From positions 930,001-994,000 of the forward strand of contig NZ_CP095071.1 in NCBI RefSeq assembly GCF_022919575.1: a stretch of 64,000 nucleotides of DNA, read 5' to 3'. This document shows positions 1 through 64,000 of the stretch, piece after piece. Each line of letters begins with the position of its first letter. Within the stretch, counting starts at the first letter, position 1. The position numbers were made by a program, and so were the translations under genes. Below the pieces are notes generated by a model. That model did no database searches. It saw only the letters and a program-made list of their open reading frames with translations, and had not been told where the DNA came from. Source of the stretch: Gracilibacillus salinarum (GTDB lineage Bacteria; Bacillota; Bacilli; Bacillales; Amphibacillaceae).

Positions 1-2027
1 TCGATTCTATGGCAGCCCTCCAGTATCCGGGACATGGCTACGGTATCCGTTACCGGTATGGTCTGTTCGAACAACGGATCATTAACGGTTACCAGACCGA
101 ATTGCCTGACTATTGGCTAGACTCCCCTTACCCTTGGGAAGTCCGCAAAATCGATGAGGCAGTAGAAATTGAATATGGCGGTTCCGTACATATGCAACAA
201 GCTGAGGATGGCTCTTTTACTTGCACTTATCACAACACCGATAAAGTACTTGCCGTCCCATATGACGTACCGATTGTCGGCTTTCGAAATAAAGTGGTCA
301 ACACATTACGCCTGTGGAGTGCAGAACCGGCAGATGCTGTTCAACAACCTAACGAAACGGAATACTACCACCAGTTAGAACATCATCATGCGATTGAACA
401 AATTTCCGGATTTCTCTATCCAGACGATTCAAGTGAAGAAGGAAAATTGCTACGATTAAAACAACAATATTTTTTGGTAGCTGCGAGCTTGCAGAAGATA
501 TTGAGGGAGTATCAGGAAAACGTTCGGAAACCTTTATCCAAAATGCCGGAAAAAGTCGTCATCCAGATCAATGACACTCACCCCAGTTTAGCTATTCCAG
601 AAATGATGCGTATCTTAATGGATGAAGAATCGCTTGGCTGGGACGATGCGTGGCAGATCACCAATCATACTTTCGCTTATACCAATCACACATTAATGAG
701 CGAAGCCTTAGAAAAATGGCCAGTTACTGTAATGCAGCAGCTGCTTCCTCGCCTATACATGATTATTAATGAAATCAACGAACGATTTTGTCGCGGGATT
801 TGGGAAGAACATTCGGAATTAAGAGAACGTATTCCAGAGATGGCGATTATTGCTGACGGTTACGTTCATATGGCGAGACTGGCCGTTGTCGGCAGCTTCA
901 GCGTCAATGGTGTAGCAAAACTCCATACCCAAATTTTAAAAACACAGGAAATGAAGGATTTTTACCATCTGTATCCGAAACGATTTAATAATAAAACGAA
1001 TGGCATTACTCACAGACGCTGGTTATTAATGGCCAACCCACGTTTAGCAGAAGTGATTACCGAAACGATCAGTTCTCATTGGATCACAAGACCACGCGAA
1101 CTGACCCATTTATTGCGACACATTAATGATAAGCCACTCCTTGATCAGCTCGATGTCATCAAAAATAAAAACAAACAAAGATTGGCTGACTACATTCAGC
1201 AAACAACTGGTATTCTGGTTGATCATCAATCAATATTTGATGTCCAGATTAAACGGCTACATGAATACAAACGGCAATTATTAAATATTTTCCATGTGAT
1301 CTATTTATATAATGAACTGAAGGAAAACCCTCTGTTGGATATCACACCAAGGACCTTTATTTTCGCAGCCAAAGCAGCTCCCAGCTACTATTTCGCAAAA
1401 GAAGTGATCAAACTGATTAACACCGTTGCTTCCATTGTCAATCATGACGTTGCGATCAACGGGAAGCTTAAGGTTGTTTTCTTGGAAAATTATAATGTCT
1501 CGTTAGCAGAGAGGATCATACCTGCAGTCGATCTAAGCGAACAAATCTCCACTGCCGGGAAAGAAGCTTCCGGTACCGGTAATATGAAAATGATGATGAA
1601 CGGTGCGTTAACGATCGGTACATTAGACGGTGCCAATATTGAAATGAAGCAGCTGGTAAGTGAAGCCAATATCTTCTTATTCGGTTTGCAATCTGATGAG
1701 GTCTTCCAGTATTACGAAAACGGTGAGTATCAGGCGAACGAACTGTACCAGACCGACGACCGACTGGCAAAAATATTAGATCAATTACGTGATGGCTATT
1801 TCGGTCATGAATTTAAAGATATCTGTTACCAGCTGCTCTCCACTAATGATCCCTATTTTATATTGAAAGATTTCGATGACTATGTAGAAACACATCAGCA
1901 TATTGATCAGACGTACCGTAATAAGGACAGCTGGTTGTCTAAAAGTCTGGTGAACATTGCCCATTCAGGGAAATTTTCGAGTGATCGGACGATAAGGGAA
2001 TATGCGACTAGTATTTGGAAGTTGTAA
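1..2027 (+). CDS. glgP: Glycogen/maltodextrin phosphorylase, 5' end cut by window edge
   Basis: Releases glucose-1-phosphate from alpha-1,4-glucans by phosphorolysis; cytoplasmic, PLP-dependent. The reading frame is open from base 3, and the first residues match the interior of GlgP (DSMAALQYPGHGYGIRYRYG), so the true start lies outside the window. The PLP-lysine region EASGTGNMKMMMNGALTIGT, followed by LDGANIEM, is at about residues 518-544 of the visible part. The C-terminus is complete and ends with TAA. A strong hairpin terminator follows directly, so glgP is the last gene of its operon (in Bacillus usually glgBCDAP). Family identity is clear; the exact in vivo substrate is inferred. Confidence 0.95.
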   Translation, partial: DSMAALQYPGHGYGIRYRYGLFEQRIINGYQTELPDYWLDSPYPWEVRKIDEAVEIEYGGSVHMQQAEDGSFTCTYHNTDKVLAVPYDVPIVGFRNKVVNTLRLWSAEPADAVQQPNETEYYHQLEHHHAIEQISGFLYPDDSSEEGKLLRLKQQYFLVAASLQKILREYQENVRKPLSKMPEKVVIQINDTHPSLAIPEMMRILMDEESLGWDDAWQITNHTFAYTNHTLMSEALEKWPVTVMQQLLPRLYMIINEINERFCRGIWEEHSELRERIPEMAIIADGYVHMARLAVVGSFSVNGVAKLHTQILKTQEMKDFYHLYPKRFNNKTNGITHRRWLLMANPRLAEVITETISSHWITRPRELTHLLRHINDKPLLDQLDVIKNKNKQRLADYIQQTTGILVDHQSIFDVQIKRLHEYKRQLLNIFHVIYLYNELKENPLLDITPRTFIFAAKAAPSYYFAKEVIKLINTVASIVNHDVAINGKLKVVFLENYNVSLAERIIPAVDLSEQISTAGKEASGTGNMKMMMNGALTIGTLDGANIEMKQLVSEANIFLFGLQSDEVFQYYENGEYQANELYQTDDRLAKILDQLRDGYFGHEFKDICYQLLSTNDPYFILKDFDDYVETHQHIDQTYRNKDSWLSKSLVNIAHSGKFSSDRTIREYATSIWKL

Positions 2028-2032
2028 AGAGG

Positions 2033-2072
2033 AAAAGCAAGTAATCCGATGTGCGGGTTACTTGCTTTTAGT
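2033..2072 (+). terminator. glgP terminator
   Basis: Perfect 12-bp stem AAAAGCAAGTAA / TTACTTGCTTTT at 2033-2044 and 2058-2069, six bases after the glgP stop codon. The T-rich 3' arm fits rho-independent termination of glgP. Confidence 0.85.
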
Positions 2073-2170
2073 TATATGGCTAAATTTAGAATGTACAGGA
2101 CTGAAATATCTATTAAGAGAAAAGCATCAGACAAAAACAGACCCATATGATCGATATAATTCTCACTTAG

Positions 2171-2320
2171 AACAAAGGCGCAAGCGCCCGTTTAGAGACG
2201 TAGCGAGTGGAGCGAATCAACTGAGATAAAGGAATCACGGTGAGCTTGCGAATCGATGATGACTTATCGTAGGGCGATTTCGCGAAGTCGCCTAGTCTCT
2301 GGGCGCTGGAGCCGGACGTG
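2171..2320. repeat. Bacillaceae-type dispersed intergenic repeat
   Basis: Begins with the palindrome GGCGCAAGCGCC (2177-2188) and ends with GGGCGCTGGAGCC (2301-2313). Inside is an 8-bp stem, GGCGATTT CGCG AAGTCGCC (2273-2292). From memory, this GCGCAAGCGCC...GGGCGCTGGAGC layout is common between genes of Bacillaceae. I see no ORF with a ribosome site. It fills most of the gap between the glgP terminator and the integrated element. Confidence 0.6.
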
Positions 2321-2375
2321 GCCGTTTCTGTCTGCGAACATCATATAGCCTAAAATTTATTCTTTCTTGACTTAT

Positions 2376-2412
2376 AAAAATAGCCTCACAACGATAATCG
2401 TTGCGAGGCTTT
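2376..2412 (-). terminator. Original terminator of the tRNA operon, displaced by the element
   Basis: AGCCTC-A-CAACGAT / ATCGTTG-C-GAGGCT hairpin followed, on the minus strand, by ATTTTTA. It lies just outside the displaced tRNA-Arg 3' end (2417-2444), on the side that would be downstream of tRNA-Arg before integration. It now ends the leftward transcription of the element instead. The hairpin is directly visible; its former role is inferred from geometry. Confidence 0.7.
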
Positions 2413-2416
2413 AGCT

Positions 2417-2444
2417 AACGTCCCAGGCAGGATTCGAACCTGCG
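2417..2444 (-). repeat. attL: 28-bp duplicated 3' end of tRNA-Arg
   Basis: These 28 bases are identical to 16312-16339, the 3' end (T arm and acceptor strand) of the intact tRNA-Arg plus two bases. Identity stops sharply on both sides. A tRNA 3'-end duplication far from an integrase-adjacent intact tRNA is the usual footprint of tyrosine-recombinase integration. Confidence 0.92.
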
Positions 2445-2633
2445 TTCTACATACGGCGTATAAAGCCTATCCGTCCATTAATACGGTAGCTGATTCGGTC
2501 ATTGAGTCGGACAACCGACGTTTTAACCTATCGTACCATTAACGGAAGAAAATAGCAAGCCGTAGAACGTAATTAAGTGACCGATTACCTTGCTTCGGTT
2601 TTCTCATTGCGTCTGAGACGTCCTCAGCAACGC

Positions 2634-3212
2634 TTACTTACTAATCGCAATTACTTCGCAACCTTCTGAAACGTAACTGTCCTTGCTCGCCACCTCTGCG
2701 TTAACGCCACTCAGTAGCGAGATAAGGCGTTGACTACTATAGTCGGATAACTCTCCGAAGGCTTTCGCGATAAAAGGCTCTGCGGAAACATTCGAGTACA
2801 TAACTCGCCAAACTGCCTCTGAAGGCTTAGGCGCATAAGTCTGCCCTTTGTAGTTATCTTCGTGCGACATTTCGATTATCGTTATCTTATTTCCGTTACC
2901 TATTCCGGCAACTATAACCCGTTGCTGCAAGTCCGGATTAGCTGCTAACGCTTTTCGCAGGTATCTACGTATCATACCCGCAACTGCTTGCACGGTTGCC
3001 TTAGGCTTTTTCGACTGTTGCTCGGATAAGTAGTTATTTAGCTCGATCATAACGTTTAAGTCTCCGGTTAATCCGAACGCCACTTTGTCGTTAAATCGGA
3101 ACACTTTATTAATTCCGGATAAGGTTTTCGATTCATCTTTAAAACTTACGGCTTTATAGTCACCGCTGATTACGACTTTATCGTGCATTGCGATCGCTAT
3201 TACTAACGACAT
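2634..3212 (-). CDS. Proteasome-like Ntn hydrolase of the element
   Basis: 192 aa from the ATG at 3212, chosen because AGGAGG lies 8 bases upstream and the start overlaps the upstream stop as TAATG. After Met removal the N-terminus reads SLVIAIAMHDKVVISGDYKA, laid out like a proteasome beta subunit: Ser1 in the nucleophile position, Asp exactly at position 17, and GINKVFRF placing a Lys at 35, close to the family's Lys33. GLTGDLNVMIELNNYL resembles the following SGxxxD region. No propeptide is present; Met-Ser would be trimmed by methionine aminopeptidase. Probably translated together with the tail-tip gene. Its substrate is unknown; processing of element or helper-phage proteins is one possibility. 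Confidence 0.7.
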   Translation of the reverse strand: MSLVIAIAMHDKVVISGDYKAVSFKDESKTLSGINKVFRFNDKVAFGLTGDLNVMIELNNYLSEQQSKKPKATVQAVAGMIRRYLRKALAANPDLQQRVIVAGIGNGNKITIIEMSHEDNYKGQTYAPKPSEAVWRVMYSNVSAEPFIAKAFGELSDYSSQRLISLLSGVNAEVASKDSYVSEGCEVIAISK

Positions 3213-3961
3213 TAATACTTGCCTCCTAAATCGGATTGAATAAACATCCGTGAAATAATATTCGCATTTACTCGGCATAAGGTATCCGGAGTTAGCGTTA
3301 CTTCGTGCCACTGACCTCGTAGAATCTTGCCGTCCGAGTCCTTTGCTAAATACGGAATTAAGTCTAACTCATCCGCACTAGTTCCGGAAAAGGGAACAGG
3401 GTTTCCGTCCACTTCGATTGTGACATTACTAGGCATCGTATTTAACTTGTAGATACCATGCTGAATGTCGTGAACGTGGTCGGGTAACGTAATATCGTGC
3501 GTGTGGCTCGGAATCGTTACGTTATGGCTGTGGTTCGGAATTGTTACACTATGATCATGTGAAGGTATAGAGACGCTATGGCTATGATTTGGTATAGAGA
3601 CGCTATGGCTATGGTTTAACGTAGAAGTCGGAACTGTGATCGTGTGAAAGTGTCGACCTGATGGCGCTGGTGATCCGTCTTGATCTAGCCCACTATCGAA
3701 TTGTAGCGTTGCAAACGGACTATTTTGCGCACTAGTAACGCTTGTTCCTCCTCCGGAGTTTGTACTCGTTACCGTACCGCCTCCGGACGTTGTTGTTTCT
3801 GTTGTTCCGCCACCCGACGTTGTAGTTCTCGTCGATCCTCCGCCACTTGACGTAGATTCTACCGTAGCTCCTCCGCCCTCAGTCGCTTTGGCATAACCTC
3901 TGAATTTTCGGAATGCAAAGCCGGCTTTCTTGCGTTTTAATACTGTTGCGTGTGTTTTCAT
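3212..3961 (-). CDS. Free-standing phage tail-tip/receptor-binding C-terminal domain with HxH repeats
   Basis: 249 aa, with GAGGAGG 7 bases before the ATG. Residues about 28-80 are Gly/Ser/Thr repeats (SGGGSTRTTTSGGGTTETTT). Residues about 114-170 hold a string of His-x-His motifs (NHSHSVSIP, PSHDHSVTIP, PDHVHDIQH), as in metal-threaded phage fibre tips. The C-terminus (RGQWHEVTLTP...QSDLGGKY) resembles the end of large Bacillus-phage minor tail proteins as I remember them. Those proteins are usually several hundred residues longer, so here only the tip region exists as a separate gene. Likely recognises a cell surface or is grafted onto a helper tail; that is inference. Confidence 0.7.
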   Translation of the reverse strand: MKTHATVLKRKKAGFAFRKFRGYAKATEGGGATVESTSSGGGSTRTTTSGGGTTETTTSGGGTVTSTNSGGGTSVTSAQNSPFATLQFDSGLDQDGSPAPSGRHFHTITVPTSTLNHSHSVSIPNHSHSVSIPSHDHSVTIPNHSHNVTIPSHTHDITLPDHVHDIQHGIYKLNTMPSNVTIEVDGNPVPFSGTSADELDLIPYLAKDSDGKILRGQWHEVTLTPDTLCRVNANIISRMFIQSDLGGKY

Positions 3962-3989
3962 TCGTTTTCCTCCTCGGTAATTTTAGATA

Positions 3990-4016
3990 AATAAAAAGAA
4001 CGCCTTTAAGGCGCTC
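3990..4016 (-). terminator. Intergenic terminator inside the leftward run
   Basis: CGCCTTTAAGGCG palindrome (4001-4013) followed on the minus strand by TTCTTTTTATTT. It separates the 101-aa gene from the tail-tip and hydrolase pair, which may therefore be expressed at a lower level. The stem is short, so termination may be partial. Confidence 0.5.
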
Positions 4017-4020
4017 CTCT

Positions 4021-4326
4021 TTATGCGAAAGTTACGGTACTAACTACTTCGTCCGCTTCGTATTTGTCGACTAAGTGCGTTTCTAACGCTGTGCTTAGCG
4101 TAACCTCTGCCGGCAAAGTAACGTTGATAGTTAGCTCCCCTTCGTTATTGTCGATTGCGTCAGCTACTACCGTTTTAATGGTATCCTCGATAAAGTCCAC
4201 CGCGGTCATGTTGCTGTAGATGGACGTTAATACGTTCTTTCCGTCCAGCTTTGCGTTCATCGAGCGGTATCCTTTGGCGTGCTTTGTTTCCTCGTACATT
4301 TTCGTTGTGATTGTTACGTTTTTCAT
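4021..4326 (-). CDS. Small element protein, possible structural subunit
   Basis: 101 aa, not recognised. It starts MKNVTITTKMYEETKHAKGY and is predicted mostly beta strand in its C-terminal half (GELTINVTLPAEVTLSTALE). The start has AAAGGGGAAATTTTAACG directly before ATG, a leader almost identical to that of the 242-aa gene upstream. The two may be the strongly expressed, stoichiometric products of the run, for example a decoration or tail-tube-type subunit. This is inference from position and leader only. Confidence 0.6.
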   Translation of the reverse strand: MKNVTITTKMYEETKHAKGYRSMNAKLDGKNVLTSIYSNMTAVDFIEDTIKTVVADAIDNNEGELTINVTLPAEVTLSTALETHLVDKYEADEVVSTVTFA

Positions 4327-4436
4327 CGTTAAAATTTCCCCTTTTTAAGTTTATTTTTACGCTCCTCCTGCGCCGACACACAGTACAGACGGAGCAATAT
4401 TGATATCGCTTACATAGTTGCGTTAGCTTTATTCGC

Positions 4437-5165
4437 TTAAACTTTATGCGCGCGACTTCTTACGTTCTTGTACGTTCTAAACTCGGTTGTTACTCCCATC
4501 GGTAACTGGTCGGCTAATTTACTCGCAAGCAAGTCGAGGTTATCTACCTTTTGGACGCTAGATAATAACCCCTTTGCGTTTAATGCGGTAGTCTCGTACT
4601 TCTCCGCTTTGGCGTTAATATCATCGACTAAGCCGTTAAGCTGCCCCTGTAAAGCCGTTTTAACCTCGTCGGACTGATAACCGATGGTACGCTCCGCCTC
4701 TTTAACGATACTAGCAAACTCGGTAACGTTAGGCGCTGACTTCACTTTTAAAGCGAATCTATTCGCGATCTGTTCCGCTTGCTCTTTGTCGGAAGTAGTT
4801 ACGTGTACCTTCGCAGTGGCAGACTTTTTGTAAGCGTCCTCTACCATTTGCGCTCTAAGGTCGTTCCATTCCGATTGTAAGGCGGTTGCATTCGCCTCAT
4901 ATTCCGCGTACAGCTTATCGAGTTCATACTTTTTGTACTCGTCCGTGTGAAGCGGATTATCCGAGTCGTTAATTTTGTCTCGGCTCTTTCTGTACGAATT
5001 ATGCAAGCGCTGTGCTTCCGTCCTAAATTCGTCATAGCGTCCGAAGCTAGTTTCCGTAGCCTTTCCGCTTTGGATTAAGGCGTCCGCTTGTTTGTCGTCT
5101 ATATTCGCCACTGAGTGCTGTTCGTTGTTCCCTACGTTTTCTAACATAAATAATCGTTTTGTCAT
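4437..5165 (-). CDS. Helical element protein in the major-capsid position
   Basis: 242 aa from the ATG at 5165 (MTKRLFMLENVGNNEQHSVA), chosen over the longer frame because AAAGGGGAAATTTAACG precedes it. The middle (about 55-110) is a charged helical stretch rich in Lys, Glu, Tyr and Ala (DEYKKYELDKLYAEYEANAT) that may form a coiled coil; residues about 150-210 are also helical. It directly follows a scaffold-like gene, where tailed phages put their major capsid protein, but I cannot see HK97-fold signatures. Function unknown; virion or assembly role is suggested by context. Confidence 0.6.
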   Translation of the reverse strand: MTKRLFMLENVGNNEQHSVANIDDKQADALIQSGKATETSFGRYDEFRTEAQRLHNSYRKSRDKINDSDNPLHTDEYKKYELDKLYAEYEANATALQSEWNDLRAQMVEDAYKKSATAKVHVTTSDKEQAEQIANRFALKVKSAPNVTEFASIVKEAERTIGYQSDEVKTALQGQLNGLVDDINAKAEKYETTALNAKGLLSSVQKVDNLDLLASKLADQLPMGVTTEFRTYKNVRSRAHKV

Positions 5166-5203
5166 CGTTAAATTTCCCCTTTGTAAGTTTATTTTGTTCC
5201 GCT

Positions 5204-5641
5204 TTAGGCGAACGGATTCCATGCTTTACTGACTTTCGACTTGCCTACCGGATCAACGTAACTTCTACCGCCGGACACTTCCTCCGACAACTCTAAAGCA
5301 CTGCGCTCGATATCTTCTCTCGTATCACCGGACAGGTAAGGCGTATATCTATCTAGCTGTTCGTGCGTAAATCCGGCGTCAATTAACGCTTTTTGCTTTA
5401 GTGCATCGAAATATTTACGCTTATACTCTTCCTGCTCTTCGTCGGAAGGTTCCGGCTCTTGCTGTGGCTCCGGCTCTTTTGCCGGCTCTTGTGTAGGTTC
5501 GCTTTGACCGTCTTCAAGCTCCTGCGTAAGCTCTGCAATTCTACCTTTCAACTGTTCGACCTCTTTCTCGTGCTTCAAGCGTTCTCTTTTCAATCGGTCT
5601 CTTACAATCTCGTTAACTTTGTCTTGCGTTAGCTCTGACAT
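5204..5641 (-). CDS. Phage scaffold-like protein
   Basis: 145 aa, ATG with GAGGGG 10 bases upstream. Layout as in tailed-phage scaffolding proteins: N-terminal charged coiled coil (VNEIVRDRLKRERLKHEKE), a Pro/Glu-rich linker (EPAKEPEPQQEPEPSDEEQE), then a helical C-terminal part ending KVSKAWNPFA. Terminal NPF/NPW motifs are typical of these scaffolds. Residues about 87-118 (ALIDAGFTHEQLDRYTPYLS) are paralogous to the next gene upstream. In a satellite such a protein could redirect helper capsid assembly, as CpmB does in SaPIs; in a virus it would build its own capsid. Confidence 0.65.
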   Translation of the reverse strand: MSELTQDKVNEIVRDRLKRERLKHEKEVEQLKGRIAELTQELEDGQSEPTQEPAKEPEPQQEPEPSDEEQEEYKRKYFDALKQKALIDAGFTHEQLDRYTPYLSGDTREDIERSALELSEEVSGGRSYVDPVGKSKVSKAWNPFA

Positions 5642-5646
5642 ATTTC

Positions 5647-6006
5647 TTACACCCCTCTGTAGAATTTATTTGTCATGCCTTTGGCTTTAAGGCGTCTAAC
5701 AGCCTCGCGTCCAATCTCGGCTTTGTCTTTCTTCTTAGGTTGGTTCTGTTTACCATTACCGAGGCTAGGCTCAACGTACTTTTTTGTCGGTGGAATGTCT
5801 TCCTTTAATATCTCGACAGACTCTTTAAATTCCTGCGAAGTATCTCCGACAACTTTCGGTAAATACTTGTCGGCTTGCTCTTCGGTGTAACCTGCATCCG
5901 TCAAAGCCTTGCGTTTTTTGTCTTTGGTTGCCTGTTGTTTATCCGCGTCAATGTTAGCTTGTAGCTGTTCGAATAACTCTCTATAATTCGGTTGCTCTTC
6001 GCTCAT
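5647..6006 (-). CDS. Second scaffold-like paralog
   Basis: 119 aa. Start codon overlaps the upstream stop (TAATG), with GGAG 6 bases before it. Residues about 33-70 (ALTDAGYTEEQADKYLPKVV, then GDTSQEFKESVE) clearly match the C-terminal module of the neighbouring 145-aa protein. The C-terminus instead is basic (KKKDKAEIGREAVRRLKAKG). It looks like a duplicated scaffold module with a different tail, perhaps binding nucleic acid or another head protein. Function inferred. Confidence 0.6.
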   Translation of the reverse strand: MSEEQPNYRELFEQLQANIDADKQQATKDKKRKALTDAGYTEEQADKYLPKVVGDTSQEFKESVEILKEDIPPTKKYVEPSLGNGKQNQPKKKDKAEIGREAVRRLKAKGMTNKFYRGV

Positions 6007-6209
6007 TAATATCTCCGCCCCTTTACTCGATAATATTTTTCTTGCCGGCGTTTCCGGCTTCTTAATTCGTTTTTAAGCGTTGGATACGGATTTTGCTCGA
6101 ATACTGTTCGGAATGATTGCACTCCCTTAGGTGGTCGGTCTGTATCCATCGGTATTCCGTTTTTGTTGCGTTGTTTTGCTCTACTGTTTCGGTTTATTTT
6201 CTTCGGCAT
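6006..6209 (-). CDS. Small basic element protein
   Basis: 67 aa, strongly basic at both ends (MPKKINRNSRAKQRNK ... NELRSRKRRQEKYYRVKGRRY). The stop overlaps the next start, so it is translationally coupled to the scaffold paralog. The ribosome site is weak, which fits coupling to the upstream 234-aa gene that ends six bases earlier. No family recognised; nucleic-acid binding is plausible from charge alone. Confidence 0.5.
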   Translation of the reverse strand: MPKKINRNSRAKQRNKNGIPMDTDRPPKGVQSFRTVFEQNPYPTLKNELRSRKRRQEKYYRVKGRRY

Positions 6210-6214
6210 CTGTT

Positions 6215-6919
6215 CTACTCAACGTCCTTCCGTGTATATTTAATCGGCTCTTGCAGTCTTTCTGTAATCGTACTCTGCCGTGCTAAAGCGTCCTTGGCTA
6301 ATAGCTCGGTTTCCTCTATATTTGTCTGCGCTGTAATCGACGGCTGTATTCGAACATACTCAACGCCTAGCCAATCCGTCACATTACTGTTATTCGCACC
6401 GATTGCTTGCACTCTAGCATACTCTGTGGCGTCTGTAAGTGGCGCTAAATATTCCACAAGATACTGGCTGCGTTCTTTTCGCGTCATAGCTTTCGGTACG
6501 TATATCGAATGTATAGCGTAAGTGTATCCGTTAGCCTTCTCCGTAATCCCGAAGCCAGTTGCTCCCGCTTCCTCGTCTTTAATGATATGAGCGAAAAACT
6601 TTCGATTACCGTCTCTCCAATGATATCCGTGCCTAAAACGTTTGCTATAGTCGGTCAGTGGTAAAGTGACGCCTTTAGTTTCGTCGACTACGGTTAACTG
6701 TTCGATATCGAAGTCCAGCGCCTCCACTACCTCGAAAGCGTCTGTCTGACTTCCGCTGCGGATTACCTCGGCGCTATTAGTTGGCGTTAACTTGTAGCCG
6801 GCTTCCGTTATCGTTAGGGTTCCGCCTTTAGCGAAGACTGGCGTTAAGGTATCGGCATGGACTAGCGTTGTAATGCCTTTGCCTAGCCGTCCGTGTTCCG
6901 TGATTTTCGTGTAATTCAA
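6215..6919 (-). CDS. Unknown 234-aa element protein
   Basis: Starts with TTG at 6919, supported by AGGGAG at a good distance. No domain recognised. The sequence mixes beta-rich segments (GKGITTLVHADTLTPVFAKG) with a central block (DYSKRFRHGYHWRDGNRKFF) and a helical C-terminus. Position at the head of the scaffold group suggests a role in particle assembly, but I see no portal or terminase features. Orphan. Confidence 0.55.
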   Translation of the reverse strand: MNYTKITEHGRLGKGITTLVHADTLTPVFAKGGTLTITEAGYKLTPTNSAEVIRSGSQTDAFEVVEALDFDIEQLTVVDETKGVTLPLTDYSKRFRHGYHWRDGNRKFFAHIIKDEEAGATGFGITEKANGYTYAIHSIYVPKAMTRKERSQYLVEYLAPLTDATEYARVQAIGANNSNVTDWLGVEYVRIQPSITAQTNIEETELLAKDALARQSTITERLQEPIKYTRKDVE

Positions 6920-7068
6920 TAAAACCGCTCCCTTTCGTTTAAATAAACAGATACGGCTTATATTCGCTAAAATAGTGCGCTAGTAAGGCGGTTTTTAGCA
7001 CCTTAGGTATCGGTTAGGTACGATTAGTCCTAAACGTTATACAGTCCGTAAAAACCGCTTAGTGAGCG

Positions 7069-7284
7069 CTATTTTTTAGGCTTGAATAGGCGTATCTGAT
7101 TCGTGTCTACAAGTCCAGTAACGGCAATAACCTTGCCGGCTTCGTCCGTGTCTGTTCGGATAATTTCCGCTTTAGCTTGTAACTGACGAACGTGTGGCGG
7201 ATAGCTTGAATAAACTCGCCAGTATCCGTCCAGTGGTTCGTAAGTGTATACCGTTTCTTGTTCGGCTTTTGCGTAGAAACTCAT
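7069..7284 (-). CDS. Small element protein (71 aa)
   Basis: Start chosen at the ATG 7284 because GGAGGTGG lies 7 bases upstream and ATG overlaps the previous stop as ATGA. Sequence begins MSFYAKAEQETVYTYEPLDG and ends with a basic FKPKK. No family recognised; compact beta-rich composition. Translationally coupled to the 52-aa gene upstream. Confidence 0.6.
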   Translation of the reverse strand: MSFYAKAEQETVYTYEPLDGYWRVYSSYPPHVRQLQAKAEIIRTDTDEAGKVIAVTGLVDTNQIRLFKPKK

Positions 7285-7439
7285 TCGGAATCCACCTCCG
7301 CTTGTAGCGCGATTAACCGCTCTCTGATGCGAATTGATTCCGCCCAATGTGCCTGTAAGTCGTGCGTGATTCGACGTAAGTCTACGTGGATGGCTCCGAG
7401 TTCTGTTCGGAGTTGCTGTATTTGTTCATCGTACGTCAT
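7281..7439 (-). CDS. Small coiled-coil protein (52 aa)
   Basis: Read directly from the minus strand: MTYDEQIQQLRTELGAIHVD then LRRITHDLQAHWAESIRIRE, ending LQAEVDSE. AAAGGGGG stands 6 bases before the ATG, and the stop overlaps the next start (ATGA). The heptad-like helix suggests a coiled coil. Small size and coupling are typical of phage-type operons. Function unknown. Confidence 0.6.
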   Translation of the reverse strand: MTYDEQIQQLRTELGAIHVDLRRITHDLQAHWAESIRIRERLIALQAEVDSE

Positions 7440-7572
7440 ACGTATCCCCCTTTGAAATTGTAAGCGTTTTCATTTTAAAACGCTCGAAGTTTCTTTAATG
7501 TTCGACGTGTGTCTTCGTGCATTCGGTATTGACGGCGTAGTAGCGACTGGAGTAACAATTCGGTTCTACTCA

Positions 7573-8073
7573 TTACGCCTCAGCTCGCTTGTTCGACGCC
7601 TGGACTTTATACGTAGCAAAGCGGACATTACCGGGCTCGTAGTTGCCTTCCGGATTAATGCGGTCAAGTGTCGTCTGCTTTTCGCTATGTTCAAGTGCGT
7701 GTGCGTTGTACGCTTCCACTACATCGCGATAGAAGTGTAAGAAGTCTTCTCGCCAGTGGTCGCATACTTGGACGCCTTTAGCTCCGTAGTTTTTGTAACT
7801 GTCGTGTTTATCGTTGTAGCATCGGTTCATCATGTTTCTCCAGGTGCTGTAGATACGTGTGTTTGTCATCCGGTTTGTTGACGACCTCTCCATACTAAGG
7901 CAACCGCAAGACTTTGTGTTTCCGTTTCGTAGGTTATCTCCGGAAACTATTACAGCGCCTCCGCACTCGCATTCGCACAGCCAGCATGCGTGTCCGTTTT
8001 TACTGTTTTCTACACGTTTCATCACCGTTAATCGTCCGTAAGTTTTACCTGTAATATTTTTTAATTTTGCCAT
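7573..8073 (-). CDS. HNH-type phage endonuclease-like protein
   Basis: 166 aa from ATG 8073 (MAKLKNITGKTYGRLTVMKR), chosen for GAGGAG 7 bases upstream. Residues about 27-55 form a zinc-ribbon-like cluster (CWLCECECGG ... SCGCL). The C-terminal half has the HNH-like pattern HSEKQTTLDRINPEGNYEPG followed by NVRFAT. This family of small, mobile, HNH/AP2-associated nucleases is scattered through Firmicutes phages, often as homing or packaging-related genes. No intron or intein is visible next to it. Substrate unknown. Confidence 0.75.
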   Translation of the reverse strand: MAKLKNITGKTYGRLTVMKRVENSKNGHACWLCECECGGAVIVSGDNLRNGNTKSCGCLSMERSSTNRMTNTRIYSTWRNMMNRCYNDKHDSYKNYGAKGVQVCDHWREDFLHFYRDVVEAYNAHALEHSEKQTTLDRINPEGNYEPGNVRFATYKVQASNKRAEA

Positions 8074-8129
8074 TGTCAATCTCTCCTCAAATTTTATCGT
8101 CTCTCTCGTCAATCCAATCTGTTCCAATC

Positions 8130-8246
8130 CTATAAGTGTGCTTGCAGCTTACTTAAAGTCGAACTAACTTCGGCTGTTACGTGAAAGCCTTGTGACTTCA
8201 ACTCGGCTAGTGCGTATAGATAGTCGATCATTTGCTCTACTGTCAT
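8130..8246 (-). CDS. Possible small protein (38 aa)
   Basis: Reads MTVEQMIDYLYALAELKSQG then FHVTAEVSSTLSKLQAHL. A GGGGAG/GAGAGG purine block precedes the ATG. It sits between the HNH gene and the zinc-finger gene in the same orientation. A single amphipathic helical pattern is likely; function unknown. Confidence 0.45.
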   Translation of the reverse strand: MTVEQMIDYLYALAELKSQGFHVTAEVSSTLSKLQAHL

Positions 8247-8370
8247 CCTCTCGCTCCCCTTTCAATCAATCCGGCGTAAGTATATTATTTAAGAGAAACA
8301 GCCGACCCTCCTTCTCAGAAAAACTGTTCCCCCTTCACTGTTAACGCGGTTTTCTCCCTGCGAATTAGTG

Positions 8371-9192
8371 TTATTTCGCGACTTTTTTCAAAAAAGTTTC
8401 AAGTTTTTTCGACTTTACTTCTCGCTCGCTTAAATCGTGCACATTGTACGAAACAACCTCGCTACTCTCCCCGTTGTCGAAAGCCTCCGAGTCAATCCGC
8501 CTAGCCTTATCGGCTAATGTAGTCGCTCTCGTAATGCCGTAAGCCTTTGATGTGGCTTCGTCTGCAATCAACTGTAAACTATCCGCTTCAAACAGTCGGA
8601 CGTGCTTCCGATACTCATGCTCGGACTGGCTTAGCCGAATGTCTTTGTATGCGCTAACAGGTAAATAAGTGCCGTTGTCGTACAGATTACTAGTCCGCTC
8701 AAACTCTCGGATAGCGTATTTTTCTGACTCTCGACACTCAGGCGAACAGTACGACTGACTTTTATGTTTCGGCTCGAATACGTTTAAACAAAAGCGGTGT
8801 TTGCAGTCGGTGTAGTTGTCGTAGGTGGCTTGCGCCTCTGCTTCGGTAACAGTTCCGGTGGATACTTCTAGCAGTAAGTCGTCGCGTAAGTCCGGCTCTG
8901 TGTAAGTCGACTTTGTTACGTATTGGTATTCTAACGCTCTCCAGTCGGCAGAAGTCCGTGTCTCTATCTCGCGTTGTTGTGCTTGGCGTTCTAAGTTTTC
9001 GGCTACATAGTCGAGTATATCTCCGAGGTCGGATAAGACTTCCGGCTTCGGATGGTGGTCGGCTTCTTCGAGTGCTCTTCCGATAGAGTCCGACACTAGT
9101 TCAAAGTCGGTTACGTTTGCTCGTTGAAACTGCTTCTTTAATCCTTTAACTTGGCGGTGGTCAATTCGCGTCTCTTCAATCATCTTCATCAA
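8371..9192 (-). CDS. Unknown protein with a treble-clef-like zinc finger
   Basis: 273 aa. TTG at 9192 has GGGAG 9 bases upstream; the following ATG at 9189 is also possible. Residues about 130-155 read CKHRFCLNVFEPKHKSQSYC followed by SPEC, a Cys-x4-Cys ... Cys-x3-Cys zinc-binding pattern seen in small nucleic-acid-binding proteins. The rest is helical and charged. Just downstream of the helicase-like gene, so a role in element replication is plausible but not shown. Confidence 0.6.
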   Translation of the reverse strand: MMKMIEETRIDHRQVKGLKKQFQRANVTDFELVSDSIGRALEEADHHPKPEVLSDLGDILDYVAENLERQAQQREIETRTSADWRALEYQYVTKSTYTEPDLRDDLLLEVSTGTVTEAEAQATYDNYTDCKHRFCLNVFEPKHKSQSYCSPECRESEKYAIREFERTSNLYDNGTYLPVSAYKDIRLSQSEHEYRKHVRLFEADSLQLIADEATSKAYGITRATTLADKARRIDSEAFDNGESSEVVSYNVHDLSEREVKSKKLETFLKKVAK

Positions 9193-9250
9193 TCAATCAG
9201 TCTCCCTTTTTAAAATGTGTTGGTTTTCGGTACTAATAACTTATTTATAT

Positions 9251-10498
9251 CTATAACTGGTACTCCGCCCAATCTTTTAACAGCTTACGCATCCTACTAC
9301 TCGGCAAGTAAAGTTCTACCGGTTCTCCGTTACGGATACGTGATCGATATATCCACTGGAGCAACTCTCCGACGGCATACGTATCATCGCTAATAGATAC
9401 GCCGTTATCTTGAAAGAATACTTTGATATCTTGATTCATGTAGCGGTTAAAGATGTATGCCATAGCTCGCTTATCTCCGTATAAATTAGTTGCGCGTGCA
9501 TTATGCGGAATAACCACTTTTGGCGGTTGCTTTTCTGCTCCTTTTTTACGGCGAGGCTCCTTGTATCCTTTAGGCTGAATCGTCTTTTCAATCTCTTTTA
9601 ACGTAGAATAGTAAACCTCATCACGTTTAACCTGTGTGTGTGTTTCGAAAAAGCTTCGAAGGTTATTACGTACTTGCTTTAAAAAGTCGATATCACTACT
9701 TCGTTTGCTTAAATACGTAACACTTAGCGCATTTTTCCGCTTGCCAATGTCGTTTAACTTGCTTTGATGTATATCGATTAGTCGGTAAAGTTCTTGTCGG
9801 TTTTCTGACGTCTTGTCATAAGGAGTTAAAACGTATCTGTCTCCACTGGTTTTAACGGAATGTAATTCGAAGTCAAAGCCGTGCATGTCGAAGTAGTATT
9901 TCTGAATCTGCCCGTCAAATAGGTACGTCATAACGAACACGTCGTCAAACGCTTTAAAAACATCCGGCGGAAACGACCAAACGAGAAACTTACTTCGGTA
10001 ATAGAATAGGTTTCCTGCCTGCGCTGTTAGACGTATATCTAAATAACGGCTATCGTCGTTAGGGTCGCCAGTCCATGTTACGCGGTTATTGCTAATCTCT
10101 ATGTCTCCTGCACGTTCTAACTTGCGGATATCTGACGCCCTAACGTTAACTGGCTCTACACACGACATAACTTCGTCTAGGATTAGCGTATACCCAGCGT
10201 CAGTAAGTAGTTCAATTACCTCGTCGTCAGCCGTTCTAAATAACGCATGTGTAGACGCTATATCTTCGCCCCTAGCGATTAAATCTTTTAGGCTGCGAAG
10301 TTTAGTTCCCTCGTTATTACGGTTATCCGGTTCTTTGAACGTTCGACCTTTAACGTTATCTTTAATACGTTGTACCTCGTCAAGAAACGGAGTAATGTAG
10401 ATAAACCGTTCTAAGTCGCTTGCCTCGTTCATACGTTGAATAGCGTATTGTGTTTTACCGCTCCCCATAATCGAATCAATTACGTTAATGTTGCTCAT
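9251..10498 (-). CDS. Helicase/origin-binding-like ATPase
   Basis: 415 aa, GGAGAG 5 bases before ATG. Walker A at residues 12-17 (MGSGKTQYAIQ), Walker B-like LILDEVMSCVEP near residue 120, and a C-terminal QWIYRSRIRNGEPVELYLPS resembling helicase motif VI (QxxxRxxR). The overall layout recalls DEAD/DEAH-type replication ATPases of Firmicutes plasmids and phages. Cytoplasmic; likely opens or remodels the element origin together with the Rep-like protein at 14243-15049. First of a cluster reading leftward. Confidence 0.65.
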   Translation of the reverse strand: MSNINVIDSIMGSGKTQYAIQRMNEASDLERFIYITPFLDEVQRIKDNVKGRTFKEPDNRNNEGTKLRSLKDLIARGEDIASTHALFRTADDEVIELLTDAGYTLILDEVMSCVEPVNVRASDIRKLERAGDIEISNNRVTWTGDPNDDSRYLDIRLTAQAGNLFYYRSKFLVWSFPPDVFKAFDDVFVMTYLFDGQIQKYYFDMHGFDFELHSVKTSGDRYVLTPYDKTSENRQELYRLIDIHQSKLNDIGKRKNALSVTYLSKRSSDIDFLKQVRNNLRSFFETHTQVKRDEVYYSTLKEIEKTIQPKGYKEPRRKKGAEKQPPKVVIPHNARATNLYGDKRAMAYIFNRYMNQDIKVFFQDNGVSISDDTYAVGELLQWIYRSRIRNGEPVELYLPSSRMRKLLKDWAEYQL

Positions 10499-10803
10499 AA
10501 AATCTCTCCAATCCGTTAAATTTATCGCTAATTTATAGCGTTATTTTGTACGCTGTTTAGTCCGTTTTCGGACGCTAACCGTCCGAGATTGAAAGCGGAA
10601 TCCTTGCGCCCCAAGGGATACAGCGTTTAATCCTTAAAAGAAAATAGTACGTTTTTTACTCGGAATAGTTCGAAATTGTATCGGTATTATTTATCGTCTA
10701 TCTAAGGCTTGCTTTGCAAGCCTAGCTGTCTTTGACAGCTTAGGTACTACTAATAAAACGCCTATTACATTCGGAAATACATTAGCGAAAATAGATAACC
10801 TCG
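10499..10803. other. Intergenic region with tandem hairpins
   Basis: No gene with a ribosome site seen. It contains GTCCG-TTTT-CGGAC (10560-10573) and two adjacent perfect hairpins with TTT loops: 8-bp AGGCTTGC/GCAAGCCT (10705-10723) and 7-bp AGCTGTC/GACAGCT (10724-10740), enclosed by CTA/TAG. Neither is followed by a T run, so they are not ordinary terminators. A structured 5' leader of the helicase-like gene or a single-strand origin are possible roles. Confidence 0.55.
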
Positions 10804-11220
10804 TTAGTACTTGTCGCCAATCAAAGCCGAAATATAACGCCTAACATACTCGGTTAACCTGACGCCATCTGTCGCCACTACATCGACCATCTTACGTAAT
10901 ATCGAAACTTCGGCGCTTGCTTTGTCTCGAATATTAGCGTAGTAATACCGAAGCCACCCTTCGCTAGCATAAGGCGTAATAGTCCGAAGTAGTGTTTCGT
11001 ACCTCTTGAGCGCGTTCTCTAGGTCACGTTTAGCTTGCGCCTTGTTAACTGCCGAGCCACTTTCGACGGATTCCATTAGCTGTAATAGCGTGTGCCTAGC
11101 GTCCACCAGTAAGGCGTCAAAGTATTCCATTGACATAATTTCCGACTGTGCTTCCGTTGAGTTCGTATTCATCGTAACAACCCTCCGACTTCCGTAAATT
11201 GTTTTCAGTTCGCGATTCAT
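10804..11220 (-). CDS. Unknown helical protein (138 aa)
   Basis: ATG 11220 has an ideal AGGAGGTG 7 to 9 bases upstream. Almost entirely alpha-helical by composition (EYFDALLVDARHTLLQLMES; NALKRYETLLRTITPY). No domain recognised and no membrane segment. It sits alone between the hairpin region and the gene-poor stretch 11221-11932. Confidence 0.6.
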   Translation of the reverse strand: MNRELKTIYGSRRVVTMNTNSTEAQSEIMSMEYFDALLVDARHTLLQLMESVESGSAVNKAQAKRDLENALKRYETLLRTITPYASEGWLRYYYANIRDKASAEVSILRKMVDVVATDGVRLTEYVRRYISALIGDKY

Positions 11221-11270
11221 CCGCGATCACCTCCTATAATTAACGTGGAATTTTCCCTGCAAATTAGCGC

Positions 11271-11374
11271 TTGCTTTTCGTCTGAGTATCGGTTATAATC
11301 AAGTTAGCGTAGAGTGGCGATAAATCTGTACTAGTCCTAAACGCCTAACAGGCGGCTAACTGTATCAGTTTTTA
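11271..11374 (+). ncRNA. Candidate small RNA with own promoter and terminator
   Basis: A promoter TTGCTT (11271-11276), 17-bp spacer, TATAAT (11294-11299) reads to the right. About 60 bases later are hairpin CGCCT-AAC-AGGCG (11342-11354) and hairpin AACTG-TAT-CAGTT followed by Ts (11358-11373). The predicted transcript is about 65 nt, with no start codon preceded by a ribosome site. It is divergent from the 138-aa gene. A replication-control or regulatory RNA is plausible; expression is unproven. Confidence 0.4.
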
Positions 11375-11932
11375 CCGCCAAATTACATACGAGCCACACA
11401 GAGCGATTATAAGCGTTTTATGGCGCTTTCGGGTACGAACACCCTACTACACCCCTTAAAACGGCTGAGAGCGCCTCTATTTGCTTTTGAGAGCGTCAGT
11501 GTTTCGATGATTGGTGTCTGGAGGCAGAGTCCGACCTTTTTCGAAACTTAAAAGTAACCCCCTCACTTATAGCAAATTTCCAATTCCACATTTTTACAAG
11601 AATTAGGTTAGGAAAACGTTGTTATTTCCAAAGTTGTGTCTAAATTGTGAACGATTAGAACCATTATCGCTAAAAAAGGTATAAAAGTCCTACAACTTTT
11701 TTGCATTCGCTACCTATAGCGCCTGTTTACGACTTTTCACTTTTACCATTAATGGAAATTAATTACCATGATACAGGTAAAACCGTCTGTATTACTTTCA
11801 GTCATAAAACCCACCGGAAAATAAAACCCTCCTACTGTAACCTTCGTCAAACAGACACCTAACTCGGCACAATTCCGAAAATTTCTCAAAAAAAAATAAA
11901 GGAAGCGCCCTAAAACGCTCCCCTTAGTTCCG
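11375..11932. other. Gene-poor region with terminators
   Basis: No convincing CDS. Two hairpins stand out: AAAAGT-CCTACA-ACTTTT with Ts (11683-11702), and the leftward terminator at 11887-11923. AT-rich tracts near 11570-11690 may hold promoters I cannot assign. Confidence 0.4.
11887..11923 (-). terminator. Terminator after the small membrane-peptide gene
   Basis: Minus-strand RNA GGGAGCG-UUUUAGGG-CGCUUCC forms a 7-bp stem (one G-U pair), followed by UUUAUUUUUUUUU. It ends transcription of the 12570-11933 gene group. Confidence 0.8.
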
Positions 11933-12013
11933 TTAAGCAACCACCACCACAAACGCCAACCCTGCGACAAACAAACCTGCGTAATACATATCCGTAACTG
12001 ACAACCTCCGCAT
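11933..12013 (-). CDS. Small membrane peptide (26 aa)
   Basis: Reads MRRLSVTDMYYAGLFVAGLA then FVVVVA. Two Arg and then a hydrophobic stretch give one membrane segment with the N-terminus inside. The ATG directly follows the stop of the 97-aa gene (TAGATG), with a GGGGGCGG block upstream, and a terminator follows. Possible roles include holin-like, toxin-like or exclusion peptide; nothing decides between them. Confidence 0.5.
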   Translation of the reverse strand: MRRLSVTDMYYAGLFVAGLAFVVVVA

Positions 12014-12307
12014 CTATTTCCGCCCCCAGTTCTTCGCCAAGTCTTTCCGCGCTAACTCTCTCCGCATAGTCGCCACTTCATCCGTGGAAAAGTCGACCTC
12101 TCCTCGCTCAATGCGTTCGATCATCAAGTCCGCCACATAATCCCGATTAGCTTCGAACCATTCTAAAGCCACCTGACGCTCTTCTAAAGCTTGCGCCTGT
12201 ACCTCGGCTTTAACCTCCGGAGTTCCATATGCTGCTCGATCAGATTCCGAGAATAACGGAACCACCTTTCCACTTTTTGCGTCCATCCAGTTTACTTGTT
12301 CGCTCAT
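12014..12307 (-). CDS. Unknown acidic helical protein (97 aa)
   Basis: Begins MSEQVNWMDAKSGKVVPLFS; GGAG about 10 bases before the ATG. Glu/Ala-rich helices (KAEVQAQALEERQVALEWFE) and a C-terminal RRELARKDLAKNWGRK. No family recognised. First or second gene of the left-going early group near the regulator. Confidence 0.6.
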   Translation of the reverse strand: MSEQVNWMDAKSGKVVPLFSESDRAAYGTPEVKAEVQAQALEERQVALEWFEANRDYVADLMIERIERGEVDFSTDEVATMRRELARKDLAKNWGRK

Positions 12308-12375
12308 AATTAATCCGCTCCAATCCGTAAAATATATATTTAGCGTGCATTTTCGCTCTGTTAGCTTTCACCTTG

Positions 12376-12570
12376 TTATCGAAATGCACGTGCTACACTT
12401 GCCTGGATATAAATTTCCATCATAGCGTAGTCTTTTTGCGCAAACTCTTTCGTACCTTCAATTTCGGTCATAAATTGCGCTAGTTTTTGATCGCGAGCTT
12501 CCGGAGTAGCTAGCTGACGATTAATATTATCTAGTTGGTGTAAGTACCGATTTACTTCGCGTAGTTGCAT
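12376..12570 (-). CDS. Unknown helical protein (64 aa)
   Basis: ATG 12570 has an ideal AAAGGAGGG 7 bases upstream. Helical throughout (MQLREVNRYLHQLDNINRQL). Divergent from the Cro-like regulator at 12750, with the palindromic operator region between them. This is the position of Xis- or activator-type genes in satellites and phages, but no such family signature is visible. Confidence 0.6.
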   Translation of the reverse strand: MQLREVNRYLHQLDNINRQLATPEARDQKLAQFMTEIEGTKEFAQKDYAMMEIYIQASVARAFR

Positions 12571-12637
12571 CCGGCAACCCTCCTTTCGTGTAAGTAAATT
12601 ATATTATTGCGACTGCTTGGCTTTGTCTTATCGCTTA

Positions 12638-12716
12638 ATTACATATTACAGTAATGCGTAATAAAAGTCAACGGTTAAATTACACTTTTGCGAAATTTAT
12701 TAGTGTAGCGTATAAT
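12638..12716 (+). promoter_or_regulatory. Promoter and operator palindromes of the Cro-like regulator
   Basis: Promoter TTGCGA (12688-12693), 17 bp, TATAAT (12711-12716) leads into the regulator gene. Upstream is a symmetric array ATTAC-N2-ATTAC-A-GTAAT-N2-GTAAT centred at 12650 (12638-12662). A second inverted repeat, TACACT/AGTGTA (12681-12686, 12702-12707), straddles the -35 box. These are good operator candidates for the divergently arranged genes. Confidence 0.65.
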
Positions 12717-12749
12717 GAACGTAATAATAATAGAAGGGAACGAATCTAA

Positions 12750-12968
12750 ATGCGACAAATAAAACTCACTCTCGACGGCCACATTAAACGGCTAGGATAC
12801 TCACAAAAAGAGTTTGCAGAGTTATCCGGATTACGTACTGCAACAATTAGCCAGTTAGTTAACAATAAATATGACCGTATTCAACTGGCGCACCTGTTAA
12901 CGGTTATGGAGACGCTAAAAATTACCGACTTTAACGAAATACTTACGATAGAAGAACCTCCGGAGTAA
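12750..12968 (+). CDS. Cro/XRE-type helix-turn-helix regulator
   Basis: 72 aa, AGAAGGGA upstream of the ATG. Helix-turn-helix at residues about 17-40 (GYSQKEFAELSGLRTATISQ then LVNNKYD), typical of short Cro/XRE repressors (YozG/HipB-like size). Divergent from the leftward genes, with palindromes between, so it probably represses its own promoter and the left operon and serves as the element's switch. Which phage signal, if any, relieves it is unknown. Confidence 0.85.
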   Translation: MRQIKLTLDGHIKRLGYSQKEFAELSGLRTATISQLVNNKYDRIQLAHLLTVMETLKITDFNEILTIEEPPE

Positions 12969-13346
12969 GGTTCCGCCAAAGGCTCCGAAAGTTGACCCCC
13001 GGTCTCCGAAAAACTTGGCGGAAATTACCGGAGCCTTGGCAGCGCCGTCCGAACGCTTGATCCCCGCCCCCTTAATCCGCGGAACCGCAACCGCTGAGCA
13101 AGCGGAATCCTCGTCAGTGGCGACAAAGCTAGCGTAAATGGCTAACGGTTAACGTCCGACTCGTAACGTCTGTTAGCGTCTATAAAACGAAGGATAAATA
13201 CACGGTAAATAAACGGCTACAATCCTTCCGAAAATAATCCGATAACCGTCTACAAACTCGTTTATAAATTACCGTTGACTTCTCCATCCGTTTAATGTAC
13301 GATATAGGTACAGTAAATACTCTAAAAATAACGGAGGTTGTTACCT
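12969..13346. other. Non-coding region with inverted repeats and serine-recombinase promoter
   Basis: Two 7-9 bp inverted repeats interleave: TTCCGCCAA/TTGGCGGAA (12971-12979, 13015-13023) and GGCTCCG/CGGAGCC (12981-12987, 13029-13035). A promoter TTGACT (13275-13280), 17 bp, TACGAT (13298-13303) leads to the recombinase. ATAGGTA and TACCTAT flank the untranslated leader. The stretch could hold the res site of the recombinase; no ORF is convincing. Confidence 0.5.
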
Positions 13347-13916
13347 ATGAAAATCGGATATGCTCGCGTTAGTACGGCTGACCAATCGCTAAGTGTACAA
13401 GAAGACGCTTTAAACAGTGCCGGAGTTGAACGCCTATACTCGGAGAAAGATTCCGGTGGAAAATGGCAGCGCAAGGAATTACACCGAATGCTGGATGCCT
13501 TACGCCCTGGCGACACGTTAATCGTGTATAAACTTGACCGCTTAGCACGGTCACAGAAACAGTTACAAGACATCGCTCACATGTTGAAGAGTGGCGACAT
13601 AGAACTCGTTAGTATCTCGGAACAGCTCGACACTAGGACGCCAATGGGTAAAGCTATGTTCGGAATGATCGGCATTATGGCGGAGTTAGAGCGTGACATG
13701 ATTCGAGAACGTACAACGGCGGGCTTAGCGTCTGCACGTGCTAGAGGACGTAAAGGCGGACGTCCTAAGGCTGATCCTGCGAAGGTTAAAAAGGCGCTTG
13801 CGTTATACGATAGCAAAGAGTATTCCGTACCTCAGATAACGGAAGAGACCGGCATCAGTAAGGCGTTATTGTATAAGGAACTTAATAAACGGAAACAGTC
13901 TGGCGTAGGGAGTTAG
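13347..13916 (+). CDS. Serine recombinase (resolvase/invertase family)
   Basis: 189 aa from ATG 13347 (MKIGYARVSTADQSLSVQED), preferred because GGAGG is 9 bases upstream; a TTG directly after GGAGG is too close. Catalytic Ser9 lies in YARVS; RLARSQKQL and the long helix MAELERDMIRERTTAGLASA fit the family; a C-terminal Hin-like helix-turn-helix follows GRKGGRPKADP. Likely resolves multimers of the replicated circular element or inverts a segment. The candidate target is the inverted-repeat region just upstream. Distinct from the integrase at the other end. Confidence 0.9.
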   Translation: MKIGYARVSTADQSLSVQEDALNSAGVERLYSEKDSGGKWQRKELHRMLDALRPGDTLIVYKLDRLARSQKQLQDIAHMLKSGDIELVSISEQLDTRTPMGKAMFGMIGIMAELERDMIRERTTAGLASARARGRKGGRPKADPAKVKKALALYDSKEYSVPQITEETGISKALLYKELNKRKQSGVGS

Positions 13917-14242
13917 TCCCTGCGTCTTTTTCGTGCTGCTGGCGACTACCCCTCGAGTTTTGGCGAGGTATGTCCGTCGTGAACGTGCCGTCTGATTAAA
14001 CGGAACCCTTGTCGGAATGTAGTCGCCACACTCTTACGGAACCCCTTACGGAACTATATTCGCTTGCTCCGAGGTTAGTTAGTCGAGTAACTAACCGCCA
14101 CTGTAACCCTATTCAACCTCCGACTGTATCTCCGATTGTAAACGTAATCTACTGGTTAAATCGTAACTATTCCGACTTACTTCTTATGTCGCTTTACCAC
14201 GGTAAAGTGTTGCGTTTACAACCGAGTTACAAACCTACGGAG
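13917..14242. other. Candidate iteron-type replication origin
   Basis: Between the convergent recombinase and Rep-like genes. Perfect 9-bp palindrome GGTTAGTTA/TAACTAACC (14073-14096) and 7-bp CTTTACC/GGTAAAG (14192-14207). TGTAAC/TGTAAAC-type repeats occur on the plus strand (14100-14107, 14123-14130, 14135-14143) and in inverse orientation (14213-14223, 14224-14231, 14240-14247). Several share a flanking CTCCG or CCG. The layout resembles an origin bound by an iteron-binding Rep. No convincing CDS within. Confidence 0.55.
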
Positions 14243-15049
14243 TTACAGTCCGGTTGCTTGCATAGCTTCCGCCATCAGGTCATCTAGCTTGTTCGATAAC
14301 ACTCCGTTAAAATAGCCGGCAAGGTTACGGATAGGAATTCGCTTTGTCGCTTTAAACGTCTCCTGTATGGCGGTTATAACTGCGGAGATTAGCTCGGCTT
14401 TACCTTCCGTAGAATAGTATTCCGTAGCTCTTAACGGCTTTGTTTGTCCGAGATAGACGCCATAGAGTCGGCTTATTGTCGGCTGGCTGTCCTCGCCTAA
14501 GAATGTTGTTATCGCCTGTTTAACCGCTGAATACGTGCTAACGCCTGTAGGATACGTATTAGTAACGAATGTATTATTTTTCGCAAGTTTGCGTAAAGGT
14601 TCTTTCTCGGAATTTGTTGCCGGTTCCTTTGCGTCTGTTAGGTTGTCGGCTTCTGCTCGCTCGGAAGTTAGTCCGGAAGTTGGCTCGGAAGTTTCCAGCT
14701 CTAAAAACGGCTTAATTATAATAATATTCGCACCTCTACCGCCTGTCTTCGGACGGTTACGGCTAACCCTTGCAATCATGCCTAACCGTTCTAACTTGGC
14801 GAGTATGTTCCGAGTGGCTCTGTCTGTACGTTCTATGTATTCGGCTATTGTCGCCACCTTCAAGTGACTAGCGCCTGCATACTTTACGGCATACCTGGCG
14901 ATGAATTTAAATACTTGACGGTCAGTAGCGTTAATGTCGTCGGTTGTAGCGTCTAGGTGGCGTTTTACGTGGAAGTTTAATTCTTGCTTGTCTGCGAATT
15001 GTTGGAAGTCGGTTAAATATTTCATATTCGACCTACGTTTTTCCTGCAT
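14243..15049 (-). CDS. Winged-helix replication-initiator-like protein
   Basis: 268 aa, GGAGGAGAG 7 bases before ATG. The N-terminal 100 residues look like a winged helix (VFKFIARYAVKYAGASHLKV; YIERTDRATRNILAKLERLG), as in Firmicutes plasmid and phage replication proteins. The C-terminal half is a separate helical domain ending NGVLSNKLDDLMAEAMQATG. Iteron-like repeats overlap its 3' end. Probably binds the adjacent origin and works with the helicase-like ATPase at 9251-10498. A purely regulatory role cannot be excluded. Confidence 0.65.
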   Translation of the reverse strand: MQEKRRSNMKYLTDFQQFADKQELNFHVKRHLDATTDDINATDRQVFKFIARYAVKYAGASHLKVATIAEYIERTDRATRNILAKLERLGMIARVSRNRPKTGGRGANIIIIKPFLELETSEPTSGLTSERAEADNLTDAKEPATNSEKEPLRKLAKNNTFVTNTYPTGVSTYSAVKQAITTFLGEDSQPTISRLYGVYLGQTKPLRATEYYSTEGKAELISAVITAIQETFKATKRIPIRNLAGYFNGVLSNKLDDLMAEAMQATGL

Positions 15050-15140
15050 GGCGTTTCTCTCCTCCGTTTAATTCCGGAGAACTTACCCCTTTCGCAAACG
15101 TACGTTCTGTTTAACGGACAGACGTTTCGAATTTTAATGC

Positions 15141-15234
15141 TTGCGATTTTTTCGAAAGTTCGATACAATAAACCTACGGTAATAGGTGTATCGGTGGTAC
15201 TCTTTTTAGGGTAGTTCTCCGGTACTCTTTTTTT
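15141..15234 (+). ncRNA. Candidate small RNA between rep-like gene and int
   Basis: Promoter TTGCGA (15141-15146), 17-bp spacer, TACAAT (15164-15169), pointing right. A terminator with stem AGGGTA/TACTCT (15208-15213, 15223-15228) and seven Ts ends it just before the 3' end of int. Predicted transcript about 60 nt; GGTACTCTTTTT occurs twice in it. The -35 matches that of the Cro-like gene. It could control int or rep; expression is unproven. Confidence 0.4.
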
Positions 15235-15236
15235 GT

Positions 15237-16214
15237 CTATAAAAAGTTACGTAAGCTTTCGGCTACTTCTTCACGGTCTAAGTGCAGGTATCTAGTCGTA
15301 ATCCCTATATCGCTATGCCCTAGCGCTTTCGAGATTAGAGCAATGTTCGCTCCCTTGCGTAACAGATTCTTCGCAAACCCTCGTCTAAGTGCGTGAGGAT
15401 TTATGTTCTTTAGTCCGTATTCTCTGGCGTGCTTATTCAACCGTTTAATTATGTTGTTGTGGTTGTTAACGTCACTAGCGATCTTTGTGCCGTTTTTGGT
15501 CACGAATAAATAACGGTTGTCCTCTTTATGCTCGCTGCGGATAACGGTATTCTGTTTAATCAAGGCGTCAAGTAGTCGATACAGTACGTTATCAAACGGA
15601 AGGTATATCGCTTGATGATTCTTAATTAATCCGCCGTCAATGCGTAGTATTTTTTCGTCAAGGTTAACGTGCTTCTCCTGTAATTCCGTCAACGTTCCGA
15701 CTCGTACTCCGGTTTGATACATTAATAGCGCTGCGGTTGCGTCTCTTAGCTCGGTAAATCTCGACAAGTCTAACATCGTTAATAGAATGTTTAACTCCTT
15801 GTCGGTGGCGCCCTCTTTAACAGGATTGTCGACTTTAATACGGATACTCCGCCAAAAGTTAACGGTTATCCAGCCGTTATCTAAACAACGACTAAGAAAC
15901 GCCTTCAAACACTTTAGGCGCGTCAGTTTTGTTTGGTTGTTAACGTTCATGGACGACAACCATTCGTAGATGCAGTTAACCGTTATATCTTCTACGTAAG
16001 AGACTCCGGTTACTTCTACGAAGTGGTTAACGTGTAGCTCGTAGTCGTTAATGGTTCGCGGACGTAATCCGGATGCTCTCATTTGCTTTATAACGGTTGT
16101 TAGCGCTTTATTAATCGGATAACCCTTCTTCTTACCATCGGAGGAGCTTCGAAAAGCCTCCGACAAGTCGGTTAAATCGGTTTGTACGGATAGTGACGGT
16201 TTCCTTTTCGTCAT
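15237..16214 (-). CDS. int: Tyrosine integrase of the element
   Basis: 325 aa. N-terminal SAM-like core-binding domain (about 40-135), C-terminal catalytic domain with the Arg in YQTGVRVGTLTEL, HALRRGFAKNLLRKG (His-x-x-Arg), GHSDIGITTRYLHLD (His and the Tyr nucleophile). Catalyses recombination between attP and the tRNA-Arg 3' end. The start has AGGAGG, but this SD is the 3' arm of a hairpin that also looks like a terminator (16217-16282), so expression from the tRNA promoter should be low. Adjacent to attR as usual. Confidence 0.95.
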   Translation of the reverse strand: MTKRKPSLSVQTDLTDLSEAFRSSSDGKKKGYPINKALTTVIKQMRASGLRPRTINDYELHVNHFVEVTGVSYVEDITVNCIYEWLSSMNVNNQTKLTRLKCLKAFLSRCLDNGWITVNFWRSIRIKVDNPVKEGATDKELNILLTMLDLSRFTELRDATAALLMYQTGVRVGTLTELQEKHVNLDEKILRIDGGLIKNHQAIYLPFDNVLYRLLDALIKQNTVIRSEHKEDNRYLFVTKNGTKIASDVNNHNNIIKRLNKHAREYGLKNINPHALRRGFAKNLLRKGANIALISKALGHSDIGITTRYLHLDREEVAESLRNFL

Positions 16215-16216
16215 AA

Positions 16217-16282
16217 CAAAAAAGCCTCCTAATCGCTAGCTGACCGATTCATTGACCGATACAACCAACGTATTAGAAGGCT
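16217..16282 (-). terminator. Element-supplied tRNA terminator that masks the int ribosome site
   Basis: Minus-strand RNA AGCCUUCUAAU (16282-16272) pairs along 11 bp (one G-U) with AUUAGGAGGCU (16233-16223), followed by a U run. The 3' arm contains the AGGAGG of int. The 38-base loop holds two TGACCGAT copies (16241-16248, 16253-16260) that may be integrase arm sites. Confidence 0.7.
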
Positions 16283-16311
16283 CTCTGACGGGCTTTATTG
16301 CCGTAAAGTAA

Positions 16312-16339
16312 AACGTCCCAGGCAGGATTCGAACCTGCG
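16312..16339 (-). repeat. attR: 28-bp repeat forming the 3' end of intact tRNA-Arg
   Basis: Identical to 2417-2444. This copy completes the functional tRNA gene after integration, so the element itself carries the tRNA 3' end. Confidence 0.92.
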
Positions 16340-16387
16340 ACCCACAGCTTAGAAGGCTGTTGCTCTATCCTGCTGAGCTACTGGGAC
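16314..16387 (-). tRNA. tRNA-Arg (anticodon UCU)
   Basis: 74-nt cloverleaf on the minus strand: acceptor GTCCCAG pairs with CTGGGAC; D loop AGCTCAGCAGGATAGAGC; anticodon loop CTTCTAA (anticodon TCT); T loop GGTTCGAATCC. CCA is not encoded. It is the integration target. Its 3' segment was supplied by the element but the identity is intact. Confidence 0.95.
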
Positions 16388-16388
16388 A

Positions 16389-16462
16389 TGGAGCGGGTGA
16401 AGGGAATCGAACCCTCGACATCAGCTTGGAAGGCTGAGGTTTTACCACTAAACTACACCCGC
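16389..16462 (-). tRNA. tRNA-Gly (anticodon UCC)
   Basis: Minus-strand cloverleaf with acceptor GCGGGTG/CACCCGC, anticodon loop CTTCCAA (anticodon TCC) and T loop GGTTCGATTCC. CCA is encoded (16391-16389). It ends one base before tRNA-Arg, so the two are cotranscribed from the promoter at 16716-16744. Confidence 0.95.
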
Positions 16463-16585
16463 ATATAAAATTTGTATTCAATTTGTTCTGCTTACGCTCT
16501 AAATGTTCCTGCATCTTCATGATAATTCAAAGATGTTCAATGCTTCGGAACAACTCGAAGCTTACTCGGTGGATGTTTCGCTCGT

Positions 16586-16625
16586 GGCTGAGGTTTTACC
16601 ACTAAACTACACCCGCATATAAAAT
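16586..16625 (-). repeat. Duplicated 5' half of tRNA-Gly in the operon leader
   Basis: 40 bases identical to 16432-16471: the first 31 nt of tRNA-Gly (acceptor 5' strand, D arm, start of anticodon arm) plus 9 upstream bases. It lies between the promoter and the real tRNA, so it would be transcribed as part of the leader. The 3' half is missing, so it is a remnant and not a tRNA gene. The rest of 16463-16829 holds only the promoter and a terminator. Confidence 0.85.
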
Positions 16626-16715
16626 ATTTTCATAATGTACATAACGATCGGAATTGCTAATTAATATGTATGCTTCGCTTCAAAAAAATATGTATCTCGT
16701 TAACGGACAAGTACC

Positions 16716-16744
16716 ATTATATAAAATTAAGCAGCTATTGTCAA
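16716..16744 (-). promoter_or_regulatory. Perfect consensus sigma-A promoter of the tRNA operon
   Basis: Minus strand TTGACA (16744-16739), 17-bp spacer, TATAAT (16721-16716): both boxes fully consensus, as expected for stable RNA. Transcription would start near 16709 and run through the tRNA-Gly fragment, tRNA-Gly and tRNA-Arg. Confidence 0.9.
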
Positions 16745-16795
16745 CAGATTTATCAAAAGTTTTTTTAAAATCTTTTTTATCTAGCTAAAAAGTGA

Positions 16796-16823
16796 TCAGC
16801 AGTAGTATTTCAACTACTGCTGA
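16796..16823 (-). terminator. ysnB terminator
   Basis: 11-bp stem TCAGCAGTAGT/ACTACTGCTGA with a 6-base loop; minus strand continues ATCACTTTTT. Ends the ysmB-to-ysnB direction operon. Confidence 0.85.
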
Positions 16824-16829
16824 CTGTTT

Positions 16830-17354
16830 TTACTCATTCAAAGAAGTTTGGTAAGCAAGGCTTGTTATTTCCGTGCCCTCTTTTGTAAAAAAGCGAAGCT
16901 CTATATCCGTTAATGCATCATCCGCTGATAATATTGCATAAGAACCTGGATGTGCTGTTCTCGGCTGGCGTATACTGCCTGGATTGATAAAAAGCTGACC
17001 ATTAACTTTCTCAGCACCAGCTCTGTGCGTATGACCGAAACAAATGATGTTTGCTCCCAATTCTTTCGCCCGATAGGATAATGGCATTAATGTAGAATTC
17101 ACTTGATGTAAATGTCCGTGCGTTACGAAAAAATGCATGTTACCTACGCGAAAATCAACTTCTTCTGGAAACTGAAAATCCATATCCATATTACCTTGGA
17201 CTTTCTCAAAACCAGCCAATTCTGTTCCATCATAAGCTAACTCTGAATCGCCGCAATGTATCATCGTATGTACTTCGTCCTGGTGACGCTGTTTGATTGC
17301 TATCACTTCATCTGTCCATCCATGACTATCACTTATTATTAGAATTTTTGGCAT
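16830..17354 (-). CDS. ysnB: MJ0936-type metallophosphoesterase YsnB/YfcE
   Basis: 174 aa from ATG 17354 (MPKILIISDSHG), chosen over an upstream GTG because GAGGGG is 8 bases before it. Binuclear metal motifs: DSHG at the N-terminus, HCGDSE, GNMD, THGHLH and GHTHRAG. Family enzymes hydrolyse phosphodiesters or small phosphoesters; the natural substrate is unknown. Cytoplasmic. Follows rdgB, as in B. subtilis. Confidence 0.92.
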   Translation of the reverse strand: MPKILIISDSHGWTDEVIAIKQRHQDEVHTMIHCGDSELAYDGTELAGFEKVQGNMDMDFQFPEEVDFRVGNMHFFVTHGHLHQVNSTLMPLSYRAKELGANIICFGHTHRAGAEKVNGQLFINPGSIRQPRTAHPGSYAILSADDALTDIELRFFTKEGTEITSLAYQTSLNE

Positions 17355-17368
17355 TTGTCTCACCCCTC

Positions 17369-17968
17369 TTACAACTGTTTTACCCAGTTCTCGATCTGAT
17401 CTAACGCTTTTCGGCGATGACTGATTTGATTTTTTTCTTCGGGTGTCAATTCTGCCATCGTTTTAGCACTGTCAGACGGATAAAAAATGGGATCATAACC
17501 AAAACCATGTGCCCCTGCTTGTTCAAAGGCGATCGTCCCCTCACACTCACCACGCTTGAAAATTGTCTCCTTCTCAGGTTGAGCGATAGCAAGTACGCAT
17601 ACAAACCTGCCGGTACGGTCTTCACGGGGAACATCTGCTAGCTCGTTTAACACTTTTTCAAGATTTGCCTGATCATCTTTTTTCTCTCCCGCATATCGGG
17701 CAGAATACACGCCTGGTGCTCCATCTAATGCATCAATAGCGATGCCTGAATCATCTGCTATCACGGCTGTATTAAACTTTTGGCAGATCGCCTCGGCTTT
17801 AATCGCAGCATTGGCTTCAAACGTTGTGCCGGTTTCTTCAATGTCTTCTACCGGATCTGTTAAATCTATCAGGGAAAGAACCTTAATGCCGTATGGTTCA
17901 AATAAACGGCGAAAGTCTCTCATTTTCCCTTCATTTTTTGTGGCAATGATTAATTCCTTCATCTGCAT
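17369..17968 (-). CDS. rdgB: dITP/XTP pyrophosphatase (RdgB/HAM1)
   Basis: 199 aa. Hydrolyses ITP, dITP and XTP to monophosphates, keeping deaminated purines out of nucleic acids. Family motifs: IATKNEGKMRDF at the N-terminus, ADDSGIAIDALDGAPGVYSA around residue 70, HGFGYDPIFYPSD near 150, and the C-terminal SHRRKAL. Ten bases after rph, with GGGAG before the start; known as ysnA in B. subtilis. Length matches the family. Confidence 0.95.
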   Translation of the reverse strand: MQMKELIIATKNEGKMRDFRRLFEPYGIKVLSLIDLTDPVEDIEETGTTFEANAAIKAEAICQKFNTAVIADDSGIAIDALDGAPGVYSARYAGEKKDDQANLEKVLNELADVPREDRTGRFVCVLAIAQPEKETIFKRGECEGTIAFEQAGAHGFGYDPIFYPSDSAKTMAELTPEEKNQISHRRKALDQIENWVKQL

Positions 17969-17977
17969 AAAACTCCC

Positions 17978-18721
17978 TTACGCTTGATCAAGATTGATCT
18001 GATACGGTTTGATTGCCTCTTCTTGTATAGTAAAAATCTCTTTCATGCCTTTATCAGCTAATGCCAACATCTGATTTAACTGTTCAGTTGAAAACGTCGC
18101 TTCTTCGCCAGTTCCTTGCAGCTCAACAAATTGACCTTTACCAGTCATCACGACATTCATATCCACATGTGCCTGGGAATCTTCTGAGTACTCCAAGTCT
18201 AAGATTTCTGTACCATCTGGTAACACGCCGACAGAAATGGCCGCTAAATAATCAGTTATCGGCATTGATTTGATTTTTTCATCTTTTAAAAGTTTTCCTA
18301 ACGCATGAACCACTGCCACAAATGCTCCTGTGATCGATGCGGTTCTCGTACCTCCATCTGCCTGGATGACGTCACAATCCACCCAAATGGTACGTTCACC
18401 AATCGAATCTAAATCGACAACCGCTCGCAGTGAACGTCCGATTAACCGCTGGATCTCCATCGTTCTGCCCGAAACCTTTCCTTTAGAAGATTCCCGAATG
18501 TTTCTTGTTTCTGTAGCTCTTGGCAGCATCGCATATTCTGCTGTAATCCAGCCTTTTCCTGAACCTCTCATAAAAGGTGGAACACGATCCTCCACACTAG
18601 CGTTACAAATGACCTTCGTATCACCTACTGTAATTAATACAGATCCTTCTGCATGTTTGGTGAAATCCGTTTGGATATCGATAGGTCTAAGTTGATCTAT
18701 TTCTCTCCCTGTTTCGCGCAT
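17978..18721 (-). CDS. rph: Ribonuclease PH
   Basis: 247 aa. Phosphorolytic 3'-5' exoribonuclease that trims tRNA 3' ends. Characteristic [40 protein letters not shown] and GTGEEATFS motifs are all present. Length normal. Directly downstream of gerM and upstream of rdgB, the conserved Bacillus arrangement. Confidence 0.96.
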
Positions 18722-18994
18722 TCTATTTCCTCCTTACATTCTGTACTATCTTAACATATTCTTTCAGTAGTTGTCCTTTTCATACATTCAATTCTAATTA
18801 GAGCATTCTTACGTCAATTATAAGAAATGCACAAGTGCCCGAGTGGACAAAGTTGTCTACGTTAAAAAATGCTAAATCTTAAGTAGATTCAAGCAGATTC
18901 CTGTGATACGGCTTATTCATAAACTTGGTACATTCTAACTTTTCACTACGTCGAACTTCTTCCTTGCTAAAATTTTCACTTTCCTACCGTATAA
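18722..18994. other. Intergenic region with dispersed module
   Basis: No gene seen. At about 18911-18958, minus strand, it holds GTTCGACGTAGTGAAAAG ... ATGTACCAAG ... ATAAG, a module that recurs near 33510-33562 and 55838-55890. The rph promoter should lie near 18730-18780 but has no clear consensus. Confidence 0.45.
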
Positions 18995-19032
18995 AAGGAA
19001 AAACACCTCATACCGAAGCATGAGATGTTTAA
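18995..19032 (-). terminator. gerM terminator
   Basis: AAACACCTCAT / ATGAGATGTTT stem (one mismatch) with minus-strand GTTTTTCCTTTT following. It overlaps the end of gerM and separates it from rph. Confidence 0.7.
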
Positions 19033-19034
19033 CA

Positions 19035-20171
19035 TTAGATACTTTCTGTAGGTGTGACCATGTCACGTGAGACAGGCTCTGTGTACGGTTGTCCATTTTC
19101 ACCCATAACTTCTTCATGGTTTTCGATTGATACATTTACCGCATCAATGCCTTCCTGCTCAGTTAAGGTTAATACAATCGACTTCATGACTTCATCCGCT
19201 ATTACGCTCTTCTCGCTGTTAGATAAAATGCTTTCATTGAATGTTAAAGATAATACGCCATCTTCCATCACTGGTTCTGCTGCAAGCTGTGAACCTGTAT
19301 TAATATATGGCTGCATATTCAATTCATATGCCGGTCCATTCAATAAAGCTTGTACAACTGATTGGAATTGATTGTCTTTGTCAACAGAAACATGCTGCGT
19401 AATTGGTACATAGTAGACTTCATTGTCACCTTGCATTGGAAAGTAAAGCGTAGTAGCTTTACTTTCCATCAAGTCAATGCCTTTTGCCTGCAACACGTTA
19501 ATACCGTTAGCTCGTGAATAGCCTTCTGATATCGGTGTGCCATTCACCGGCATTTCTGCTTGTTCTTCTCCGTTGATCCATAGCTTGACGCGCTTCACAT
19601 TCTCAAATTGCGTTAATGTATATGTCATCGACTCAAGAATTTTTTGCTCATCTTCAGCCTGGTATGTTTTAAAGTCCTCTGACACATTGACTACGATCGT
19701 ACCGTCTGATTCTAAGTTCAAATCGATAATCTCAGTTCCTGCAGGCAATACTGCTTCAAAACCATTTGGTAACATCGAAGAAACAGGACCGTCCTTCACA
19801 AGATATTCTAACACTTGTTTTGCTACTTCTTTTGATTGTGGTGCCGGTAAATCCACTTCTTGAGGCACAACTAGTCCACTTTGATCCATTAAGTACAATA
19901 CTCTTGTCACCGTCTGTCCAGCATCAGTTGATTCTTCTCCTTCTGTATCCCCTTCTCCTTCTGTTTCTCCTTCTTCAGCAGCATTTTCTTCTGCTTCGTC
20001 TGTTTCTTCGCCAGGTACATTTTCCAGATCATCTGTCATTTCTGCGTCTTCTGGAGGGGCATCCATTTGTTCCATTGTTTGCTCTCCTTCAAAAACACCA
20101 CAACCAGCTAAAAAGAAAAACATACACAGTAATGCAACCCCTAAGATTTTTTTAGTCACATCGATTTTCAT
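19035..20171 (-). CDS. gerM: Spore germination/sporulation lipoprotein GerM
   Basis: 378 aa. Signal peptide with lipobox LAGC (residues about 21-24), an acidic low-complexity linker (EETDEAEENAAEEGETEGEG), then two GerMN domains (about 95-220 and 235-370), the second starting near TLYFPMQGDNEVYYVPITQH. In B. subtilis GerM supports the SpoIIIAH-SpoIIQ complex around the forespore and is also needed for germination. Membrane-anchored outside the mother cell membrane. Start has AGGAGG. Slightly longer than B. subtilis GerM because of the linker. Confidence 0.93.
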   Translation of the reverse strand: MKIDVTKKILGVALLCMFFFLAGCGVFEGEQTMEQMDAPPEDAEMTDDLENVPGEETDEAEENAAEEGETEGEGDTEGEESTDAGQTVTRVLYLMDQSGLVVPQEVDLPAPQSKEVAKQVLEYLVKDGPVSSMLPNGFEAVLPAGTEIIDLNLESDGTIVVNVSEDFKTYQAEDEQKILESMTYTLTQFENVKRVKLWINGEEQAEMPVNGTPISEGYSRANGINVLQAKGIDLMESKATTLYFPMQGDNEVYYVPITQHVSVDKDNQFQSVVQALLNGPAYELNMQPYINTGSQLAAEPVMEDGVLSLTFNESILSNSEKSVIADEVMKSIVLTLTEQEGIDAVNVSIENHEEVMGENGQPYTEPVSRDMVTPTESI

Positions 20172-20639
20172 AACCGATACCTCCTACGATGGTTTGTACT
20201 ATTATGTATACGAGCTTATAACTAAAATAGACCAAACAAAAAAATCTTTCCTGTATAATTCAAGAAAGTGAGCATCCACGGTGCTCTTCTAAACAAGCTG
20301 TCCGATTGTCTCACAAGAGTTAAACGTTTTTGAAATGACTTTCTTTTCAGTGATTAATAGGCTGGTATGTAAGTATATTTAACATCGTTTAATACGGATT
20401 ATGTAAGGTGGAACTGTTTGACGTAGAGGTAAATTCCATTAGCTTAGCACAGCTCCATAAATATGCTTTTCGTTATGTAGGAAGCTATCTATCTGCCTGC
20501 GCTGCAGTTCAGACTCTTCAAGGAGACAAAACCGGAGGAGAAGTGGTTGGCCTACGCTAGGGTAGGGACTCTACAACTTTTGTAAGAGCTAGCATATCGA
20601 CAGCGTTATACATAATAGCAATTGCATGAATAACATAAT
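20172..20639. other. Intergenic region, gerM side
   Basis: Contains the presumed gerM promoter region (near 20195-20230) and a degenerate repeat piece ending in GTGGTTGG (20553-20560), which matches the terminal repeats at 36150-36157 and 57355-57362. No coding region supported. Confidence 0.4.
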
Positions 20640-20885
20640 ACCTAGAACCACTGCTTTTAGCTGTTCCATGCGTTGTAGCACTTCCCTTAAGCGCAGGAAA
20701 TAGGCGGAGACTCCCGTGGAATCAGCGCGAGCTGAAGATCCACTTCATTTGTGCCTGTGTCTGCAAGTAACGCTTTGAAGTGAGCTTCCTCGGCACAAGG
20801 CAGCAAAGAAGTAGTTCAAGTAGTAGCCTAGCTGAAGCCGTGCCCACAGGACGCGGAGCCTATTTCCGGAGCTTTGCTAAGCAGA
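20640..20885. repeat. TIR-bounded structured repeat, full copy 1
   Basis: Core 20696-20867 (172 bp) is bounded by GGAAATAGGC and GCCTATTTCC. Inner complementary segments CACTTCA/TGAAGTG (20741-20747, 20776-20782) and TTGTGCC/GGCACAA (20749-20755, 20792-20798) interleave. The outer flank GTTGTAGCACTTCCCTTAAG recurs beside the other full copies. Same family as 36310-36482 and 50308-50480. Confidence 0.85.
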
Positions 20886-21043
20886 TAAATTATATCAAAA
20901 TGACTATACTGCAATACAGCCTTTGTTTACATAATCCATATTATAGGAACCTATCTTCCTATTCAGCATGATTACTTCTACGACTGTACTTATATACTTT
21001 CTTTGCTTAAAAAAAAGACATAAGAGGTCTCCTCTTATGCCTT

Positions 21044-21859
21044 TCATACGCTTCTTACGGAATGCAAATCGATTTTGCTGACTGCGTCTACTCTTTGGTC
21101 AAACCAGCGTGAAGCAATTGCCTGAAATACTTCCACGTCCCCTGTTGTGTAAAAATGATTTTGCGGTTCCTCTTGCCCTTGATACAATTTCTTTTGATAG
21201 CCAAGAATGGTACTGACCTCTCGGGCAGTCTCTTCTCCGGATGAAATGACTGTCACCGTCGAGCCAATTACTTCTTGGATCAGGTCCTTAATCATTGGAT
21301 AATGCGTGCATCCTAGGATGATCGTATCCATCTCGCGATATTCTTTCATTGGTCGCAAGGTTTCTCGTACTACTTGATACGCTTCATTTCCTTTAACAAT
21401 CCCTTGTTCAACTAATGGCACAAAAGCTGGACACGCTAGGTCTCGAACTGTAATCTGTGAATTAATATACTTTAATGCATCCACGTAGGCACGACTGTTA
21501 ATTGTTCCTTCTGTGCCGATCACCCCAATGTCACCTGTCCTTGAGTTCGTAATCGCCGCTCTGGCACCAGGTTGGATCACACCTACAATCGGAAATGGCA
21601 GTTCTTCTTTCAATTGTTCTAAGACAAATGCTGTTGCTGTGTTACATGCAATCACAAGCATTTTGATATCTTTAGTCAACAGAAAGCGAACCATTTCCCA
21701 TGTGTACTTTATCACTTCTTCTTTAGGACGCGGACCATACGGGCAACGTTTGGTATCACCTAAGTATATAATGGATTCTTTTGGCAGCTGCCGGATTAAT
21801 TCACTCGCTACGGTCAGTCCGCCAACACCAGAATCTATAACACCAATTGGTTGTTTCAC
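21044..21859 (-). CDS. murI: Glutamate racemase
   Basis: 271 aa, GTG start with AGAGGCG upstream. Converts L- to D-glutamate for peptidoglycan (racE in Bacillus). Catalytic cysteines lie in VIACNTATAF and ILGCTHYPMI; the N-terminal IGVIDSGVGGLTVASELIRQ is the family signature. Fifteen bases after ysmB, so cotranscribed. Confidence 0.96.
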   Translation of the reverse strand: MKQPIGVIDSGVGGLTVASELIRQLPKESIIYLGDTKRCPYGPRPKEEVIKYTWEMVRFLLTKDIKMLVIACNTATAFVLEQLKEELPFPIVGVIQPGARAAITNSRTGDIGVIGTEGTINSRAYVDALKYINSQITVRDLACPAFVPLVEQGIVKGNEAYQVVRETLRPMKEYREMDTIILGCTHYPMIKDLIQEVIGSTVTVISSGEETAREVSTILGYQKKLYQGQEEPQNHFYTTGDVEVFQAIASRWFDQRVDAVSKIDLHSVRSV

Positions 21860-21873
21860 TATTCATCGCCTCT

Positions 21874-22335
21874 TTACAATTTTGCATTTTTTGTTTGTTG
21901 TCGCATCTCACGGTGAAGGAGATGTAAAAGTGTAGATAACTGTTCCATGTCCTCCTCTTTAACATTCGATAGAACCTCACCTAAATACTTCTGTCGTTTT
22001 TCAATTACTTCATGAATGATTTCTCTTCCTTTTTCCAACAGATGTATTCGTACCACGCGTCGATCTTTCGTATCACGTACCCGCTCCACGAGATCATTCT
22101 TTTCCATACGGTCCACGAGATCAGTTGTTGTACTAAATGCGAGGTTTATTTTCTTGGATAGCTCTCCAAGTGTTAAATCACCGTGCTCCAACAAAAATTG
22201 TAAAGCAATAAATTGTGGTGTCGTGATCGGATAATTATTTAAAATTTCACGACCTTTTTGTTTGATAATACCTGAGATATATCGTAATTCTTTTTCGATA
22301 TCTGCAATACTTTCTTGCTCTTTCGTTTTTGCCAA
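21874..22335 (-). CDS. ysmB: MarR-family regulator YsmB
   Basis: 153 aa, TTG start with AGGAGC 8 bases upstream. Winged helix at about 45-105 (GDLTLGELSKKINLAFSTTT; DLVDRMEKNDLVERVRDTKD), with the long C-terminal dimerisation helix. Homolog in B. subtilis lies in the same gerE-ysmB-racE-gerM order. Ligand and targets unknown. Confidence 0.9.
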   Translation of the reverse strand: MAKTKEQESIADIEKELRYISGIIKQKGREILNNYPITTPQFIALQFLLEHGDLTLGELSKKINLAFSTTTDLVDRMEKNDLVERVRDTKDRRVVRIHLLEKGREIIHEVIEKRQKYLGEVLSNVKEEDMEQLSTLLHLLHREMRQQTKNAKL

Positions 22336-22662
22336 GTTTTAACGCTCCTTCATACCTATAAATACATAATTATACTATAACACTTTTTTAGCTAATTTGT
22401 TATAGAGTTGCTTTTATTGGTTAACAAAACAATTTAGTATGATTAACTATTCTTATATTGTATGAAGCATTTCAATAAAGTGAGACTTTCATCTAGAAGT
22501 CTCTTACAAACATACAAGAATTGTTGACTAACGTTTTTGTATATTAATTGTAATAATTGTTCATTGTTAGCGTTTACAAAACTGGTAGACTGTATGGTAA
22601 TAAGAAAGAGAGGAGGATAGCGCCATACATCAACAGCCAAAAAATTTAATTGGAGGGATCCG
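22336..22662. other. Divergent regulatory region of ysmB and the pectate lyase
   Basis: Contains the cre site at 22564-22579 and the lyase leader with GGAGGG before the ATG. AT-rich; no gene supported. Confidence 0.5.
22564..22579 (+). promoter_or_regulatory. cre site (CcpA operator) upstream of pectate lyase
   Basis: TTGTTAGCGTTTACAA; its reverse complement TTGTAAACGCTAACAA fits the Bacillus cre consensus WTGNAANCGNWNNCWW at every position. It lies 84 bp before the lyase start, so CcpA repression by preferred sugars is expected. Confidence 0.8.
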
Positions 22663-25600
22663 ATGAAACGAACGCTAGCCATTATACTCTATGCTCTTGT
22701 TTGCTGTTGTGCTTTCTATGCCATCTCCCCTGTCGCTCAAGCATCTTCTGAAGACACAGACCAGCTCGCCTTTCCGGGGGCAGAAGGTTTTGGGCAATAT
22801 GCAAAAGGCGGACGTGGTGGTGAGGTGTATCATGTCACAAGTTATGAATTAACAGGTCCAGGAACTTTTCATGATGCCTTAACTACTGCCGGAGATACAC
22901 CAAGAACAATCGTTTTCGATATTTCCGGTAACATCACTATTCCACAAATTATCGTCAGAAATAAAGCGAACATTACAATAGCTGGTCAGACAGCACCAGG
23001 AGAAGGAGTGACCATTAAAGGAAATAATATCCGTTTTATAGATAGCCATGACATCGTGATTCGTTACATGCGATTCCGGCTAGGAAAAAATGATTTCCAA
23101 GATGACGCGTTATATTTTGAAGATAGTCAGAATGTTATCATCGATCATTCCTCCTTCTCGTGGGGGACAGACGAGAACCTGTCCATCTTAAGTAAGAATT
23201 ATGAGAATCCTGAATCTAAAAATATCACCGTTCAATGGTCGATAATCTCAGAAGGGCTGTTAACTCACTCTATGGGCGGTCTGATTGAGATGAATACAAT
23301 AACGATGCACCATAATCTTTATGCTCACAATAACGACCGGAACCCCAAAACAAAAGGGCAAATCGATTTTGTAAATAACGTTGTGTATAACTGGGGTGGA
23401 TATCCTTATGTAGCTGGTGGCGAATCAGGCACTAAAGGTTATGGAAATGTTGTTGGGAACTATTTTGTAGCTGGAGTGAATTCGGCAAATCCCGAATATG
23501 CGATCGTTCGCGGTAATGAAAATTATAGCTTATTCCTGCAAGATAACAAAATTGATAGTAATAAAAACGGAAAATTGGACGGAACAAACACAGGAACAGA
23601 TATGATGGAAGAAGAACGTCCGAGCGTTATTGTCGACAACCGGTTTGCTTATCCTCTGACCAATACCGAGAATCCCGATGATGCCTATCAGCATGTATTG
23701 GATTATGCTGGTTCCTCGCTAGAGCGGGATTTGACCGATCAACAAGTAATCTATGACGTCAGAAATCAAACAGGCGCTATTATCGGAAATGAGAATGATG
23801 TTGGCGGCTATCCTGAATTAGGCTCAGAGACAAGTAACGATGATACCGATCAGGATGGTATGCCAGATAAATGGGAGAAGAAACAAAACCTAGATCATGA
23901 AGATCCAGCAGATCGAAATCAGGATAGTAACGGAAACGGCTATACAAATCTAGAAGATTATTTGAATGAGTTAGCCAGCTCTACTTTTCCTGAAAATTAT
24001 CCAATGGAACCCCCAGTATGGAACGAAGAACCATTTGAGCCTCCAGTGATAGATCCTGAACCTGAAACAGATCCTGAACCATTGCCCGTATTAGACGGAG
24101 ACATACTAAGAAATGTAGTTATTAATGATAATAGTAGTAATGGTCATGCCAATGCGCTTAATTGGTCTATTGAAGAAAATTTACAAACGGGGAACCTTGT
24201 GGCAGGAGATCGTGATAGCTACCGTTTTACAACCATTCCCCAAGAATTATTAGGAGTCGAATGGATCCGATCTGCAGTTAATTCCAGAAGTGCTTCTAGT
24301 GAAGATTTAGTTTCCTTTTATTTAGCTGGGGATGCTGATGTGTATGTCGCGCATGACAGCAGAATAAGTGACAAACCAGACTGGTTATCTTCTTATGAAG
24401 AAACAGGTTTATCGATAACAGATGATCAGCCGGTCACCTTTGAATTGTATAAAAAACATTACACAGCTGGAGATCATGCTATTCTTGGCTCAAACAACAA
24501 TAGTAAACGAATGAATTATTTTGTTCTGATAAAACCGACAGCAACCGAAGAATCAGCTCCACAAGGTAGACCTGAGCAACTAACAGCAGATCTTGAGAAT
24601 AAACAGGTCGAGTTAACCTGGTCGAACGAATCAGACGCTGAAAACTATTTGATATACCGATCTTCTTCCATGGATCCTGCTTATCGTGCTATTGCCAGCT
24701 CTGATTCAACAAGCTATGCAGATGAGACAGTCGAATTGGGTATTACGTATCAATATAAAGTATCTTCCATTAATTCTGCCGGAGAGTCAAGTCTGTCGGA
24801 AGCGAAAGATATCTTGTATTTCGACGCCAATACACCAGCTCCAACTAAGCCAGCAGAACTTAACATTAAAGAAGTCAAATCTATTACCGCTGTATTGGAG
24901 TGGCAAGAAGTAGAAGGTGCCAAGAGTTATAAAATATACAGATCTTCCAATTCTGCTGATAATGTTGAGTTAATTGGTTATACTCATTCTCCATCGTTTA
25001 TCGATAAACCTTTGGAGCCTTCCACTGCCTATTCCTATCAGGTTTCTGCAATTGGAGTTGGTGGTGAATCAGATAAGTCAGAAGTACTCACTACCGAAAC
25101 GAAAGAAGCTATCGAATTTCCTGTGGAACCAACAAATTTAACAACTGAGAGTGTGACGACCTCTTCGTTCGAACTATCATGGCATGCTGTGCAGGATGCT
25201 GAACAATATGCCATTTATAGAAAAGCGAATGAAGATAGTAACTACAGCATGTTGACTGAGACAGATTCGACCAGCTTCGTTGATGATTCGATCAGTGTTA
25301 ATCAAACAGGCTACAATTACAAAATAAAAGCCATCAACGAATTAGGTGAATCGGATTTTTCCGAATCTCTTTTGATTGAAATGCCATTACCTCAAGAACC
25401 GAGTCAATTAAGAATCTCTAAGACTGGAACTGACTTTGTTGGGCTAGCTTGGACTGCTAATGGCGGAGCCAGTCAATACAATATTTATCGAAAAAATGGT
25501 GATGAAGTGGAGAACCTAGGCAATGCCAAAGTCAACACCTTCTATGATCGTACTGCGGAACCAGGTGTTCACTATACCTATTTTATTAAAGGGGAAAATG

Positions 25601-25911
25601 CCGCCGGGGAATCAGAATCTTCTAATCATGTAACCGTAATACCTGGACATGACACTGTACTAAATAATTATCTCAATCAGTTTAAACAATCCGGTGATAT
25701 AAAAGGCTCTTTAGCTGCCCCATTAGAAAATAGTCTTAAACAAGCGAAACACCATCTTGATAAAGGTTCATCTAAACAAGCGATTAAATTTATTAACAAA
25801 TTCAATAGACAGGTGGAACAAGGAACAAAACAAAACAAGATTTCAACGTTTGCTAATCGTATACTAACTCATTATGCATCTTCCTATTTAGAAAAATTAG
25901 AAAGTAAATAG
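22663..25911 (+). CDS. Secreted modular pectate lyase (PL1-like) with FnIII and FIMAH domains
   Basis: 1082 aa. Signal peptide about 1-27, cleavage after AQA. Residues about 35-390: parallel beta-helix lyase of the PL1 type (FPGAEGFGQYAKGGRGGEVY; NITIAGQTAPGEGVTIKGNN; DDALYFEDSQNVIIDHSSFS). Around 394-430: calcium-binding DTDQDGMPDKWEKKQNLDHE. Four fibronectin type III domains at about 640-990, then a C-terminal FIMAH-type helical domain (about 1000-1080). Cleaves pectate by beta-elimination outside the cell. Monocistronic; cre site upstream and terminator downstream. The exact subfamily is not decided from motifs alone. Confidence 0.85.
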   Translation: MKRTLAIILYALVCCCAFYAISPVAQASSEDTDQLAFPGAEGFGQYAKGGRGGEVYHVTSYELTGPGTFHDALTTAGDTPRTIVFDISGNITIPQIIVRNKANITIAGQTAPGEGVTIKGNNIRFIDSHDIVIRYMRFRLGKNDFQDDALYFEDSQNVIIDHSSFSWGTDENLSILSKNYENPESKNITVQWSIISEGLLTHSMGGLIEMNTITMHHNLYAHNNDRNPKTKGQIDFVNNVVYNWGGYPYVAGGESGTKGYGNVVGNYFVAGVNSANPEYAIVRGNENYSLFLQDNKIDSNKNGKLDGTNTGTDMMEEERPSVIVDNRFAYPLTNTENPDDAYQHVLDYAGSSLERDLTDQQVIYDVRNQTGAIIGNENDVGGYPELGSETSNDDTDQDGMPDKWEKKQNLDHEDPADRNQDSNGNGYTNLEDYLNELASSTFPENYPMEPPVWNEEPFEPPVIDPEPETDPEPLPVLDGDILRNVVINDNSSNGHANALNWSIEENLQTGNLVAGDRDSYRFTTIPQELLGVEWIRSAVNSRSASSEDLVSFYLAGDADVYVAHDSRISDKPDWLSSYEETGLSITDDQPVTFELYKKHYTAGDHAILGSNNNSKRMNYFVLIKPTATEESAPQGRPEQLTADLENKQVELTWSNESDAENYLIYRSSSMDPAYRAIASSDSTSYADETVELGITYQYKVSSINSAGESSLSEAKDILYFDANTPAPTKPAELNIKEVKSITAVLEWQEVEGAKSYKIYRSSNSADNVELIGYTHSPSFIDKPLEPSTAYSYQVSAIGVGGESDKSEVLTTETKEAIEFPVEPTNLTTESVTTSSFELSWHAVQDAEQYAIYRKANEDSNYSMLTETDSTSFVDDSISVNQTGYNYKIKAINELGESDFSESLLIEMPLPQEPSQLRISKTGTDFVGLAWTANGGASQYNIYRKNGDEVENLGNAKVNTFYDRTAEPGVHYTYFIKGENAAGESESSNHVTVIPGHDTVLNNYLNQFKQSGDIKGSLAAPLENSLKQAKHHLDKGSSKQAIKFINKFNRQVEQGTKQNKISTFANRILTHYASSYLEKLESK

Positions 25912-26022
25912 CTAACGCATAGTGCATAAAACGTTATACTTAAGGTTCAATGGGAATTGCAGTGATTTAAGCTTGACACTGCAGCTAATAACTGATTGCT
26001 GATATTTTTCGCCTTCTTAACG

Positions 26023-26060
26023 AAAGAAAAGCACCTCGATTCATTTAGGTGCTTTTCTTT
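26023..26060. terminator. Bidirectional terminator
   Basis: Perfect 14-bp stem AAAGAAAAGCACCT/AGGTGCTTTTCTTT, serving both the pectate lyase (plus) and the 150-aa membrane protein (minus). Confidence 0.9.
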
Positions 26061-26081
26061 TATATTTTACTTTCATCGTCA

Positions 26082-26534
26082 CTAAGAAGATGTAACATAT
26101 CTGTCGCCAAATAGTGAAGACAATTCCCTTTTTAATTGTTCTACATCTTTCTCTAACAGCCACTTTTTTTGTATGACTTCTTCTTTCCCATTCGATACAA
26201 CAACGATAAACATTTCTTCTCGATCGACAATGCGTTGCACTTGTTCAAGAGGAATCGTACGTGTACGAAAGAATGAAATGCGATCAATTGTTAACTGATC
26301 TTCGTTAGCACCAATGTAAGTTTTATTCGGAAGCTTCCAATAATACATCCCTCGTAATAACCAAAATAAAATTACTGCTAAATAAGCAATGGAAATGATT
26401 ATGTTTGCGTAGGATCCAATACCTGTAGACTGCAAGATGTAATAGGAACCTATAAAAATAATTACAAAAGCGACAAGTAAACAATATATACTAAATTTTC
26501 GCCAGTTGACAGTTGAAGAATATGGATAATGCAA
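26082..26534 (-). CDS. Two-TM protein with PH-like domain
   Basis: 150 aa, TTG start with AGGGGTG 5 bases before. Two membrane segments (about 13-33 and 42-62), then a cytoplasmic beta-rich part (NEDQLTIDRISFFRTRTIPL; QVQRIVDREEMFIVVVSNGK) that looks like a bacterial PH domain. Function unknown; such proteins often act in membrane stress sensing or trafficking of small molecules. Confidence 0.65.
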   Translation of the reverse strand: MHYPYSSTVNWRKFSIYCLLVAFVIIFIGSYYILQSTGIGSYANIIISIAYLAVILFWLLRGMYYWKLPNKTYIGANEDQLTIDRISFFRTRTIPLEQVQRIVDREEMFIVVVSNGKEEVIQKKWLLEKDVEQLKRELSSLFGDRYVTSS

Positions 26535-26614
26535 AATAACACCCCTTTCTTTACAGTTTTGCTATTTACATTATCTTACAAACGCGTTAGTAATTCAAGG
26601 AAAGCAAAAGGAGA

Positions 26615-26860
26615 TTACGGTCCGACGAAGTAGTAATCAAAGGCCAAAAACAGAAAAAAACTAACACTCATAATTCCGTTGAACGTAATTAAGAGCTTAT
26701 TTTTATTTTTAAGTGCGAAATAAACCCCTAATGGCCCCACAATATAAGTAAACAGCCAAAACGCACTGCTCTTTGATATACACAAATTTGGTAACCAAAG
26801 TAATAAGCAGACAACCAAACAAGCTAGAGACCAGTACGTATACTTTCTCGCTGCATCCAT
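26615..26860 (-). CDS. Small membrane protein (81 aa)
   Basis: Three hydrophobic segments (YWSLACLVVCLLLWLPNLCI; FWLFTYIVGPLGVYFALK; MSVSFFLFLAFDYYFVG). Not recognised. Likely cotranscribed with the 150-aa gene that follows 80 bases later. Confidence 0.6.
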   Translation of the reverse strand: MDAARKYTYWSLACLVVCLLLWLPNLCISKSSAFWLFTYIVGPLGVYFALKNKNKLLITFNGIMSVSFFLFLAFDYYFVGP

Positions 26861-27085
26861 CTCTCTCCCTACTTTCTCTTTCTATTATTAATCCTGTAGT
26901 ATTGAATATATAACTATTCCCGTAAAAAAATACTAAAAACCTATCATTATATATCCCATTGTATGTAAGTGCTTCTATATACCGGACTTACTCGTCAGTC
27001 CTAATAGATGTTAATAATAGACAACTTCCTATAATAAGGATTACTGCTTGTGACTGCACTTTTATGCTTTCTTGGAAAATAAAAA

Positions 27086-27118
27086 CCAGCTACTTCATAA
27101 AATGAAATAACTGGCTGA
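27086..27118 (-). terminator. Terminator of the RsbR-like gene
   Basis: Plus-strand CCAGCTACTTCA ... TGAAATAACTGG stem; minus strand ends GGTTTTTATTTT. Very similar stems occur at 33437-33478 and 36582-36617. Confidence 0.75.
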
Positions 27119-27127
27119 TAAACTTGT

Positions 27128-27955
27128 TCAGTTGGAATCAAATGATTGAATGGTAGCCAAGGCTCGATGTAAACTACTAAACGTATCTATATGTCTCATG
27201 TTAATTCCTAAACTTACCATTGTCTGGACAATATCTGGTCTGATACCACTTAATAATGGATGAATACCGATCAATTCTAATGATTCAATCACTTTAAACA
27301 ATTGCTGTGCTACCATTGTATCGATAGCACTAACCCCTGACAGGTCAATAATAATATACTCTAAATCATTGCTATTACCTTGATTTAACGCATTTTTCAT
27401 TAATTGATCTGCTCTATGCGTGTCAATCTCTCCGATAATCGGAATAATACCGATTTGCTCCGTTATTTTTACTAGTGGAATAGATAACTCATCCACCGCA
27501 TAACGCGCTTTCGCAATCGTATCATTATAATCCTGCATATAATGACTGCTCACAATTTTTACCGCTTGATCCACTATATAGTTAAAATTAACAATTGCTC
27601 TATTGTACGCTTCTAAAGTAAATTCCGTGTCCACTGCTTCCTGATGAATAATTTCACTAATTGCCGCACGATAATTGCCGATCTCTTCCAAAGCAATATC
27701 TAATGGCAGCATGAGATCTAATAATCGCTTACTAACTTCAACGCCCCATCCTTCTAATTGTTCAATTGGTATCTGGTTATTAGAAACGATAGACTCAGCA
27801 TATACATCAAGTAATTCTTTACGCCATTGAACTAAATCATTGGTAATATCAACGCCGTTAAGTTTAGGTACCGGTATCTCATTTACTAGTTTATCTTTTT
27901 CATTCAAGATTTTTTTTGAGATGGTTGCTAGATTTTCTTTTTCTAATGGCGTCAT
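27128..27955 (-). CDS. RsbR-like STAS-domain stress regulator
   Basis: 275 aa, AGGAGG 5 bases before ATG. N-terminal helical sensor-like domain (about 20-140), C-terminal STAS domain (about 155-270) with GIIPIIGEIDTHRADQLMKN and IIDLSGVSAIDTMVAQQLFK, matching RsbR paralogs of the stressosome, where Thr residues in these two motifs are phosphorylated by RsbT. Probably modulates sigma-B signalling. No rsbS, rsbT or other stressosome gene lies beside it, so it is an orphan paralog (YkoB/YqhA-like situation). Confidence 0.85.
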   Translation of the reverse strand: MTPLEKENLATISKKILNEKDKLVNEIPVPKLNGVDITNDLVQWRKELLDVYAESIVSNNQIPIEQLEGWGVEVSKRLLDLMLPLDIALEEIGNYRAAISEIIHQEAVDTEFTLEAYNRAIVNFNYIVDQAVKIVSSHYMQDYNDTIAKARYAVDELSIPLVKITEQIGIIPIIGEIDTHRADQLMKNALNQGNSNDLEYIIIDLSGVSAIDTMVAQQLFKVIESLELIGIHPLLSGIRPDIVQTMVSLGINMRHIDTFSSLHRALATIQSFDSN

Positions 27956-28141
27956 AATATCCTCCTATAACTACTACAAATAAATTTATCATAAAATATT
28001 TTACAACATTTAATAGCAATTATCGACCATGAACCTTACAAAATCAGAAAAAACGAGGGTACTTATACGATCGATTCATACATACGACCTATATACCCTC
28101 ATCCTTTGACACTTAAACTAGTATATTATATTTTTTTCAAA

Positions 28142-30178
28142 TTATACCGCCGTAACTTCGCGGTCGGTACCTAACTGCATCTGATACATCTGGTAATAGT
28201 TCCCTTTCTGTTTCAATAACTCATGATGTGATCCAGTTTCTATAATTTTACCTCTTTCCAACACAATTATTTGATCGGCATGCTGAATCGTTGATAAACG
28301 GTGGGCAATGACAAGCATCGTTCTGTCCTTTGCTAATACCTGCATGGCTTCCTGAATCATTCCTTCTGTTTCGGTATCGATGTTAGCAGTAGCCTCATCT
28401 AATATCAAGATGGCGGGATCAAAAGCTAGTGCTCTGGCAAATGACAGTAATTGCCGCTGACCGGTAGAAAACTGACTACCGTTTTCACCGACAGGCTCGT
28501 CGTATTGCTGCGGTAATTTTTCAATAAATTGATCCGCTCCCACTGCTTTTAAAGCTGCAATTGCTTTATCTCGTGAAACAGTTGGATCCTCTAATGTAAT
28601 ATTTGAAAGAACCGTACCGGTAAAAATAAACGGGTCCTGCAAAACAATACCGATTGACTGGCGAATTTGCTGTCTGGTGCGCGTCATTGTGTTCACACCA
28701 TCAATCTCGATTTTACCATGCTGTGGATCATAGAAACGGAAAAGAACATTCATAATTGAGCTCTTACCCGAACCAGTGTGACCCACGAAGGCCGCCATTT
28801 GTCCTGGTTTAATATGAAAACTAAGATTATTTAATACGTATTCATCTTTTTCATAAGCAAAACTGACATCCCGGAAAAGAATATCCCCTTGAACATTTTG
28901 CTCTTCTACCTTACCTACTACTTCAGTTTCTTCATCTAGTAATTCAAACACCCTGCCGCCCGCTACTCTTGCCTGCTCTAATTGTGGTAATTGATTAACA
29001 ATCTGCGTCATTGGTTCAAATAAACGAGTAAGATAATCGACAAATGCATATAGAACACCGGCTGTCACAATACTCTCGCCTGTTAGCGACGCAGAACCAA
29101 AAAACCAGATAAATCCGACAAACGCAATACCACGAATAGCATTGACAAGATTAAATGAAGTGAGTGCACTTAATACTATCATTTTCTTCTGATAAGCAAA
29201 ATGACGATTATTTAGCACCTCAAATTCATCCTGCGTTTCTTTCGTTCTGCGAAACGCTTGAATGACAGGCATTCCTTGAATCGATTCATTAATCGATGCG
29301 TTAATTTCGCTATTGGTCGAACGAATCACCCGATTATATTTACCAGCAAAATTCTTATAAAACTTCATCCACAAATAAAGAAGCGGAATTAAAATCAAAC
29401 AGAAACTGGCCAGGGGTGGGTTTAATAGAAACAGTGCTATAAAGATTCCGGTCATATAAACAAAACCGTTAACAAATGTTTCTAATACTTTTACATATAA
29501 TTCTCTAATGGCCTCCGTATCGTTCGTAACTCGTGCTACGATTTTACCAGCCGGCCGATCGACAAAGTACTTCATCGGCAATTTTTCGATTTGAGTAAAC
29601 ACGTCATTTCGCATACGCTGAATGATTTTGTTTGCAGAAACTTGAAGTAAATACGTTTTAAAATATTGGAAAACAGCCGCAATCAGAATAAGTCCGATAT
29701 ATAAAGCTAACAACAGAATAATTGGATGAAATTCAGGCTGAAAGAATGTTACCAGCTCAGCTGCAGATATTCGTTGTCCTTCGACTTCTGTCGCTGAATC
29801 ACCGTCTCTAACCGTTACCAACCCGTTCTCTGCTGATTCAACTGTGTTAGTTGCAGAAATGTTTCCTTCTATTAAATAATAACTTCTCTCGGATTGTAGT
29901 AAGGTAAAATCGTTTATTACATCGTCTTCACCTATCACCCGGTCGGCTCTTTTAAGGAACATATCCTGGTAGGCAATAGTATCCGGGTCATCCTTTGCAT
30001 TTACTTGCTTCCAATTTGCCTGTACACCAACAATATGATGGTCAATTACTCTTTTAGCGATCAGTGGACCAGATAATTCAAGACCTACAGCAATGATGAG
30101 ACAGACCAAACCAATTATAATAAACTTTTTACTCGTAAAAGCGTAGCGTAATAATCTTTTTTCTGTTGAAGGATTCAT
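28142..30178 (-). CDS. bmrD: Heterodimeric ABC multidrug exporter subunit, BmrD/YheH-like
   Basis: 678 aa. Six-TM exporter core with a long extracellular insertion between TM1 and TM2 (about 40-140), typical of BmrD, then the nucleotide-binding domain: Walker A FVGHTGSGKSS, signature FSTGQRQLLSFARAL, Walker B ILILDEATANID (canonical Glu), and H-loop AHRLST. Start overlaps the stop of the partner gene (TAATG). Forms a dimer with BmrC and pumps out drugs in B. subtilis. Confidence 0.88.
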   Translation of the reverse strand: MNPSTEKRLLRYAFTSKKFIIIGLVCLIIAVGLELSGPLIAKRVIDHHIVGVQANWKQVNAKDDPDTIAYQDMFLKRADRVIGEDDVINDFTLLQSERSYYLIEGNISATNTVESAENGLVTVRDGDSATEVEGQRISAAELVTFFQPEFHPIILLLALYIGLILIAAVFQYFKTYLLQVSANKIIQRMRNDVFTQIEKLPMKYFVDRPAGKIVARVTNDTEAIRELYVKVLETFVNGFVYMTGIFIALFLLNPPLASFCLILIPLLYLWMKFYKNFAGKYNRVIRSTNSEINASINESIQGMPVIQAFRRTKETQDEFEVLNNRHFAYQKKMIVLSALTSFNLVNAIRGIAFVGFIWFFGSASLTGESIVTAGVLYAFVDYLTRLFEPMTQIVNQLPQLEQARVAGGRVFELLDEETEVVGKVEEQNVQGDILFRDVSFAYEKDEYVLNNLSFHIKPGQMAAFVGHTGSGKSSIMNVLFRFYDPQHGKIEIDGVNTMTRTRQQIRQSIGIVLQDPFIFTGTVLSNITLEDPTVSRDKAIAALKAVGADQFIEKLPQQYDEPVGENGSQFSTGQRQLLSFARALAFDPAILILDEATANIDTETEGMIQEAMQVLAKDRTMLVIAHRLSTIQHADQIIVLERGKIIETGSHHELLKQKGNYYQMYQMQLGTDREVTAV

Positions 30179-31920
30179 TATTCTTCACCACCTTCCATCT
30201 GTTGCAAGCTAAATTGTGTTTTATACCAGCCAGCTTGTTTCATCAGTTCTTCATGCCGGCCACTTTCCACGATCCGCCCCTCGTCTAACACAATAATCTG
30301 ATCCGCGTGTTTAACAGCTGACAAGCGATGGGCAGCGATCATAGTTGTTTTTCCTTTTCGTTCTCTTTTTAAATGAGTGATAATATTCGCCTCTGTTTTA
30401 CCATCTACGGCTGAAAGTGAATCATCAAGAATCAATATTTCTGGATCCATTAATAATGCTCGCGCTAATGAAACACGCTGTTTCTGTCCCCCTGATAAGG
30501 TTACACCACTTTCTCCAACTAACGTTTGAAGTCCCTCCGGCAATGCTTCCATATCTGCTTTCAAGCAGGCAGATTCCAGGATACGATCGATTTCTTGATT
30601 TGATTTGGAACCACAGCCAAATGTCAGGTTTTCTTTGACTGTCTTAGAAAATAATACATGCTCTTGTGGTACATATCCGATCCATGATCTTGTTGTATCC
30701 AACGAAAAACTTGCTATCGGAATCTGATTGATGGTTAGGTTTCCTTGAGGCGGAGCATATTCCCTCAATAGCTGCTTGAAAAATGTTGTTTTTCCAGAAC
30801 CAGTCTTGCCAACAATCCCGATTGTTTCCCCTCGTTGAATCGTAACGTTGAGGCCAGCTAATTGCTTGCCAGTAACATCCGGATAAGTAAAATCCACCTG
30901 TTCAAAATGAATTACTTCTGGTATCTCTATCTTTTTGGGAATGACAGGATCCGTTACATCTGCTTGTTGTGCAAATACATGATCTACACGATCGATCGAT
31001 GCGTTCCCTCTTTGCATGACATTAATTAATTCTCCAATCGCAAACATTGGCCATATCAGCATACCTAAGTAAACATTAAAAGTTACAAGGTCTCCTAATG
31101 ATATCCGATTGTCGATCACCATCATCGCACCGTAACCAAGTCCAATTGTGTACGAAATCCCTACTAAAATTTTAATTGTTGGTTCAAAGAATGCTTCCAT
31201 ATTGGCTACGGACTTATTCTTTTGGAAGACTGTTTCTGTCCTATCTGAAAACCGCTCAAAATCTTGCTGTTCCTGTACAAATGCTCGGGTAACCCGGACA
31301 CCTCTGATCGCTTCCAGCGTATAATTATTCAATTCACTGAAAGCTGACTGTGCCGCAGTAAATCGGGTGTGAATGATCTTCCCGTATTGATGAACGATAA
31401 TTGCCATTAACGGCATTGGAATTAATGCAGCAAGCGTTAATGGCCAGCTGATTGTAAATCCCATCATGAGAATGATAAAGGACATGAAAATCGTGGAATC
31501 TACCAGTGTAAGTATCCCGAAACCTGCTGTCATCATAATCGCTTTCAAGTCGTTCGTTGCACGAGCCATTAAGTCACCAGTGCGATTATGACTAAAAAAA
31601 CGAGGACTCATTTTCATAAAATGGCTCATCAATTTCGAGCGCATTTTTCTTTCTAATAATAAGGATCCTCCGAATAAATGATAATCCCACAAAAACATGA
31701 TGCCGTAACTAATCACAATCAATCCGATAAAGACGACAATATATTGCATTAAACGTTCTGCAGTCAATTCATTATACTGAATCGCATCAATCGCCATCCC
31801 TACTAACTTTGGTGGCAATAAATCGATAAAACTTACGATAATTAGTGCTGTGATCGCAACGGAATAACGAACCCATTGCTCTTTAAAAAACCATGATAAT
31901 TTATAAAATACTGAAAACAT
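30178..31920 (-). CDS. bmrC: Heterodimeric ABC multidrug exporter subunit, BmrC/YheI-like
   Basis: 580 aa. Six TM segments and an ATPase domain: Walker A GIVGKTGSGKTT, signature TLSGGQKQRVSLARALL, Walker B ILILDDSLSAVDGKT. The Asp in place of the catalytic Glu marks the degenerate site expected for BmrC in the asymmetric dimer. Start ATG with GAGAGG 7 bases upstream. Transcription comes from 32329-32357 through a leader peptide and two terminators, suggesting induction by ribosome-targeting antibiotics as described for B. subtilis bmrBCD. Confidence 0.88.
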   Translation of the reverse strand: MFSVFYKLSWFFKEQWVRYSVAITALIIVSFIDLLPPKLVGMAIDAIQYNELTAERLMQYIVVFIGLIVISYGIMFLWDYHLFGGSLLLERKMRSKLMSHFMKMSPRFFSHNRTGDLMARATNDLKAIMMTAGFGILTLVDSTIFMSFIILMMGFTISWPLTLAALIPMPLMAIIVHQYGKIIHTRFTAAQSAFSELNNYTLEAIRGVRVTRAFVQEQQDFERFSDRTETVFQKNKSVANMEAFFEPTIKILVGISYTIGLGYGAMMVIDNRISLGDLVTFNVYLGMLIWPMFAIGELINVMQRGNASIDRVDHVFAQQADVTDPVIPKKIEIPEVIHFEQVDFTYPDVTGKQLAGLNVTIQRGETIGIVGKTGSGKTTFFKQLLREYAPPQGNLTINQIPIASFSLDTTRSWIGYVPQEHVLFSKTVKENLTFGCGSKSNQEIDRILESACLKADMEALPEGLQTLVGESGVTLSGGQKQRVSLARALLMDPEILILDDSLSAVDGKTEANIITHLKRERKGKTTMIAAHRLSAVKHADQIIVLDEGRIVESGRHEELMKQAGWYKTQFSLQQMEGGEE

Positions 31921-32052
31921 ACGCTAACCTCTCTCCCCTCTGCTGACGACCCTCTTCTATTCCTGCTATCCACCATCTATCCTATCTTTGTTATCTGCTA
32001 CTCCCATCAAAAATATCATCTTCCTTCCTCCTTCATTTTTTTGTACATTGAT

Positions 32053-32090
32053 AAAAATAAAAAAGCGTATACGTTCGTGACGTATACGCT
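32053..32090 (-). terminator. Second leader terminator upstream of bmrC
   Basis: Perfect 11-bp stem AGCGTATACGT/ACGTATACGCT with a 5-base loop; minus strand continues TTTTTTATTTTTA. Confidence 0.85.
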
Positions 32091-32126
32091 AAAATGTTGC
32101 ACATCTATCCAGTTCTAACAGGCAAC

Positions 32127-32154
32127 AAAAAAGATCACGAACAAATCCGTGATC
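32127..32154 (-). terminator. Attenuator terminator of bmrC leader
   Basis: GATCACG/CGTGATC stem with minus-strand TTTTTTG. Its 5' arm includes TCACGG (32152-32147), complementary to CCGTGA inside the leader ORF (32234-32229), which would form a competing antiterminator. Confidence 0.8.
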
Positions 32155-32205
32155 ATCCGACTTTTCATACATACAGCTTTCTAATGATAATAGTTGTGTA
32201 ACGAA

Positions 32206-32286
32206 CTATTGATTCATCGAAATGGAGGTCACGGTAATATCATTCAGTTGTAGAATACGAACAGGAAATAATCGTTTAGTATTCAT
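32206..32286 (-). CDS. bmrC leader peptide (26 aa)
   Basis: MNTKRLFPVRILQLNDITVT then SISMNQ, with AAAGGAGG 9 bases before ATG, far stronger than needed for a random ORF. It lies between a consensus promoter and two terminators ahead of bmrC. By analogy with BmrB of B. subtilis, ribosome stalling on it would free downstream RNA to form an antiterminator. Sequence is not similar enough for me to call it BmrB. Confidence 0.75.
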   Translation of the reverse strand: MNTKRLFPVRILQLNDITVTSISMNQ

Positions 32287-32328
32287 TTTGCGTAACCTCC
32301 TTTTAAATTTTTTTATCAATGCTCAATA

Positions 32329-32357
32329 ATTATATATTCAAAATATTTTGACGTCAA
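32329..32357 (-). promoter_or_regulatory. Promoter of the bmrCD leader
   Basis: Minus strand TTGACG (32357-32352), 17 bp, TATAAT (32334-32329). Confidence 0.8.
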
Positions 32358-32499
32358 TACTATTTACGAAAAAATTCCAATTTTATGCTAACTATACACA
32401 AAAGGAGCGTTAACAGAACGATCAAATCTGGATAAAATAATCTTTGGTAGTGAACACTCTTAATAGATGAAATCGAGCAGTCAGATAGGAAGTGTGATT

Positions 32500-33273
32500 A
32501 TGCCATATACTGAAACACAGCCTTCATTGTATTTTCAATGTACTGGTTCAGGAACAGCCATCATTTTTATATCTCCGCCAGCTATGGGACATCTAACCTT
32601 TCGCTACCAGCAGTTACTAAAGGATCACTTCAAGGTCATCACCTTTGATAACAGAGGAGACTGCCGAAGCAGTAATAAAGATGAAACCCTTCAATTCTCT
32701 GATTTTGTTAATGATGTGAAACGAATTCTAGATGCGAATGACATTAGTCAAGCCATCATATGTGGCTACTCAAATGGCGGCTTGCTTGCGCAGGAGTTCG
32801 CTTTACAATATCCGAATCATACGCTGGCACTTATATTGATAGGTGGTTACCATTCTCCAGCGAATAGCACGTTACGGCTGGAGTACAAGATAGGGATTTC
32901 GATAGCAAAGTGGCAATGGATCAGCTTACTTGCAAAAGCACTTAGCTTCAACCATTTTCGTGATAAAAAAGCAGCTAAAGACATGGAACTGGAAATAAAG
33001 AAAACAAACCCACATTCACTGACACAACAATATCAGCTAGGATTGCATTATCAAGCTACTGATCGTTTACACCATATCCACTGTCCACTTTTGCTTATTT
33101 ATGGAGCAAATGACTTTTATGTTCACTCCTACCGCCACGGTTTTCAAGAGAAGATTGGCGATACAGAGGTTGCTTATATCCACCATTCCAAGCACCAAGT
33201 ACCGACCAAATATTATAATGAGTGTAATGCGATTATATATGAATGGTCAAAGCGGAAAAAATGGATAAAGTGA
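32500..33273 (+). CDS. Alpha/beta-fold hydrolase
   Basis: 257 aa from ATG 32500 (MPYTETQPSLYFQCTGSG), chosen because AGGAAG is 7 bases upstream; an earlier ATG at 32467 has no ribosome site. Nucleophile elbow GYSNGG near residue 92, oxyanion region around PPAMGHLTFRY, Asp in LIYGANDFYV, and a His near the C-terminus in HHSKHQVPTKYY. Esterase or lactonase-like; substrate unknown. No signal peptide. Divergent from the bmrCD operon. Confidence 0.85.
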   Translation: MPYTETQPSLYFQCTGSGTAIIFISPPAMGHLTFRYQQLLKDHFKVITFDNRGDCRSSNKDETLQFSDFVNDVKRILDANDISQAIICGYSNGGLLAQEFALQYPNHTLALILIGGYHSPANSTLRLEYKIGISIAKWQWISLLAKALSFNHFRDKKAAKDMELEIKKTNPHSLTQQYQLGLHYQATDRLHHIHCPLLLIYGANDFYVHSYRHGFQEKIGDTEVAYIHHSKHQVPTKYYNECNAIIYEWSKRKKWIK

Positions 33274-33780
33274 GACTTTAATCAATGGGGTTTTTGACCC
33301 CAAACCGATCATTTGCGAAACTTATCAGGTGTTAGCGTCTGTTTACTCCAAATTAGCTTCTTTGTGAACTTGAAGCGGAAGTCTTACAGACGGTTAGCAC
33401 CGTAATAAAGTAAAGAATTGTGTGCAATACAAAATTACTCTAAAACCAGTTATTTCATAAATGGAATAGCTGGTTTTTTATACGGTAGGAAAGCATATAA
33501 TGTTAGCAATGACGTAGCACAACATAGTGAGAAATTAGTATGTACCAAGTATAAGAAAGCATGTACAGTCATAGAAGTGATCGATCCTCCCAATCACTCC
33601 GTGCCCACAGGACGCGGAGCCTATTTTCGGAGCTTTGCTTAGCAGATGAAATCTATCAAAATATTGACTACATGATCATTAAGCTCCAAATTCGAGTTTG
33701 GATATGGTTAGTCTCTGCTTTTTTTGTAATGTTTAGTATAAACTCTTTAATCTCTTAAATTCACCTATTTTCGACAATAA
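33274..33780. other. Intergenic region with repeat pieces
   Basis: After the hydrolase terminator come a dispersed module (33510-33562; see also 18911-18958 and 55838-55890) and a right-hand fragment of the TIR repeat (33598-33650: GTGCCCACAGGACGCGGAGC then CTATTTTCGGAGCTTTGC). No gene supported. Confidence 0.5.
33437..33478 (+). terminator. Terminator after the hydrolase gene
   Basis: AAAACCAGTTATTTCA ... TGGAATAGCTGGTTTT with following T run. Part of the shared CCAG-TATT terminator family in this genome. Confidence 0.8.
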
Positions 33781-33797
33781 TTGGACAATCATGGATG

Positions 33798-33862
33798 CCA
33801 AACAAATTATCCCTTCATAGATTGAAGTAGACAAAGAAGAAATGAGGGGATAATTTGTTTGG
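33798..33862 (+). promoter_or_regulatory. 21-bp inverted repeat covering the aprX SD and start codon
   Basis: The 5' arm 33798-33818 pairs with 33842-33862 over 21 positions, with a single G-U. The 3' arm contains GAGGGG and the TTG start (33855). Loop of 23 bases. As RNA it would bury the ribosome site; as DNA it could be an operator flanking the transcription start. Confidence 0.75.
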
Positions 33863-35186
33863 ATATGCTATGATTCAGACTGTTCGAAATTATAGTCACC
33901 AGTTAGACCGATCCTTGCGTGATGAACTAATTCATTTGTATCGACCTTTTAAATATACACCGTGTTTCTTGCATGGGTTATTTGAAAAAAAGTTAAAACG
34001 TAAGAAAAAACTTTCTGTTATTGTACAATTTCAACCTGAGGCATATGAAGATGGTTGTCAGCAAATAGCAGAAATCACCAAGAAACATAAAAAGAATAAG
34101 TTATATCACCACTACAACAGAATATCCTGTTGTTCAGCTGATATGACTCCTGACAGTTTAGAAGAAATATTATCCACCTGTAATCACGTCAAAAAAATAT
34201 ATAAAAATAAAGAAGTGCAAGCTTTATTGGATGTAGCCGTTGAATCAGCCAAAGCAAAGCAAGTATTTCGTAATAATACCGCATTAACTGGACAAGGAAC
34301 TAAAATTGCCATTATTGATACAGGCATACATCCGCACCAGGATTTATCAGGTAGAATTACTGATTTTGCAGATTTTATTAATCATCGTACAGATCCATAT
34401 GATGATAATGGCCACGGAACACATTGTGCTGGTGATGCTGCCGGCGACGCATCAGCTTCTGATGGAAAATATAGGGGACCTGCCCCTAAAGCCAATCTGG
34501 CAGGTGTAAAAGTATTAAATAAAATGGGGTCAGGTTCATTGGATACGATCATGCAAGGTGTGGAATGGTGTATTCAATATAACGAGGACCACCCTACTAG
34601 TCCTATTGACATTATCAGCATGTCACTGGGGACAGAAGCCCAAAGTTATGGCGATGAAGACCGCGATCCTATGGTTCAAATTGTAGAAGAAGCTTGGCGA
34701 AGTGGTATTACTGTCTGTGTGGCAGCTGGTAACAGCGGTCCAGATCCGCAAACTATATGCAGTCCTGGTCTAAGTGATCGTGTCATTACAGTCGGAGCAC
34801 TTGATGACCGTACTACAGCAAACACACGCAATGATGATGACGTAGCAAGCTTCTCAAGCCGAGGTCCAACACTTTATGGAGAAATAAAACCAGATATCCT
34901 TGCACCTGGAGTCGATATTATTTCCTTACGTTCACCTAATTCCTATCTTGATCGCCTCCAAAAATCGAATCGCGTAGACGGAGAATACTATATTATGTCA
35001 GGAACATCAATGGCAACCCCTATCATAGCTGGTGTAGTTAGTTTAATGAAACAACATAATCCGGACCTGACAACTGATGAAATAAAAGAAAGATTGAAGA
35101 CAGGTGCTGATATCTGGGTAGATCGTGATGAGAATGTTTACGGTGCAGGTTATGTTAATGCGGAGACAGCTATACCCGAAGAATAA
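33855..35186 (+). CDS. aprX: Intracellular subtilisin-like serine protease AprX
   Basis: 443 aa, TTG start after GAGGGG. No signal peptide; begins MFGYAMIQTVRNYSHQLDRS like B. subtilis AprX. Catalytic triad: Asp in IAIIDTGIHPH (about 155), His in DDNGHGTHCAGDA (about 190), Ser in MSGTSMATPIIAG (about 390); oxyanion Asn in AAGNSGP. An N-terminal domain of about 140 residues resembles AprX. A stationary-phase cytoplasmic protease in Bacillus. Expression may be limited by the hairpin at its start; a strong terminator follows. Confidence 0.93.
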   Translation: MFGYAMIQTVRNYSHQLDRSLRDELIHLYRPFKYTPCFLHGLFEKKLKRKKKLSVIVQFQPEAYEDGCQQIAEITKKHKKNKLYHHYNRISCCSADMTPDSLEEILSTCNHVKKIYKNKEVQALLDVAVESAKAKQVFRNNTALTGQGTKIAIIDTGIHPHQDLSGRITDFADFINHRTDPYDDNGHGTHCAGDAAGDASASDGKYRGPAPKANLAGVKVLNKMGSGSLDTIMQGVEWCIQYNEDHPTSPIDIISMSLGTEAQSYGDEDRDPMVQIVEEAWRSGITVCVAAGNSGPDPQTICSPGLSDRVITVGALDDRTTANTRNDDDVASFSSRGPTLYGEIKPDILAPGVDIISLRSPNSYLDRLQKSNRVDGEYYIMSGTSMATPIIAGVVSLMKQHNPDLTTDEIKERLKTGADIWVDRDENVYGAGYVNAETAIPEE

Positions 35187-35212
35187 TGAGATTTAGCTTT
35201 TATATTAACACA

Positions 35213-35258
35213 AAAGGACCGATTATTCTCATGTGAGATAATCGGTCCTTTATTTTTG
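35213..35258 (+). terminator. aprX terminator
   Basis: Perfect stem AAAGGACCGATTATCTC-type (AAAGGACCGATTATTCTC against GAGATAATCGGTCCTTT, with one bulged base) and TATTTTT tail. Confidence 0.9.
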
Positions 35259-35401
35259 CAAAATTTAAAATGATTGTGATTTTCACCTTGACAAACGCAA
35301 TAAGATACCAGAAAATGTATATGTAAATGTTTTACAAATGAATAATTAGTTGTGTATGCTGATCTAAAGTACTGTTCTATTATTTTTGTGAGGTGAAAAG
35401 A

Positions 35402-35800
35402 ATGAAAAAACGTGTGGTTATCACCACTTTACTCTCAGCTATCCTCTTTTGCGCCATGATGACACTAAGCTCCGCTTCTCCACTCGCAGACTCCGGCCCA
35501 AATACGAATACATTTAACTCCCTAGGTATGTGGCTTGCTGTCATTATGATTCTTATGTTTTACATGATCCCCTTAATCATGTATATGATTGGAGTGGACG
35601 CTATGAAATATGTGCTGGCCGTATTTTGTGGTGTGGGAATATTAATTAATCTAGCTTTAATCCCGATTAATCTGCTAATTGGTGAAGTTTCCGGTCAAAT
35701 CGCCCCTATCACATTCGCTGTCGTAGCTATATGTACGGTTACATGCGTTGTGAATATTATTTGGTATAGGATTGCCTTCTGCCACAGAACGGCAACTTAA
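35402..35800 (+). CDS. Small exported/membrane protein (132 aa)
   Basis: From ATG 35402 (MKKRVVITTLLSAILFCAMM), with GAGGTG about 7 bases before. The first hydrophobic segment (about 5-24) may be a signal peptide (SSASPLADSG follows); three further membrane segments at about 40-60, 68-90 and 97-118. Not recognised. Downstream of aprX after a terminator, so separately transcribed. Confidence 0.6.
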   Translation: MKKRVVITTLLSAILFCAMMTLSSASPLADSGPNTNTFNSLGMWLAVIMILMFYMIPLIMYMIGVDAMKYVLAVFCGVGILINLALIPINLLIGEVSGQIAPITFAVVAICTVTCVVNIIWYRIAFCHRTAT

Positions 35801-36046
35801 AGCCATTGCCACCAAATTTACCACTTGACGTCTATGCGTTTACCAATAGAAATACGTTATTAAAGCACAAAAGCCTAATTCCTCTTATTTTGCTCTGAAG
35901 AATTAGGCTTATGATCATTTGCAATGACCGAATATAGAATTTCATTATTTGTTGAACTGTATGGATATACTATGAAGTAACGGGATGTGTGCTTTTAAAC
36001 CTTGAGACCATTTTGAAACGTTCTTAGTGTTATGATACCGCTCCGT
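35801..36046. other. Intergenic region after the membrane gene
   Basis: Contains a terminator hairpin AAGCCTAATTC ... GAATTAGGCTT (35871-35911) and the module TATGGATATACTATGAAGTAA (about 35959-35979), which recurs near 56883-56903. No gene. Confidence 0.5.
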
Positions 36047-36157
36047 CCAACCACTCCGCGTCCTGTGGGGCACGGCTGAAGCTAACTTTGTAAAGAAGAA
36101 CGCTTCACAAAGTGGATCTTCAGCACCTGCACGTCCCACGGGAGTCTCCGTGGTTGG
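36047..36157. repeat. TIR repeat, second subfamily, 111-bp copy
   Basis: Bounded by CCAACCAC (36047-36054) and GTGGTTGG (36150-36157). Interior shares GGGGCACGGCTGAAGC and CCCACGGGAGTCTCC with the full copies but is shortened. Confidence 0.8.
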
Positions 36158-36309
36158 CCTACGCTATGGTTTTGCCTCTACAACTAATAATACAACTAGC
36201 ATGTTGAGCGGTGTCCTTTAATGTCTATATCTCATCTTAAATACGTATTATAATGCCTAGCACCACGGCTTTTAGCTGTTCCATGCGTTGTAGCACTTCC
36301 TTAAGCGTA

Positions 36310-36482
36310 GGAAATAGGCGGAGACTCCTCATGCCTCAGCGCGAGCTGAAGATCCACTTCATTTGTGCCTGTGTCTGCAAAGATTGCTTCGAAGTGAGCT
36401 TCCTCGGCACAAGGCAGCAAAGAAGCATTTTCAAGTAGTAACCTAGCTGAAGCCGTGCCCACAGGACGTGGAGCATATTTCC
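36310..36482. repeat. TIR-bounded structured repeat, full copy 2
   Basis: 173 bp between GGAAATAGGC (36310-36319) and GCATATTTCC (36473-36482). Interior nearly identical to the copy at 20696-20867, including TTGTGCC/GGCACAA. Flanked by the same TTGTAGCACTTCC block. Confidence 0.85.
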
Positions 36483-36581
36483 GAAGCTTTGCTAAGCACA
36501 GTAAAAATGTCATAATCACCAAATGGAAATACAATATTACAGCATTAGATAGATTCTTGCTTAGCAAAAAATATGATACAG

Positions 36582-36617
36582 AAAAACCAGTTATTCCTCT
36601 ATAGAATAACTGGTTTT
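36582..36617 (-). terminator. gerE terminator
   Basis: ACCAGTTATTC-CTCTATA-GAATAACTGGT, perfect 11-bp stem; minus strand continues TTTTTCTG. Confidence 0.85.
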
Positions 36618-36620
36618 CAT

Positions 36621-36845
36621 CTAGAGCTCTAACTCGCCCATTCGCAACAATTCCACTACAGCTTGTGAGCGCCCCTTAACACCCAGCTTCTGCATTGCAT
36701 TCGAGATGTGATTACGAACAGTTTTTTGCGAGATAAATAATTCCTCAGCTATTTCTTTTGTTGTTTTGTCTTGTACTAGCAGTTCAAATACTTCTCTTTC
36801 CCGTTTCGTTAGTAATTGCTTCGGCTTGTAGTCATTTTCTTTCAA
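36621..36845 (-). CDS. gerE: Late mother-cell regulator GerE
   Basis: 74 aa, the exact size of B. subtilis GerE. LuxR-type helix-turn-helix: LTKREREVFELLVQDKTTKE then IAEELFISQKTVRNHISNAM. Controls sigma-K-dependent coat genes in the mother cell. A sigma-K-like promoter is upstream. In Bacillus it is followed by ysmB and murI; here 14 kb of other genes and repeats separate them. Confidence 0.96.
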   Translation of the reverse strand: MKENDYKPKQLLTKREREVFELLVQDKTTKEIAEELFISQKTVRNHISNAMQKLGVKGRSQAVVELLRMGELEL

Positions 36846-37169
36846 ATGTGAACCCCTCCTTGCTAACTTTAGGGCGTTGAAAATAAGAGGGTAATTACTT
36901 AGTCAAAATTATAATATGTAATCAGATGGGAAGGTGTGCTCTACAAACGTCTAATTCCCGATATTTTATGATTTTATTTTAAAAATGAAGATTCCTGCAA
37001 GTAACGGAAAGCTGCATTTCGGAAAACAGTAAAAAGTGTGATATTTTTCCATCGCAGTCATTAGATACAAATAGCCTAGCATAACCACCTGGTTGTAACT
37101 ATTGTAAGAATATATGCAACTACCTATAATACGGCTTTGCAGAAGAATTTGTTTTCTTAGCATATAAAA
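36846..37169. other. Region between sdhB and gerE
   Basis: Holds the sigma-K-like gerE promoter (36910-36937) and AT-rich sequence with short repeat remnants (CTACCTATAATACGG near 37120). No gene; in B. subtilis ysmA sits here and is absent. Confidence 0.45.
36910..36937 (-). promoter_or_regulatory. Sigma-K-like promoter of gerE
   Basis: Minus-strand CATATTATA (36918-36910) fits the -10 consensus CATANNNTA, with AC 15 bases upstream. gerE is a known sigma-K gene. Confidence 0.5.
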
Positions 37170-37208
37170 CAAAAACCCTTCTCCAGCATATGTGGAAAAG
37201 GGTTTTCT
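37170..37208 (-). terminator. sdhCAB terminator
   Basis: AAAACCCTT ... GAAGGGTTTT stem with minus-strand TTTTTGTTTT. Confidence 0.75.
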
Positions 37209-37211
37209 TGA

Positions 37212-37973
37212 TTAATATGCGTTGTCGCTTCCGAAGAAGTTCTTAAATGATTGGATATTGGTATCACGGTTAAGAGCTGCAATAGAAGTTGTTAAAGGTA
37301 TACCTTTTGGACAAACTTGTACGCAGTTTTGTGAGTTACCACAACCGGAAATACCGCCATCCTCCATTAATGCTTCTAAACGTTCGCTTTTATTCAATTC
37401 ACCTGTTGGATGGGAATTAAATAGACGTACTTGTGATAGCGGCGCTGGTCCGATAAAATCGGAATTGCTGTTTACATTCGGACAAGCTTCTAAACAAACA
37501 CCACAAGTCATACATTTTGATAATTCGTATGCCCACTGACGTTTTTTCTCAGGCATTCTTGGCCCAGGGCCTAAATCATGTGTACCATCGATTGGAATCC
37601 ATGCTTTCACCTTTTTCAAGGAATCGAACATGCGACTGCGATCAACTACTAAATCACGCACAACCGGGAACGTACTCATCGGTGCGACACGAATCGGCTG
37701 TTCGAGCTGATCGACTAACGTGGAACAAGCCTGACGCGGGGTTCCGTTAATCACCATGGAACACGCACCACAAACTTCCTCCAGACAGTTTGATTCCCAC
37801 TGTACTGGTGCAACATTCTTACCGTCTGCATTAACTGGATGTTGTTGTGTTTCCATTAATGCAGAAATGATATTCATGTTCTTACGATAGTTGACTTTGA
37901 AAGTCTCCTCATAGGGAGGAGAATCCGGACTGTCTTGACGAGTGACGATTAGAGTCATTTTCTCTTCTGCCAT
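37212..37973 (-). CDS. sdhB: Succinate dehydrogenase iron-sulfur subunit
   Basis: 253 aa. [2Fe-2S] ligands in CLEEVCGACSMVINGTPRQA (about 62-82); [4Fe-4S] and [3Fe-4S] ligands in KCMTCGVCLEACPN and CGNSQNCVQVCPKGI. Passes electrons from SdhA flavin to the haem subunit SdhC and menaquinone at the membrane. Last gene of sdhCAB, followed by a terminator. Confidence 0.97.
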   Translation of the reverse strand: MAEEKMTLIVTRQDSPDSPPYEETFKVNYRKNMNIISALMETQQHPVNADGKNVAPVQWESNCLEEVCGACSMVINGTPRQACSTLVDQLEQPIRVAPMSTFPVVRDLVVDRSRMFDSLKKVKAWIPIDGTHDLGPGPRMPEKKRQWAYELSKCMTCGVCLEACPNVNSNSDFIGPAPLSQVRLFNSHPTGELNKSERLEALMEDGGISGCGNSQNCVQVCPKGIPLTTSIAALNRDTNIQSFKNFFGSDNAY

Positions 37974-37988
37974 TTCTCTCTACCCCCT

Positions 37989-39740
37989 TTATTTTTTCTT
38001 ACTGTAGTCACGTTTTCTTGGTTCAATTAATGATACATCTACGGCCTCATATTCAAACTTAGGATTGCTGGTAGCTGTATCAAAGGATGCCTTGGTCGTT
38101 TTTAGCCATTCCTCATCGTTACGATCTGGAAATTCTGGCTTGTAGTGTGCACCACGACTTTCATTACGATTATAAGCACCTTGTGTAATCACTCGAGCTA
38201 AATGAAGCATATGCTTCAATTGTCTAGTGAACATCACACCAGAGTTATTCCAGCGAGATGTATCATCCATATTGATGTTTTCCCAACGTTCCAGTAATTC
38301 CTGGATTTTTTCATCTGTCTTTAATAGTTTGGCGTTGTCACGAACAACGGTTACATTATCCGTCATCCATTCCCCTAGTTCTTTATGAATCTGGTAGGCA
38401 TTTTCTTCGCCGCGCATGTTCAATAATTCTTCAAACTTTGCTTCTTCTTCTTGTAAGTGACGATCAAAAACTTCGGTAGATACATCCTCAATCGTTTTCT
38501 CAAGACCGTCCATATATTTAATGGCATTAGGTCCTGCTACCATTCCACCGTAAATAGATGATAATAAGGAGTTGGCACCAAGACGGTTACCACCGTGCTG
38601 TGTATAATCACATTCACCAGCAGCAAAGATTCCTGGGATATTGGTCATCTGATCGTAATCAACCCATAGACCGCCCATTGAATAATGTACCGCAGGGAAA
38701 ATCTTCATTGGTACTTTTCGTGGGTCTTCCCCAACGAATTTCTCATAGATTTCAATAATTCCACCAAGCTTAACATCGAGCTCTTTCGGATCTTTATGAG
38801 ACAAATCCAGGTAAACCATGTTTTCCCCGTTAATACCTAGTTTTTGATTGACACATACATCGAAAATTTCTCGAGTTGCGATGTCACGCGGAACAAGATT
38901 TCCGTATGCTGGATATTTCTCCTCAAGGAAGTACCAAGGTTCCCCATCCTTATATGTCCAGACACGGCCACCTTCACCACGAGCAGATTCACTCATAAGG
39001 CGAAGTTTGTCATCACCTGGAATCGCTGTCGGGTGAATTTGAATAAATTCACCATTGGCATAAATAGCACCTTGCAAGTAGAGTCCCGCAGCTGCTGAAC
39101 CAGTATTAATAACAGAGTTGGTAGATTTACCAAAGATAATTCCAGGTCCGCCAGATGCAAAGATTGTTGCATCTGCTTTGAATGCTTTTAATTCATGTGA
39201 TTTGATGTTTTGACCAATAATACCACGGCCTACACCTTCATCATCTATAATAGCTGAGATGAATTCCCAGCCTTCATATTTTGTAACTAAGCCTTGTACC
39301 TCATAACGACGTACCTGCTCATCTAAAGCGTACAACAATTGCTGTCCTGTTGTCGCACCGGCATATGCTGTACGGTGATGCTGTGTACCACCGAATCTAC
39401 GAAAATCTAATAAACCTTCAGGTGTACGGTTAAACATAACACCCATACGATCCAACATATGAATAATTCCTGGTGCTGCTTCACACATTGCTTTTACCGG
39501 TGGCTGATTTGCTAAGAAATCCCCACCATACACGGTATCATCAAAGTGTTCCCAAGGAGAATCCCCTTCCCCTTTGGTATTTACGGCACCATTAATTCCA
39601 CCTTGTGCACAAACAGAGTGAGACCTTTTTACAGGTACAATTGATAACAGATCAACGTGTACGCCTGCTTCTGCTGCTTTTATTGTGGCCATTAACCCCG
39701 CTAGACCACCACCAACAATAACAATATTGCGATCACTCAT
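37989..39740 (-). CDS. sdhA: Succinate dehydrogenase flavoprotein subunit
   Basis: 583 aa. FAD-binding N-terminus IVIVGGGLAGLMATIKAAEA; flavin-binding region SHSVCAQGGINGAVN; active-site motifs MSESARGEGGRVW and FPAVHYSMGG. Oxidises succinate to fumarate. Middle gene of sdhCAB; length as in B. subtilis. Confidence 0.97.
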   Translation of the reverse strand: MSDRNIVIVGGGLAGLMATIKAAEAGVHVDLLSIVPVKRSHSVCAQGGINGAVNTKGEGDSPWEHFDDTVYGGDFLANQPPVKAMCEAAPGIIHMLDRMGVMFNRTPEGLLDFRRFGGTQHHRTAYAGATTGQQLLYALDEQVRRYEVQGLVTKYEGWEFISAIIDDEGVGRGIIGQNIKSHELKAFKADATIFASGGPGIIFGKSTNSVINTGSAAAGLYLQGAIYANGEFIQIHPTAIPGDDKLRLMSESARGEGGRVWTYKDGEPWYFLEEKYPAYGNLVPRDIATREIFDVCVNQKLGINGENMVYLDLSHKDPKELDVKLGGIIEIYEKFVGEDPRKVPMKIFPAVHYSMGGLWVDYDQMTNIPGIFAAGECDYTQHGGNRLGANSLLSSIYGGMVAGPNAIKYMDGLEKTIEDVSTEVFDRHLQEEEAKFEELLNMRGEENAYQIHKELGEWMTDNVTVVRDNAKLLKTDEKIQELLERWENINMDDTSRWNNSGVMFTRQLKHMLHLARVITQGAYNRNESRGAHYKPEFPDRNDEEWLKTTKASFDTATSNPKFEYEAVDVSLIEPRKRDYSKKK

Positions 39741-39774
39741 GTAAACTCACTCCCTCTACTTTCCTGCTTCTTAA

Positions 39775-40383
39775 TTAAACGAATGCTAGAATAGCACTAA
39801 CTCCGACATATGATATTGCTAAGAAAATAAGTAATGTTACGTATGTAGCTATCTTCTGTGAGCGAGGTGATACTGTAATACCCCAGCTGACTAAAAAGCT
39901 CCATAAACCATTCGCGAAATGGAATGTAGTTGAAATAATACTAATAATGTAGAACCATAACATTCCAGGATTAGCTACGATGTCTTCCATTAGACTAAAA
40001 TCGAGTTCCTTCGTTCCCATTCCAATCTGAATTCTTGTTTCCCAAACGTGCCACACAATAAACACTAATGTGACAATACCTGTGATTCGTTGCAAGTAAA
40101 ACATCCAGTTACGGAAAAAGCCATAACGTCTGACATTGTTCTTAGCTACAAATACGATGTACACACCTAGTACGGCATGAAACAAGATCGGCAAGAAGAT
40201 AACAAAGATCTCCAGTGCATAGCGGAATGGTAATGATTCCATAAAATGTGCTGCTTGATTAAAGTTTTCCTCACCATATACAGCAAAATGGTTCACAACT
40301 AAATGCTGCATTAAAAATATACCGATCGGCACAACCCCTAATAGCGAATGTAACCTGCGATAAAAGAATTCCCTATTCTCCAC
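39775..40383 (-). CDS. sdhC: Succinate dehydrogenase cytochrome b558 subunit
   Basis: 202 aa, AGGTGG before the start. Five membrane segments with haem-ligand histidines (HSLLGVVPIGIFLMQHLVVN; LFHAVLGVYIVF; FIVWHVWETR; FHFANGLWSF). Anchors SdhAB and transfers electrons to menaquinone. First gene of the operon. Confidence 0.96.
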   Translation of the reverse strand: MENREFFYRRLHSLLGVVPIGIFLMQHLVVNHFAVYGEENFNQAAHFMESLPFRYALEIFVIFLPILFHAVLGVYIVFVAKNNVRRYGFFRNWMFYLQRITGIVTLVFIVWHVWETRIQIGMGTKELDFSLMEDIVANPGMLWFYIISIISTTFHFANGLWSFLVSWGITVSPRSQKIATYVTLLIFLAISYVGVSAILAFV

Positions 40384-40725
40384 CTTTTGTACCCCCCTCT
40401 GTCATTTATCTCAATTACAACATACGACTCTTCTAAACACTTCTGCAGTGAAGCGCTTTACATCTCGTACGGAGATTCTATCTTTCGTTTCATCCCGATT
40501 TTACGAGAGCTCCCATCCAAAGAAATTCGTATATTGGTACCACATTCATTGTACTTCTATCATGAAAAAGCGTCAAGAAAACGAATTCTTTTTATTCAAA
40601 AATTTGTCGATTATCTGGAGAATTTTAGAGAAAGTTACTTTCGAACGATTGCAGAATGCATAAAAAAAAGAGATAATGAATACAAACAGTATCGTTTTGA
40701 TGTAGGTTAGAGAGGGGAACAATTT
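40384..40725. other. Divergent sdhC-yslB regulatory region
   Basis: No supported gene (long open frames lack ribosome sites). GTGAAGCGCTTTACAT (about 40453-40468) is cre-like but with wrong spacing. The sdh promoter is not clear by eye. Confidence 0.4.
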
Positions 40726-41151
40726 GTGACACAGAATAAGACAAGCTTAGCAACTATACTTGCAAACTTACAATCTACCAGCAGTGGTTATGATTTGTTA
40801 CGTTATATTGGATTACCAGAGGTATTAGGACAGGATTCTAATCTGATCCTGTATGTAATGGGAAAAAACTTTGCTCGTCAGGCTGAATGTGCTACATATG
40901 ACGAAATCCAGGAATTTTTTCAGCACGCTGGCTGGGGAGAAATACGACTGATCCAGGAGAAACGTCGCGGTTTTATTTATCAGCTCGATGGCGAACTGGT
41001 AAAAGCGCGATTAGAAACGATTAAAGATATCGACTTTCATTTGGAAGCAGGCTTTCTCGCGGAAACTATTTTTCAACAGACAAATAAAAGCTGTGAAGGG
41101 TTAGCAGAATTGAAAAAAGACCACGTACTTTTTCACGTATTACATAACTAA
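40726..41151 (+). CDS. yslB: YslB family protein (DUF2507)
   Basis: 141 aa, GTG start with GAGAGGGG upstream. Similar to Bacillus YslB in size, content and position between sdhC and uvrC; the fold is related to V4R small-ligand domains. Contains GYDLLRYIGLPEVLGQDSNL near the start. Function unknown. Confidence 0.88.
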   Translation: MTQNKTSLATILANLQSTSSGYDLLRYIGLPEVLGQDSNLILYVMGKNFARQAECATYDEIQEFFQHAGWGEIRLIQEKRRGFIYQLDGELVKARLETIKDIDFHLEAGFLAETIFQQTNKSCEGLAELKKDHVLFHVLHN

Positions 41152-41178
41152 AGCTCCTTATTCCTAAGGAGCTTTAAT
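41152..41178. terminator. Bidirectional yslB/uvrC terminator
   Basis: AAAGCTCCTTA-TTCC-TAAGGAGCTTT between convergent genes; overlaps both stop regions. Confidence 0.8.
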
Positions 41179-42952
41179 TCGTTGTACTTAATTGTTGCAG
41201 AATCCGCTCTGCTATCGGTTTCGGAATTCCCAGCTTTGTTATCTCCTCAATGGTGGCCTGTTCAATTTCTTTGATTGACTTAAAATGTGTAAGGAGCGTT
41301 TTTTTCCGTTGTGCCCCCACTCCTTCAATTTCATCTAATTTCGAGTGAAACGCACTTTTACCTCTTAGCTGCCTGTGAAAAGTAATCGCAAAGCGGTGCA
41401 CTTCATCTTGAATACGTTGAATAAAATAAAATTCCTGTGAACGGCGGTCTAATGCTACGATCTCTGGCGGATTTCCATATAACAGTTCGCTCGTCCTATG
41501 TTTATCATCTTTCGCCAGACCACATAGTGGAATATCAAGACCGAGCTCATTTTCCAATACATCTATAGCTGCTGACATCTGTCCTTTCGACCCATCGACA
41601 AGAATTAAATCCGGAAGCGGTGCGTCCTCTTTTAATATTCTTGTATACCTTCTTCTGATAACCTCTCGCATCGTTTCGTAATCATCCGGACCTTCCACAC
41701 TTTTTATTTTGTATTTTCGATATTCTTTCTTAGCAGGCTTGCCATCTACAAAAACAACCATTGCTGAAACTGGATCTGTCCCTTGAATGTTGGAATTATC
41801 AAAGGCTTCGATCCGATGAGGTGTTTCAATGTGAAGTTTCTCACCCAGACTTTCCACCGCTCGTATTGTACGTTCTTCGTTCCGTTCAATTAAACTGAAT
41901 TTCTCCTGCAGGGCTATTTCTGCATTCTTTCCTGCGAGTTCTACTAATTCTTTCTTTCTCCCCCGCATAGGGATGTGAACGTCGACTTCCAGTAACTCTT
42001 TTAACAGCTCTGTATCAGTTGCAAGCGGCACAAGGATCTGTTTCGGTTTCGGATGATGATGGTGCAAATAGAAACTACCAATAAAGCTGATAAACGTTTC
42101 CTGTGCTTCATCAAAAAACGGAAAAATCGAAATGTCCCTTTCGATTAACTTCCCTTGGCGAATAAAAAAGACTTGTACACACATCCAGCCTTTATCATAA
42201 CTGTAATGGAATACGTCACGATTAACCTGGTCATTCATCGTCATTTTCTGCTGTTCCATCACTGATTCAATATGCTGAATCATATCACGAAATTCTTTGG
42301 CCCGCTCAAAATTTAAGTCTTCGGACGCTGCCAGCATTTTTTCCTGTAAATCATTTTTGATTGCCTTATGCCCACCATTTAGGAAGCTGACGATTTCCTG
42401 TGTGATTTTTTGATAATCTTCTTTCGATGGTGGATCATCAGCACATGCCAGACATTGATGCATGTGATAATAGAGACAGTGGCGGCCTTTCGGATTATTA
42501 CATTTACGTAATGGATATAATCTGTCCAGCAATTTCTTGGTTTCTCTTGCTGCAAGAACATTGGGATATGGACCGAAGTATTTTCCTTTATCCTTTTTCA
42601 CTTTTCTCGTAATAATAAGGCGTGGATGCCTTTCGTTCGTTATTTTCAAGAAAGGATAGGACTTATCGTCTTTCAATAATACGTTATACTTCGGATCGTA
42701 TTTCTTAATCAAGTTCATTTCCAGTATCAATGCTTCTATTTCGGAACTTGTCACGATATATTCAAAGTCTTTTATTTCACGAACAAGTCGTTGTGTTTTT
42801 TGATCATTGGCACCTATAAAATAAGAACGAACCCGATTTCGAAGCAATTTGGACTTCCCGACATAAATTACCGTGCCATGCTTATCCTTCATTAAGTAAC
42901 ATCCCGGCTGCGTTGGCAACACAGCTAACTTTTCTCTTATATTCTCCTCCAA
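41174..42952 (-). CDS. uvrC: Excinuclease ABC subunit C
   Basis: 592 aa, TTG start with GGGAGGTG 8 bases upstream. N-terminal GIY-YIG nuclease ([20 protein letters not shown]), UVR motif near 195-230, RNase H-like nuclease ([31 protein letters not shown]), C-terminal helix-hairpin-helix ([19 protein letters not shown]). Makes both incisions in nucleotide excision repair. Confidence 0.97.
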
Positions 42953-43035
42953 TTTCTCACCTCCCGACTACCATCTTCTCTCCGAAAAGAATCCCTCATT
43001 ACAGCAACTGCTATAACAAGGGATTCGACCATTCC

Positions 43036-43350
43036 TTATGCATGTTTGTTGATAATTTCAACAAGTGCTTCTTTCGGCTGGTAGCCTACAACTTGCTCAA
43101 CTACTTCACCGTCTTTGAAAAGAAGAAGTGTAGGGATACTCATTACTCCGTATTTACCAGCTGTTTCTTGGTTTTCATCCACGTCCAGTTTTACGATTTT
43201 AACCGTATCGCTCATTTCTCCATCTATTTCTTCTAGCACTGGTGCGATCATTTTACAAGGTCCACACCAAGTAGCCCAAAAGTCTGCTAACACTAATCCC
43301 TCACTAGTTTCATTACTAAAAGTTCCATCATTAGCTGCTACGATTGCCAT
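43036..43350 (-). CDS. trxA: Thioredoxin
   Basis: 104 aa with the redox site [11 protein letters not shown] and the cis-Pro loop [12 protein letters not shown]. General disulfide reductant. GGAGG before the start. In B. subtilis etfBA lies between mutS2 and trxA; here they are absent. Confidence 0.97.
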
Positions 43351-43454
43351 TTATAATTCCTCCTTTATTATTCCAAGTTCCTAACAAGTATAACATTGAC
43401 AAAAAAATCATTCTAATACTTTGCTTAATGCTATCATATGACAGCCAGTCAAAA

Positions 43455-43535
43455 CTATACCGAGGTTACGTAATAGATACCAACCGCCATAAACAGGATC
43501 GCAATAACGAGTAATACATAAGCTAAAGTCTTCAC
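43455..43535 (-). CDS. Candidate small membrane peptide (26 aa) after the DUF350 gene
   Basis: MKTLAYVLLVIAILFMAVGI then YYVTSV, GTG start with AAGGGAG 7 bases upstream, 12 bases after the stop of the DUF350 gene. One transmembrane helix. Same orientation and likely same mRNA. Not recognised. Confidence 0.55.
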   Translation of the reverse strand: MKTLAYVLLVIAILFMAVGIYYVTSV

Positions 43536-43547
43536 AAGTCCACTCCC

Positions 43548-43952
43548 TTACTGGATGCTTGAACCGATCACATAAGATAAACCAACGGAAATGACAAGTG
43601 ATATGAAACCAACTGCACGGTTATCATTGGCGATTTCCTGGTCGATTTTATACGTTGGGGTCAAAAATTCGAAAATAAAATAGCCGAATAATAATAGTAA
43701 AAATCCGAAGCCACCCCAGGCAATACTCTGCAGAATGGTATCATTATGCTCAATGGAGTAGCGGAAAATATTCGCTATCCCGAAGATCTTCCCACCAGTA
43801 GCCATCGCAACACTTAAATTACCTTTTTTAATTTCATCCCAATTTTTGTAGGACGTTACAAGCTCAAATACAACAAGAAACACAATCAAACATAAAATCG
43901 CGACACTGTATCTGGCTGCAGTCTCCACAAACACATTCTCCCAAAAGTTCAT
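43548..43952 (-). CDS. yshE: DUF350 membrane protein YshE
   Basis: 134 aa with four membrane segments in two repeated halves (VAILCLIVFLVVFELVTSYK; GGFGFLLLLFGYFIFEFLTP; NRAVGFISLVISVGLSYVIG), typical of DUF350. Located right after mutS2 as in Bacillus. Function unknown. Confidence 0.88.
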   Translation of the reverse strand: MNFWENVFVETAARYSVAILCLIVFLVVFELVTSYKNWDEIKKGNLSVAMATGGKIFGIANIFRYSIEHNDTILQSIAWGGFGFLLLLFGYFIFEFLTPTYKIDQEIANDNRAVGFISLVISVGLSYVIGSSIQ

Positions 43953-43966
43953 ATTCCAGTCTCCTC

Positions 43967-46321
43967 CTATCTCAATTCTAGAACCGTAACACCTAGACCA
44001 CCTTCACCCATATCACCATCTCTGGAATTGGCGATTTTGGAATGTTTGCGGGCAAAAGTCTGCACACCTTTTCTTAGTGCTCCTGTACCCTTCCCGTGAA
44101 TAATGGATACTTTGCTGTATCCTGCTAACAGGGCGTCATCGATGTATTTCTCTAATTGATTAAGAGCATCTTCATAACGTTCGCCACGAAGATCTAATTC
44201 TGGCTTTACGTGATACTGGGAACCCCGAACAGTAGCTAAAGGTTTTTCCATTACTGGTTCATCCCGTTTGATGAACAGCAAATCTTTTCTTTTTGCTTTC
44301 ATCTTCATGATGCCGACTTGAACTTGAAATTCGTTTTTACCTGTCTGTTCAATAATAGAACCTTTCTGATCTAACGATAACAGACGGACTTCATCGCCTG
44401 GCTGGAGCGTTTTGGCTTTTGCTTCATCGAAGACAGGTTCTTGTTTTTTCTGTTTCTTCGTTAATTCTGGCTGGGCTTCATCCAGCAATTTTCTAGCTTC
44501 GATCCATTCATGTTCTTTGATTTCAGCTGCAGACTGCATGTTGCGAATTTCGGATACAATGAATTCTGCTTCCTCTCTTGCTTTTGTCACAGCTTTCTCT
44601 GCTTTTTCTTCTGCTTTTTTGTATAGAGATTCGCGTTCTTGCTCAAATTGCTGCCATTTCTTTTCTAATTCTTGTTTGAGCTGAACGGCTTCTTCTAATA
44701 ATTCATGAGCATCGTCGTAATCTGTTTCGGCTTTTCTTCTGGAATCTTCCAACGATGCAATCATGTTCTCGACACTCTTCGAATCGGTACCAATATGACC
44801 TTTCGCCTCTTCAATAACACCCTCAGATAATCCAAGTCTTTTCGAAATCTCGAAGGCATTACTCCGTCCTGGCACACCGATTAACAATCGGTATGTCGGC
44901 TTCAATGTCTGTACATCAAACTCAACAGAGGCATTAATAACACCTTCACGATTATATCCATATGCTTTTAATTCCGGATAATGAGTCGTTGCAATGACAT
45001 TTGCCTTCCGTTCAATGACATGGTCCAGAATTGACATCGCAAGGGCTGCCCCTTCCTGCGGATCAGTCCCTGCCCCTAATTCGTCAAACAGGATTAGCGA
45101 ACGGCGATCAAACTGTGCCAGGATATCCACAATATTTGTCATGTGAGAGGAGAAGGTACTCAGACTCTGCTCAATCGATTGTTCGTCTCCAATATCGGCG
45201 AAAACGTCCGAGAACACTGCCATTTCACATCCGTCCTGTGCAGGAACCTGCAAGCCCGATTGTGCCATCAGTGTACAAATCCCTACCATTTTTAAGGTGA
45301 CAGTTTTACCACCTGTATTCGGTCCTGTAATAACTATTGCCGTATAATCCTCACCAAGTGCAACGTCATTGGCCACCACTTCACTAGCGTCAAGCAATGG
45401 ATGACGAGCCTGCTTCATTTTGATTACACCTTGATCATTCATCGTTGGACGACTTGCTTTCATCTGATGACTTAATTTTGCCCGTGCTACGATGAAATCA
45501 ATAGCTGCTAAAGCTTCTACATTTGTCATCAGAAAACTTTCATCTTCAGCAATTCGGATCGATAAATCTTTCAAAATCCGTTCAATCTCTCTTTTCTCTT
45601 CCACACGAGCCGCTTGCAGTTCATTATTTATTTCAACAACAGATTGCGGCTCCATAAACAGTGTCTGTCCAGAAGCAGACTGATCGTGAACGATGCCGCC
45701 GATGGCAGAGCGGTACTCCTGTTTAACTGGTAATACGTAACGGTCATTTCGAATTGTGATAATCGCATCAGATAACATTTTTGCCTTTGTCTTTGTAAAA
45801 TTATCTAACCGATCCCGCACCTTATTCTCATTGGTTCTGATTTTAGAACGTAAGCCGCGCAATTTATCCGACGCACCGTCCATCATGTGCCCATGTTCAT
45901 CGATACAGCTTTTTATTTCACGTTCGAGTTCATTTAATGGCACAATTTGCTCCGATAATTCCTGTAAAATCGGAATGTCCACATCTTCTAAATGATCGAT
46001 AAAATGCTTAAGCTGTTTACCTCCATAGATAGTGCTTGCCACATCGAGACATTCATTAGTGGATAGAATACCGCCAATTACCGCACGTTTAACACTCGGT
46101 TTGATGTCAACAATTCCACCTAATGGAACATGACCTTTCAAGCGAATAACATGATAGGCTTCATCGGTCTCATCCTGCCATCTAACTACCTGATCAAGTT
46201 CTGTAGCAGGATGCAGCTTGCGCACTTTCTCCTTCCCTAAGGAAGACGCTGCTAATTCCGATAGCTGCTCAAGCAATTTATGAAATTCTAATATTCTAAG
46301 AATTCGTTTATTCATTAACAT
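43967..46321 (-). CDS. mutS2: MutS2 endonuclease
   Basis: 784 aa. MutS-type ATPase: Walker [13 protein letters not shown], Walker [18 protein letters not shown] long coiled coil (about 510-620), a KOW-like region, and a C-terminal Smr nuclease domain ([31 protein letters not shown]). Suppresses homologous recombination and in Bacillus also rescues collided ribosomes. No mismatch-recognition domain. Confidence 0.96.
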
Positions 46322-46433
46322 GATCCTCCATTAATTTGTGTTATGCATTTGCTTCATGTAGTTCGGATATATTTCTTCTGATTTCTGAAGAATAATTTGT
46401 AAAAGCTGCTATTCCTTATTATAACAGCAGATT

Positions 46434-48149
46434 TTATTTAGTCTCTAGCCATTCACGTAATTGCTCTGCTGTCCAAGTATTTACGACTGTTTCTTTTCTT
46501 AATTTACCTCGTCTTGCCGTACCTACACCAGTCTTCATATCTTCAAGCATCTGAAAGCTGTGCGCATCGGTATTAATTGCAATTTTCACGCCTTTTTCCT
46601 GAGCAAGCTCAACCCATTTCGCAGCGAGATCCAATCGATTTGGATTAGCATTCAACTCAAGGATCGTGTTCGTATCTTTTGCTTCATTTATCAACCATTC
46701 CACGTCTACCGCATATCCATCCCTTCTTCCGATTAAACGGCCTGTAGGGTGGGCGATCATATCGACATGTGGGTTGTGCAACGCTTGAAGCAATCGTTGA
46801 TGAATCTTTTCCTGTGATTGTTGAAAGCTAGAATGTATGGAAGCAATAACGAAATCAAGCTCTTGCAGCATATCATCTTCGAAATCCAATTTCCCATCTG
46901 GGAGAATATCCATTTCAATGCCTGCAAAGAGATGGATATCTGAATGTCTAGCTTGCACCTGTTCGATTTCTTTCCGTTGCAGTCGCAATCGTTCTTCATT
47001 TAACCCGTTCGCTACTCGTAAAAACTTCGAATGATCGGTAATAGCGATATAATCATATCCTTTTTCTTGGGCACGATTTACCATCTCTTCAATCGATTGC
47101 GCGCCATCACTCCATGTCGTATGCATGTGTAAATCTCCACGAACCGATTCGAGATCTACCAGTTCAATCTCGGACTTCGCTAAATCAAGTTCGTCTTTTC
47201 CCTCCCGAATTTCAGGTGGAATATAATGCAAACCAAAACTTTGGTAAAATGCTTGTTCGGAATCGAATGTTTCTGTTTCTCCTGATTCCACATCTTCTAC
47301 TCCATATTCGCTAATTTTCTTACCTTGTGCTTTCGCTAATTGCCGCATTAATACATTGTGATCCTTTGATCCGGTAAAATGATGCAATGTCGTCGCGAAT
47401 TCCTGATTGGTAACCAAGCGAAAATCAACACTAATATCATAACGTCCTTCTACTACTATGGACACTTTTGTTTCGCCAGCTGCAATCGTGTCAATTCGAG
47501 ATTCGAAGGCTAGTAATTGCTCCCGAACCTTTTCTGGACTATCTGTCGCAATAATAAAATCAAGATCCTTTACTGTTTCACGTGAGCGCCTCATACTTCC
47601 AGCAATGGAAAAGCGTGAAATTTCTGTAATAGAAGCTAAGAATTGTTCGATTTGCTCTGCAACACTTGTTACACCAGATACTGGTAACCGCTCAGGACGT
47701 ACACCAATATTATTCAATGCTTCCATTATTTTTTCTTCCGTTTTTTTACCGAATCCTTTTAGTACTTGGATTTCTCCGTTCTCACAAGCTTTTCTTAACG
47801 TCTGCTCATCAATTACGTTCAGCTCATGATAGAGCTTAGCGAGCTTCTTTCCACCTAATCCTTGCAGGTTTAAAAGCGGAATCAGTCCTGCAGGCACAGC
47901 TTTTTCTAATTGTTGTAACGTGTCAGATTCACCATTTGTCACAAATTCTGTGATAACACTAGCTGTTCCTTTACCCACTCCTTGCAGTTTCGTAAAATCA
48001 TCGATTTCTGCTAATGAGCGATCGTCACGTTCTAATGCTGATGCTGCTTTTCGATAAGCGGAAATTTTAAAAGGATTTTCTCCTTTTAATTCAAGGTAAG
48101 TAGCAATTTTTTCTAATAATTTTATGACGTCTTTTTTGTTCACGGTCAT
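46434..48149 (-). CDS. polX: Family X DNA polymerase with PHP domain
   Basis: 571 aa from ATG 48149 (MTVNKKDVIKLLEKIATYLE), chosen for GAGGGG upstream. N-terminal helix-hairpin-helix domain (residues 1-150), nucleotidyltransferase centre GSMRRSRETVKDLDFIIAT, C-terminal PHP domain DLHMHTTWSDGAQSIEEMVN with 3'-5' exonuclease/AP-endonuclease role. Base-excision repair. YshC of B. subtilis. Confidence 0.95.
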   Translation of the reverse strand: MTVNKKDVIKLLEKIATYLELKGENPFKISAYRKAASALERDDRSLAEIDDFTKLQGVGKGTASVITEFVTNGESDTLQQLEKAVPAGLIPLLNLQGLGGKKLAKLYHELNVIDEQTLRKACENGEIQVLKGFGKKTEEKIMEALNNIGVRPERLPVSGVTSVAEQIEQFLASITEISRFSIAGSMRRSRETVKDLDFIIATDSPEKVREQLLAFESRIDTIAAGETKVSIVVEGRYDISVDFRLVTNQEFATTLHHFTGSKDHNVLMRQLAKAQGKKISEYGVEDVESGETETFDSEQAFYQSFGLHYIPPEIREGKDELDLAKSEIELVDLESVRGDLHMHTTWSDGAQSIEEMVNRAQEKGYDYIAITDHSKFLRVANGLNEERLRLQRKEIEQVQARHSDIHLFAGIEMDILPDGKLDFEDDMLQELDFVIASIHSSFQQSQEKIHQRLLQALHNPHVDMIAHPTGRLIGRRDGYAVDVEWLINEAKDTNTILELNANPNRLDLAAKWVELAQEKGVKIAINTDAHSFQMLEDMKTGVGTARRGKLRKETVVNTWTAEQLREWLETK

Positions 48150-48211
48150 GATTATTCCCCTCACTTTACAGATAAATACCCTTGCTGTCTGTCGTTGCAA
48201 GGGCATATGTA

Positions 48212-48763
48212 CTACTCCTTATGAAATGGATCACTTTCAAACCAATAACTCGTCAATTTCTCTGATAATACTGGTGTATGTTCAATAATCGAAGTGGCAA
48301 TGCCTGAATGATCAATCATTGTCTGAATATGTGACACAGGAGCCAATGCTAATATATATAGTGCAACAAAAATAAGCAAATAAACTTCAATAAATCCTAA
48401 TACCGCACCTAACCAGCTGTTAATCAAACGCAAGAACGGTAAATCAGCAACAAAATCAAGCATGGTTGCGATGATTTGCAGAATAATTTTGCTCACAAAA
48501 AATAGAGCACCAAATGCAATAGCATTATAATAAGCCGTTTCTAAAGGGACAGTTTCCAAGAAAACAGCCCATGACGAATCCGACATAATTTCCGGATATG
48601 GAATCCATAACTCAAGATTGGACGCCAAATCATCATAATAAGTAGCTGCTACAATAAAAGCAACAATAAATCCAGTTAAATGAAGAACTTGCAGGATAAA
48701 TCCTCTCCTCATTCCAACAAGTACTCCAATAATAAATAAAACAATCAATATTAAATTCACCAT
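48212..48763 (-). CDS. yshB: CvpA-family membrane protein YshB
   Basis: 183 aa, four membrane segments (LILIVLFIIGVLVGMRRGFI; VFLETVPLETAYYNAIAFGA; GFIEVYLLIFVALYILALAP). CvpA/colicin V production family; role unclear. Between zapA and polX as in Bacillus. Confidence 0.9.
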   Translation of the reverse strand: MVNLILIVLFIIGVLVGMRRGFILQVLHLTGFIVAFIVAATYYDDLASNLELWIPYPEIMSDSSWAVFLETVPLETAYYNAIAFGALFFVSKIILQIIATMLDFVADLPFLRLINSWLGAVLGFIEVYLLIFVALYILALAPVSHIQTMIDHSGIATSIIEHTPVLSEKLTSYWFESDPFHKE

Positions 48764-48770
48764 GATAATG

Positions 48771-49034
48771 CTATTCCTCTTTCTCCTCTAGTAATTTTTG
48801 TAACACATCAAATTCTTCTTTTAACTTTATGTAATCATTCATGGTATTAACCGCTGTTAATACTGCTAAATTAGTAGTGTCCAAAGATTTATTAACCTCA
48901 TGTATTTCACGCATTTTTTCATCGACTAGACTAGCGACTATGCGTACTTGTTCATTTTTTTCATTTCCTACTATGTTGTAGGATCTACCATATATATCAA
49001 CGGTGGTCCGTGCTTTTTCTGGTTGGGACACCAT
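48771..49034 (-). CDS. zapA: Cell division protein ZapA
   Basis: 87 aa from ATG 49034 (MVSQPEKARTTVDIYGRSYN), with AGAAGGGGG upstream; a longer frame adds non-conserved residues. N-terminal globular head and C-terminal coiled coil (KLKEEFDVLQKLLEEKEE). Bundles FtsZ filaments at the Z ring. Confidence 0.93.
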   Translation of the reverse strand: MVSQPEKARTTVDIYGRSYNIVGNEKNEQVRIVASLVDEKMREIHEVNKSLDTTNLAVLTAVNTMNDYIKLKEEFDVLQKLLEEKEE

Positions 49035-49152
49035 GATTCCCCCTTCTAGACAAATAACCTTAAAATTAATATTAACATGAAGCATTCAATTAGAAAACTA
49101 TTCTGATAAAACCATTCCTGTTATACTTATTATAGAAAATAAGAAAGGACGA

Positions 49153-50100
49153 ATGCTAGTGTCAACTATTGTTTTACAGATTACTAAAAAAGATTTACCC
49201 AAGCTAAAAGATTATTACGTAGATTATATTACCAAAGTTCCGGCGAATAGTCTTTTCTTAGCTAAATTTAATAATGTCACGATTACTGCCTATCATTCTG
49301 GTAAAGTCATGTTTCAGGGACAGCAAGCTGTTACCGAATCGAATAAATGGCAAAAACTCGCGACAAATACAAAGGGATCCTCTCGTGGTCAAGGTTCTGT
49401 TAACGAACATGATTATATGCCGCCGGATACTTTATTCCGCTCTGCCCATATAGGCACAGATGAAGCGGGCACAGGAGATTATTTCGGTCCGATCACGGTA
49501 AGTGCTGTCTATGTACCTGAAGAAAAAATCGGATTACTGAAATCCTTAGGTATCACCGATTCCAAAACACTAACAGATGATCGTATCCGTGTGCTAGCAA
49601 AGGAGCTCGTAAAAGAGAAAATTCCTTACACGTTAATGACATTACATAATGACAAGTACAATCAACTGCAAAAGAAAAGCTGGAATCAAGGAAAGATGAA
49701 AGCTATGCTTCATCAGCACGCGATTCAAAAACTGCTAAAGAAAATGGAAGCAGCTCCAGATGCGGGCATTCTTATCGATCAGTTTTGCCAGCCGTCTTCC
49801 TATATCAAACATATTAAGCAGGAAGGCATAAAATTAGAAAAGCAGACCTACTTCATGACGAAAGCAGAAAGTTATTCGACTGCTGTGGCTGCAGCCTCCA
49901 TTATCGCAAGGGCCAAATTTGTCAAAGAGATGGATAAACTGTCATCACAAGCCGGCGTAACCATTCCTAAGGGAGCTTCAAGTAAAGTGGACGAAACAGC
50001 TGCCTATTTGATAAAAAAGCATGGCTTGGCACATTTATCTTCCCTGGCAAAAATGCACTTCGCCAACACAGATAAAGCATTGAAATACGCAAAAAGATAG
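49153..50100 (+). CDS. rnhC: Ribonuclease HIII
   Basis: 315 aa. N-terminal substrate-binding domain (about 1-90) and RNase HII-type catalytic domain starting IGTDEAGTGDYFGPITVSAV (Asp, Glu), with further acidic residues in ITDSKTLTDD and GILIDQF. Removes RNA from DNA-RNA hybrids and lone ribonucleotides. Divergent from zapA, the usual Bacillus layout. Confidence 0.96.
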   Translation: MLVSTIVLQITKKDLPKLKDYYVDYITKVPANSLFLAKFNNVTITAYHSGKVMFQGQQAVTESNKWQKLATNTKGSSRGQGSVNEHDYMPPDTLFRSAHIGTDEAGTGDYFGPITVSAVYVPEEKIGLLKSLGITDSKTLTDDRIRVLAKELVKEKIPYTLMTLHNDKYNQLQKKSWNQGKMKAMLHQHAIQKLLKKMEAAPDAGILIDQFCQPSSYIKHIKQEGIKLEKQTYFMTKAESYSTAVAAASIIARAKFVKEMDKLSSQAGVTIPKGASSKVDETAAYLIKKHGLAHLSSLAKMHFANTDKALKYAKR

Positions 50101-50307
50101 ATTAACACCAACCACATAAATGAAATGATTTTGTCAAATGCCTTTAGAAGTCAATTAGGCTTTCCTTTCTTATAAGAAAAATTGGGTTTGTTCACCCGGT
50201 GCTAACTAACAAAATTATATTCAGCAACCCATAATATGGATTATGTAAAGTGGAGTTGTATATCAATGTGGTGATTTTGATATACAATATGTACTTAGCA
50301 AAGCTCC
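50101..50307. other. Intergenic region after rnhC
   Basis: No gene. Carries the repeat-associated module GGATTATGTAA.GTGGA.TTGT (about 50238-50258), also near 20397-20415. Confidence 0.4.
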
Positions 50308-50480
50308 GGAAATAGGCTCCGCGTCCTGTGTGGCACGGCTTCAGCTAGGCTACTACTTGAACTACTTCTTTGCTGCCTTGTGCCGAGGAAGCTCACTTCA
50401 AAGCGTTACTTGCAGAGACAGGCACAAATGAAGTGGATCTTCAGCTCGTGCTGATCCCACGGGAGTCTCCGCCTATTTCC
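50308..50480. repeat. TIR-bounded structured repeat, full copy 3 (inverse orientation)
   Basis: 173 bp between GGAAATAGGC (50308-50317) and GCCTATTTCC (50471-50480), reverse-complementary in orientation to the copy at 20696. Adjacent flank CTTAAGGGAAGTGCTACAAC matches the others. Confidence 0.85.
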
Positions 50481-50625
50481 TACGCTTAAGGGAAGTGCTA
50501 CAACGATTGGAACAGCAAAGAGCAGTGGTTCCTAGCATTACGTTATTCAAAAGCTGATATTTATGGTTCACTCAATATGCTAACAATCAATTCCAAAAGT
50601 TGTAGAGCACCTACCTTAGCAGAGG

Positions 50626-50663
50626 TCAACCACGGAGACTCCTGCAGGAAGCGGAGTGGTTGG
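50626..50663. repeat. Minimal TIR repeat, second subfamily (38 bp)
   Basis: TCAACCACGGAGACTCC ... GCGGAGTGGTTGG: the ends of the second subfamily joined with almost no interior. Near-palindromic. Confidence 0.8.
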
Positions 50664-50819
50664 CCGAAGCGGCATCCCAGTACATTAAATATTTCAATAT
50701 GGATACTTGGCTAGCGATGGCTAGTTTACATAACCCTTATTATAGGAACTCAGCTTCATGTTCAATATGACTACTGCTGTGACTGCACTTTTTATGCTTT
50801 CTTTACTGATAAAAAAGAG

Positions 50820-50859
50820 AAAAAGGCTGCATACTTTATCAAAAGTTGCAGCCTTTTTG
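50820..50859 (-). terminator. pheST terminator
   Basis: AAAGGCTGCA ... TGCAGCCTTT stem; minus-strand TTTTTCTCTTTTTT tail. Confidence 0.85.
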
Positions 50860-50860
50860 T

Positions 50861-53284
50861 TTATCCTCTTAATTCTGCCTGATGTTTCGTTGCTACTGCG
50901 TCTAAGATTGCCTGATACGATGCTTCTACTTCGTCATCTGTTAACGTACGTTCTGGATCCTGATAGAACAGACTGAAAGCGATCGATTTCTTACCCTCTG
51001 GCAAGTGTTCGCCCTGGTAAACATCGAATACTTGAATATGCTGAACCAGTGTACCACCTGCCTGGGCAATCGTGGCTTCTACTGCACCTGCTGCAACTTC
51101 CTGATCCACTACAAGTGCAATATCTCTCGTTACGCTTGGGAAACGTGGAATCTTAGCAAAGCTTGGTTCATTTTGGTAGCTTGCCAAAATATAATCCATG
51201 TCGACATCGAAAACAAACGTTTCTTTGAGGTCATAATCTTTTTGCAACTGTGGATGTAACTGACCAGCAAAGCCGACAGAACGGTCACCTAGGAACAGCT
51301 GTGCTGTGCGCCCTGGATGCATACCTTCCAACTTCGCCTGTGTGAAGGTCACATCTGTATTTAATGACGCAAATAACGCCTCTAAAATACCTTTGACAAC
51401 GAAGAAATCAACTGTCTTTTTCTCTTGTTGCCATGGCTGCAATGTCCACTCACCTGTTAACGCACCTGCTAATCGTAATTTCTCCTTTGGTTGTGTCGTC
51501 ACTTGCTCTTCTTTAGAAAGGAAAATACTTCCCAACTCATAATAGGCAACGTTTGATTGCTTTCGTGCTACATTATAGGAAACAGATGCTAGCATCTCTG
51601 GTAAAATACTGAGACGAAGTGTACTGTGTTCCTCACTCATCGGCATGGACAATGATACAGGAGAGACCATTTCTTCTGTCACTTCTGGACTTACTAATTC
51701 TGTTGCTCTTGCTCCACTAGTCAAGGAATACGTAACGGTTTCTGATAAACCTGCTCCTTCCAAAAAGCGTTTAATGTGACGTTTTAACGCTTGGTATTCG
51801 GTTAAACCGCCAGCTTGTTCTCCAGCTGGTAATGTAAACGGCAGATTATCATAACCATAAATCCGTGCGACTTCTTCGAGCATATCTTCGAAAATAACAA
51901 TATCCTGACGTCGAGTTGGTGCGTAAACAGTGAATGTCTCACCATCTTGTTCATATTTAAAGTGAAGCTTACGCAAGATATCGGCAATGTCTTCATCAGA
52001 AATAGCTGTACCAAGACGATCATTAATAACAGAAGTCCAGATCGTAACTGTTTTTTCTGTATAATCCAATGCATCATAAGCTGCGATACCAGTCAAAATT
52101 TGAGCACCTGCATACTTTTCTAGTAGCTGACAGGCACGCTCACCAGCAAGACGAACGCGGTTCGGGTCAACGCCTTTTTCAAAGCGCGTACTTGCTTCAC
52201 TTCTTAAATCAAAATCTTTCGATGCTTGGCGAACAGTTGGGCCTGCAAAGTAAGCTGCTTCTAGTAACACGGTCGTCGTTTCTTCCGATACTTCGGAGTC
52301 AGCTCCACCCATAACACCCGCTAATGCTACAGGTACTTCTCCATTCGTGATCACAAGATGTTCATTCGTTAATGTGCGTTCCTGATCATCTAATGTAACA
52401 AATTTTTCCCCTTCTTTTGCCATTCTTACGACTACTTCGTTGGATCCGAATTTATCATAATCAAAAGCGTGAAGTGGCTGTCCGTATTCTAATAAAACAT
52501 AATTTGTAATATCTACCACATTGTTAATCGGTCTGATTCCCGCTGCCATCAAACAATTTCGCATCCATAGAGGGGACGGCCCGACTTTTATATCTTTTGC
52601 AACAAACGCTCCATAATAAGGGTTCTCTTCAATTGCTTCCACTTTTACTGTTACAGCATCTGACACATTGTCCTCAACTGTATGATAATTCGTATGTGGC
52701 AACCGGATCGGCACATCCAAGATAGCTGCAACTTCATAAGCAACCCCCAGCATGCTTAAGGCATCAGATCGGTTCGGAGTTAATCCTAATTCCATAATAA
52801 CATCATCTAAATTCAGCAATGACGTTACATCTGTACCAACTTCTGCATCCTCTGGAAAAACGAAAATACCAGTAGTGAACTCTTTCGGTACATATTTTTC
52901 CTCTACCCCAAGCTCTTGCATGGAGCAGATCATTCCATTAGATTCAATACCACGTAATTTAGCTTTTTTGATTTTGAAGTTTCCAGGCAGAACAGCACCT
53001 GGTTTAGCTACAGCTACTTTTTGGCCAGCTCTAATATTCGGTGCACCACAAATAATTTGTAATGTTTCGTCACCTACGTTCACTTGGCATACATTCAATT
53101 TATCTGCGTTGGAATGTTGTTCACAGCTTTCCACATAGCCGACCACTACATTATTTGCTGGTGTCGCGAAATTTTCTAATCCTTCTACTTCAATCCCTGA
53201 CTTCGTAATGCGTTCTGCTAAATCTTCATAGCTTAACTGATCTATATCGACATAATTTTTTAACCAATTTAATGATACTAACAT
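50861..53284 (-). CDS. pheT: Phenylalanyl-tRNA synthetase beta subunit
   Basis: 807 aa. N-terminal tRNA-binding fold (VVVGYVESCEQHSNADKLNV), B3/B4 editing domain, B5 domain, catalytic-like core and C-terminal anticodon-binding domain (IPRFPSVTRDIALVVDQEVA). Forms the alpha2-beta2 enzyme with PheS. Regulated with pheS by the T-box. Confidence 0.97.
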   Translation of the reverse strand: MLVSLNWLKNYVDIDQLSYEDLAERITKSGIEVEGLENFATPANNVVVGYVESCEQHSNADKLNVCQVNVGDETLQIICGAPNIRAGQKVAVAKPGAVLPGNFKIKKAKLRGIESNGMICSMQELGVEEKYVPKEFTTGIFVFPEDAEVGTDVTSLLNLDDVIMELGLTPNRSDALSMLGVAYEVAAILDVPIRLPHTNYHTVEDNVSDAVTVKVEAIEENPYYGAFVAKDIKVGPSPLWMRNCLMAAGIRPINNVVDITNYVLLEYGQPLHAFDYDKFGSNEVVVRMAKEGEKFVTLDDQERTLTNEHLVITNGEVPVALAGVMGGADSEVSEETTTVLLEAAYFAGPTVRQASKDFDLRSEASTRFEKGVDPNRVRLAGERACQLLEKYAGAQILTGIAAYDALDYTEKTVTIWTSVINDRLGTAISDEDIADILRKLHFKYEQDGETFTVYAPTRRQDIVIFEDMLEEVARIYGYDNLPFTLPAGEQAGGLTEYQALKRHIKRFLEGAGLSETVTYSLTSGARATELVSPEVTEEMVSPVSLSMPMSEEHSTLRLSILPEMLASVSYNVARKQSNVAYYELGSIFLSKEEQVTTQPKEKLRLAGALTGEWTLQPWQQEKKTVDFFVVKGILEALFASLNTDVTFTQAKLEGMHPGRTAQLFLGDRSVGFAGQLHPQLQKDYDLKETFVFDVDMDYILASYQNEPSFAKIPRFPSVTRDIALVVDQEVAAGAVEATIAQAGGTLVQHIQVFDVYQGEHLPEGKKSIAFSLFYQDPERTLTDDEVEASYQAILDAVATKHQAELRG

Positions 53285-53299
53285 GCTTTCTCGTCCTCC

Positions 53300-54334
53300 T
53301 TATGCTTGATGGTACTGTTTCAAGAATCGAATGTCGTTCGTATAGAAATGACGTATATCATCGACACCATATTTCAGCATAGCAATTCGTTCTGGTCCCA
53401 TACCGAAGGCAAATCCGCTATACTCTTTTGGATCATAACCAGCCATTTCTAATACACGAGGATGTACCATACCAGCTCCTAGAATTTCAATCCATCCTGT
53501 TTGTTTACAAACACTGCACCCATCCCCATTACAAACCTTACAGGAAATGTCCATTTCAACCGATGGCTCTGTGAAAGGGAAGAAACTAGGGCGTAAACGG
53601 ATTTGACGATCTTCTCCAAACATTTGTTTAGCAAAGCGGTCTAATACCCCTTTCAAATCGCTCATACGCACATTACGATCCACATACAATCCTTCTATTT
53701 GGGTGAATTGGTGAGAATGCGTTGCGTCATCCGTATCACGACGGTACACTTTACCAGGACAAATCATCTTAACCGGACGTTCACCTTTAATCATATTCAT
53801 CGTTCGTGCCTGCACTGGTGATGTATGCGTACGCAGTAAGATATCTTCAGTAATATAGAAAGAGTCCTGCATATCTCGTGCTGGGTGACCTTTCGGTAAG
53901 TTTAGTGCTTCGAAATTGTAGTAATCTGTTTCTACTTCAGGACCTTCACGAACTTCAAATCCCATACCGATAAAAAGGTCTTCAATTTCTTCGACTATAC
54001 TCGTTAACAAATGCTTGCCACCAGTTGGTACAGGACGCCCTGGCAATGACACATCAATGGTTTCTTCTGCTAGTTGTTTTTCTAACTCTTCCGCTTCCAT
54101 TGCTGTTTTCTTTTCATCTAATGCATTTGCAATATTGCCACGAACCGTATTGGCTAATTCACCAATGACAGGTCTCTCTTCTTTTGATAACTTCCCCATG
54201 CCTCTTAATACTTCTGTAATGGGACCTTTTTTACCTAAATACGCAACACGCACATCTTGCAATGCTTGCAGTGATGTTGCTTCATCTACTTTCTTTAATG
54301 CTTCTTGTTCCAAGGCTTGCAATTGTTCTTTCAT
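53300..54334 (-). CDS. pheS: Phenylalanyl-tRNA synthetase alpha subunit
   Basis: 344 aa from ATG 54334 ([20 protein letters not shown]), AGGAGG upstream; the longer frame runs into the T-box. N-terminal coiled coil, class II motifs ([60 protein letters not shown]). Charges tRNA-Phe. Confidence 0.97.
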
Positions 54335-54339
54335 ATTTG

Positions 54340-54644
54340 GAACCTCCTTTTTAATTTCAAAAACAAATAAAAAAAGCCCCATCCCTATAAAAGGGACGAG
54401 ACTGTATGTATCGCGGTACCACCCTTGTTGATACAGCAAATCAAGCTATATCCACCTCAGTAATCAGATAACGGTTTTCCCGGAACACCTTTACTTGCTC
54501 GAAGCAAGGTCCAAGTGTCAGCTCCAGAGTGAATATTCAATATGTACTCGCCAGAAACACTTCCAGTCCACGGTGCTTCCTCCCTATAAACGATTCATGA
54601 CATATCTACTGACTCTTTCGTCGCTTTTTATAATTGTTTTTACT
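54340..54644 (-). promoter_or_regulatory. T-box leader of pheST
   Basis: Minus-strand RNA contains the conserved T-box AGGGTGGTACCGCG (54423-54410) followed by terminator GTCCCTTTTATAGGGATGGGGC with a U run (54402-54371). Stem I region upstream is consistent. A specifier TTC (Phe) is plausible near ATATTCACTC (about 54539-54530). Uncharged tRNA-Phe would stabilise the antiterminator. Confidence 0.92.
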
Positions 54645-54650
54645 TAATAT

Positions 54651-54679
54651 AGTATAAGCAAGCTTGCAGCGGGATGCAA
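54651..54679 (-). promoter_or_regulatory. pheST promoter
   Basis: Minus-strand TTGCAT (54679-54674), 17 bp, TATACT (54656-54651), placing the start near 54644. Confidence 0.65.
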
Positions 54680-54706
54680 GTCCTTGTTCTTTTTTCTTTA
54701 AAAAAT

Positions 54707-55450
54707 TTAAGCTTTTTTTACGGTAGCATACATAAGCACTGCTGCAGCAATACTGACATTTAATGATTCCGCCTTGCCATAAATCGGGATCTTTACATTT
54801 TGATCGGCTTGTTCCATTATTTCCGGAGAAACACCATCTCCCTCATTTCCAACAATAATAGCTACCTTATCAGGGATGGCTAAATCATGATAATATGCAG
54901 CATTGCTTAAGCCGGTAGACCAAACCGTTACACCTTGTTGCTGTAGTTGATCGATGCTGTCTTTCAAATTCGCTTGATAAATATCCATATGAAAAAGGGA
55001 GCCTTGCGTAGCACGAATTACCTTATCATTGTACAAATCAACGGTCCCGTCTCCTAGAATGACTGCATCAAACCCTGCTGCATCCGCTGTGCGAATCATT
55101 GTTCCGACATTTCCCGGATCCTGAACTCTGTCAATAAGCAATGCTCGGGATATCTTAGCACTATTTATTTCTTTCTTGTGAACGACAGCCAATACACCCT
55201 GTGGATTCTTTGTCTCCGTTATCGCCATCATGACATTGTCTGTCACTTCATGCAGCGTACATTGTTTCCAATCCGTTTCTATATCGGATCCTGTTTGATA
55301 AATAATCTCTTCTATTTTCCAATCGCTTTTAATCGCTTCCTCGATTAAATGATACCCTTCTATGAGGAATTTTCCTTCCATATCTCGCTCTTTTTTCTTT
55401 TTTAGTTTGCGCCAGCTTTTTACTTTTTCATTTTTCACAGATGTTAACAT
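54707..55450 (-). CDS. ysgA: TrmH/SpoU-type rRNA methyltransferase YsgA
   Basis: 247 aa. N-terminal substrate-binding domain (MLTSVKNEKVKSWRKLKKKK) and a SPOUT knot with the three motifs DRVQDPGNVGTMIRTADAAG, IIVGNEGDGVSPE and IPIYGKAESLNVSIAAAVLM. Predicted 2'-O-methylation of 23S rRNA or tRNA. Divergent from sspI. Confidence 0.92.
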   Translation of the reverse strand: MLTSVKNEKVKSWRKLKKKKERDMEGKFLIEGYHLIEEAIKSDWKIEEIIYQTGSDIETDWKQCTLHEVTDNVMMAITETKNPQGVLAVVHKKEINSAKISRALLIDRVQDPGNVGTMIRTADAAGFDAVILGDGTVDLYNDKVIRATQGSLFHMDIYQANLKDSIDQLQQQGVTVWSTGLSNAAYYHDLAIPDKVAIIVGNEGDGVSPEIMEQADQNVKIPIYGKAESLNVSIAAAVLMYATVKKA

Positions 55451-55550
55451 GTCTACTTCATTCCTCTTCTTTAATTGCTTCTATCATACATATTATGACA
55501 CATTCAGGTCAAACTAAAATGAAATAATGAGAGAAAATGGGGTGAAAAAG

Positions 55551-55763
55551 ATGGATTTGAATTTGCGTAAAGCAATTATTTCCAATGTAACCGGAAATAA
55601 TGCCAACCAATTAGAAGCTACAATCGTCGACGCCATCCAAAGTGGCGAAGAAAAAATGTTACCTGGCCTTGGTGTTTTATTTGAATTATATTGGCAACAT
55701 GCAGAAGAACAAGAAAAAACAGAAGTACTGCAAGCTCTAGAAGAAGCAGTTAGTCAAAAATAA
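55551..55763 (+). CDS. sspI: Small acid-soluble spore protein SspI
   Basis: 70 aa from ATG 55551 ([20 protein letters not shown]), after GGGGTG; matches B. subtilis SspI in length and sequence ([20 protein letters not shown]). Made in the forespore under sigma-G. Same position as in Bacillus. Confidence 0.95.
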
Positions 55764-55768
55764 CAAGA

Positions 55769-55804
55769 AAACGTCGCAGTTCACGAAGAGCTGCGACGTT
55801 TTTG
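55769..55804 (+). terminator. sspI terminator
   Basis: AAAACGTCGCAG/CTGCGACGTTTT perfect 12-bp stem. Confidence 0.9.
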
Positions 55805-56138
55805 CTTGCACGTTAGGAAGTATAAAATTTTAGCATAGAAGCAGTTCGACGTAGTGAAATTTTAAAATGTACCAAGAATAAGAAAAAAATACGGCACTCG
55901 CTAATGGACGAGGCGAATGCCGAATTTTTCTAATCAGTCAAGCAGTTAAGCTGTATTGCCATATGGTCATTTTGAAATAGTTTTTCTGCATAGCAAAGCT
56001 AGTCACAGTCACCTGCTGCAGTGCTTAGCATTAGATCATTACAATTCCCACATTACTTCTTACAAAATCGATTGCTTTTTCTAATGATTAAAGGTATAGT
56101 GAACGTAGTTATATCTTACTAAAAGGGAGATTATATCA
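55805..56138. other. Intergenic region with module and hairpin
   Basis: Dispersed module GTTCGACGTAGTGAAATTTT ... ATGTACCAAG (55838-55890), then hairpin CGGCACTCGC ... GGCGAATGCCG (about 55892-55923). The transglycosylase promoter must lie in the last 60 bases. No gene. Confidence 0.45.
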
Positions 56139-56768
56139 TTGAACGTTCAATCATTCTATCCACTCATACAGATGCAGGCTATGTCTACGATAACCGGTAC
56201 AGGTAATAGTACTTCTTCCTCATCCGATTTCTCGCAGCTCCTCCAATCTGTTATGAATGATTCCGTACAAGCCTATACGACTAATAACCAGATTCCAGCT
56301 GAACAATTTTTAAATGCTACTGCTACAAGTCAATCCATTCGTGATATGTTAGCAATCAACGTGGAAAACAATATATCAACTAAGCAACCGAACCAAGACA
56401 TACAATCGATTATAGAACAAGCTGCCGCTACCTTTAATATCGATGCAAAATTAATTGATGCGGTAGTTCAAACGGAATCAAATTATAATCCGGATGCTGT
56501 CAGCCAGGCAGGTGCGCAAGGGTTAATGCAATTGATGCCTGGAACTGCAAGCGGTCTAGGTGTGACAAATGCATTTAATCCAACAGAAAATATTTTTGGC
56601 GGCACGCAATATTTAAAGAACATGCTGGATCGATATGATGGCAACAAATCACTTGCATTAGCTGCTTACAATGCCGGCCCTGGAAATGTTGATAAATATC
56701 AAGGAATCCCACCTTTCGCTGAAACACAAGCATATGTCAAGAAAGTTCTTGGAAGTTACTTAGCATAA
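56139..56768 (+). CDS. Lytic transglycosylase (SLT domain)
   Basis: 209 aa, TTG start with GGGAG 9 bases upstream. N-terminal 100 residues Ser/Thr/Asn-rich, no clear signal peptide. Catalytic domain about 105-205: Glu in [20 protein letters not shown], then [13 protein letters not shown] and [13 protein letters not shown]. Cleaves peptidoglycan glycan strands. Similar to B. subtilis YjbJ (CwlQ) in layout; the export route is unclear. Confidence 0.88.
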
Positions 56769-56811
56769 CGAAAAGCTAGTAAGACTCTGGAATAACAATA
56801 TATAATAAATG

Positions 56812-56873
56812 AAAAGCCGAACATAATATGAATTCTTTTCAAAGAGAAGATTCATGTTATATTCGGCTTTTTT
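56812..56873 (+). terminator. Transglycosylase terminator
   Basis: Very long stem AAAGCCGAACATAATATGAA ... TTCATGTTATATTCGGCTTT with T run. Confidence 0.9.
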
Positions 56874-57003
56874 CCTACGCTGTATGGATATACTGCGAAG
56901 TAACTTTAATTCAGATAGTGACAAAGCAGGAATCAAATAATTAGGAGAACTCTTTATTCCAAGTGGATCATTTTGACATTTTTAATATACTAAGCAAAGC
57001 TCC
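56874..57003. other. Intergenic with TATGGATATACTGCGAAGTAA module
   Basis: The module at about 56883-56903 recurs near 35959 and 60537. No gene. Confidence 0.4.
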
Positions 57004-57045
57004 GGAAATAGGCTCCCCGTCCTATGGGAGTCTCCGCCTATTTCC
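57004..57045. repeat. Minimal TIR repeat, first subfamily (42 bp)
   Basis: GGAAATAGGC (57004-57013) and GCCTATTTCC (57036-57045) enclose only 22 bases. Looks like a full copy that lost its whole interior; the outside flank GAGGGAAGTGCTACAAC is kept. Confidence 0.85.
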
Positions 57046-57192
57046 CACGCTTGAGGGAAGTGCTACAACTTATGTAACAACAAAAAGCAGTCGTGCTAGG
57101 AAATGGATTTCATCAATTAAGGTGTAAGTCTTGCAGATTGTACTTCATATCCTAGCTCTCGCATAAATTGTGGAGCTATACATCAGCGTAGG

Positions 57193-57362
57193 CCAACCAC
57201 GGAGACTCCCGCGGGATTGTGCAGGTGCTGGAGATCCACTTTGTCTGCACCTGCGTCTACTAGTAACGCTTCGAAGTAGGCTTTCTCGGTGCAAGGCAGC
57301 AGTGAAGTAATTCGTGTAGTTGCCTAGCTCCAGCCGTGCCCCGCAGGACGCGGAGTGGTTGG
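57193..57362. repeat. TIR repeat, second subfamily, full copy (170 bp)
   Basis: Bounded by CCAACCAC (57193-57200) and GTGGTTGG (57355-57362). Interior has the same segment order as the first subfamily, but with TGCACC/GGTGCA where copy 1 has TGTGCC/GGCACA, a compensatory double change. Confidence 0.85.
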
Positions 57363-57521
57363 ACGGAGCGGTATCCAAGCACAAACGCTATTTCAAAATG
57401 GACTCAAAGCATAAAGTTAATGAAGCCTAACCAAATTTTCTTTACTGCGCAGTTTCCTTCTACTATATTGCTCAATCATGTTGTTGCATTCACGCGTCTA
57501 ACATGTCCCAGCCTTTTTTCA

Positions 57522-60191
57522 TTATGATTCATTTCTTTTTCGTCTAGTTACAAGATAAGCAGTTGCTCCGATACAAAGTAAACCAATTCCCGCTAACATC
57601 CAGCTGTACATTCCTGTCGCTGTATCTGGCAGACTATGTTCTTTCTCATCATCCGTCGGAGTAGCTGCTTCCTCTTCAGTGGAATTATTTTTATTAGAGT
57701 CTTGTCCTTCCTCTTCATCCTGAGAAGTGTCCTCCGTCACTGTTTCTTCTTCATTTTCTTCTTCGGTAGTACCTTCATCTGTTCCTTCTTCTTCTGTTTC
57801 ATCATCGCCGTTATTACTCGTTGACAATTCAAAAGTACCTTCTGCAAGATAATTTGTTACTTGATCTTGACTAAGCACCTGATTATTATAGATATACACT
57901 TCATCCATTAAACCTTGAAATGGTGTGTCCCAATAATTTACTCCCAATCCAAATTCCGCATCCAGTTTCGTAAATACATCAGGAAACTTTGGCATTTCGG
58001 ATACTTTTTCACCATTGATATAAATGGTTAATGCACCTTGATCGACTGTAAAAACTACATGACTCCATTCATCAAGTGGTATTTGCATTCCCGTTGAACC
58101 ATCAAACCACTCTTCACCTGACCATAACAACGTTTCATCTCCAAAGCCGTTCGGCAAAAGGCTAACCCAGCTGTTATTTGCTGACGCACCGAAGAAAGAG
58201 GTCGTATACCCTGATAAGTCACTCGGTTTTAACCATAACGCAACGGAATACGAATAACTGTTAATCAAACCATCAGGCAGCTTAACACCTGATTCGCCAT
58301 CAAACTTGGCTGCTTTACCGGATTGACCTTCCACAAAATCAATTGTACCACCTGTATTGTTCAATCGATTACCTGTTAACGTTCCATCTTCAACATTCCC
58401 GGTACTATCACTTAAATTATCTTCAAAGTTATAATGCGCCACCAGCCCTTTAAATGTTTCTGGCAGGACGGTTAACTCAAATGCCTTTTCCTGGCTAGCT
58501 TCCCCTTTCTTCAAATGGGCAGTTAATGTAACTGCTATAGGCGCTTCTCCAAAAGCAGGTCGCTGAATTTCGCCATCATTATTCACTACTTCCTGATTAG
58601 AGGATTCCCAAGAAATTGTGACTCCTTGTTCACCTTCTTTTGGAAGCGTGAGATCTTTCATGATATTGTCAGCATTATCAATTGTTAGATCCCCTGCTAC
58701 AATATCAACAATCTCCTGATCAGAAAATTGACTCACAGCAGACTTAGCACCCCAAGCGCTTAATCCATTTCCAACGACTGTCGTGAACGTAATTGACTCC
58801 TTCTGAGCAACAGGATCCCATTGTTTCAGCACCACACCCTGATAGGAATTATTTTCTACAGTAAGTGTTATATTACTACCATCTAAATTCCATGTACCAT
58901 TCACATCACCGCTAATGGAATGATCTTCATTTAATTCGATGGGAACAGACTCATCTATTACATTACCTATTTCGGATGAGTAATTAATAAATTTATAACT
59001 GCCTGCAAGTTCCTCTTCTGTCACACTCGCCAGCGATTCTTCACTGTAACGGAACGGTGCAACGACAGGCCAGCCCTGTTCATTCATAAAAATTTGATGT
59101 ACTCTTATTTCATGCGTTTCCCCTCTGCTAGGAAAGCGTGTATGAAAAATCAAATATTGCTCTCCGGTTTCTTCATCTACATAGACGGAATTATGCCCAG
59201 GAGACTTATATCCAGTTGGGTTACCGGATTCTCCGAAATTCTTTTTAAATAAATGATTACCAATTAATTTCGTGCCTGTAGGTGCAATCGATTCATCGTC
59301 ATAAAATGTTCCCTCTTGCCCTTTTACATCAATCATCTGATTTCCCTGGATATCTGTGTAAGGACCGTCTGGATTTTCAGAACGTGCTACGCGAACATTG
59401 TAGCCGCCGTCCGAGGCAAGCCCACCATAAGATAAATATAAGTAGTAATAGTCAGTCTGTTCGTTATAAACTATATATGGCGCTTCGATTCGACTATGAT
59501 TTCCTCCAAGTAATTTCTTACCATACCCTTGACCCTCTTTAGGAAAACCTGTCTCCGGATCTAATTCAAGAATAAAAATACCACCAGAATAAGACCCATA
59601 AACCATCCATAGCTTTCCGTCCTCATCATAAAAAACATCAGGATCAACTACATTCGGTTGTTTAGTAGCATCATAAACTTCAGGATAATGTTGATCATCA
59701 TAAGGAGTTCCATCAATTGTAGCTGATTCTTCTTCTGTCATGCCTGATCGTAGTATCAGACCTAAATCTTCATACGGGCCATCAACACTATCAGATACAG
59801 CTATCCCCATCGCGGACCTTGGGGAGGAACCTTCACAAGCATTATAATACATGTAATACTTGCCGTCTTTTTTTAGTTTAATAACATCAGGAGCCCATAA
59901 TGTGTCCGACTGTGCCCAGGATAATGCCTCTTCTAATTCAACTGTTACATCATTAAATAACGAGTTAGCAGGTGTAACACCATCGCCTTCTATCAACTCC
60001 CAATTCATCAAATCTGGTGTTTTAGCTGCAGCAAGATGCGAGCCAAATACATAAAATTGATTATTGGCAAAAATGACAGACGGATCGTGAACAGATGCAT
60101 TGGTATAACTTGGAGGTGCCTCTTCTTCAGCTGCCTGTACCGGAATCACCAGCAACACAAAAATTAATAATAACATTACTATTTTTCTCAT
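57522..60191 (-). CDS. Wall-anchored GH43 endo-arabinanase
   Basis: 889 aa, AGGAGG 7 bases before ATG. Signal peptide 1-20. GH43 five-blade propeller about 28-370: catalytic Asp in ASVHDPSVIF, Asp in NVVDPDVFYD, Glu in SRIEAPYIVYN. Then the GH43 C2-type beta domain (about 380-485), an atrophied Ig-like domain (about 490-590), a LamG-like domain (about 595-765; GLVAHYNFEDNLSDSTGNVE), an acidic spacer, and the sorting signal LPDTATG with a hydrophobic helix and RRKR. Predicted to cut arabinan outside the cell while attached to the wall by sortase. A near-consensus cre site is upstream. Confidence 0.88.
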   Translation of the reverse strand: MRKIVMLLLIFVLLVIPVQAAEEEAPPSYTNASVHDPSVIFANNQFYVFGSHLAAAKTPDLMNWELIEGDGVTPANSLFNDVTVELEEALSWAQSDTLWAPDVIKLKKDGKYYMYYNACEGSSPRSAMGIAVSDSVDGPYEDLGLILRSGMTEEESATIDGTPYDDQHYPEVYDATKQPNVVDPDVFYDEDGKLWMVYGSYSGGIFILELDPETGFPKEGQGYGKKLLGGNHSRIEAPYIVYNEQTDYYYLYLSYGGLASDGGYNVRVARSENPDGPYTDIQGNQMIDVKGQEGTFYDDESIAPTGTKLIGNHLFKKNFGESGNPTGYKSPGHNSVYVDEETGEQYLIFHTRFPSRGETHEIRVHQIFMNEQGWPVVAPFRYSEESLASVTEEELAGSYKFINYSSEIGNVIDESVPIELNEDHSISGDVNGTWNLDGSNITLTVENNSYQGVVLKQWDPVAQKESITFTTVVGNGLSAWGAKSAVSQFSDQEIVDIVAGDLTIDNADNIMKDLTLPKEGEQGVTISWESSNQEVVNNDGEIQRPAFGEAPIAVTLTAHLKKGEASQEKAFELTVLPETFKGLVAHYNFEDNLSDSTGNVEDGTLTGNRLNNTGGTIDFVEGQSGKAAKFDGESGVKLPDGLINSYSYSVALWLKPSDLSGYTTSFFGASANNSWVSLLPNGFGDETLLWSGEEWFDGSTGMQIPLDEWSHVVFTVDQGALTIYINGEKVSEMPKFPDVFTKLDAEFGLGVNYWDTPFQGLMDEVYIYNNQVLSQDQVTNYLAEGTFELSTSNNGDDETEEEGTDEGTTEEENEEETVTEDTSQDEEEGQDSNKNNSTEEEAATPTDDEKEHSLPDTATGMYSWMLAGIGLLCIGATAYLVTRRKRNES

Positions 60192-60731
60192 ACACTAACC
60201 TCCTCTAATATGAATAACTCATACATATATAAAGCGATTACATTTCAAATTTTATTTTATGTAATTATCTATTCATTTAAATTATCGCCTCCAATAAATT
60301 AACTATTATAATAATCTCTTTTAAAAAACAAAACTTAAATATATGTATAAGTTAACTAATTAAACTTTACTATATTTTGAAAGCTCTTACAAGAAGGAAG
60401 TGATATGAATTTCTCTAGATTTAATCCTTGCGGTATTTAGATAACAGACATCCAAAGAATCAATTAAAAAACCAAATACAACACAAAATAGCATCAAAGC
60501 GTGTTTCGTGCTATATTCGGCTGCTTCTTGCATAGTATGAATATACTGCGCAGTAAGTGACTTTGTATTGTTACATTTGGTTTGTAATAATAATTTTCCA
60601 ATACTACTTATTTAAATACCAATCTAGTTACAGATATGGAATCAGCAGCAACTGGTTCCATATACTTATTTTAAAGTCGATTCATTCGTCGATATAGGTC
60701 CTTCCTAAGTAATGGCGAGAGGATGATTTCG
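60192..60731. other. Region upstream of the arabinanase
   Basis: Contains the cre-like site 60228-60243, an AT-rich leader, the hairpin ATAGCA ... TGCTAT (about 60488-60515), and a repeat module (about 60537-60560). No gene. Confidence 0.45.
60228..60243 (-). promoter_or_regulatory. Near-consensus cre site upstream of the arabinanase
   Basis: Minus-strand ATGTAATCGCTTTATA matches WTGNAANCGNWNNCWW except one position (A for C). Located 37 bp before the start, consistent with CcpA repression. Confidence 0.5.
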
Positions 60732-61358
60732 TTATGGATTTGCCTTTTGTGTAGGACGTTTATAAAGAATGACCCAAACATATGGGCGAACCCGCTGGAT
60801 TATAACACCCGTGATTAATGCATTTAGCAATGTTCCAATACCAATAGCACCATTGAAGAAGAAAGCAATAATTATTAATAGAATACTAATGATCGCCCGT
60901 GACCAACTAAAAGACCAACTTGTTTTATCTGTTAAAATAACCATCGAACGGTCCATAGGATTTGGTGCAAAATTTGATTCTAAATAAATAGCAATACCTA
61001 TTCCACTAAAAAGAATACCTAGTAATACTAATAAAACTTGTTCTACTAAATAATCAGGTATTAACCATTCTCCAAATAACAAAAGCCACGTATCAATGCC
61101 AACTCCTGTAATAAGGGAGGTTAATATAGCTAAAAGTTCTGGTCTTGCTTTTAAAGCTACTGCATTAAGCAAAACTATAGCAGACCCAACAACGATTTCC
61201 CAACTACCTATGGTTAATCCAAATGTTCGATATAAACCAACAAGTAATGCATCAAATGGTGAAGTGCCTAATTGGGATTGAATTGTGAGAGTAATTCCTA
61301 GTGTTAATATGGAAATCCCAATAAAATATATCAGAAATGATTTACCGATTTTTCTCAT
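60732..61358 (-). CDS. YczE/YitT-like integral membrane protein
   Basis: 208 aa, five membrane segments. Starts MRKIGKSFLIYFIGISILTL and carries GTSPFDALLVGLYRTFGLTI, the YczE-family signature; ends RVRPYVWVILYKRP. Function unknown in this family (YczE affects surfactin and difficidin production in Bacillus). Confidence 0.8.
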   Translation of the reverse strand: MRKIGKSFLIYFIGISILTLGITLTIQSQLGTSPFDALLVGLYRTFGLTIGSWEIVVGSAIVLLNAVALKARPELLAILTSLITGVGIDTWLLLFGEWLIPDYLVEQVLLVLLGILFSGIGIAIYLESNFAPNPMDRSMVILTDKTSWSFSWSRAIISILLIIIAFFFNGAIGIGTLLNALITGVIIQRVRPYVWVILYKRPTQKANP

Positions 61359-61394
61359 TTATTTCCCCCGTTTTCATAATCATATAATGCTAAT

Positions 61395-61553
61395 TTATAT
61401 ATTATCATCCTCAAACATTCTCCATTGAAGGTTTACATAAGCCATATGTCCAGTTATAAAGTATTCATCCCCATGTTTATGTAACTCCAAAGATAAATGA
61501 GTAGAAATAGGTTTCCCCTTTTTTGTTGTTACAACTGTTCCGAAAGCGTTCAT
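61395..61553 (-). pseudogene. Remnant of an FMN-binding PaiB-like protein
   Basis: MNAFGTVVTTKKGKPISTHL then SLELHKHGDEYFITGHMAYV and NLQWRMFEDDNI. This is the N-terminal flavin-fold pattern of PaiB-type proteins (normally about 200 aa), missing the start and the last two thirds. No ribosome site. It directly abuts the broken MarR gene. Confidence 0.65.
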
Positions 61554-61880
61554 TATTTGGAATAATCATTTTCTCTTTTAATAAAAGGATAAACATTTTT
61601 TCCTTTCTCCGTTGGAAAGAGCTTCTTAATTTTTTTTATTTTCATCTTCTTGCTTTTCAATAAAGCCATTAATTTCAAGTTTATTTATAACACGAGCTGC
61701 TGTTGTACGATCTACTTTTATCATCTCAGCCAACTTTTCTTGGATAATTGCTGGGTTTTCACATATTCGTACAATGTATAGATACTGTCCTTTTGTAAGG
61801 TCATATTTTTTAAATTCTATATTACTTATAGAATCTAATGCCCTTGCTATCATTCTAATTTCACGTAGAATTCCCTTCAT
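61554..61880 (-). pseudogene. Frameshifted MarR-family regulator
   Basis: The frame stops after 84 aa (…FIEKQEDENKKN). Removing one A from the poly-A run near 61628-61636 restores ENKKIKKLFPTEKGKNVYPF then IKRENDYSK, the expected wing and C-terminal pattern. Even then the C-terminal dimerisation helix is cut short. Helix-turn-helix: ICENPAIIQEKLAEMIKVDR. Probably non-functional, or a sequencing error in a homopolymer. Two palindromes upstream look like its operators. Confidence 0.7.
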
Positions 61881-61898
61881 AATTAACTACTCACTATG

Positions 61899-61967
61899 TT
61901 TTGTTGCAAATACAACAAAAATGTAATGTGCTAAACATAACTTATTTTTGTTGAATTTGCAACAAAA
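61899..61967. promoter_or_regulatory. Twin MarR-type palindromes
   Basis: TTTTGTTG-N6-CAACAAAA occurs twice, at 61899-61920 and 61946-61967, 47 bp centre to centre, with a minus-strand TTGCAA/TATGTT promoter between. The rest of the 61881-62200 gap contains only the hairpin at 62007-62044. Confidence 0.75.
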
Positions 61968-62006
61968 TAACAATGATAGATTTCATTTTTAGTACATTAC
62001 CAGAAT

Positions 62007-62044
62007 GAGGTAAAAACTATTCTTACGAGAATGGTTTTTACCTC
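62007..62044. terminator. Bidirectional terminator hairpin
   Basis: GAGGTAAAAACTATTCT ... AGAATGGTTTTTACCTC, long stem with one mismatch, between the dapA-like gene and the MarR locus. Confidence 0.7.
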
Positions 62045-62200
62045 TTATTCAACATAACTGTACATTGTTTAATTATGATTCCAATCATTTAACACAAAAG
62101 GAACTGCCACGTCGACAACTCCTTATTGAATATTTGCCCTCGGTATTTTAAGTGCAGCAATTCACAAAAATATTACATAATTAGATAAATATGATAGTAA

Positions 62201-63034
62201 TCAGTCTAAAATATTACCTAATGGACTCCTACACCCCCCCATTGGAATACCCTTTTGATTAATATTTTTTTTAATATTCACAATAGCATTTCCTTGATAA
62301 ATTTGCTTCAAAATATTTTCCGTTTTTACGCTTTCTTGTTTACTTACTTTTTGTTTCATAAGAATTTTTTGAAACCATTGACTAATTTCTGTCGGTGAAA
62401 CATTCCCAGCAATAGAAGAAAGACGATCATATCCATGTAATACTTTTTCTTCTAAATCCACTTCTCCACCAGCATAAAAATAAACATCATTTCTATGCAT
62501 ATCATTTTTTATTCGTTCAACTTTTTCTTTGTTTCCAGCATCTTTTATTCCAACCATTAAGTCTATTTTACTTAATTGAATAATACTCTTCTCTGATAAA
62601 TCAAATCCAGTTCTTTTTGGATTATTATATAAAATTGTAGGTTTATTACTAAGGTCAATAATCCGCTTTGTGTAAACGAATGCTTCTTCTTGTGTCGGTA
62701 TAACATACGGTGGATACCCAAGCATGATACCTGATATTCTTGTGTGACGAATCTTTTCAGCTAATTCCTCTGCTTCTTTCTGTCTAATTGAAGCTACCCC
62801 AAATATAATTTCCATATTACTAATGAGTTCTTCTTCCAATTCTAAACCGTTTATTATTTCAATTTTCTCTTGGAGGTTTAGACTATGCTGCTCTCCAGTA
62901 GTTCCAGAAACAAGAACAGATTTTACTCCTTGTTTATACAAATCTTTTATATGACTTATTGTTCCTTGAATATTTAAAGATTCATCTTCAAAAAAAGCTG
63001 TTGGCACAGCAATATGAACTTTTTCTGTCAGCAT
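62201..63034 (-). CDS. DapA/N-acetylneuraminate-lyase superfamily aldolase
   Basis: 277 aa, AAAGGGG before ATG. TIM-barrel class I aldolase: Schiff-base Lys in MVGIKDAGNKEK (about 162), Tyr in PTILYNNPKRTGFD, and substrate loop SGTTGEQHSL. Slightly shorter than DapA (about 290). Stands alone without lysine genes, so it may act on another keto acid rather than make dihydrodipicolinate. Confidence 0.85.
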   Translation of the reverse strand: MLTEKVHIAVPTAFFEDESLNIQGTISHIKDLYKQGVKSVLVSGTTGEQHSLNLQEKIEIINGLELEEELISNMEIIFGVASIRQKEAEELAEKIRHTRISGIMLGYPPYVIPTQEEAFVYTKRIIDLSNKPTILYNNPKRTGFDLSEKSIIQLSKIDLMVGIKDAGNKEKVERIKNDMHRNDVYFYAGGEVDLEEKVLHGYDRLSSIAGNVSPTEISQWFQKILMKQKVSKQESVKTENILKQIYQGNAIVNIKKNINQKGIPMGGCRSPLGNILD

Positions 63035-63247
63035 TATGTTATCCCCTTTATCCTTTTTATCTACTTAAAATAAAGCTTCGTTACTTTAAGTACAATAGTT
63101 CACAAAATAATTATATTTTAACATAAATATCCAATTAGAGGATCGTTATGTTCCTTCACAATCATACTTTATTTGCTGCGTAGTATCAGTCTAATGCGTA
63201 TTGCTTTTATGCAATTAGAATGGTTTTTTTATAGCTGAACTGTTCGT

Positions 63248-63838
63248 TTACTTGCTATCATATTTCATATATATCAAATAATCGATACCGCTTTTCTTAC
63301 TATGTTTAGGTTTTATCCGTTTAAATTCTTTGAATCCTAACTGCTGATAAAGCTGGATGGCTCTTAAGTTCACGTTGGCAACTTCCAGAATATACTGTTG
63401 GTAAGGAGAGAGTTTCTGCACATATTGTAATAGAGCAGTCGCAATACCTTTTTTTCTATACGCAGAGGCGGTGGCGACAAACTCTACAGATGCAAGTTTT
63501 GAACCTGTAAGTACAGGCTGCTTCTCAAATTCTGGTTTTAGGAATTTATATGCTATCATTCCTTTGAACAGGCCTAAATGTTTCATTATCTTCCTCTTAT
63601 CTAAAGTGACAGATTGCTCAAAGCTATCCGTACAGGCTGTTATCCCTGCCATTTCACCTTCAACTAGTGCACAATAAAAAACGTTTAGATTAAACATATG
63701 TTCCAACGCTTGTGCTAATCTTTGCTTATCCTGTGTAAAAAACGTCAGTTCATGTCCAAAACCATCGACAAAAATTTCACTTATTCGCTTCCTGTACACC
63801 TCGCCCAGATCGCTAGCTCGAACAATTTCTATAGACAT
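63248..63838 (-). CDS. GNAT-family N-acetyltransferase
   Basis: 196 aa. Acetyl-CoA loop ASAYRKKGIATALLQYVQ near residue 125-142 (R/Q-x-x-G-x-A), followed by LEVANVNLRAIQLYQQLGFK. Substrate unknown. Monocistronic. Confidence 0.85.
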   Translation of the reverse strand: MSIEIVRASDLGEVYRKRISEIFVDGFGHELTFFTQDKQRLAQALEHMFNLNVFYCALVEGEMAGITACTDSFEQSVTLDKRKIMKHLGLFKGMIAYKFLKPEFEKQPVLTGSKLASVEFVATASAYRKKGIATALLQYVQKLSPYQQYILEVANVNLRAIQLYQQLGFKEFKRIKPKHSKKSGIDYLIYMKYDSK

Positions 63839-63922
63839 ATTACCATCCTTCCACTATCAAACGTGCATGTTCAATAGGATTACTGCTGTGACTCCGCTTA
63901 TTCCCATTCTGGACTATTGAAA

Positions 63923-63954
63923 AAAGGATAGGTAAAGTAGCTTCACCTATCCTT
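63923..63954 (-). terminator. Terminator of a gene beyond the right edge
   Basis: AAAGGATAGGT/ACCTATCCTTT stem; minus-strand T run (TTTTTTC) points left, so it ends a minus-strand gene located past 64000. Confidence 0.7.
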
Positions 63955-64000
63955 TCCTTTTGCCTATCCAATTACGAAAATGTAATGGTATCGACAGTAT

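Follow-up and report, generated by a model that had tools for sequence, protein, structure and literature searches.

A stretch of 64,000 nucleotides from Gracilibacillus salinarum, here called the window, carries an integrated element of approximately 14 kb (2417-16346) between repeats at the 3' end of a tRNA-Arg gene. The element is probably an integrated phage satellite, one of a family whose members are dispersed among Gracilibacillus and related Bacilli. On the best reading of our comparisons, this would be a new Gram-positive satellite family that is PICI-like at the head and resembles the Vibrio PLEs (PMC12987554) at the tail. The original prediction had proposed a new satellite type touching both the head and the tail of a helper; recurrence in other genomes and homology to scaffold and tail proteins favor that proposal, although the tail gene in the window is only a piece.

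The window element is a genuine bounded integrated unit. The 28-bp attachment repeats first noticed in the sequence are exact direct copies (2417-2444 and 16312-16339), are 91% identical when extended to 35 nt, and the right copy is contained in tRNA-Arg(TCT) at 16313-16388. The empty attachment site was present in 9 of 16 other genomes of the genus when both strands were searched. The gene read earlier as an integrase does encode a tyrosine integrase, which is 71% identical to that of the related element L007, located at the same tRNA. Integrase and flanking att repeats together give the site-specific integration expected of a PICI. The features of the element, with genes labeled A to T, are as follows.

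2417..2451, no strand: left attachment repeat, its first 28 bp equal to the right copy
2634..3212, minus strand: A, proteasome/HslV-like protein, start overlapping the stop of B (PF00227 E 0.0014, below cut-off)
3212..3961, minus strand: B, stand-alone C-terminal domain, with a separate start site, of a tail-tip protein (prophage endopeptidase tail; phrog_4311 E 1.6e-76)
4021..4326, minus strand: C, protein of 101 aa, present in 6 of the 15 elements
4437..5165, minus strand: D, 242-aa protein, mostly helical with a small N-terminal beta domain, found in 11 of 15 elements
5204..5641, minus strand: E, scaffold relative (coiled coil plus core) with WNPFA as its last residues (phrog_14063 E 1e-6)
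5647..6006, minus strand: F, scaffold relative without approximately the first 70 residues, core and C-terminal end kept (phrog_14063 E 8.7e-9)
6006..6209, minus strand: G, small basic protein
6215..6919, minus strand: H, protein used to collect the elements, no known family match
7069..7284, minus strand: I, 71-aa protein (phrog_1709) found in 6 of 15 elements
7281..7439, minus strand: J, 52-aa protein
7573..8127, minus strand: K, HNH endonuclease (phrog_374 E 4.4e-63)
8371..9192, minus strand: L, 273-aa protein with one relative, in L087
9251..10498, minus strand: M, helicase-like relative of YonV from phage SPbeta (phrog_2467 E 5.4e-70; tblastn 37.9%)
10804..11220, minus strand: N, 138-aa protein
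11454..11470, minus strand: 17 bp identical to sequence lying upstream of terS in prophage L056
12014..12307, minus strand: O, 97-aa protein among the leftward genes
12376..12570, minus strand: P, 64-aa protein, first gene of the leftward set
12595..12693, no strand: divergent control region with an 18-nt direct repeat and opposed promoter-like sites
12750..12968, plus strand: Q, Cro/C1-type regulator (HTH_26 E 1e-7)
13338..13916, plus strand: R, serine resolvase/invertase (PF00239 E 1.5e-43)
13964..13985, minus strand: 22-bp site that matches the L056 sequence upstream of terS at 21 of 22 positions, on the rep strand and 258 bp downstream of that gene
14243..15049, minus strand: S, replication initiator-like protein (phrog_1835 E 1.4e-32; HTH_36 E 5.9e-5, just under cut-off)
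15237..16214, minus strand: T, tyrosine integrase (PF00589 E 1.9e-29)
16312..16346, no strand: right attachment repeat, inside the 3' end of tRNA-Arg(TCT)

The layout of Q on the plus strand against P and O on the minus strand suggests the divergent regulatory switch of a PICI, and the Cro-like identity given earlier to Q was borne out. The control region between these genes holds a divergent promoter-like pair and an 18-nt direct repeat with copies at 12595 and 12676 (83% alike); promoter-like sites in the whole element number 15 against a shuffle mean of 19.0 and are thus no commoner than in shuffles. Palindromic operators had also been predicted, but none of 12-22 bp, at a threshold of 85%, was found within 12565-12755. 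S and M would provide the element with its own replication module. The Rep-like assignment of S agrees with its profile match, and the iteron-like repeats are supported as short repeats around rep: 11 pairs of nine-base repeats no more than 150 bp apart lie within 13916-15237, against a shuffle mean of 1.26, and none of 300 shuffles reached 11. Inside the rep gene alone there are three such pairs, a number reached by 25 of 300 shuffles.

Scans of 20 window ORFs against Pfam and PHROGs found no terminase, portal, capsid, or lysis gene, in agreement with the first reading of the sequence for the former three. The same scans found no TerS or packaging-redirecting gene of the PICI kind, no complete capsid and packaging gene set as in cf-PICIs, and no complete structural and packaging modules as in a prophage. 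H or D could conceivably be an unrelated packaging-redirecting protein. PADLOC found no defense gene among eight window proteins, and the whole element had no match to plasmids at the DNA level. The proteasome-like hydrolase of the original prediction was seen again in A as a weak match, below the Pfam cut-off and with a best E of 0.13 against the PDB. A occurs in the window element alone among the 15 elements and has a single relative (51%) in a search of 5.8 billion proteins.

The original prediction had asked whether other genomes carry the gene set as a unit. A related, reduced set does recur across several genera, Gracilibacillus and related Bacilli, and 15 elements, all collected through H, were read. 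They measure 12-17 kb, with L087 at 22 kb, and no two carry exactly equal gene sets. Direct att repeats of 28-95 bp bound 13 of them; L088 has an unconvincing 18-bp pair and L089 none, and for L087-L089 the census and the short-sequence counts used approximate ends. An integrase is present in all 15 elements, rep in 13, and D in 11, the integrase and rep of L087 having been found on a wider reading beyond its census stretch. No large terminase, portal, or capsid was found among the proteins scanned, which outside the window were the larger or tail-slot proteins. These scans may overlook small genes of the TerS, chaperone, or connector kind, and outside the window genes were called by a simple ORF script that may be wrong for small ones. 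The sole TerS-like gene seen among the other elements is in L022 (phrog_7344 E 1.7e-19). H is full-length in eight elements; in the other seven it is incomplete, split, or matched only weakly, which we count against the satellite reading.

Judged by their sequences, E and F are shortened relatives of a full prophage scaffold, and the twin scaffold-like genes of the original prediction were both recovered with phrog_14063. The alignment of F covers residues 75-180 of the 185-aa, full-length scaffold of the complete prophage L043 (39% identity, E 1.4e-18). E and F, which have no NCBIfam match, appear to be alternative shortened scaffolds and not one damaged gene. As scaffold relatives they are candidates for capsid-redirecting genes of the CpmA/CpmB or Ccm kind. 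A recognized scaffold is missing in 9 of the 15 elements.

The last slot of the element holds a tail gene in 10 of the 15 elements and none in five. B, predicted to be a free tail-tip domain, is indeed the C-terminal part of phrog_4311, a tail-tip family that PHROGs labels 'minor head protein'; it covers profile positions 403-651, the last 249 residues or about a third, and lacks the endopeptidase part. It is 63% identical to the C-terminal part of the 643-aa protein of L005. Whole tape-measure or tail-tip proteins occur in 8 of 14 relatives, whereas the window holds a piece. Tape-measure frames are open in six elements (L006, L020, L022, L054, L087, and L089) and broken to a fragment in L088; full-length tail-tip proteins occur in L005, L007, and L087, the last being the one element with both, adjacent to each other. 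Neither a tape measure nor a tail assembly chaperone, as PLEs possess, was recognized in the window with Pfam and PHROGs. B also sits behind a terminator-like hairpin, a kind of structure no commoner in the element than in shuffles, with no promoter-like site before the gene. With no tape measure, roughly one third of the tip, and this hairpin lacking a promoter-like site, the window element may have a decaying tail module, which also weighs against the satellite reading. Satellite tape measures have 749-1096 aa (the open frame of L089 has 936 codons), compared with 1103 aa in prophage L056 and 694 aa in phage vB_BhaS-171; a general rule that a shorter tape measure means a shorter tail was dropped because these lengths do not set satellites and phages apart.

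Such signs of damage could mean that a complete phage integrated at tRNA-Arg and later shed its packaging and capsid genes along with most of its tail genes, so that only pieces of the scaffold and tail tip persist. The truncated B, the broken tape measure of L088, and the broken or split H of L022 and L054 fit this account, which is nevertheless improbable given that a similar reduced set with att repeats recurs in several genera, that E and F look like alternative scaffolds, and that searches of phage records turned up no relative of H or D, and viral contigs none of H. In tblastn searches of 50,697 phage records, H, D, F, E, and A had no match.

H and D have no credible family in Pfam or PHROGs, and a profile search of the PDB with H gave nothing credible (best E 0.15). 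Structure-based searches, which the original prediction had called for, were run on models of H and D: Foldseek found no match among viral models at E <= 0.001, and VIA-align gave middling best Z scores of 6.4 for H, mostly to RNase H-fold chains, and 9.6 for D, to a designed helical protein. The C-terminal half of the H model hints at a weak RNase H likeness; 0 of 10 H members matched any RNase H family in Pfam. A scan of genome contigs with H alone gave no match, and with an H alignment two loci already in the family; the protein database search with H listed four rows, among them the H of neither L005 nor L006, so a lack of matches in it counts for little. The models of H and D show no clear fold, and one might therefore suppose that they are virion proteins of a small, autonomous virus with a capsid, portal, and terminase that have diverged beyond recognition. 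We regard this as very improbable. D is modeled as a long helical protein, and elements of this size encode complete tail proteins, tape measure or tail tip, of the sort seen in ordinary tailed phages. A whole tail protein with no other tail gene recognized among the proteins scanned implies a tail donor, which also disfavors the small virus with unrecognized structural proteins raised in the original prediction.

Among complete prophages, those closest to the element are L042/L043 (genome G179), L055 (G109), and L056 (G118), which carry full head, packaging, and tail gene sets in contrast to the reduced element. All have the scaffold family phrog_14063 in common with it; those of G179 also share the tape measure with the family, and L055 and L056 share short sequences that lie upstream of their terS genes. 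Only 3 of 159 genomes have a full-length scaffold of this type, so the presence of scaffold and satellite together in G179 may be chance. The helper-type scaffold had no tblastn match in the 50,697 phage records. In the window's own genome, the L043 scaffold finds only E and F and the L043 portal finds nothing; one PF03354-type prophage is present, without a scaffold match, and as resident prophages were sought by this one large-terminase family another may be missed. The failure to find a helper in this genome, the five elements without a tail gene, and the nine without a scaffold are points against the satellite reading.

The regions upstream of terS in L055 and L056 gave 23 and 13 short matches to the 15 elements, against shuffle means of 3.4 and 3.3 and a maximum of 8 in 60 shuffles each; the two regions are approximately 80% alike and so are not independent. 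A chromosomal control of half the size gave 2 and 1 matches. Although genes make up about 73% of element DNA, 16 of the 23 and 9 of the 13 matches fall outside called genes. An exact 15-base pattern was rejected as a specific mark, with 10 matches in 156 genomes compared with 17 for the reversed pattern: three were in family elements and two in helper-type prophages, from which the pattern was built, three were inside host ORFs, and two (L090 and L098) were outside ORFs with no phage gene recognized. DNA folds of the common site are inconsistently stable (z -2.1 to 1.7). The common sequences vary between elements, a further point against the satellite reading.

We infer the following cycle for the satellite. 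An infecting or induced helper phage would relieve the Cro-type switch, and the element would excise and then replicate with its own initiator. E and F, aided by D, would compete with the helper scaffold, yielding a smaller shell from helper capsid protein. Helper terminase would package the element DNA, perhaps through a site common to the region upstream of terS, and the tail gene of the last slot would replace the helper's part to give chimeric tails. Our more tentative suggestion, which we hold at rather less than even confidence, is that the interchangeable tail slot, holding either a tape measure or the whole tail-tip adhesin/endopeptidase to be fitted to helper tails, sets the particle tail and possibly the receptor, and that the paired scaffolds, whose C-terminal ends differ, let one element redirect the capsids of two helper types. 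Somewhat less plausibly, redirection may concern the capsid only, the last slot being a cargo site that includes defense genes and the tail proteins blocking helper tail assembly. The slot of L021 does hold an EcoRI-type methylase and a GmrSD/restriction-like gene, and satellites can encode tail-assembly inhibitors, as an account of Tai describes (PMC11364771). Yet the tape-measure and tail-tip proteins, which are whole with open frames and lie side by side in L087, have the look of functional virion components, and PLEs are described as using their own tape measure in particles (PMC12987554).

The element resembles SaPI-type PICIs (type 1, with CpmA/CpmB) in its integrase and att site, divergent regulators, and own replication gene, and its short scaffold relatives keep the C-terminal part of a helper scaffold as CpmB is reported to do (PMC6893505). 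It differs in that rep adjoins int, ahead of the regulators, and in that scans against Pfam and PHROGs recognized no TerS or CpmA/CpmB in the window; the available part of the SaPI description includes no tail gene slot or relative of H or D. The PLEs of Vibrio cholerae are described as having their own tape measure with TAC, PLE11 also a baseplate hub, and as forming chimeric tails with helper parts (PMC12987554); the likeness to them is one of gene kind. The present family differs from them in its Gram-positive hosts, its scaffold-like head genes, and its usually single tail gene, tape measure or tail tip. Some cf-PICIs carry putative tmp genes, according to a figure legend (PMC12987554), and cf-PICIs are reported to use diverse phage tails (PMC13345588), but they encode capsid, protease, portal, connectors, and terminases in the account of PMC10690885, none of which was recognized here. 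That source also describes a tail fiber gene in the Streptomyces satellite MiniFlayer, which, in the portion available, differs in having its own capsid and packaging genes, no integration, and a different tail protein.

Control of phage heads by satellites is already well known, and a 2026 account of Vibrio PLEs described chimeric tails that a satellite builds with a tape measure of its own (PMC12987554). A Gram-positive family with tape-measure or tail-tip genes, several beside scaffold relatives, would point to more than one origin of tail piracy. Gracilibacillus and its relatives also offer hosts for studying why a tail part would be replaced by a satellite, possible reasons being tail length, escape from tail-targeting defenses, and receptor choice. 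The members with tail-tip proteins, L005, L007, and L087, make the receptor question directly testable.

The window lies within a 4.80-Mb contig, and its 13.9-kb element is flanked by exact 28-bp repeats starting at 2417 and 16312, the pair that the original prediction had proposed as att repeats. The right repeat falls within the 3' end of tRNA-Arg(TCT), and the G+C content of the element is 44.6% versus 40.3% for the window. In nine of 16 other genomes of the genus, the left flank past the repeat continues directly into tRNA-Arg (loci L066-L069, L072, L074, L075, L077 and L080), and this uninterrupted junction is the empty site of the element. The glycogen phosphorylase gene that neighbors the element is in line at two of these nine loci; at a tenth, L071, the gene is present, but the repeat itself is the only flank match. 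At the other six tRNA-Arg loci the left flank beyond the repeat was unmatched. Beyond the element, a piece overlapping a tRNA-Gly gene (16432-16471) has an exact 40-bp copy at 16586-16625, 154 bp further on.

The element genes are named A to T from left to right, and the integrase, Rep-like and Cro-like genes originally described are all present:

Gene order of the window element, right to left
T, integrase
S, initiator-like (rep)
R, serine recombinase
Q, Cro-type, facing the leftward genes P to A

The leftward genes include a relative of SPbeta YonV (M), an HNH endonuclease (K), two matches to a head-scaffold family (E and F) and one to the C-terminal third of a tail-tip family (B); H (6215-6919), D and C have no credible family match. 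Pfam and PHROGs scans of the 20 ORFs found no terminase, portal, capsid or lysis protein, in agreement with the first reading for the former three. Upstream of Q, two promoter-like sites point in opposite directions and an 18-nt direct repeat is present; the palindromic operators proposed at this switch were not confirmed, as no palindrome of at least 85% was found before Q. Short repeats around rep are more numerous than in shuffled sequence, which fits the iteron-like repeats reported there. A second recombinase adjoins rep in the window (13338-13916) and in the related elements L020, L087, L005 and L054, being of serine type in three elements and of a short tyrosine type in two. Elsewhere in the window, a T-box leader was found at 54389-54630 on the minus strand (Rfam RF00230, 99.8 bits).

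Searching with H gave relatives in four of 61 genomes, and profile searches found them in nine of 159 genomes of the bacterial family, with two copies in one genome, and in six of 397 genomes of an order-wide sample, each count including the window's own genome. The original prediction had asked for recurrence as a unit in other genomes, and 15 related elements, the window's included, were read. Thirteen of the 15 lie between direct repeats of 28-95 bp, and the insertion sites are tRNA-Arg, tRNA-Leu and tRNA-Val genes as well as the 3' ends of protein genes, which we take to be spo0A for L020 and L022 and an IscA/ErpA-type gene for L005. In L020 (2844) and L022 (661) the att repeat copies the end of the putative spo0A gene, and the elements sit at its 3' end.

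Profile census of 15 elements
H, 15 (by construction, all elements having been collected through H)
Integrase, 14 (the fifteenth, in L087, lies in a stretch beyond the census)
Rep, 12 (that of L087 lies in the same stretch)
D, 11
HNH proteins, 11 (one type in two elements, another in nine, including the restriction gene of L021)
F-type scaffold, 6
C, 6
E-type scaffold, 4
Primase, 4
Helicase M, 3

H is full-length (208-246 aa) in eight elements (the window, L005, L006, L007, L020, L021, L023 and L085) and only half, in split frames or weakly matched in seven (L022, L053, L054 and L086-L089), the weakest match being that of L089 (E 2e-4). An FtsK/SpoIIIE-like gene and its neighbor are common to two elements and a prophage:

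L022 (element), 15768-17445
L088 (element), 1049-2867
L042 (prophage), 846-2601
L057, 23049-24822

A pair annotated as FtsK-like and replication-initiation genes in phage vB_BhaS-171 may correspond to this one.

At the head end, the comparison is with prophage L042/L043 of G179, the genome that also hosts element L020. This prophage is complete, with TerS, TerL, portal, scaffold and capsid genes, and its 185-aa scaffold belongs to the same family as window F (39%, E 1.4e-18). It was matched in six of 159 genomes, full-length in G179 (itself), G109 and G118 and shortened, within elements, in G000 (the window's genome), G011 and G007. Missing from F are about the first 70 scaffold residues, while the conserved core and C-terminus are retained; in E a coiled coil and the core are retained, but the end reads WNPF. 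The twin scaffold-like genes first noted are accordingly shortened relatives of a full prophage scaffold. CpmB of SaPI1 is reported to bind the capsid protein by means of the helper scaffold's conserved C-terminal sequence and to alter shell curvature (PMC6893505), and by analogy E and F would act on the capsid in the same way. The E-type and F-type profiles found no scaffold in nine of the 15 elements. Prophage L039-L041 of the window's own genome (G000:C1, terminase at 380437) gave no scaffold match to the element. It is separate from the element and encodes a terminase of family PF03354 along with a 1190-aa protein in the size range of tape measures.

The tail end varies between elements in what its last gene slot holds:

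L006, tape measure, 768 aa
L020, tape measure, 1096 aa
L022, tape measure, 749 aa (family match resting on a 640-aa piece)
L054, tape measure, 802 aa (family match resting on a 709-aa piece)
L089, tape measure (603 aa scanned, E 3.7e-12), open frame of 936 codons
L005, full tail tip, 643 aa, with PF06605 domain
L007, full tail tip, 619 aa, with PF06605 domain
L087 (22 kb), tape measure and tail tip, open frames of 768 and 633 codons (PHROG matches)
L088, tape measure as fragments only

No tail gene was seen in L021, L023, L053, L085 or L086, and L021 holds an EcoRI-type methylase and a restriction-like gene (13907-16070) in this slot. Window B, the free tail-tip domain originally recognized, corresponds to the C-terminal third of a tail-tip protein and lacks the PF06605 domain. 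In G179, the satellite and prophage tape measures are 33.6% identical over residues 495-1096. The prophage gene is apparently split, with another gene separating its pieces (L042, 11714-17609).

In two other complete prophages, L055 (G109) and L056 (G118), terS is preceded by about 2 kb in which no gene was called; these regions are about 80% alike and therefore not independent. Searches of the 15 elements (219 kb) with these regions yielded 23 and 13 matches of at least 29.5 bits, compared with means of 3.4 and 3.3 in dinucleotide shuffles (maximum 8 in 60 each) and with 2 and 1 in 101 kb of chromosome. The matches are spread over nine and seven elements, and 16 of 23 and nine of 13 lie outside called genes, though these make up about 73% of element DNA. 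Two fall in the window:

13964-13985, 21 of 22 bases
11454-11470, 17 of 17 bases

At best, the 22-base query from L056 has one mismatch in the window, four in L054 and five in L023; the remaining twelve elements have 6-9, and seven control pieces of 14 kb, which overlap, have 8-9. In the window, L054, L023 (second copy) and L085, the site is found downstream of rep, at a distance of 175-302 bp and on the same strand; L005 has a weaker one, 315 bp downstream. More than 1 kb separates the site from rep in L021, where it is on the opposite strand, and in the other L023 copy. From its prophage location it could serve in packaging; from its location in the elements it could equally be an origin.

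Vibrio PLEs are reported to encode their own tape measure and chaperone, and PLE11 also a baseplate hub, giving chimeric tails; the authors state that a tape measure had not been reported from any other satellite, and show putative ones in cf-PICIs (PMC12987554). Use of diverse phage tails is described for cf-PICIs (PMC13345588), and MiniFlayer is described with a tail fiber of its own (PMC10690885). A literature search on satellite or PICI tail genes and Gracilibacillus satellites, covering titles and abstract openings with few preprints and few subscription papers, found no paper recognizably describing this family. The window element is like PICIs and PLEs in plan; it is filed as neither because no TerS and no tape measure were recognized in it. 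The element is real and one of a recurring family. Most probably it is a satellite that depends on a helper phage and redirects its heads by means of scaffold proteins; eight of its 14 relatives also carry a whole tail part of their own, and the window copy is a member reduced at the tail end.
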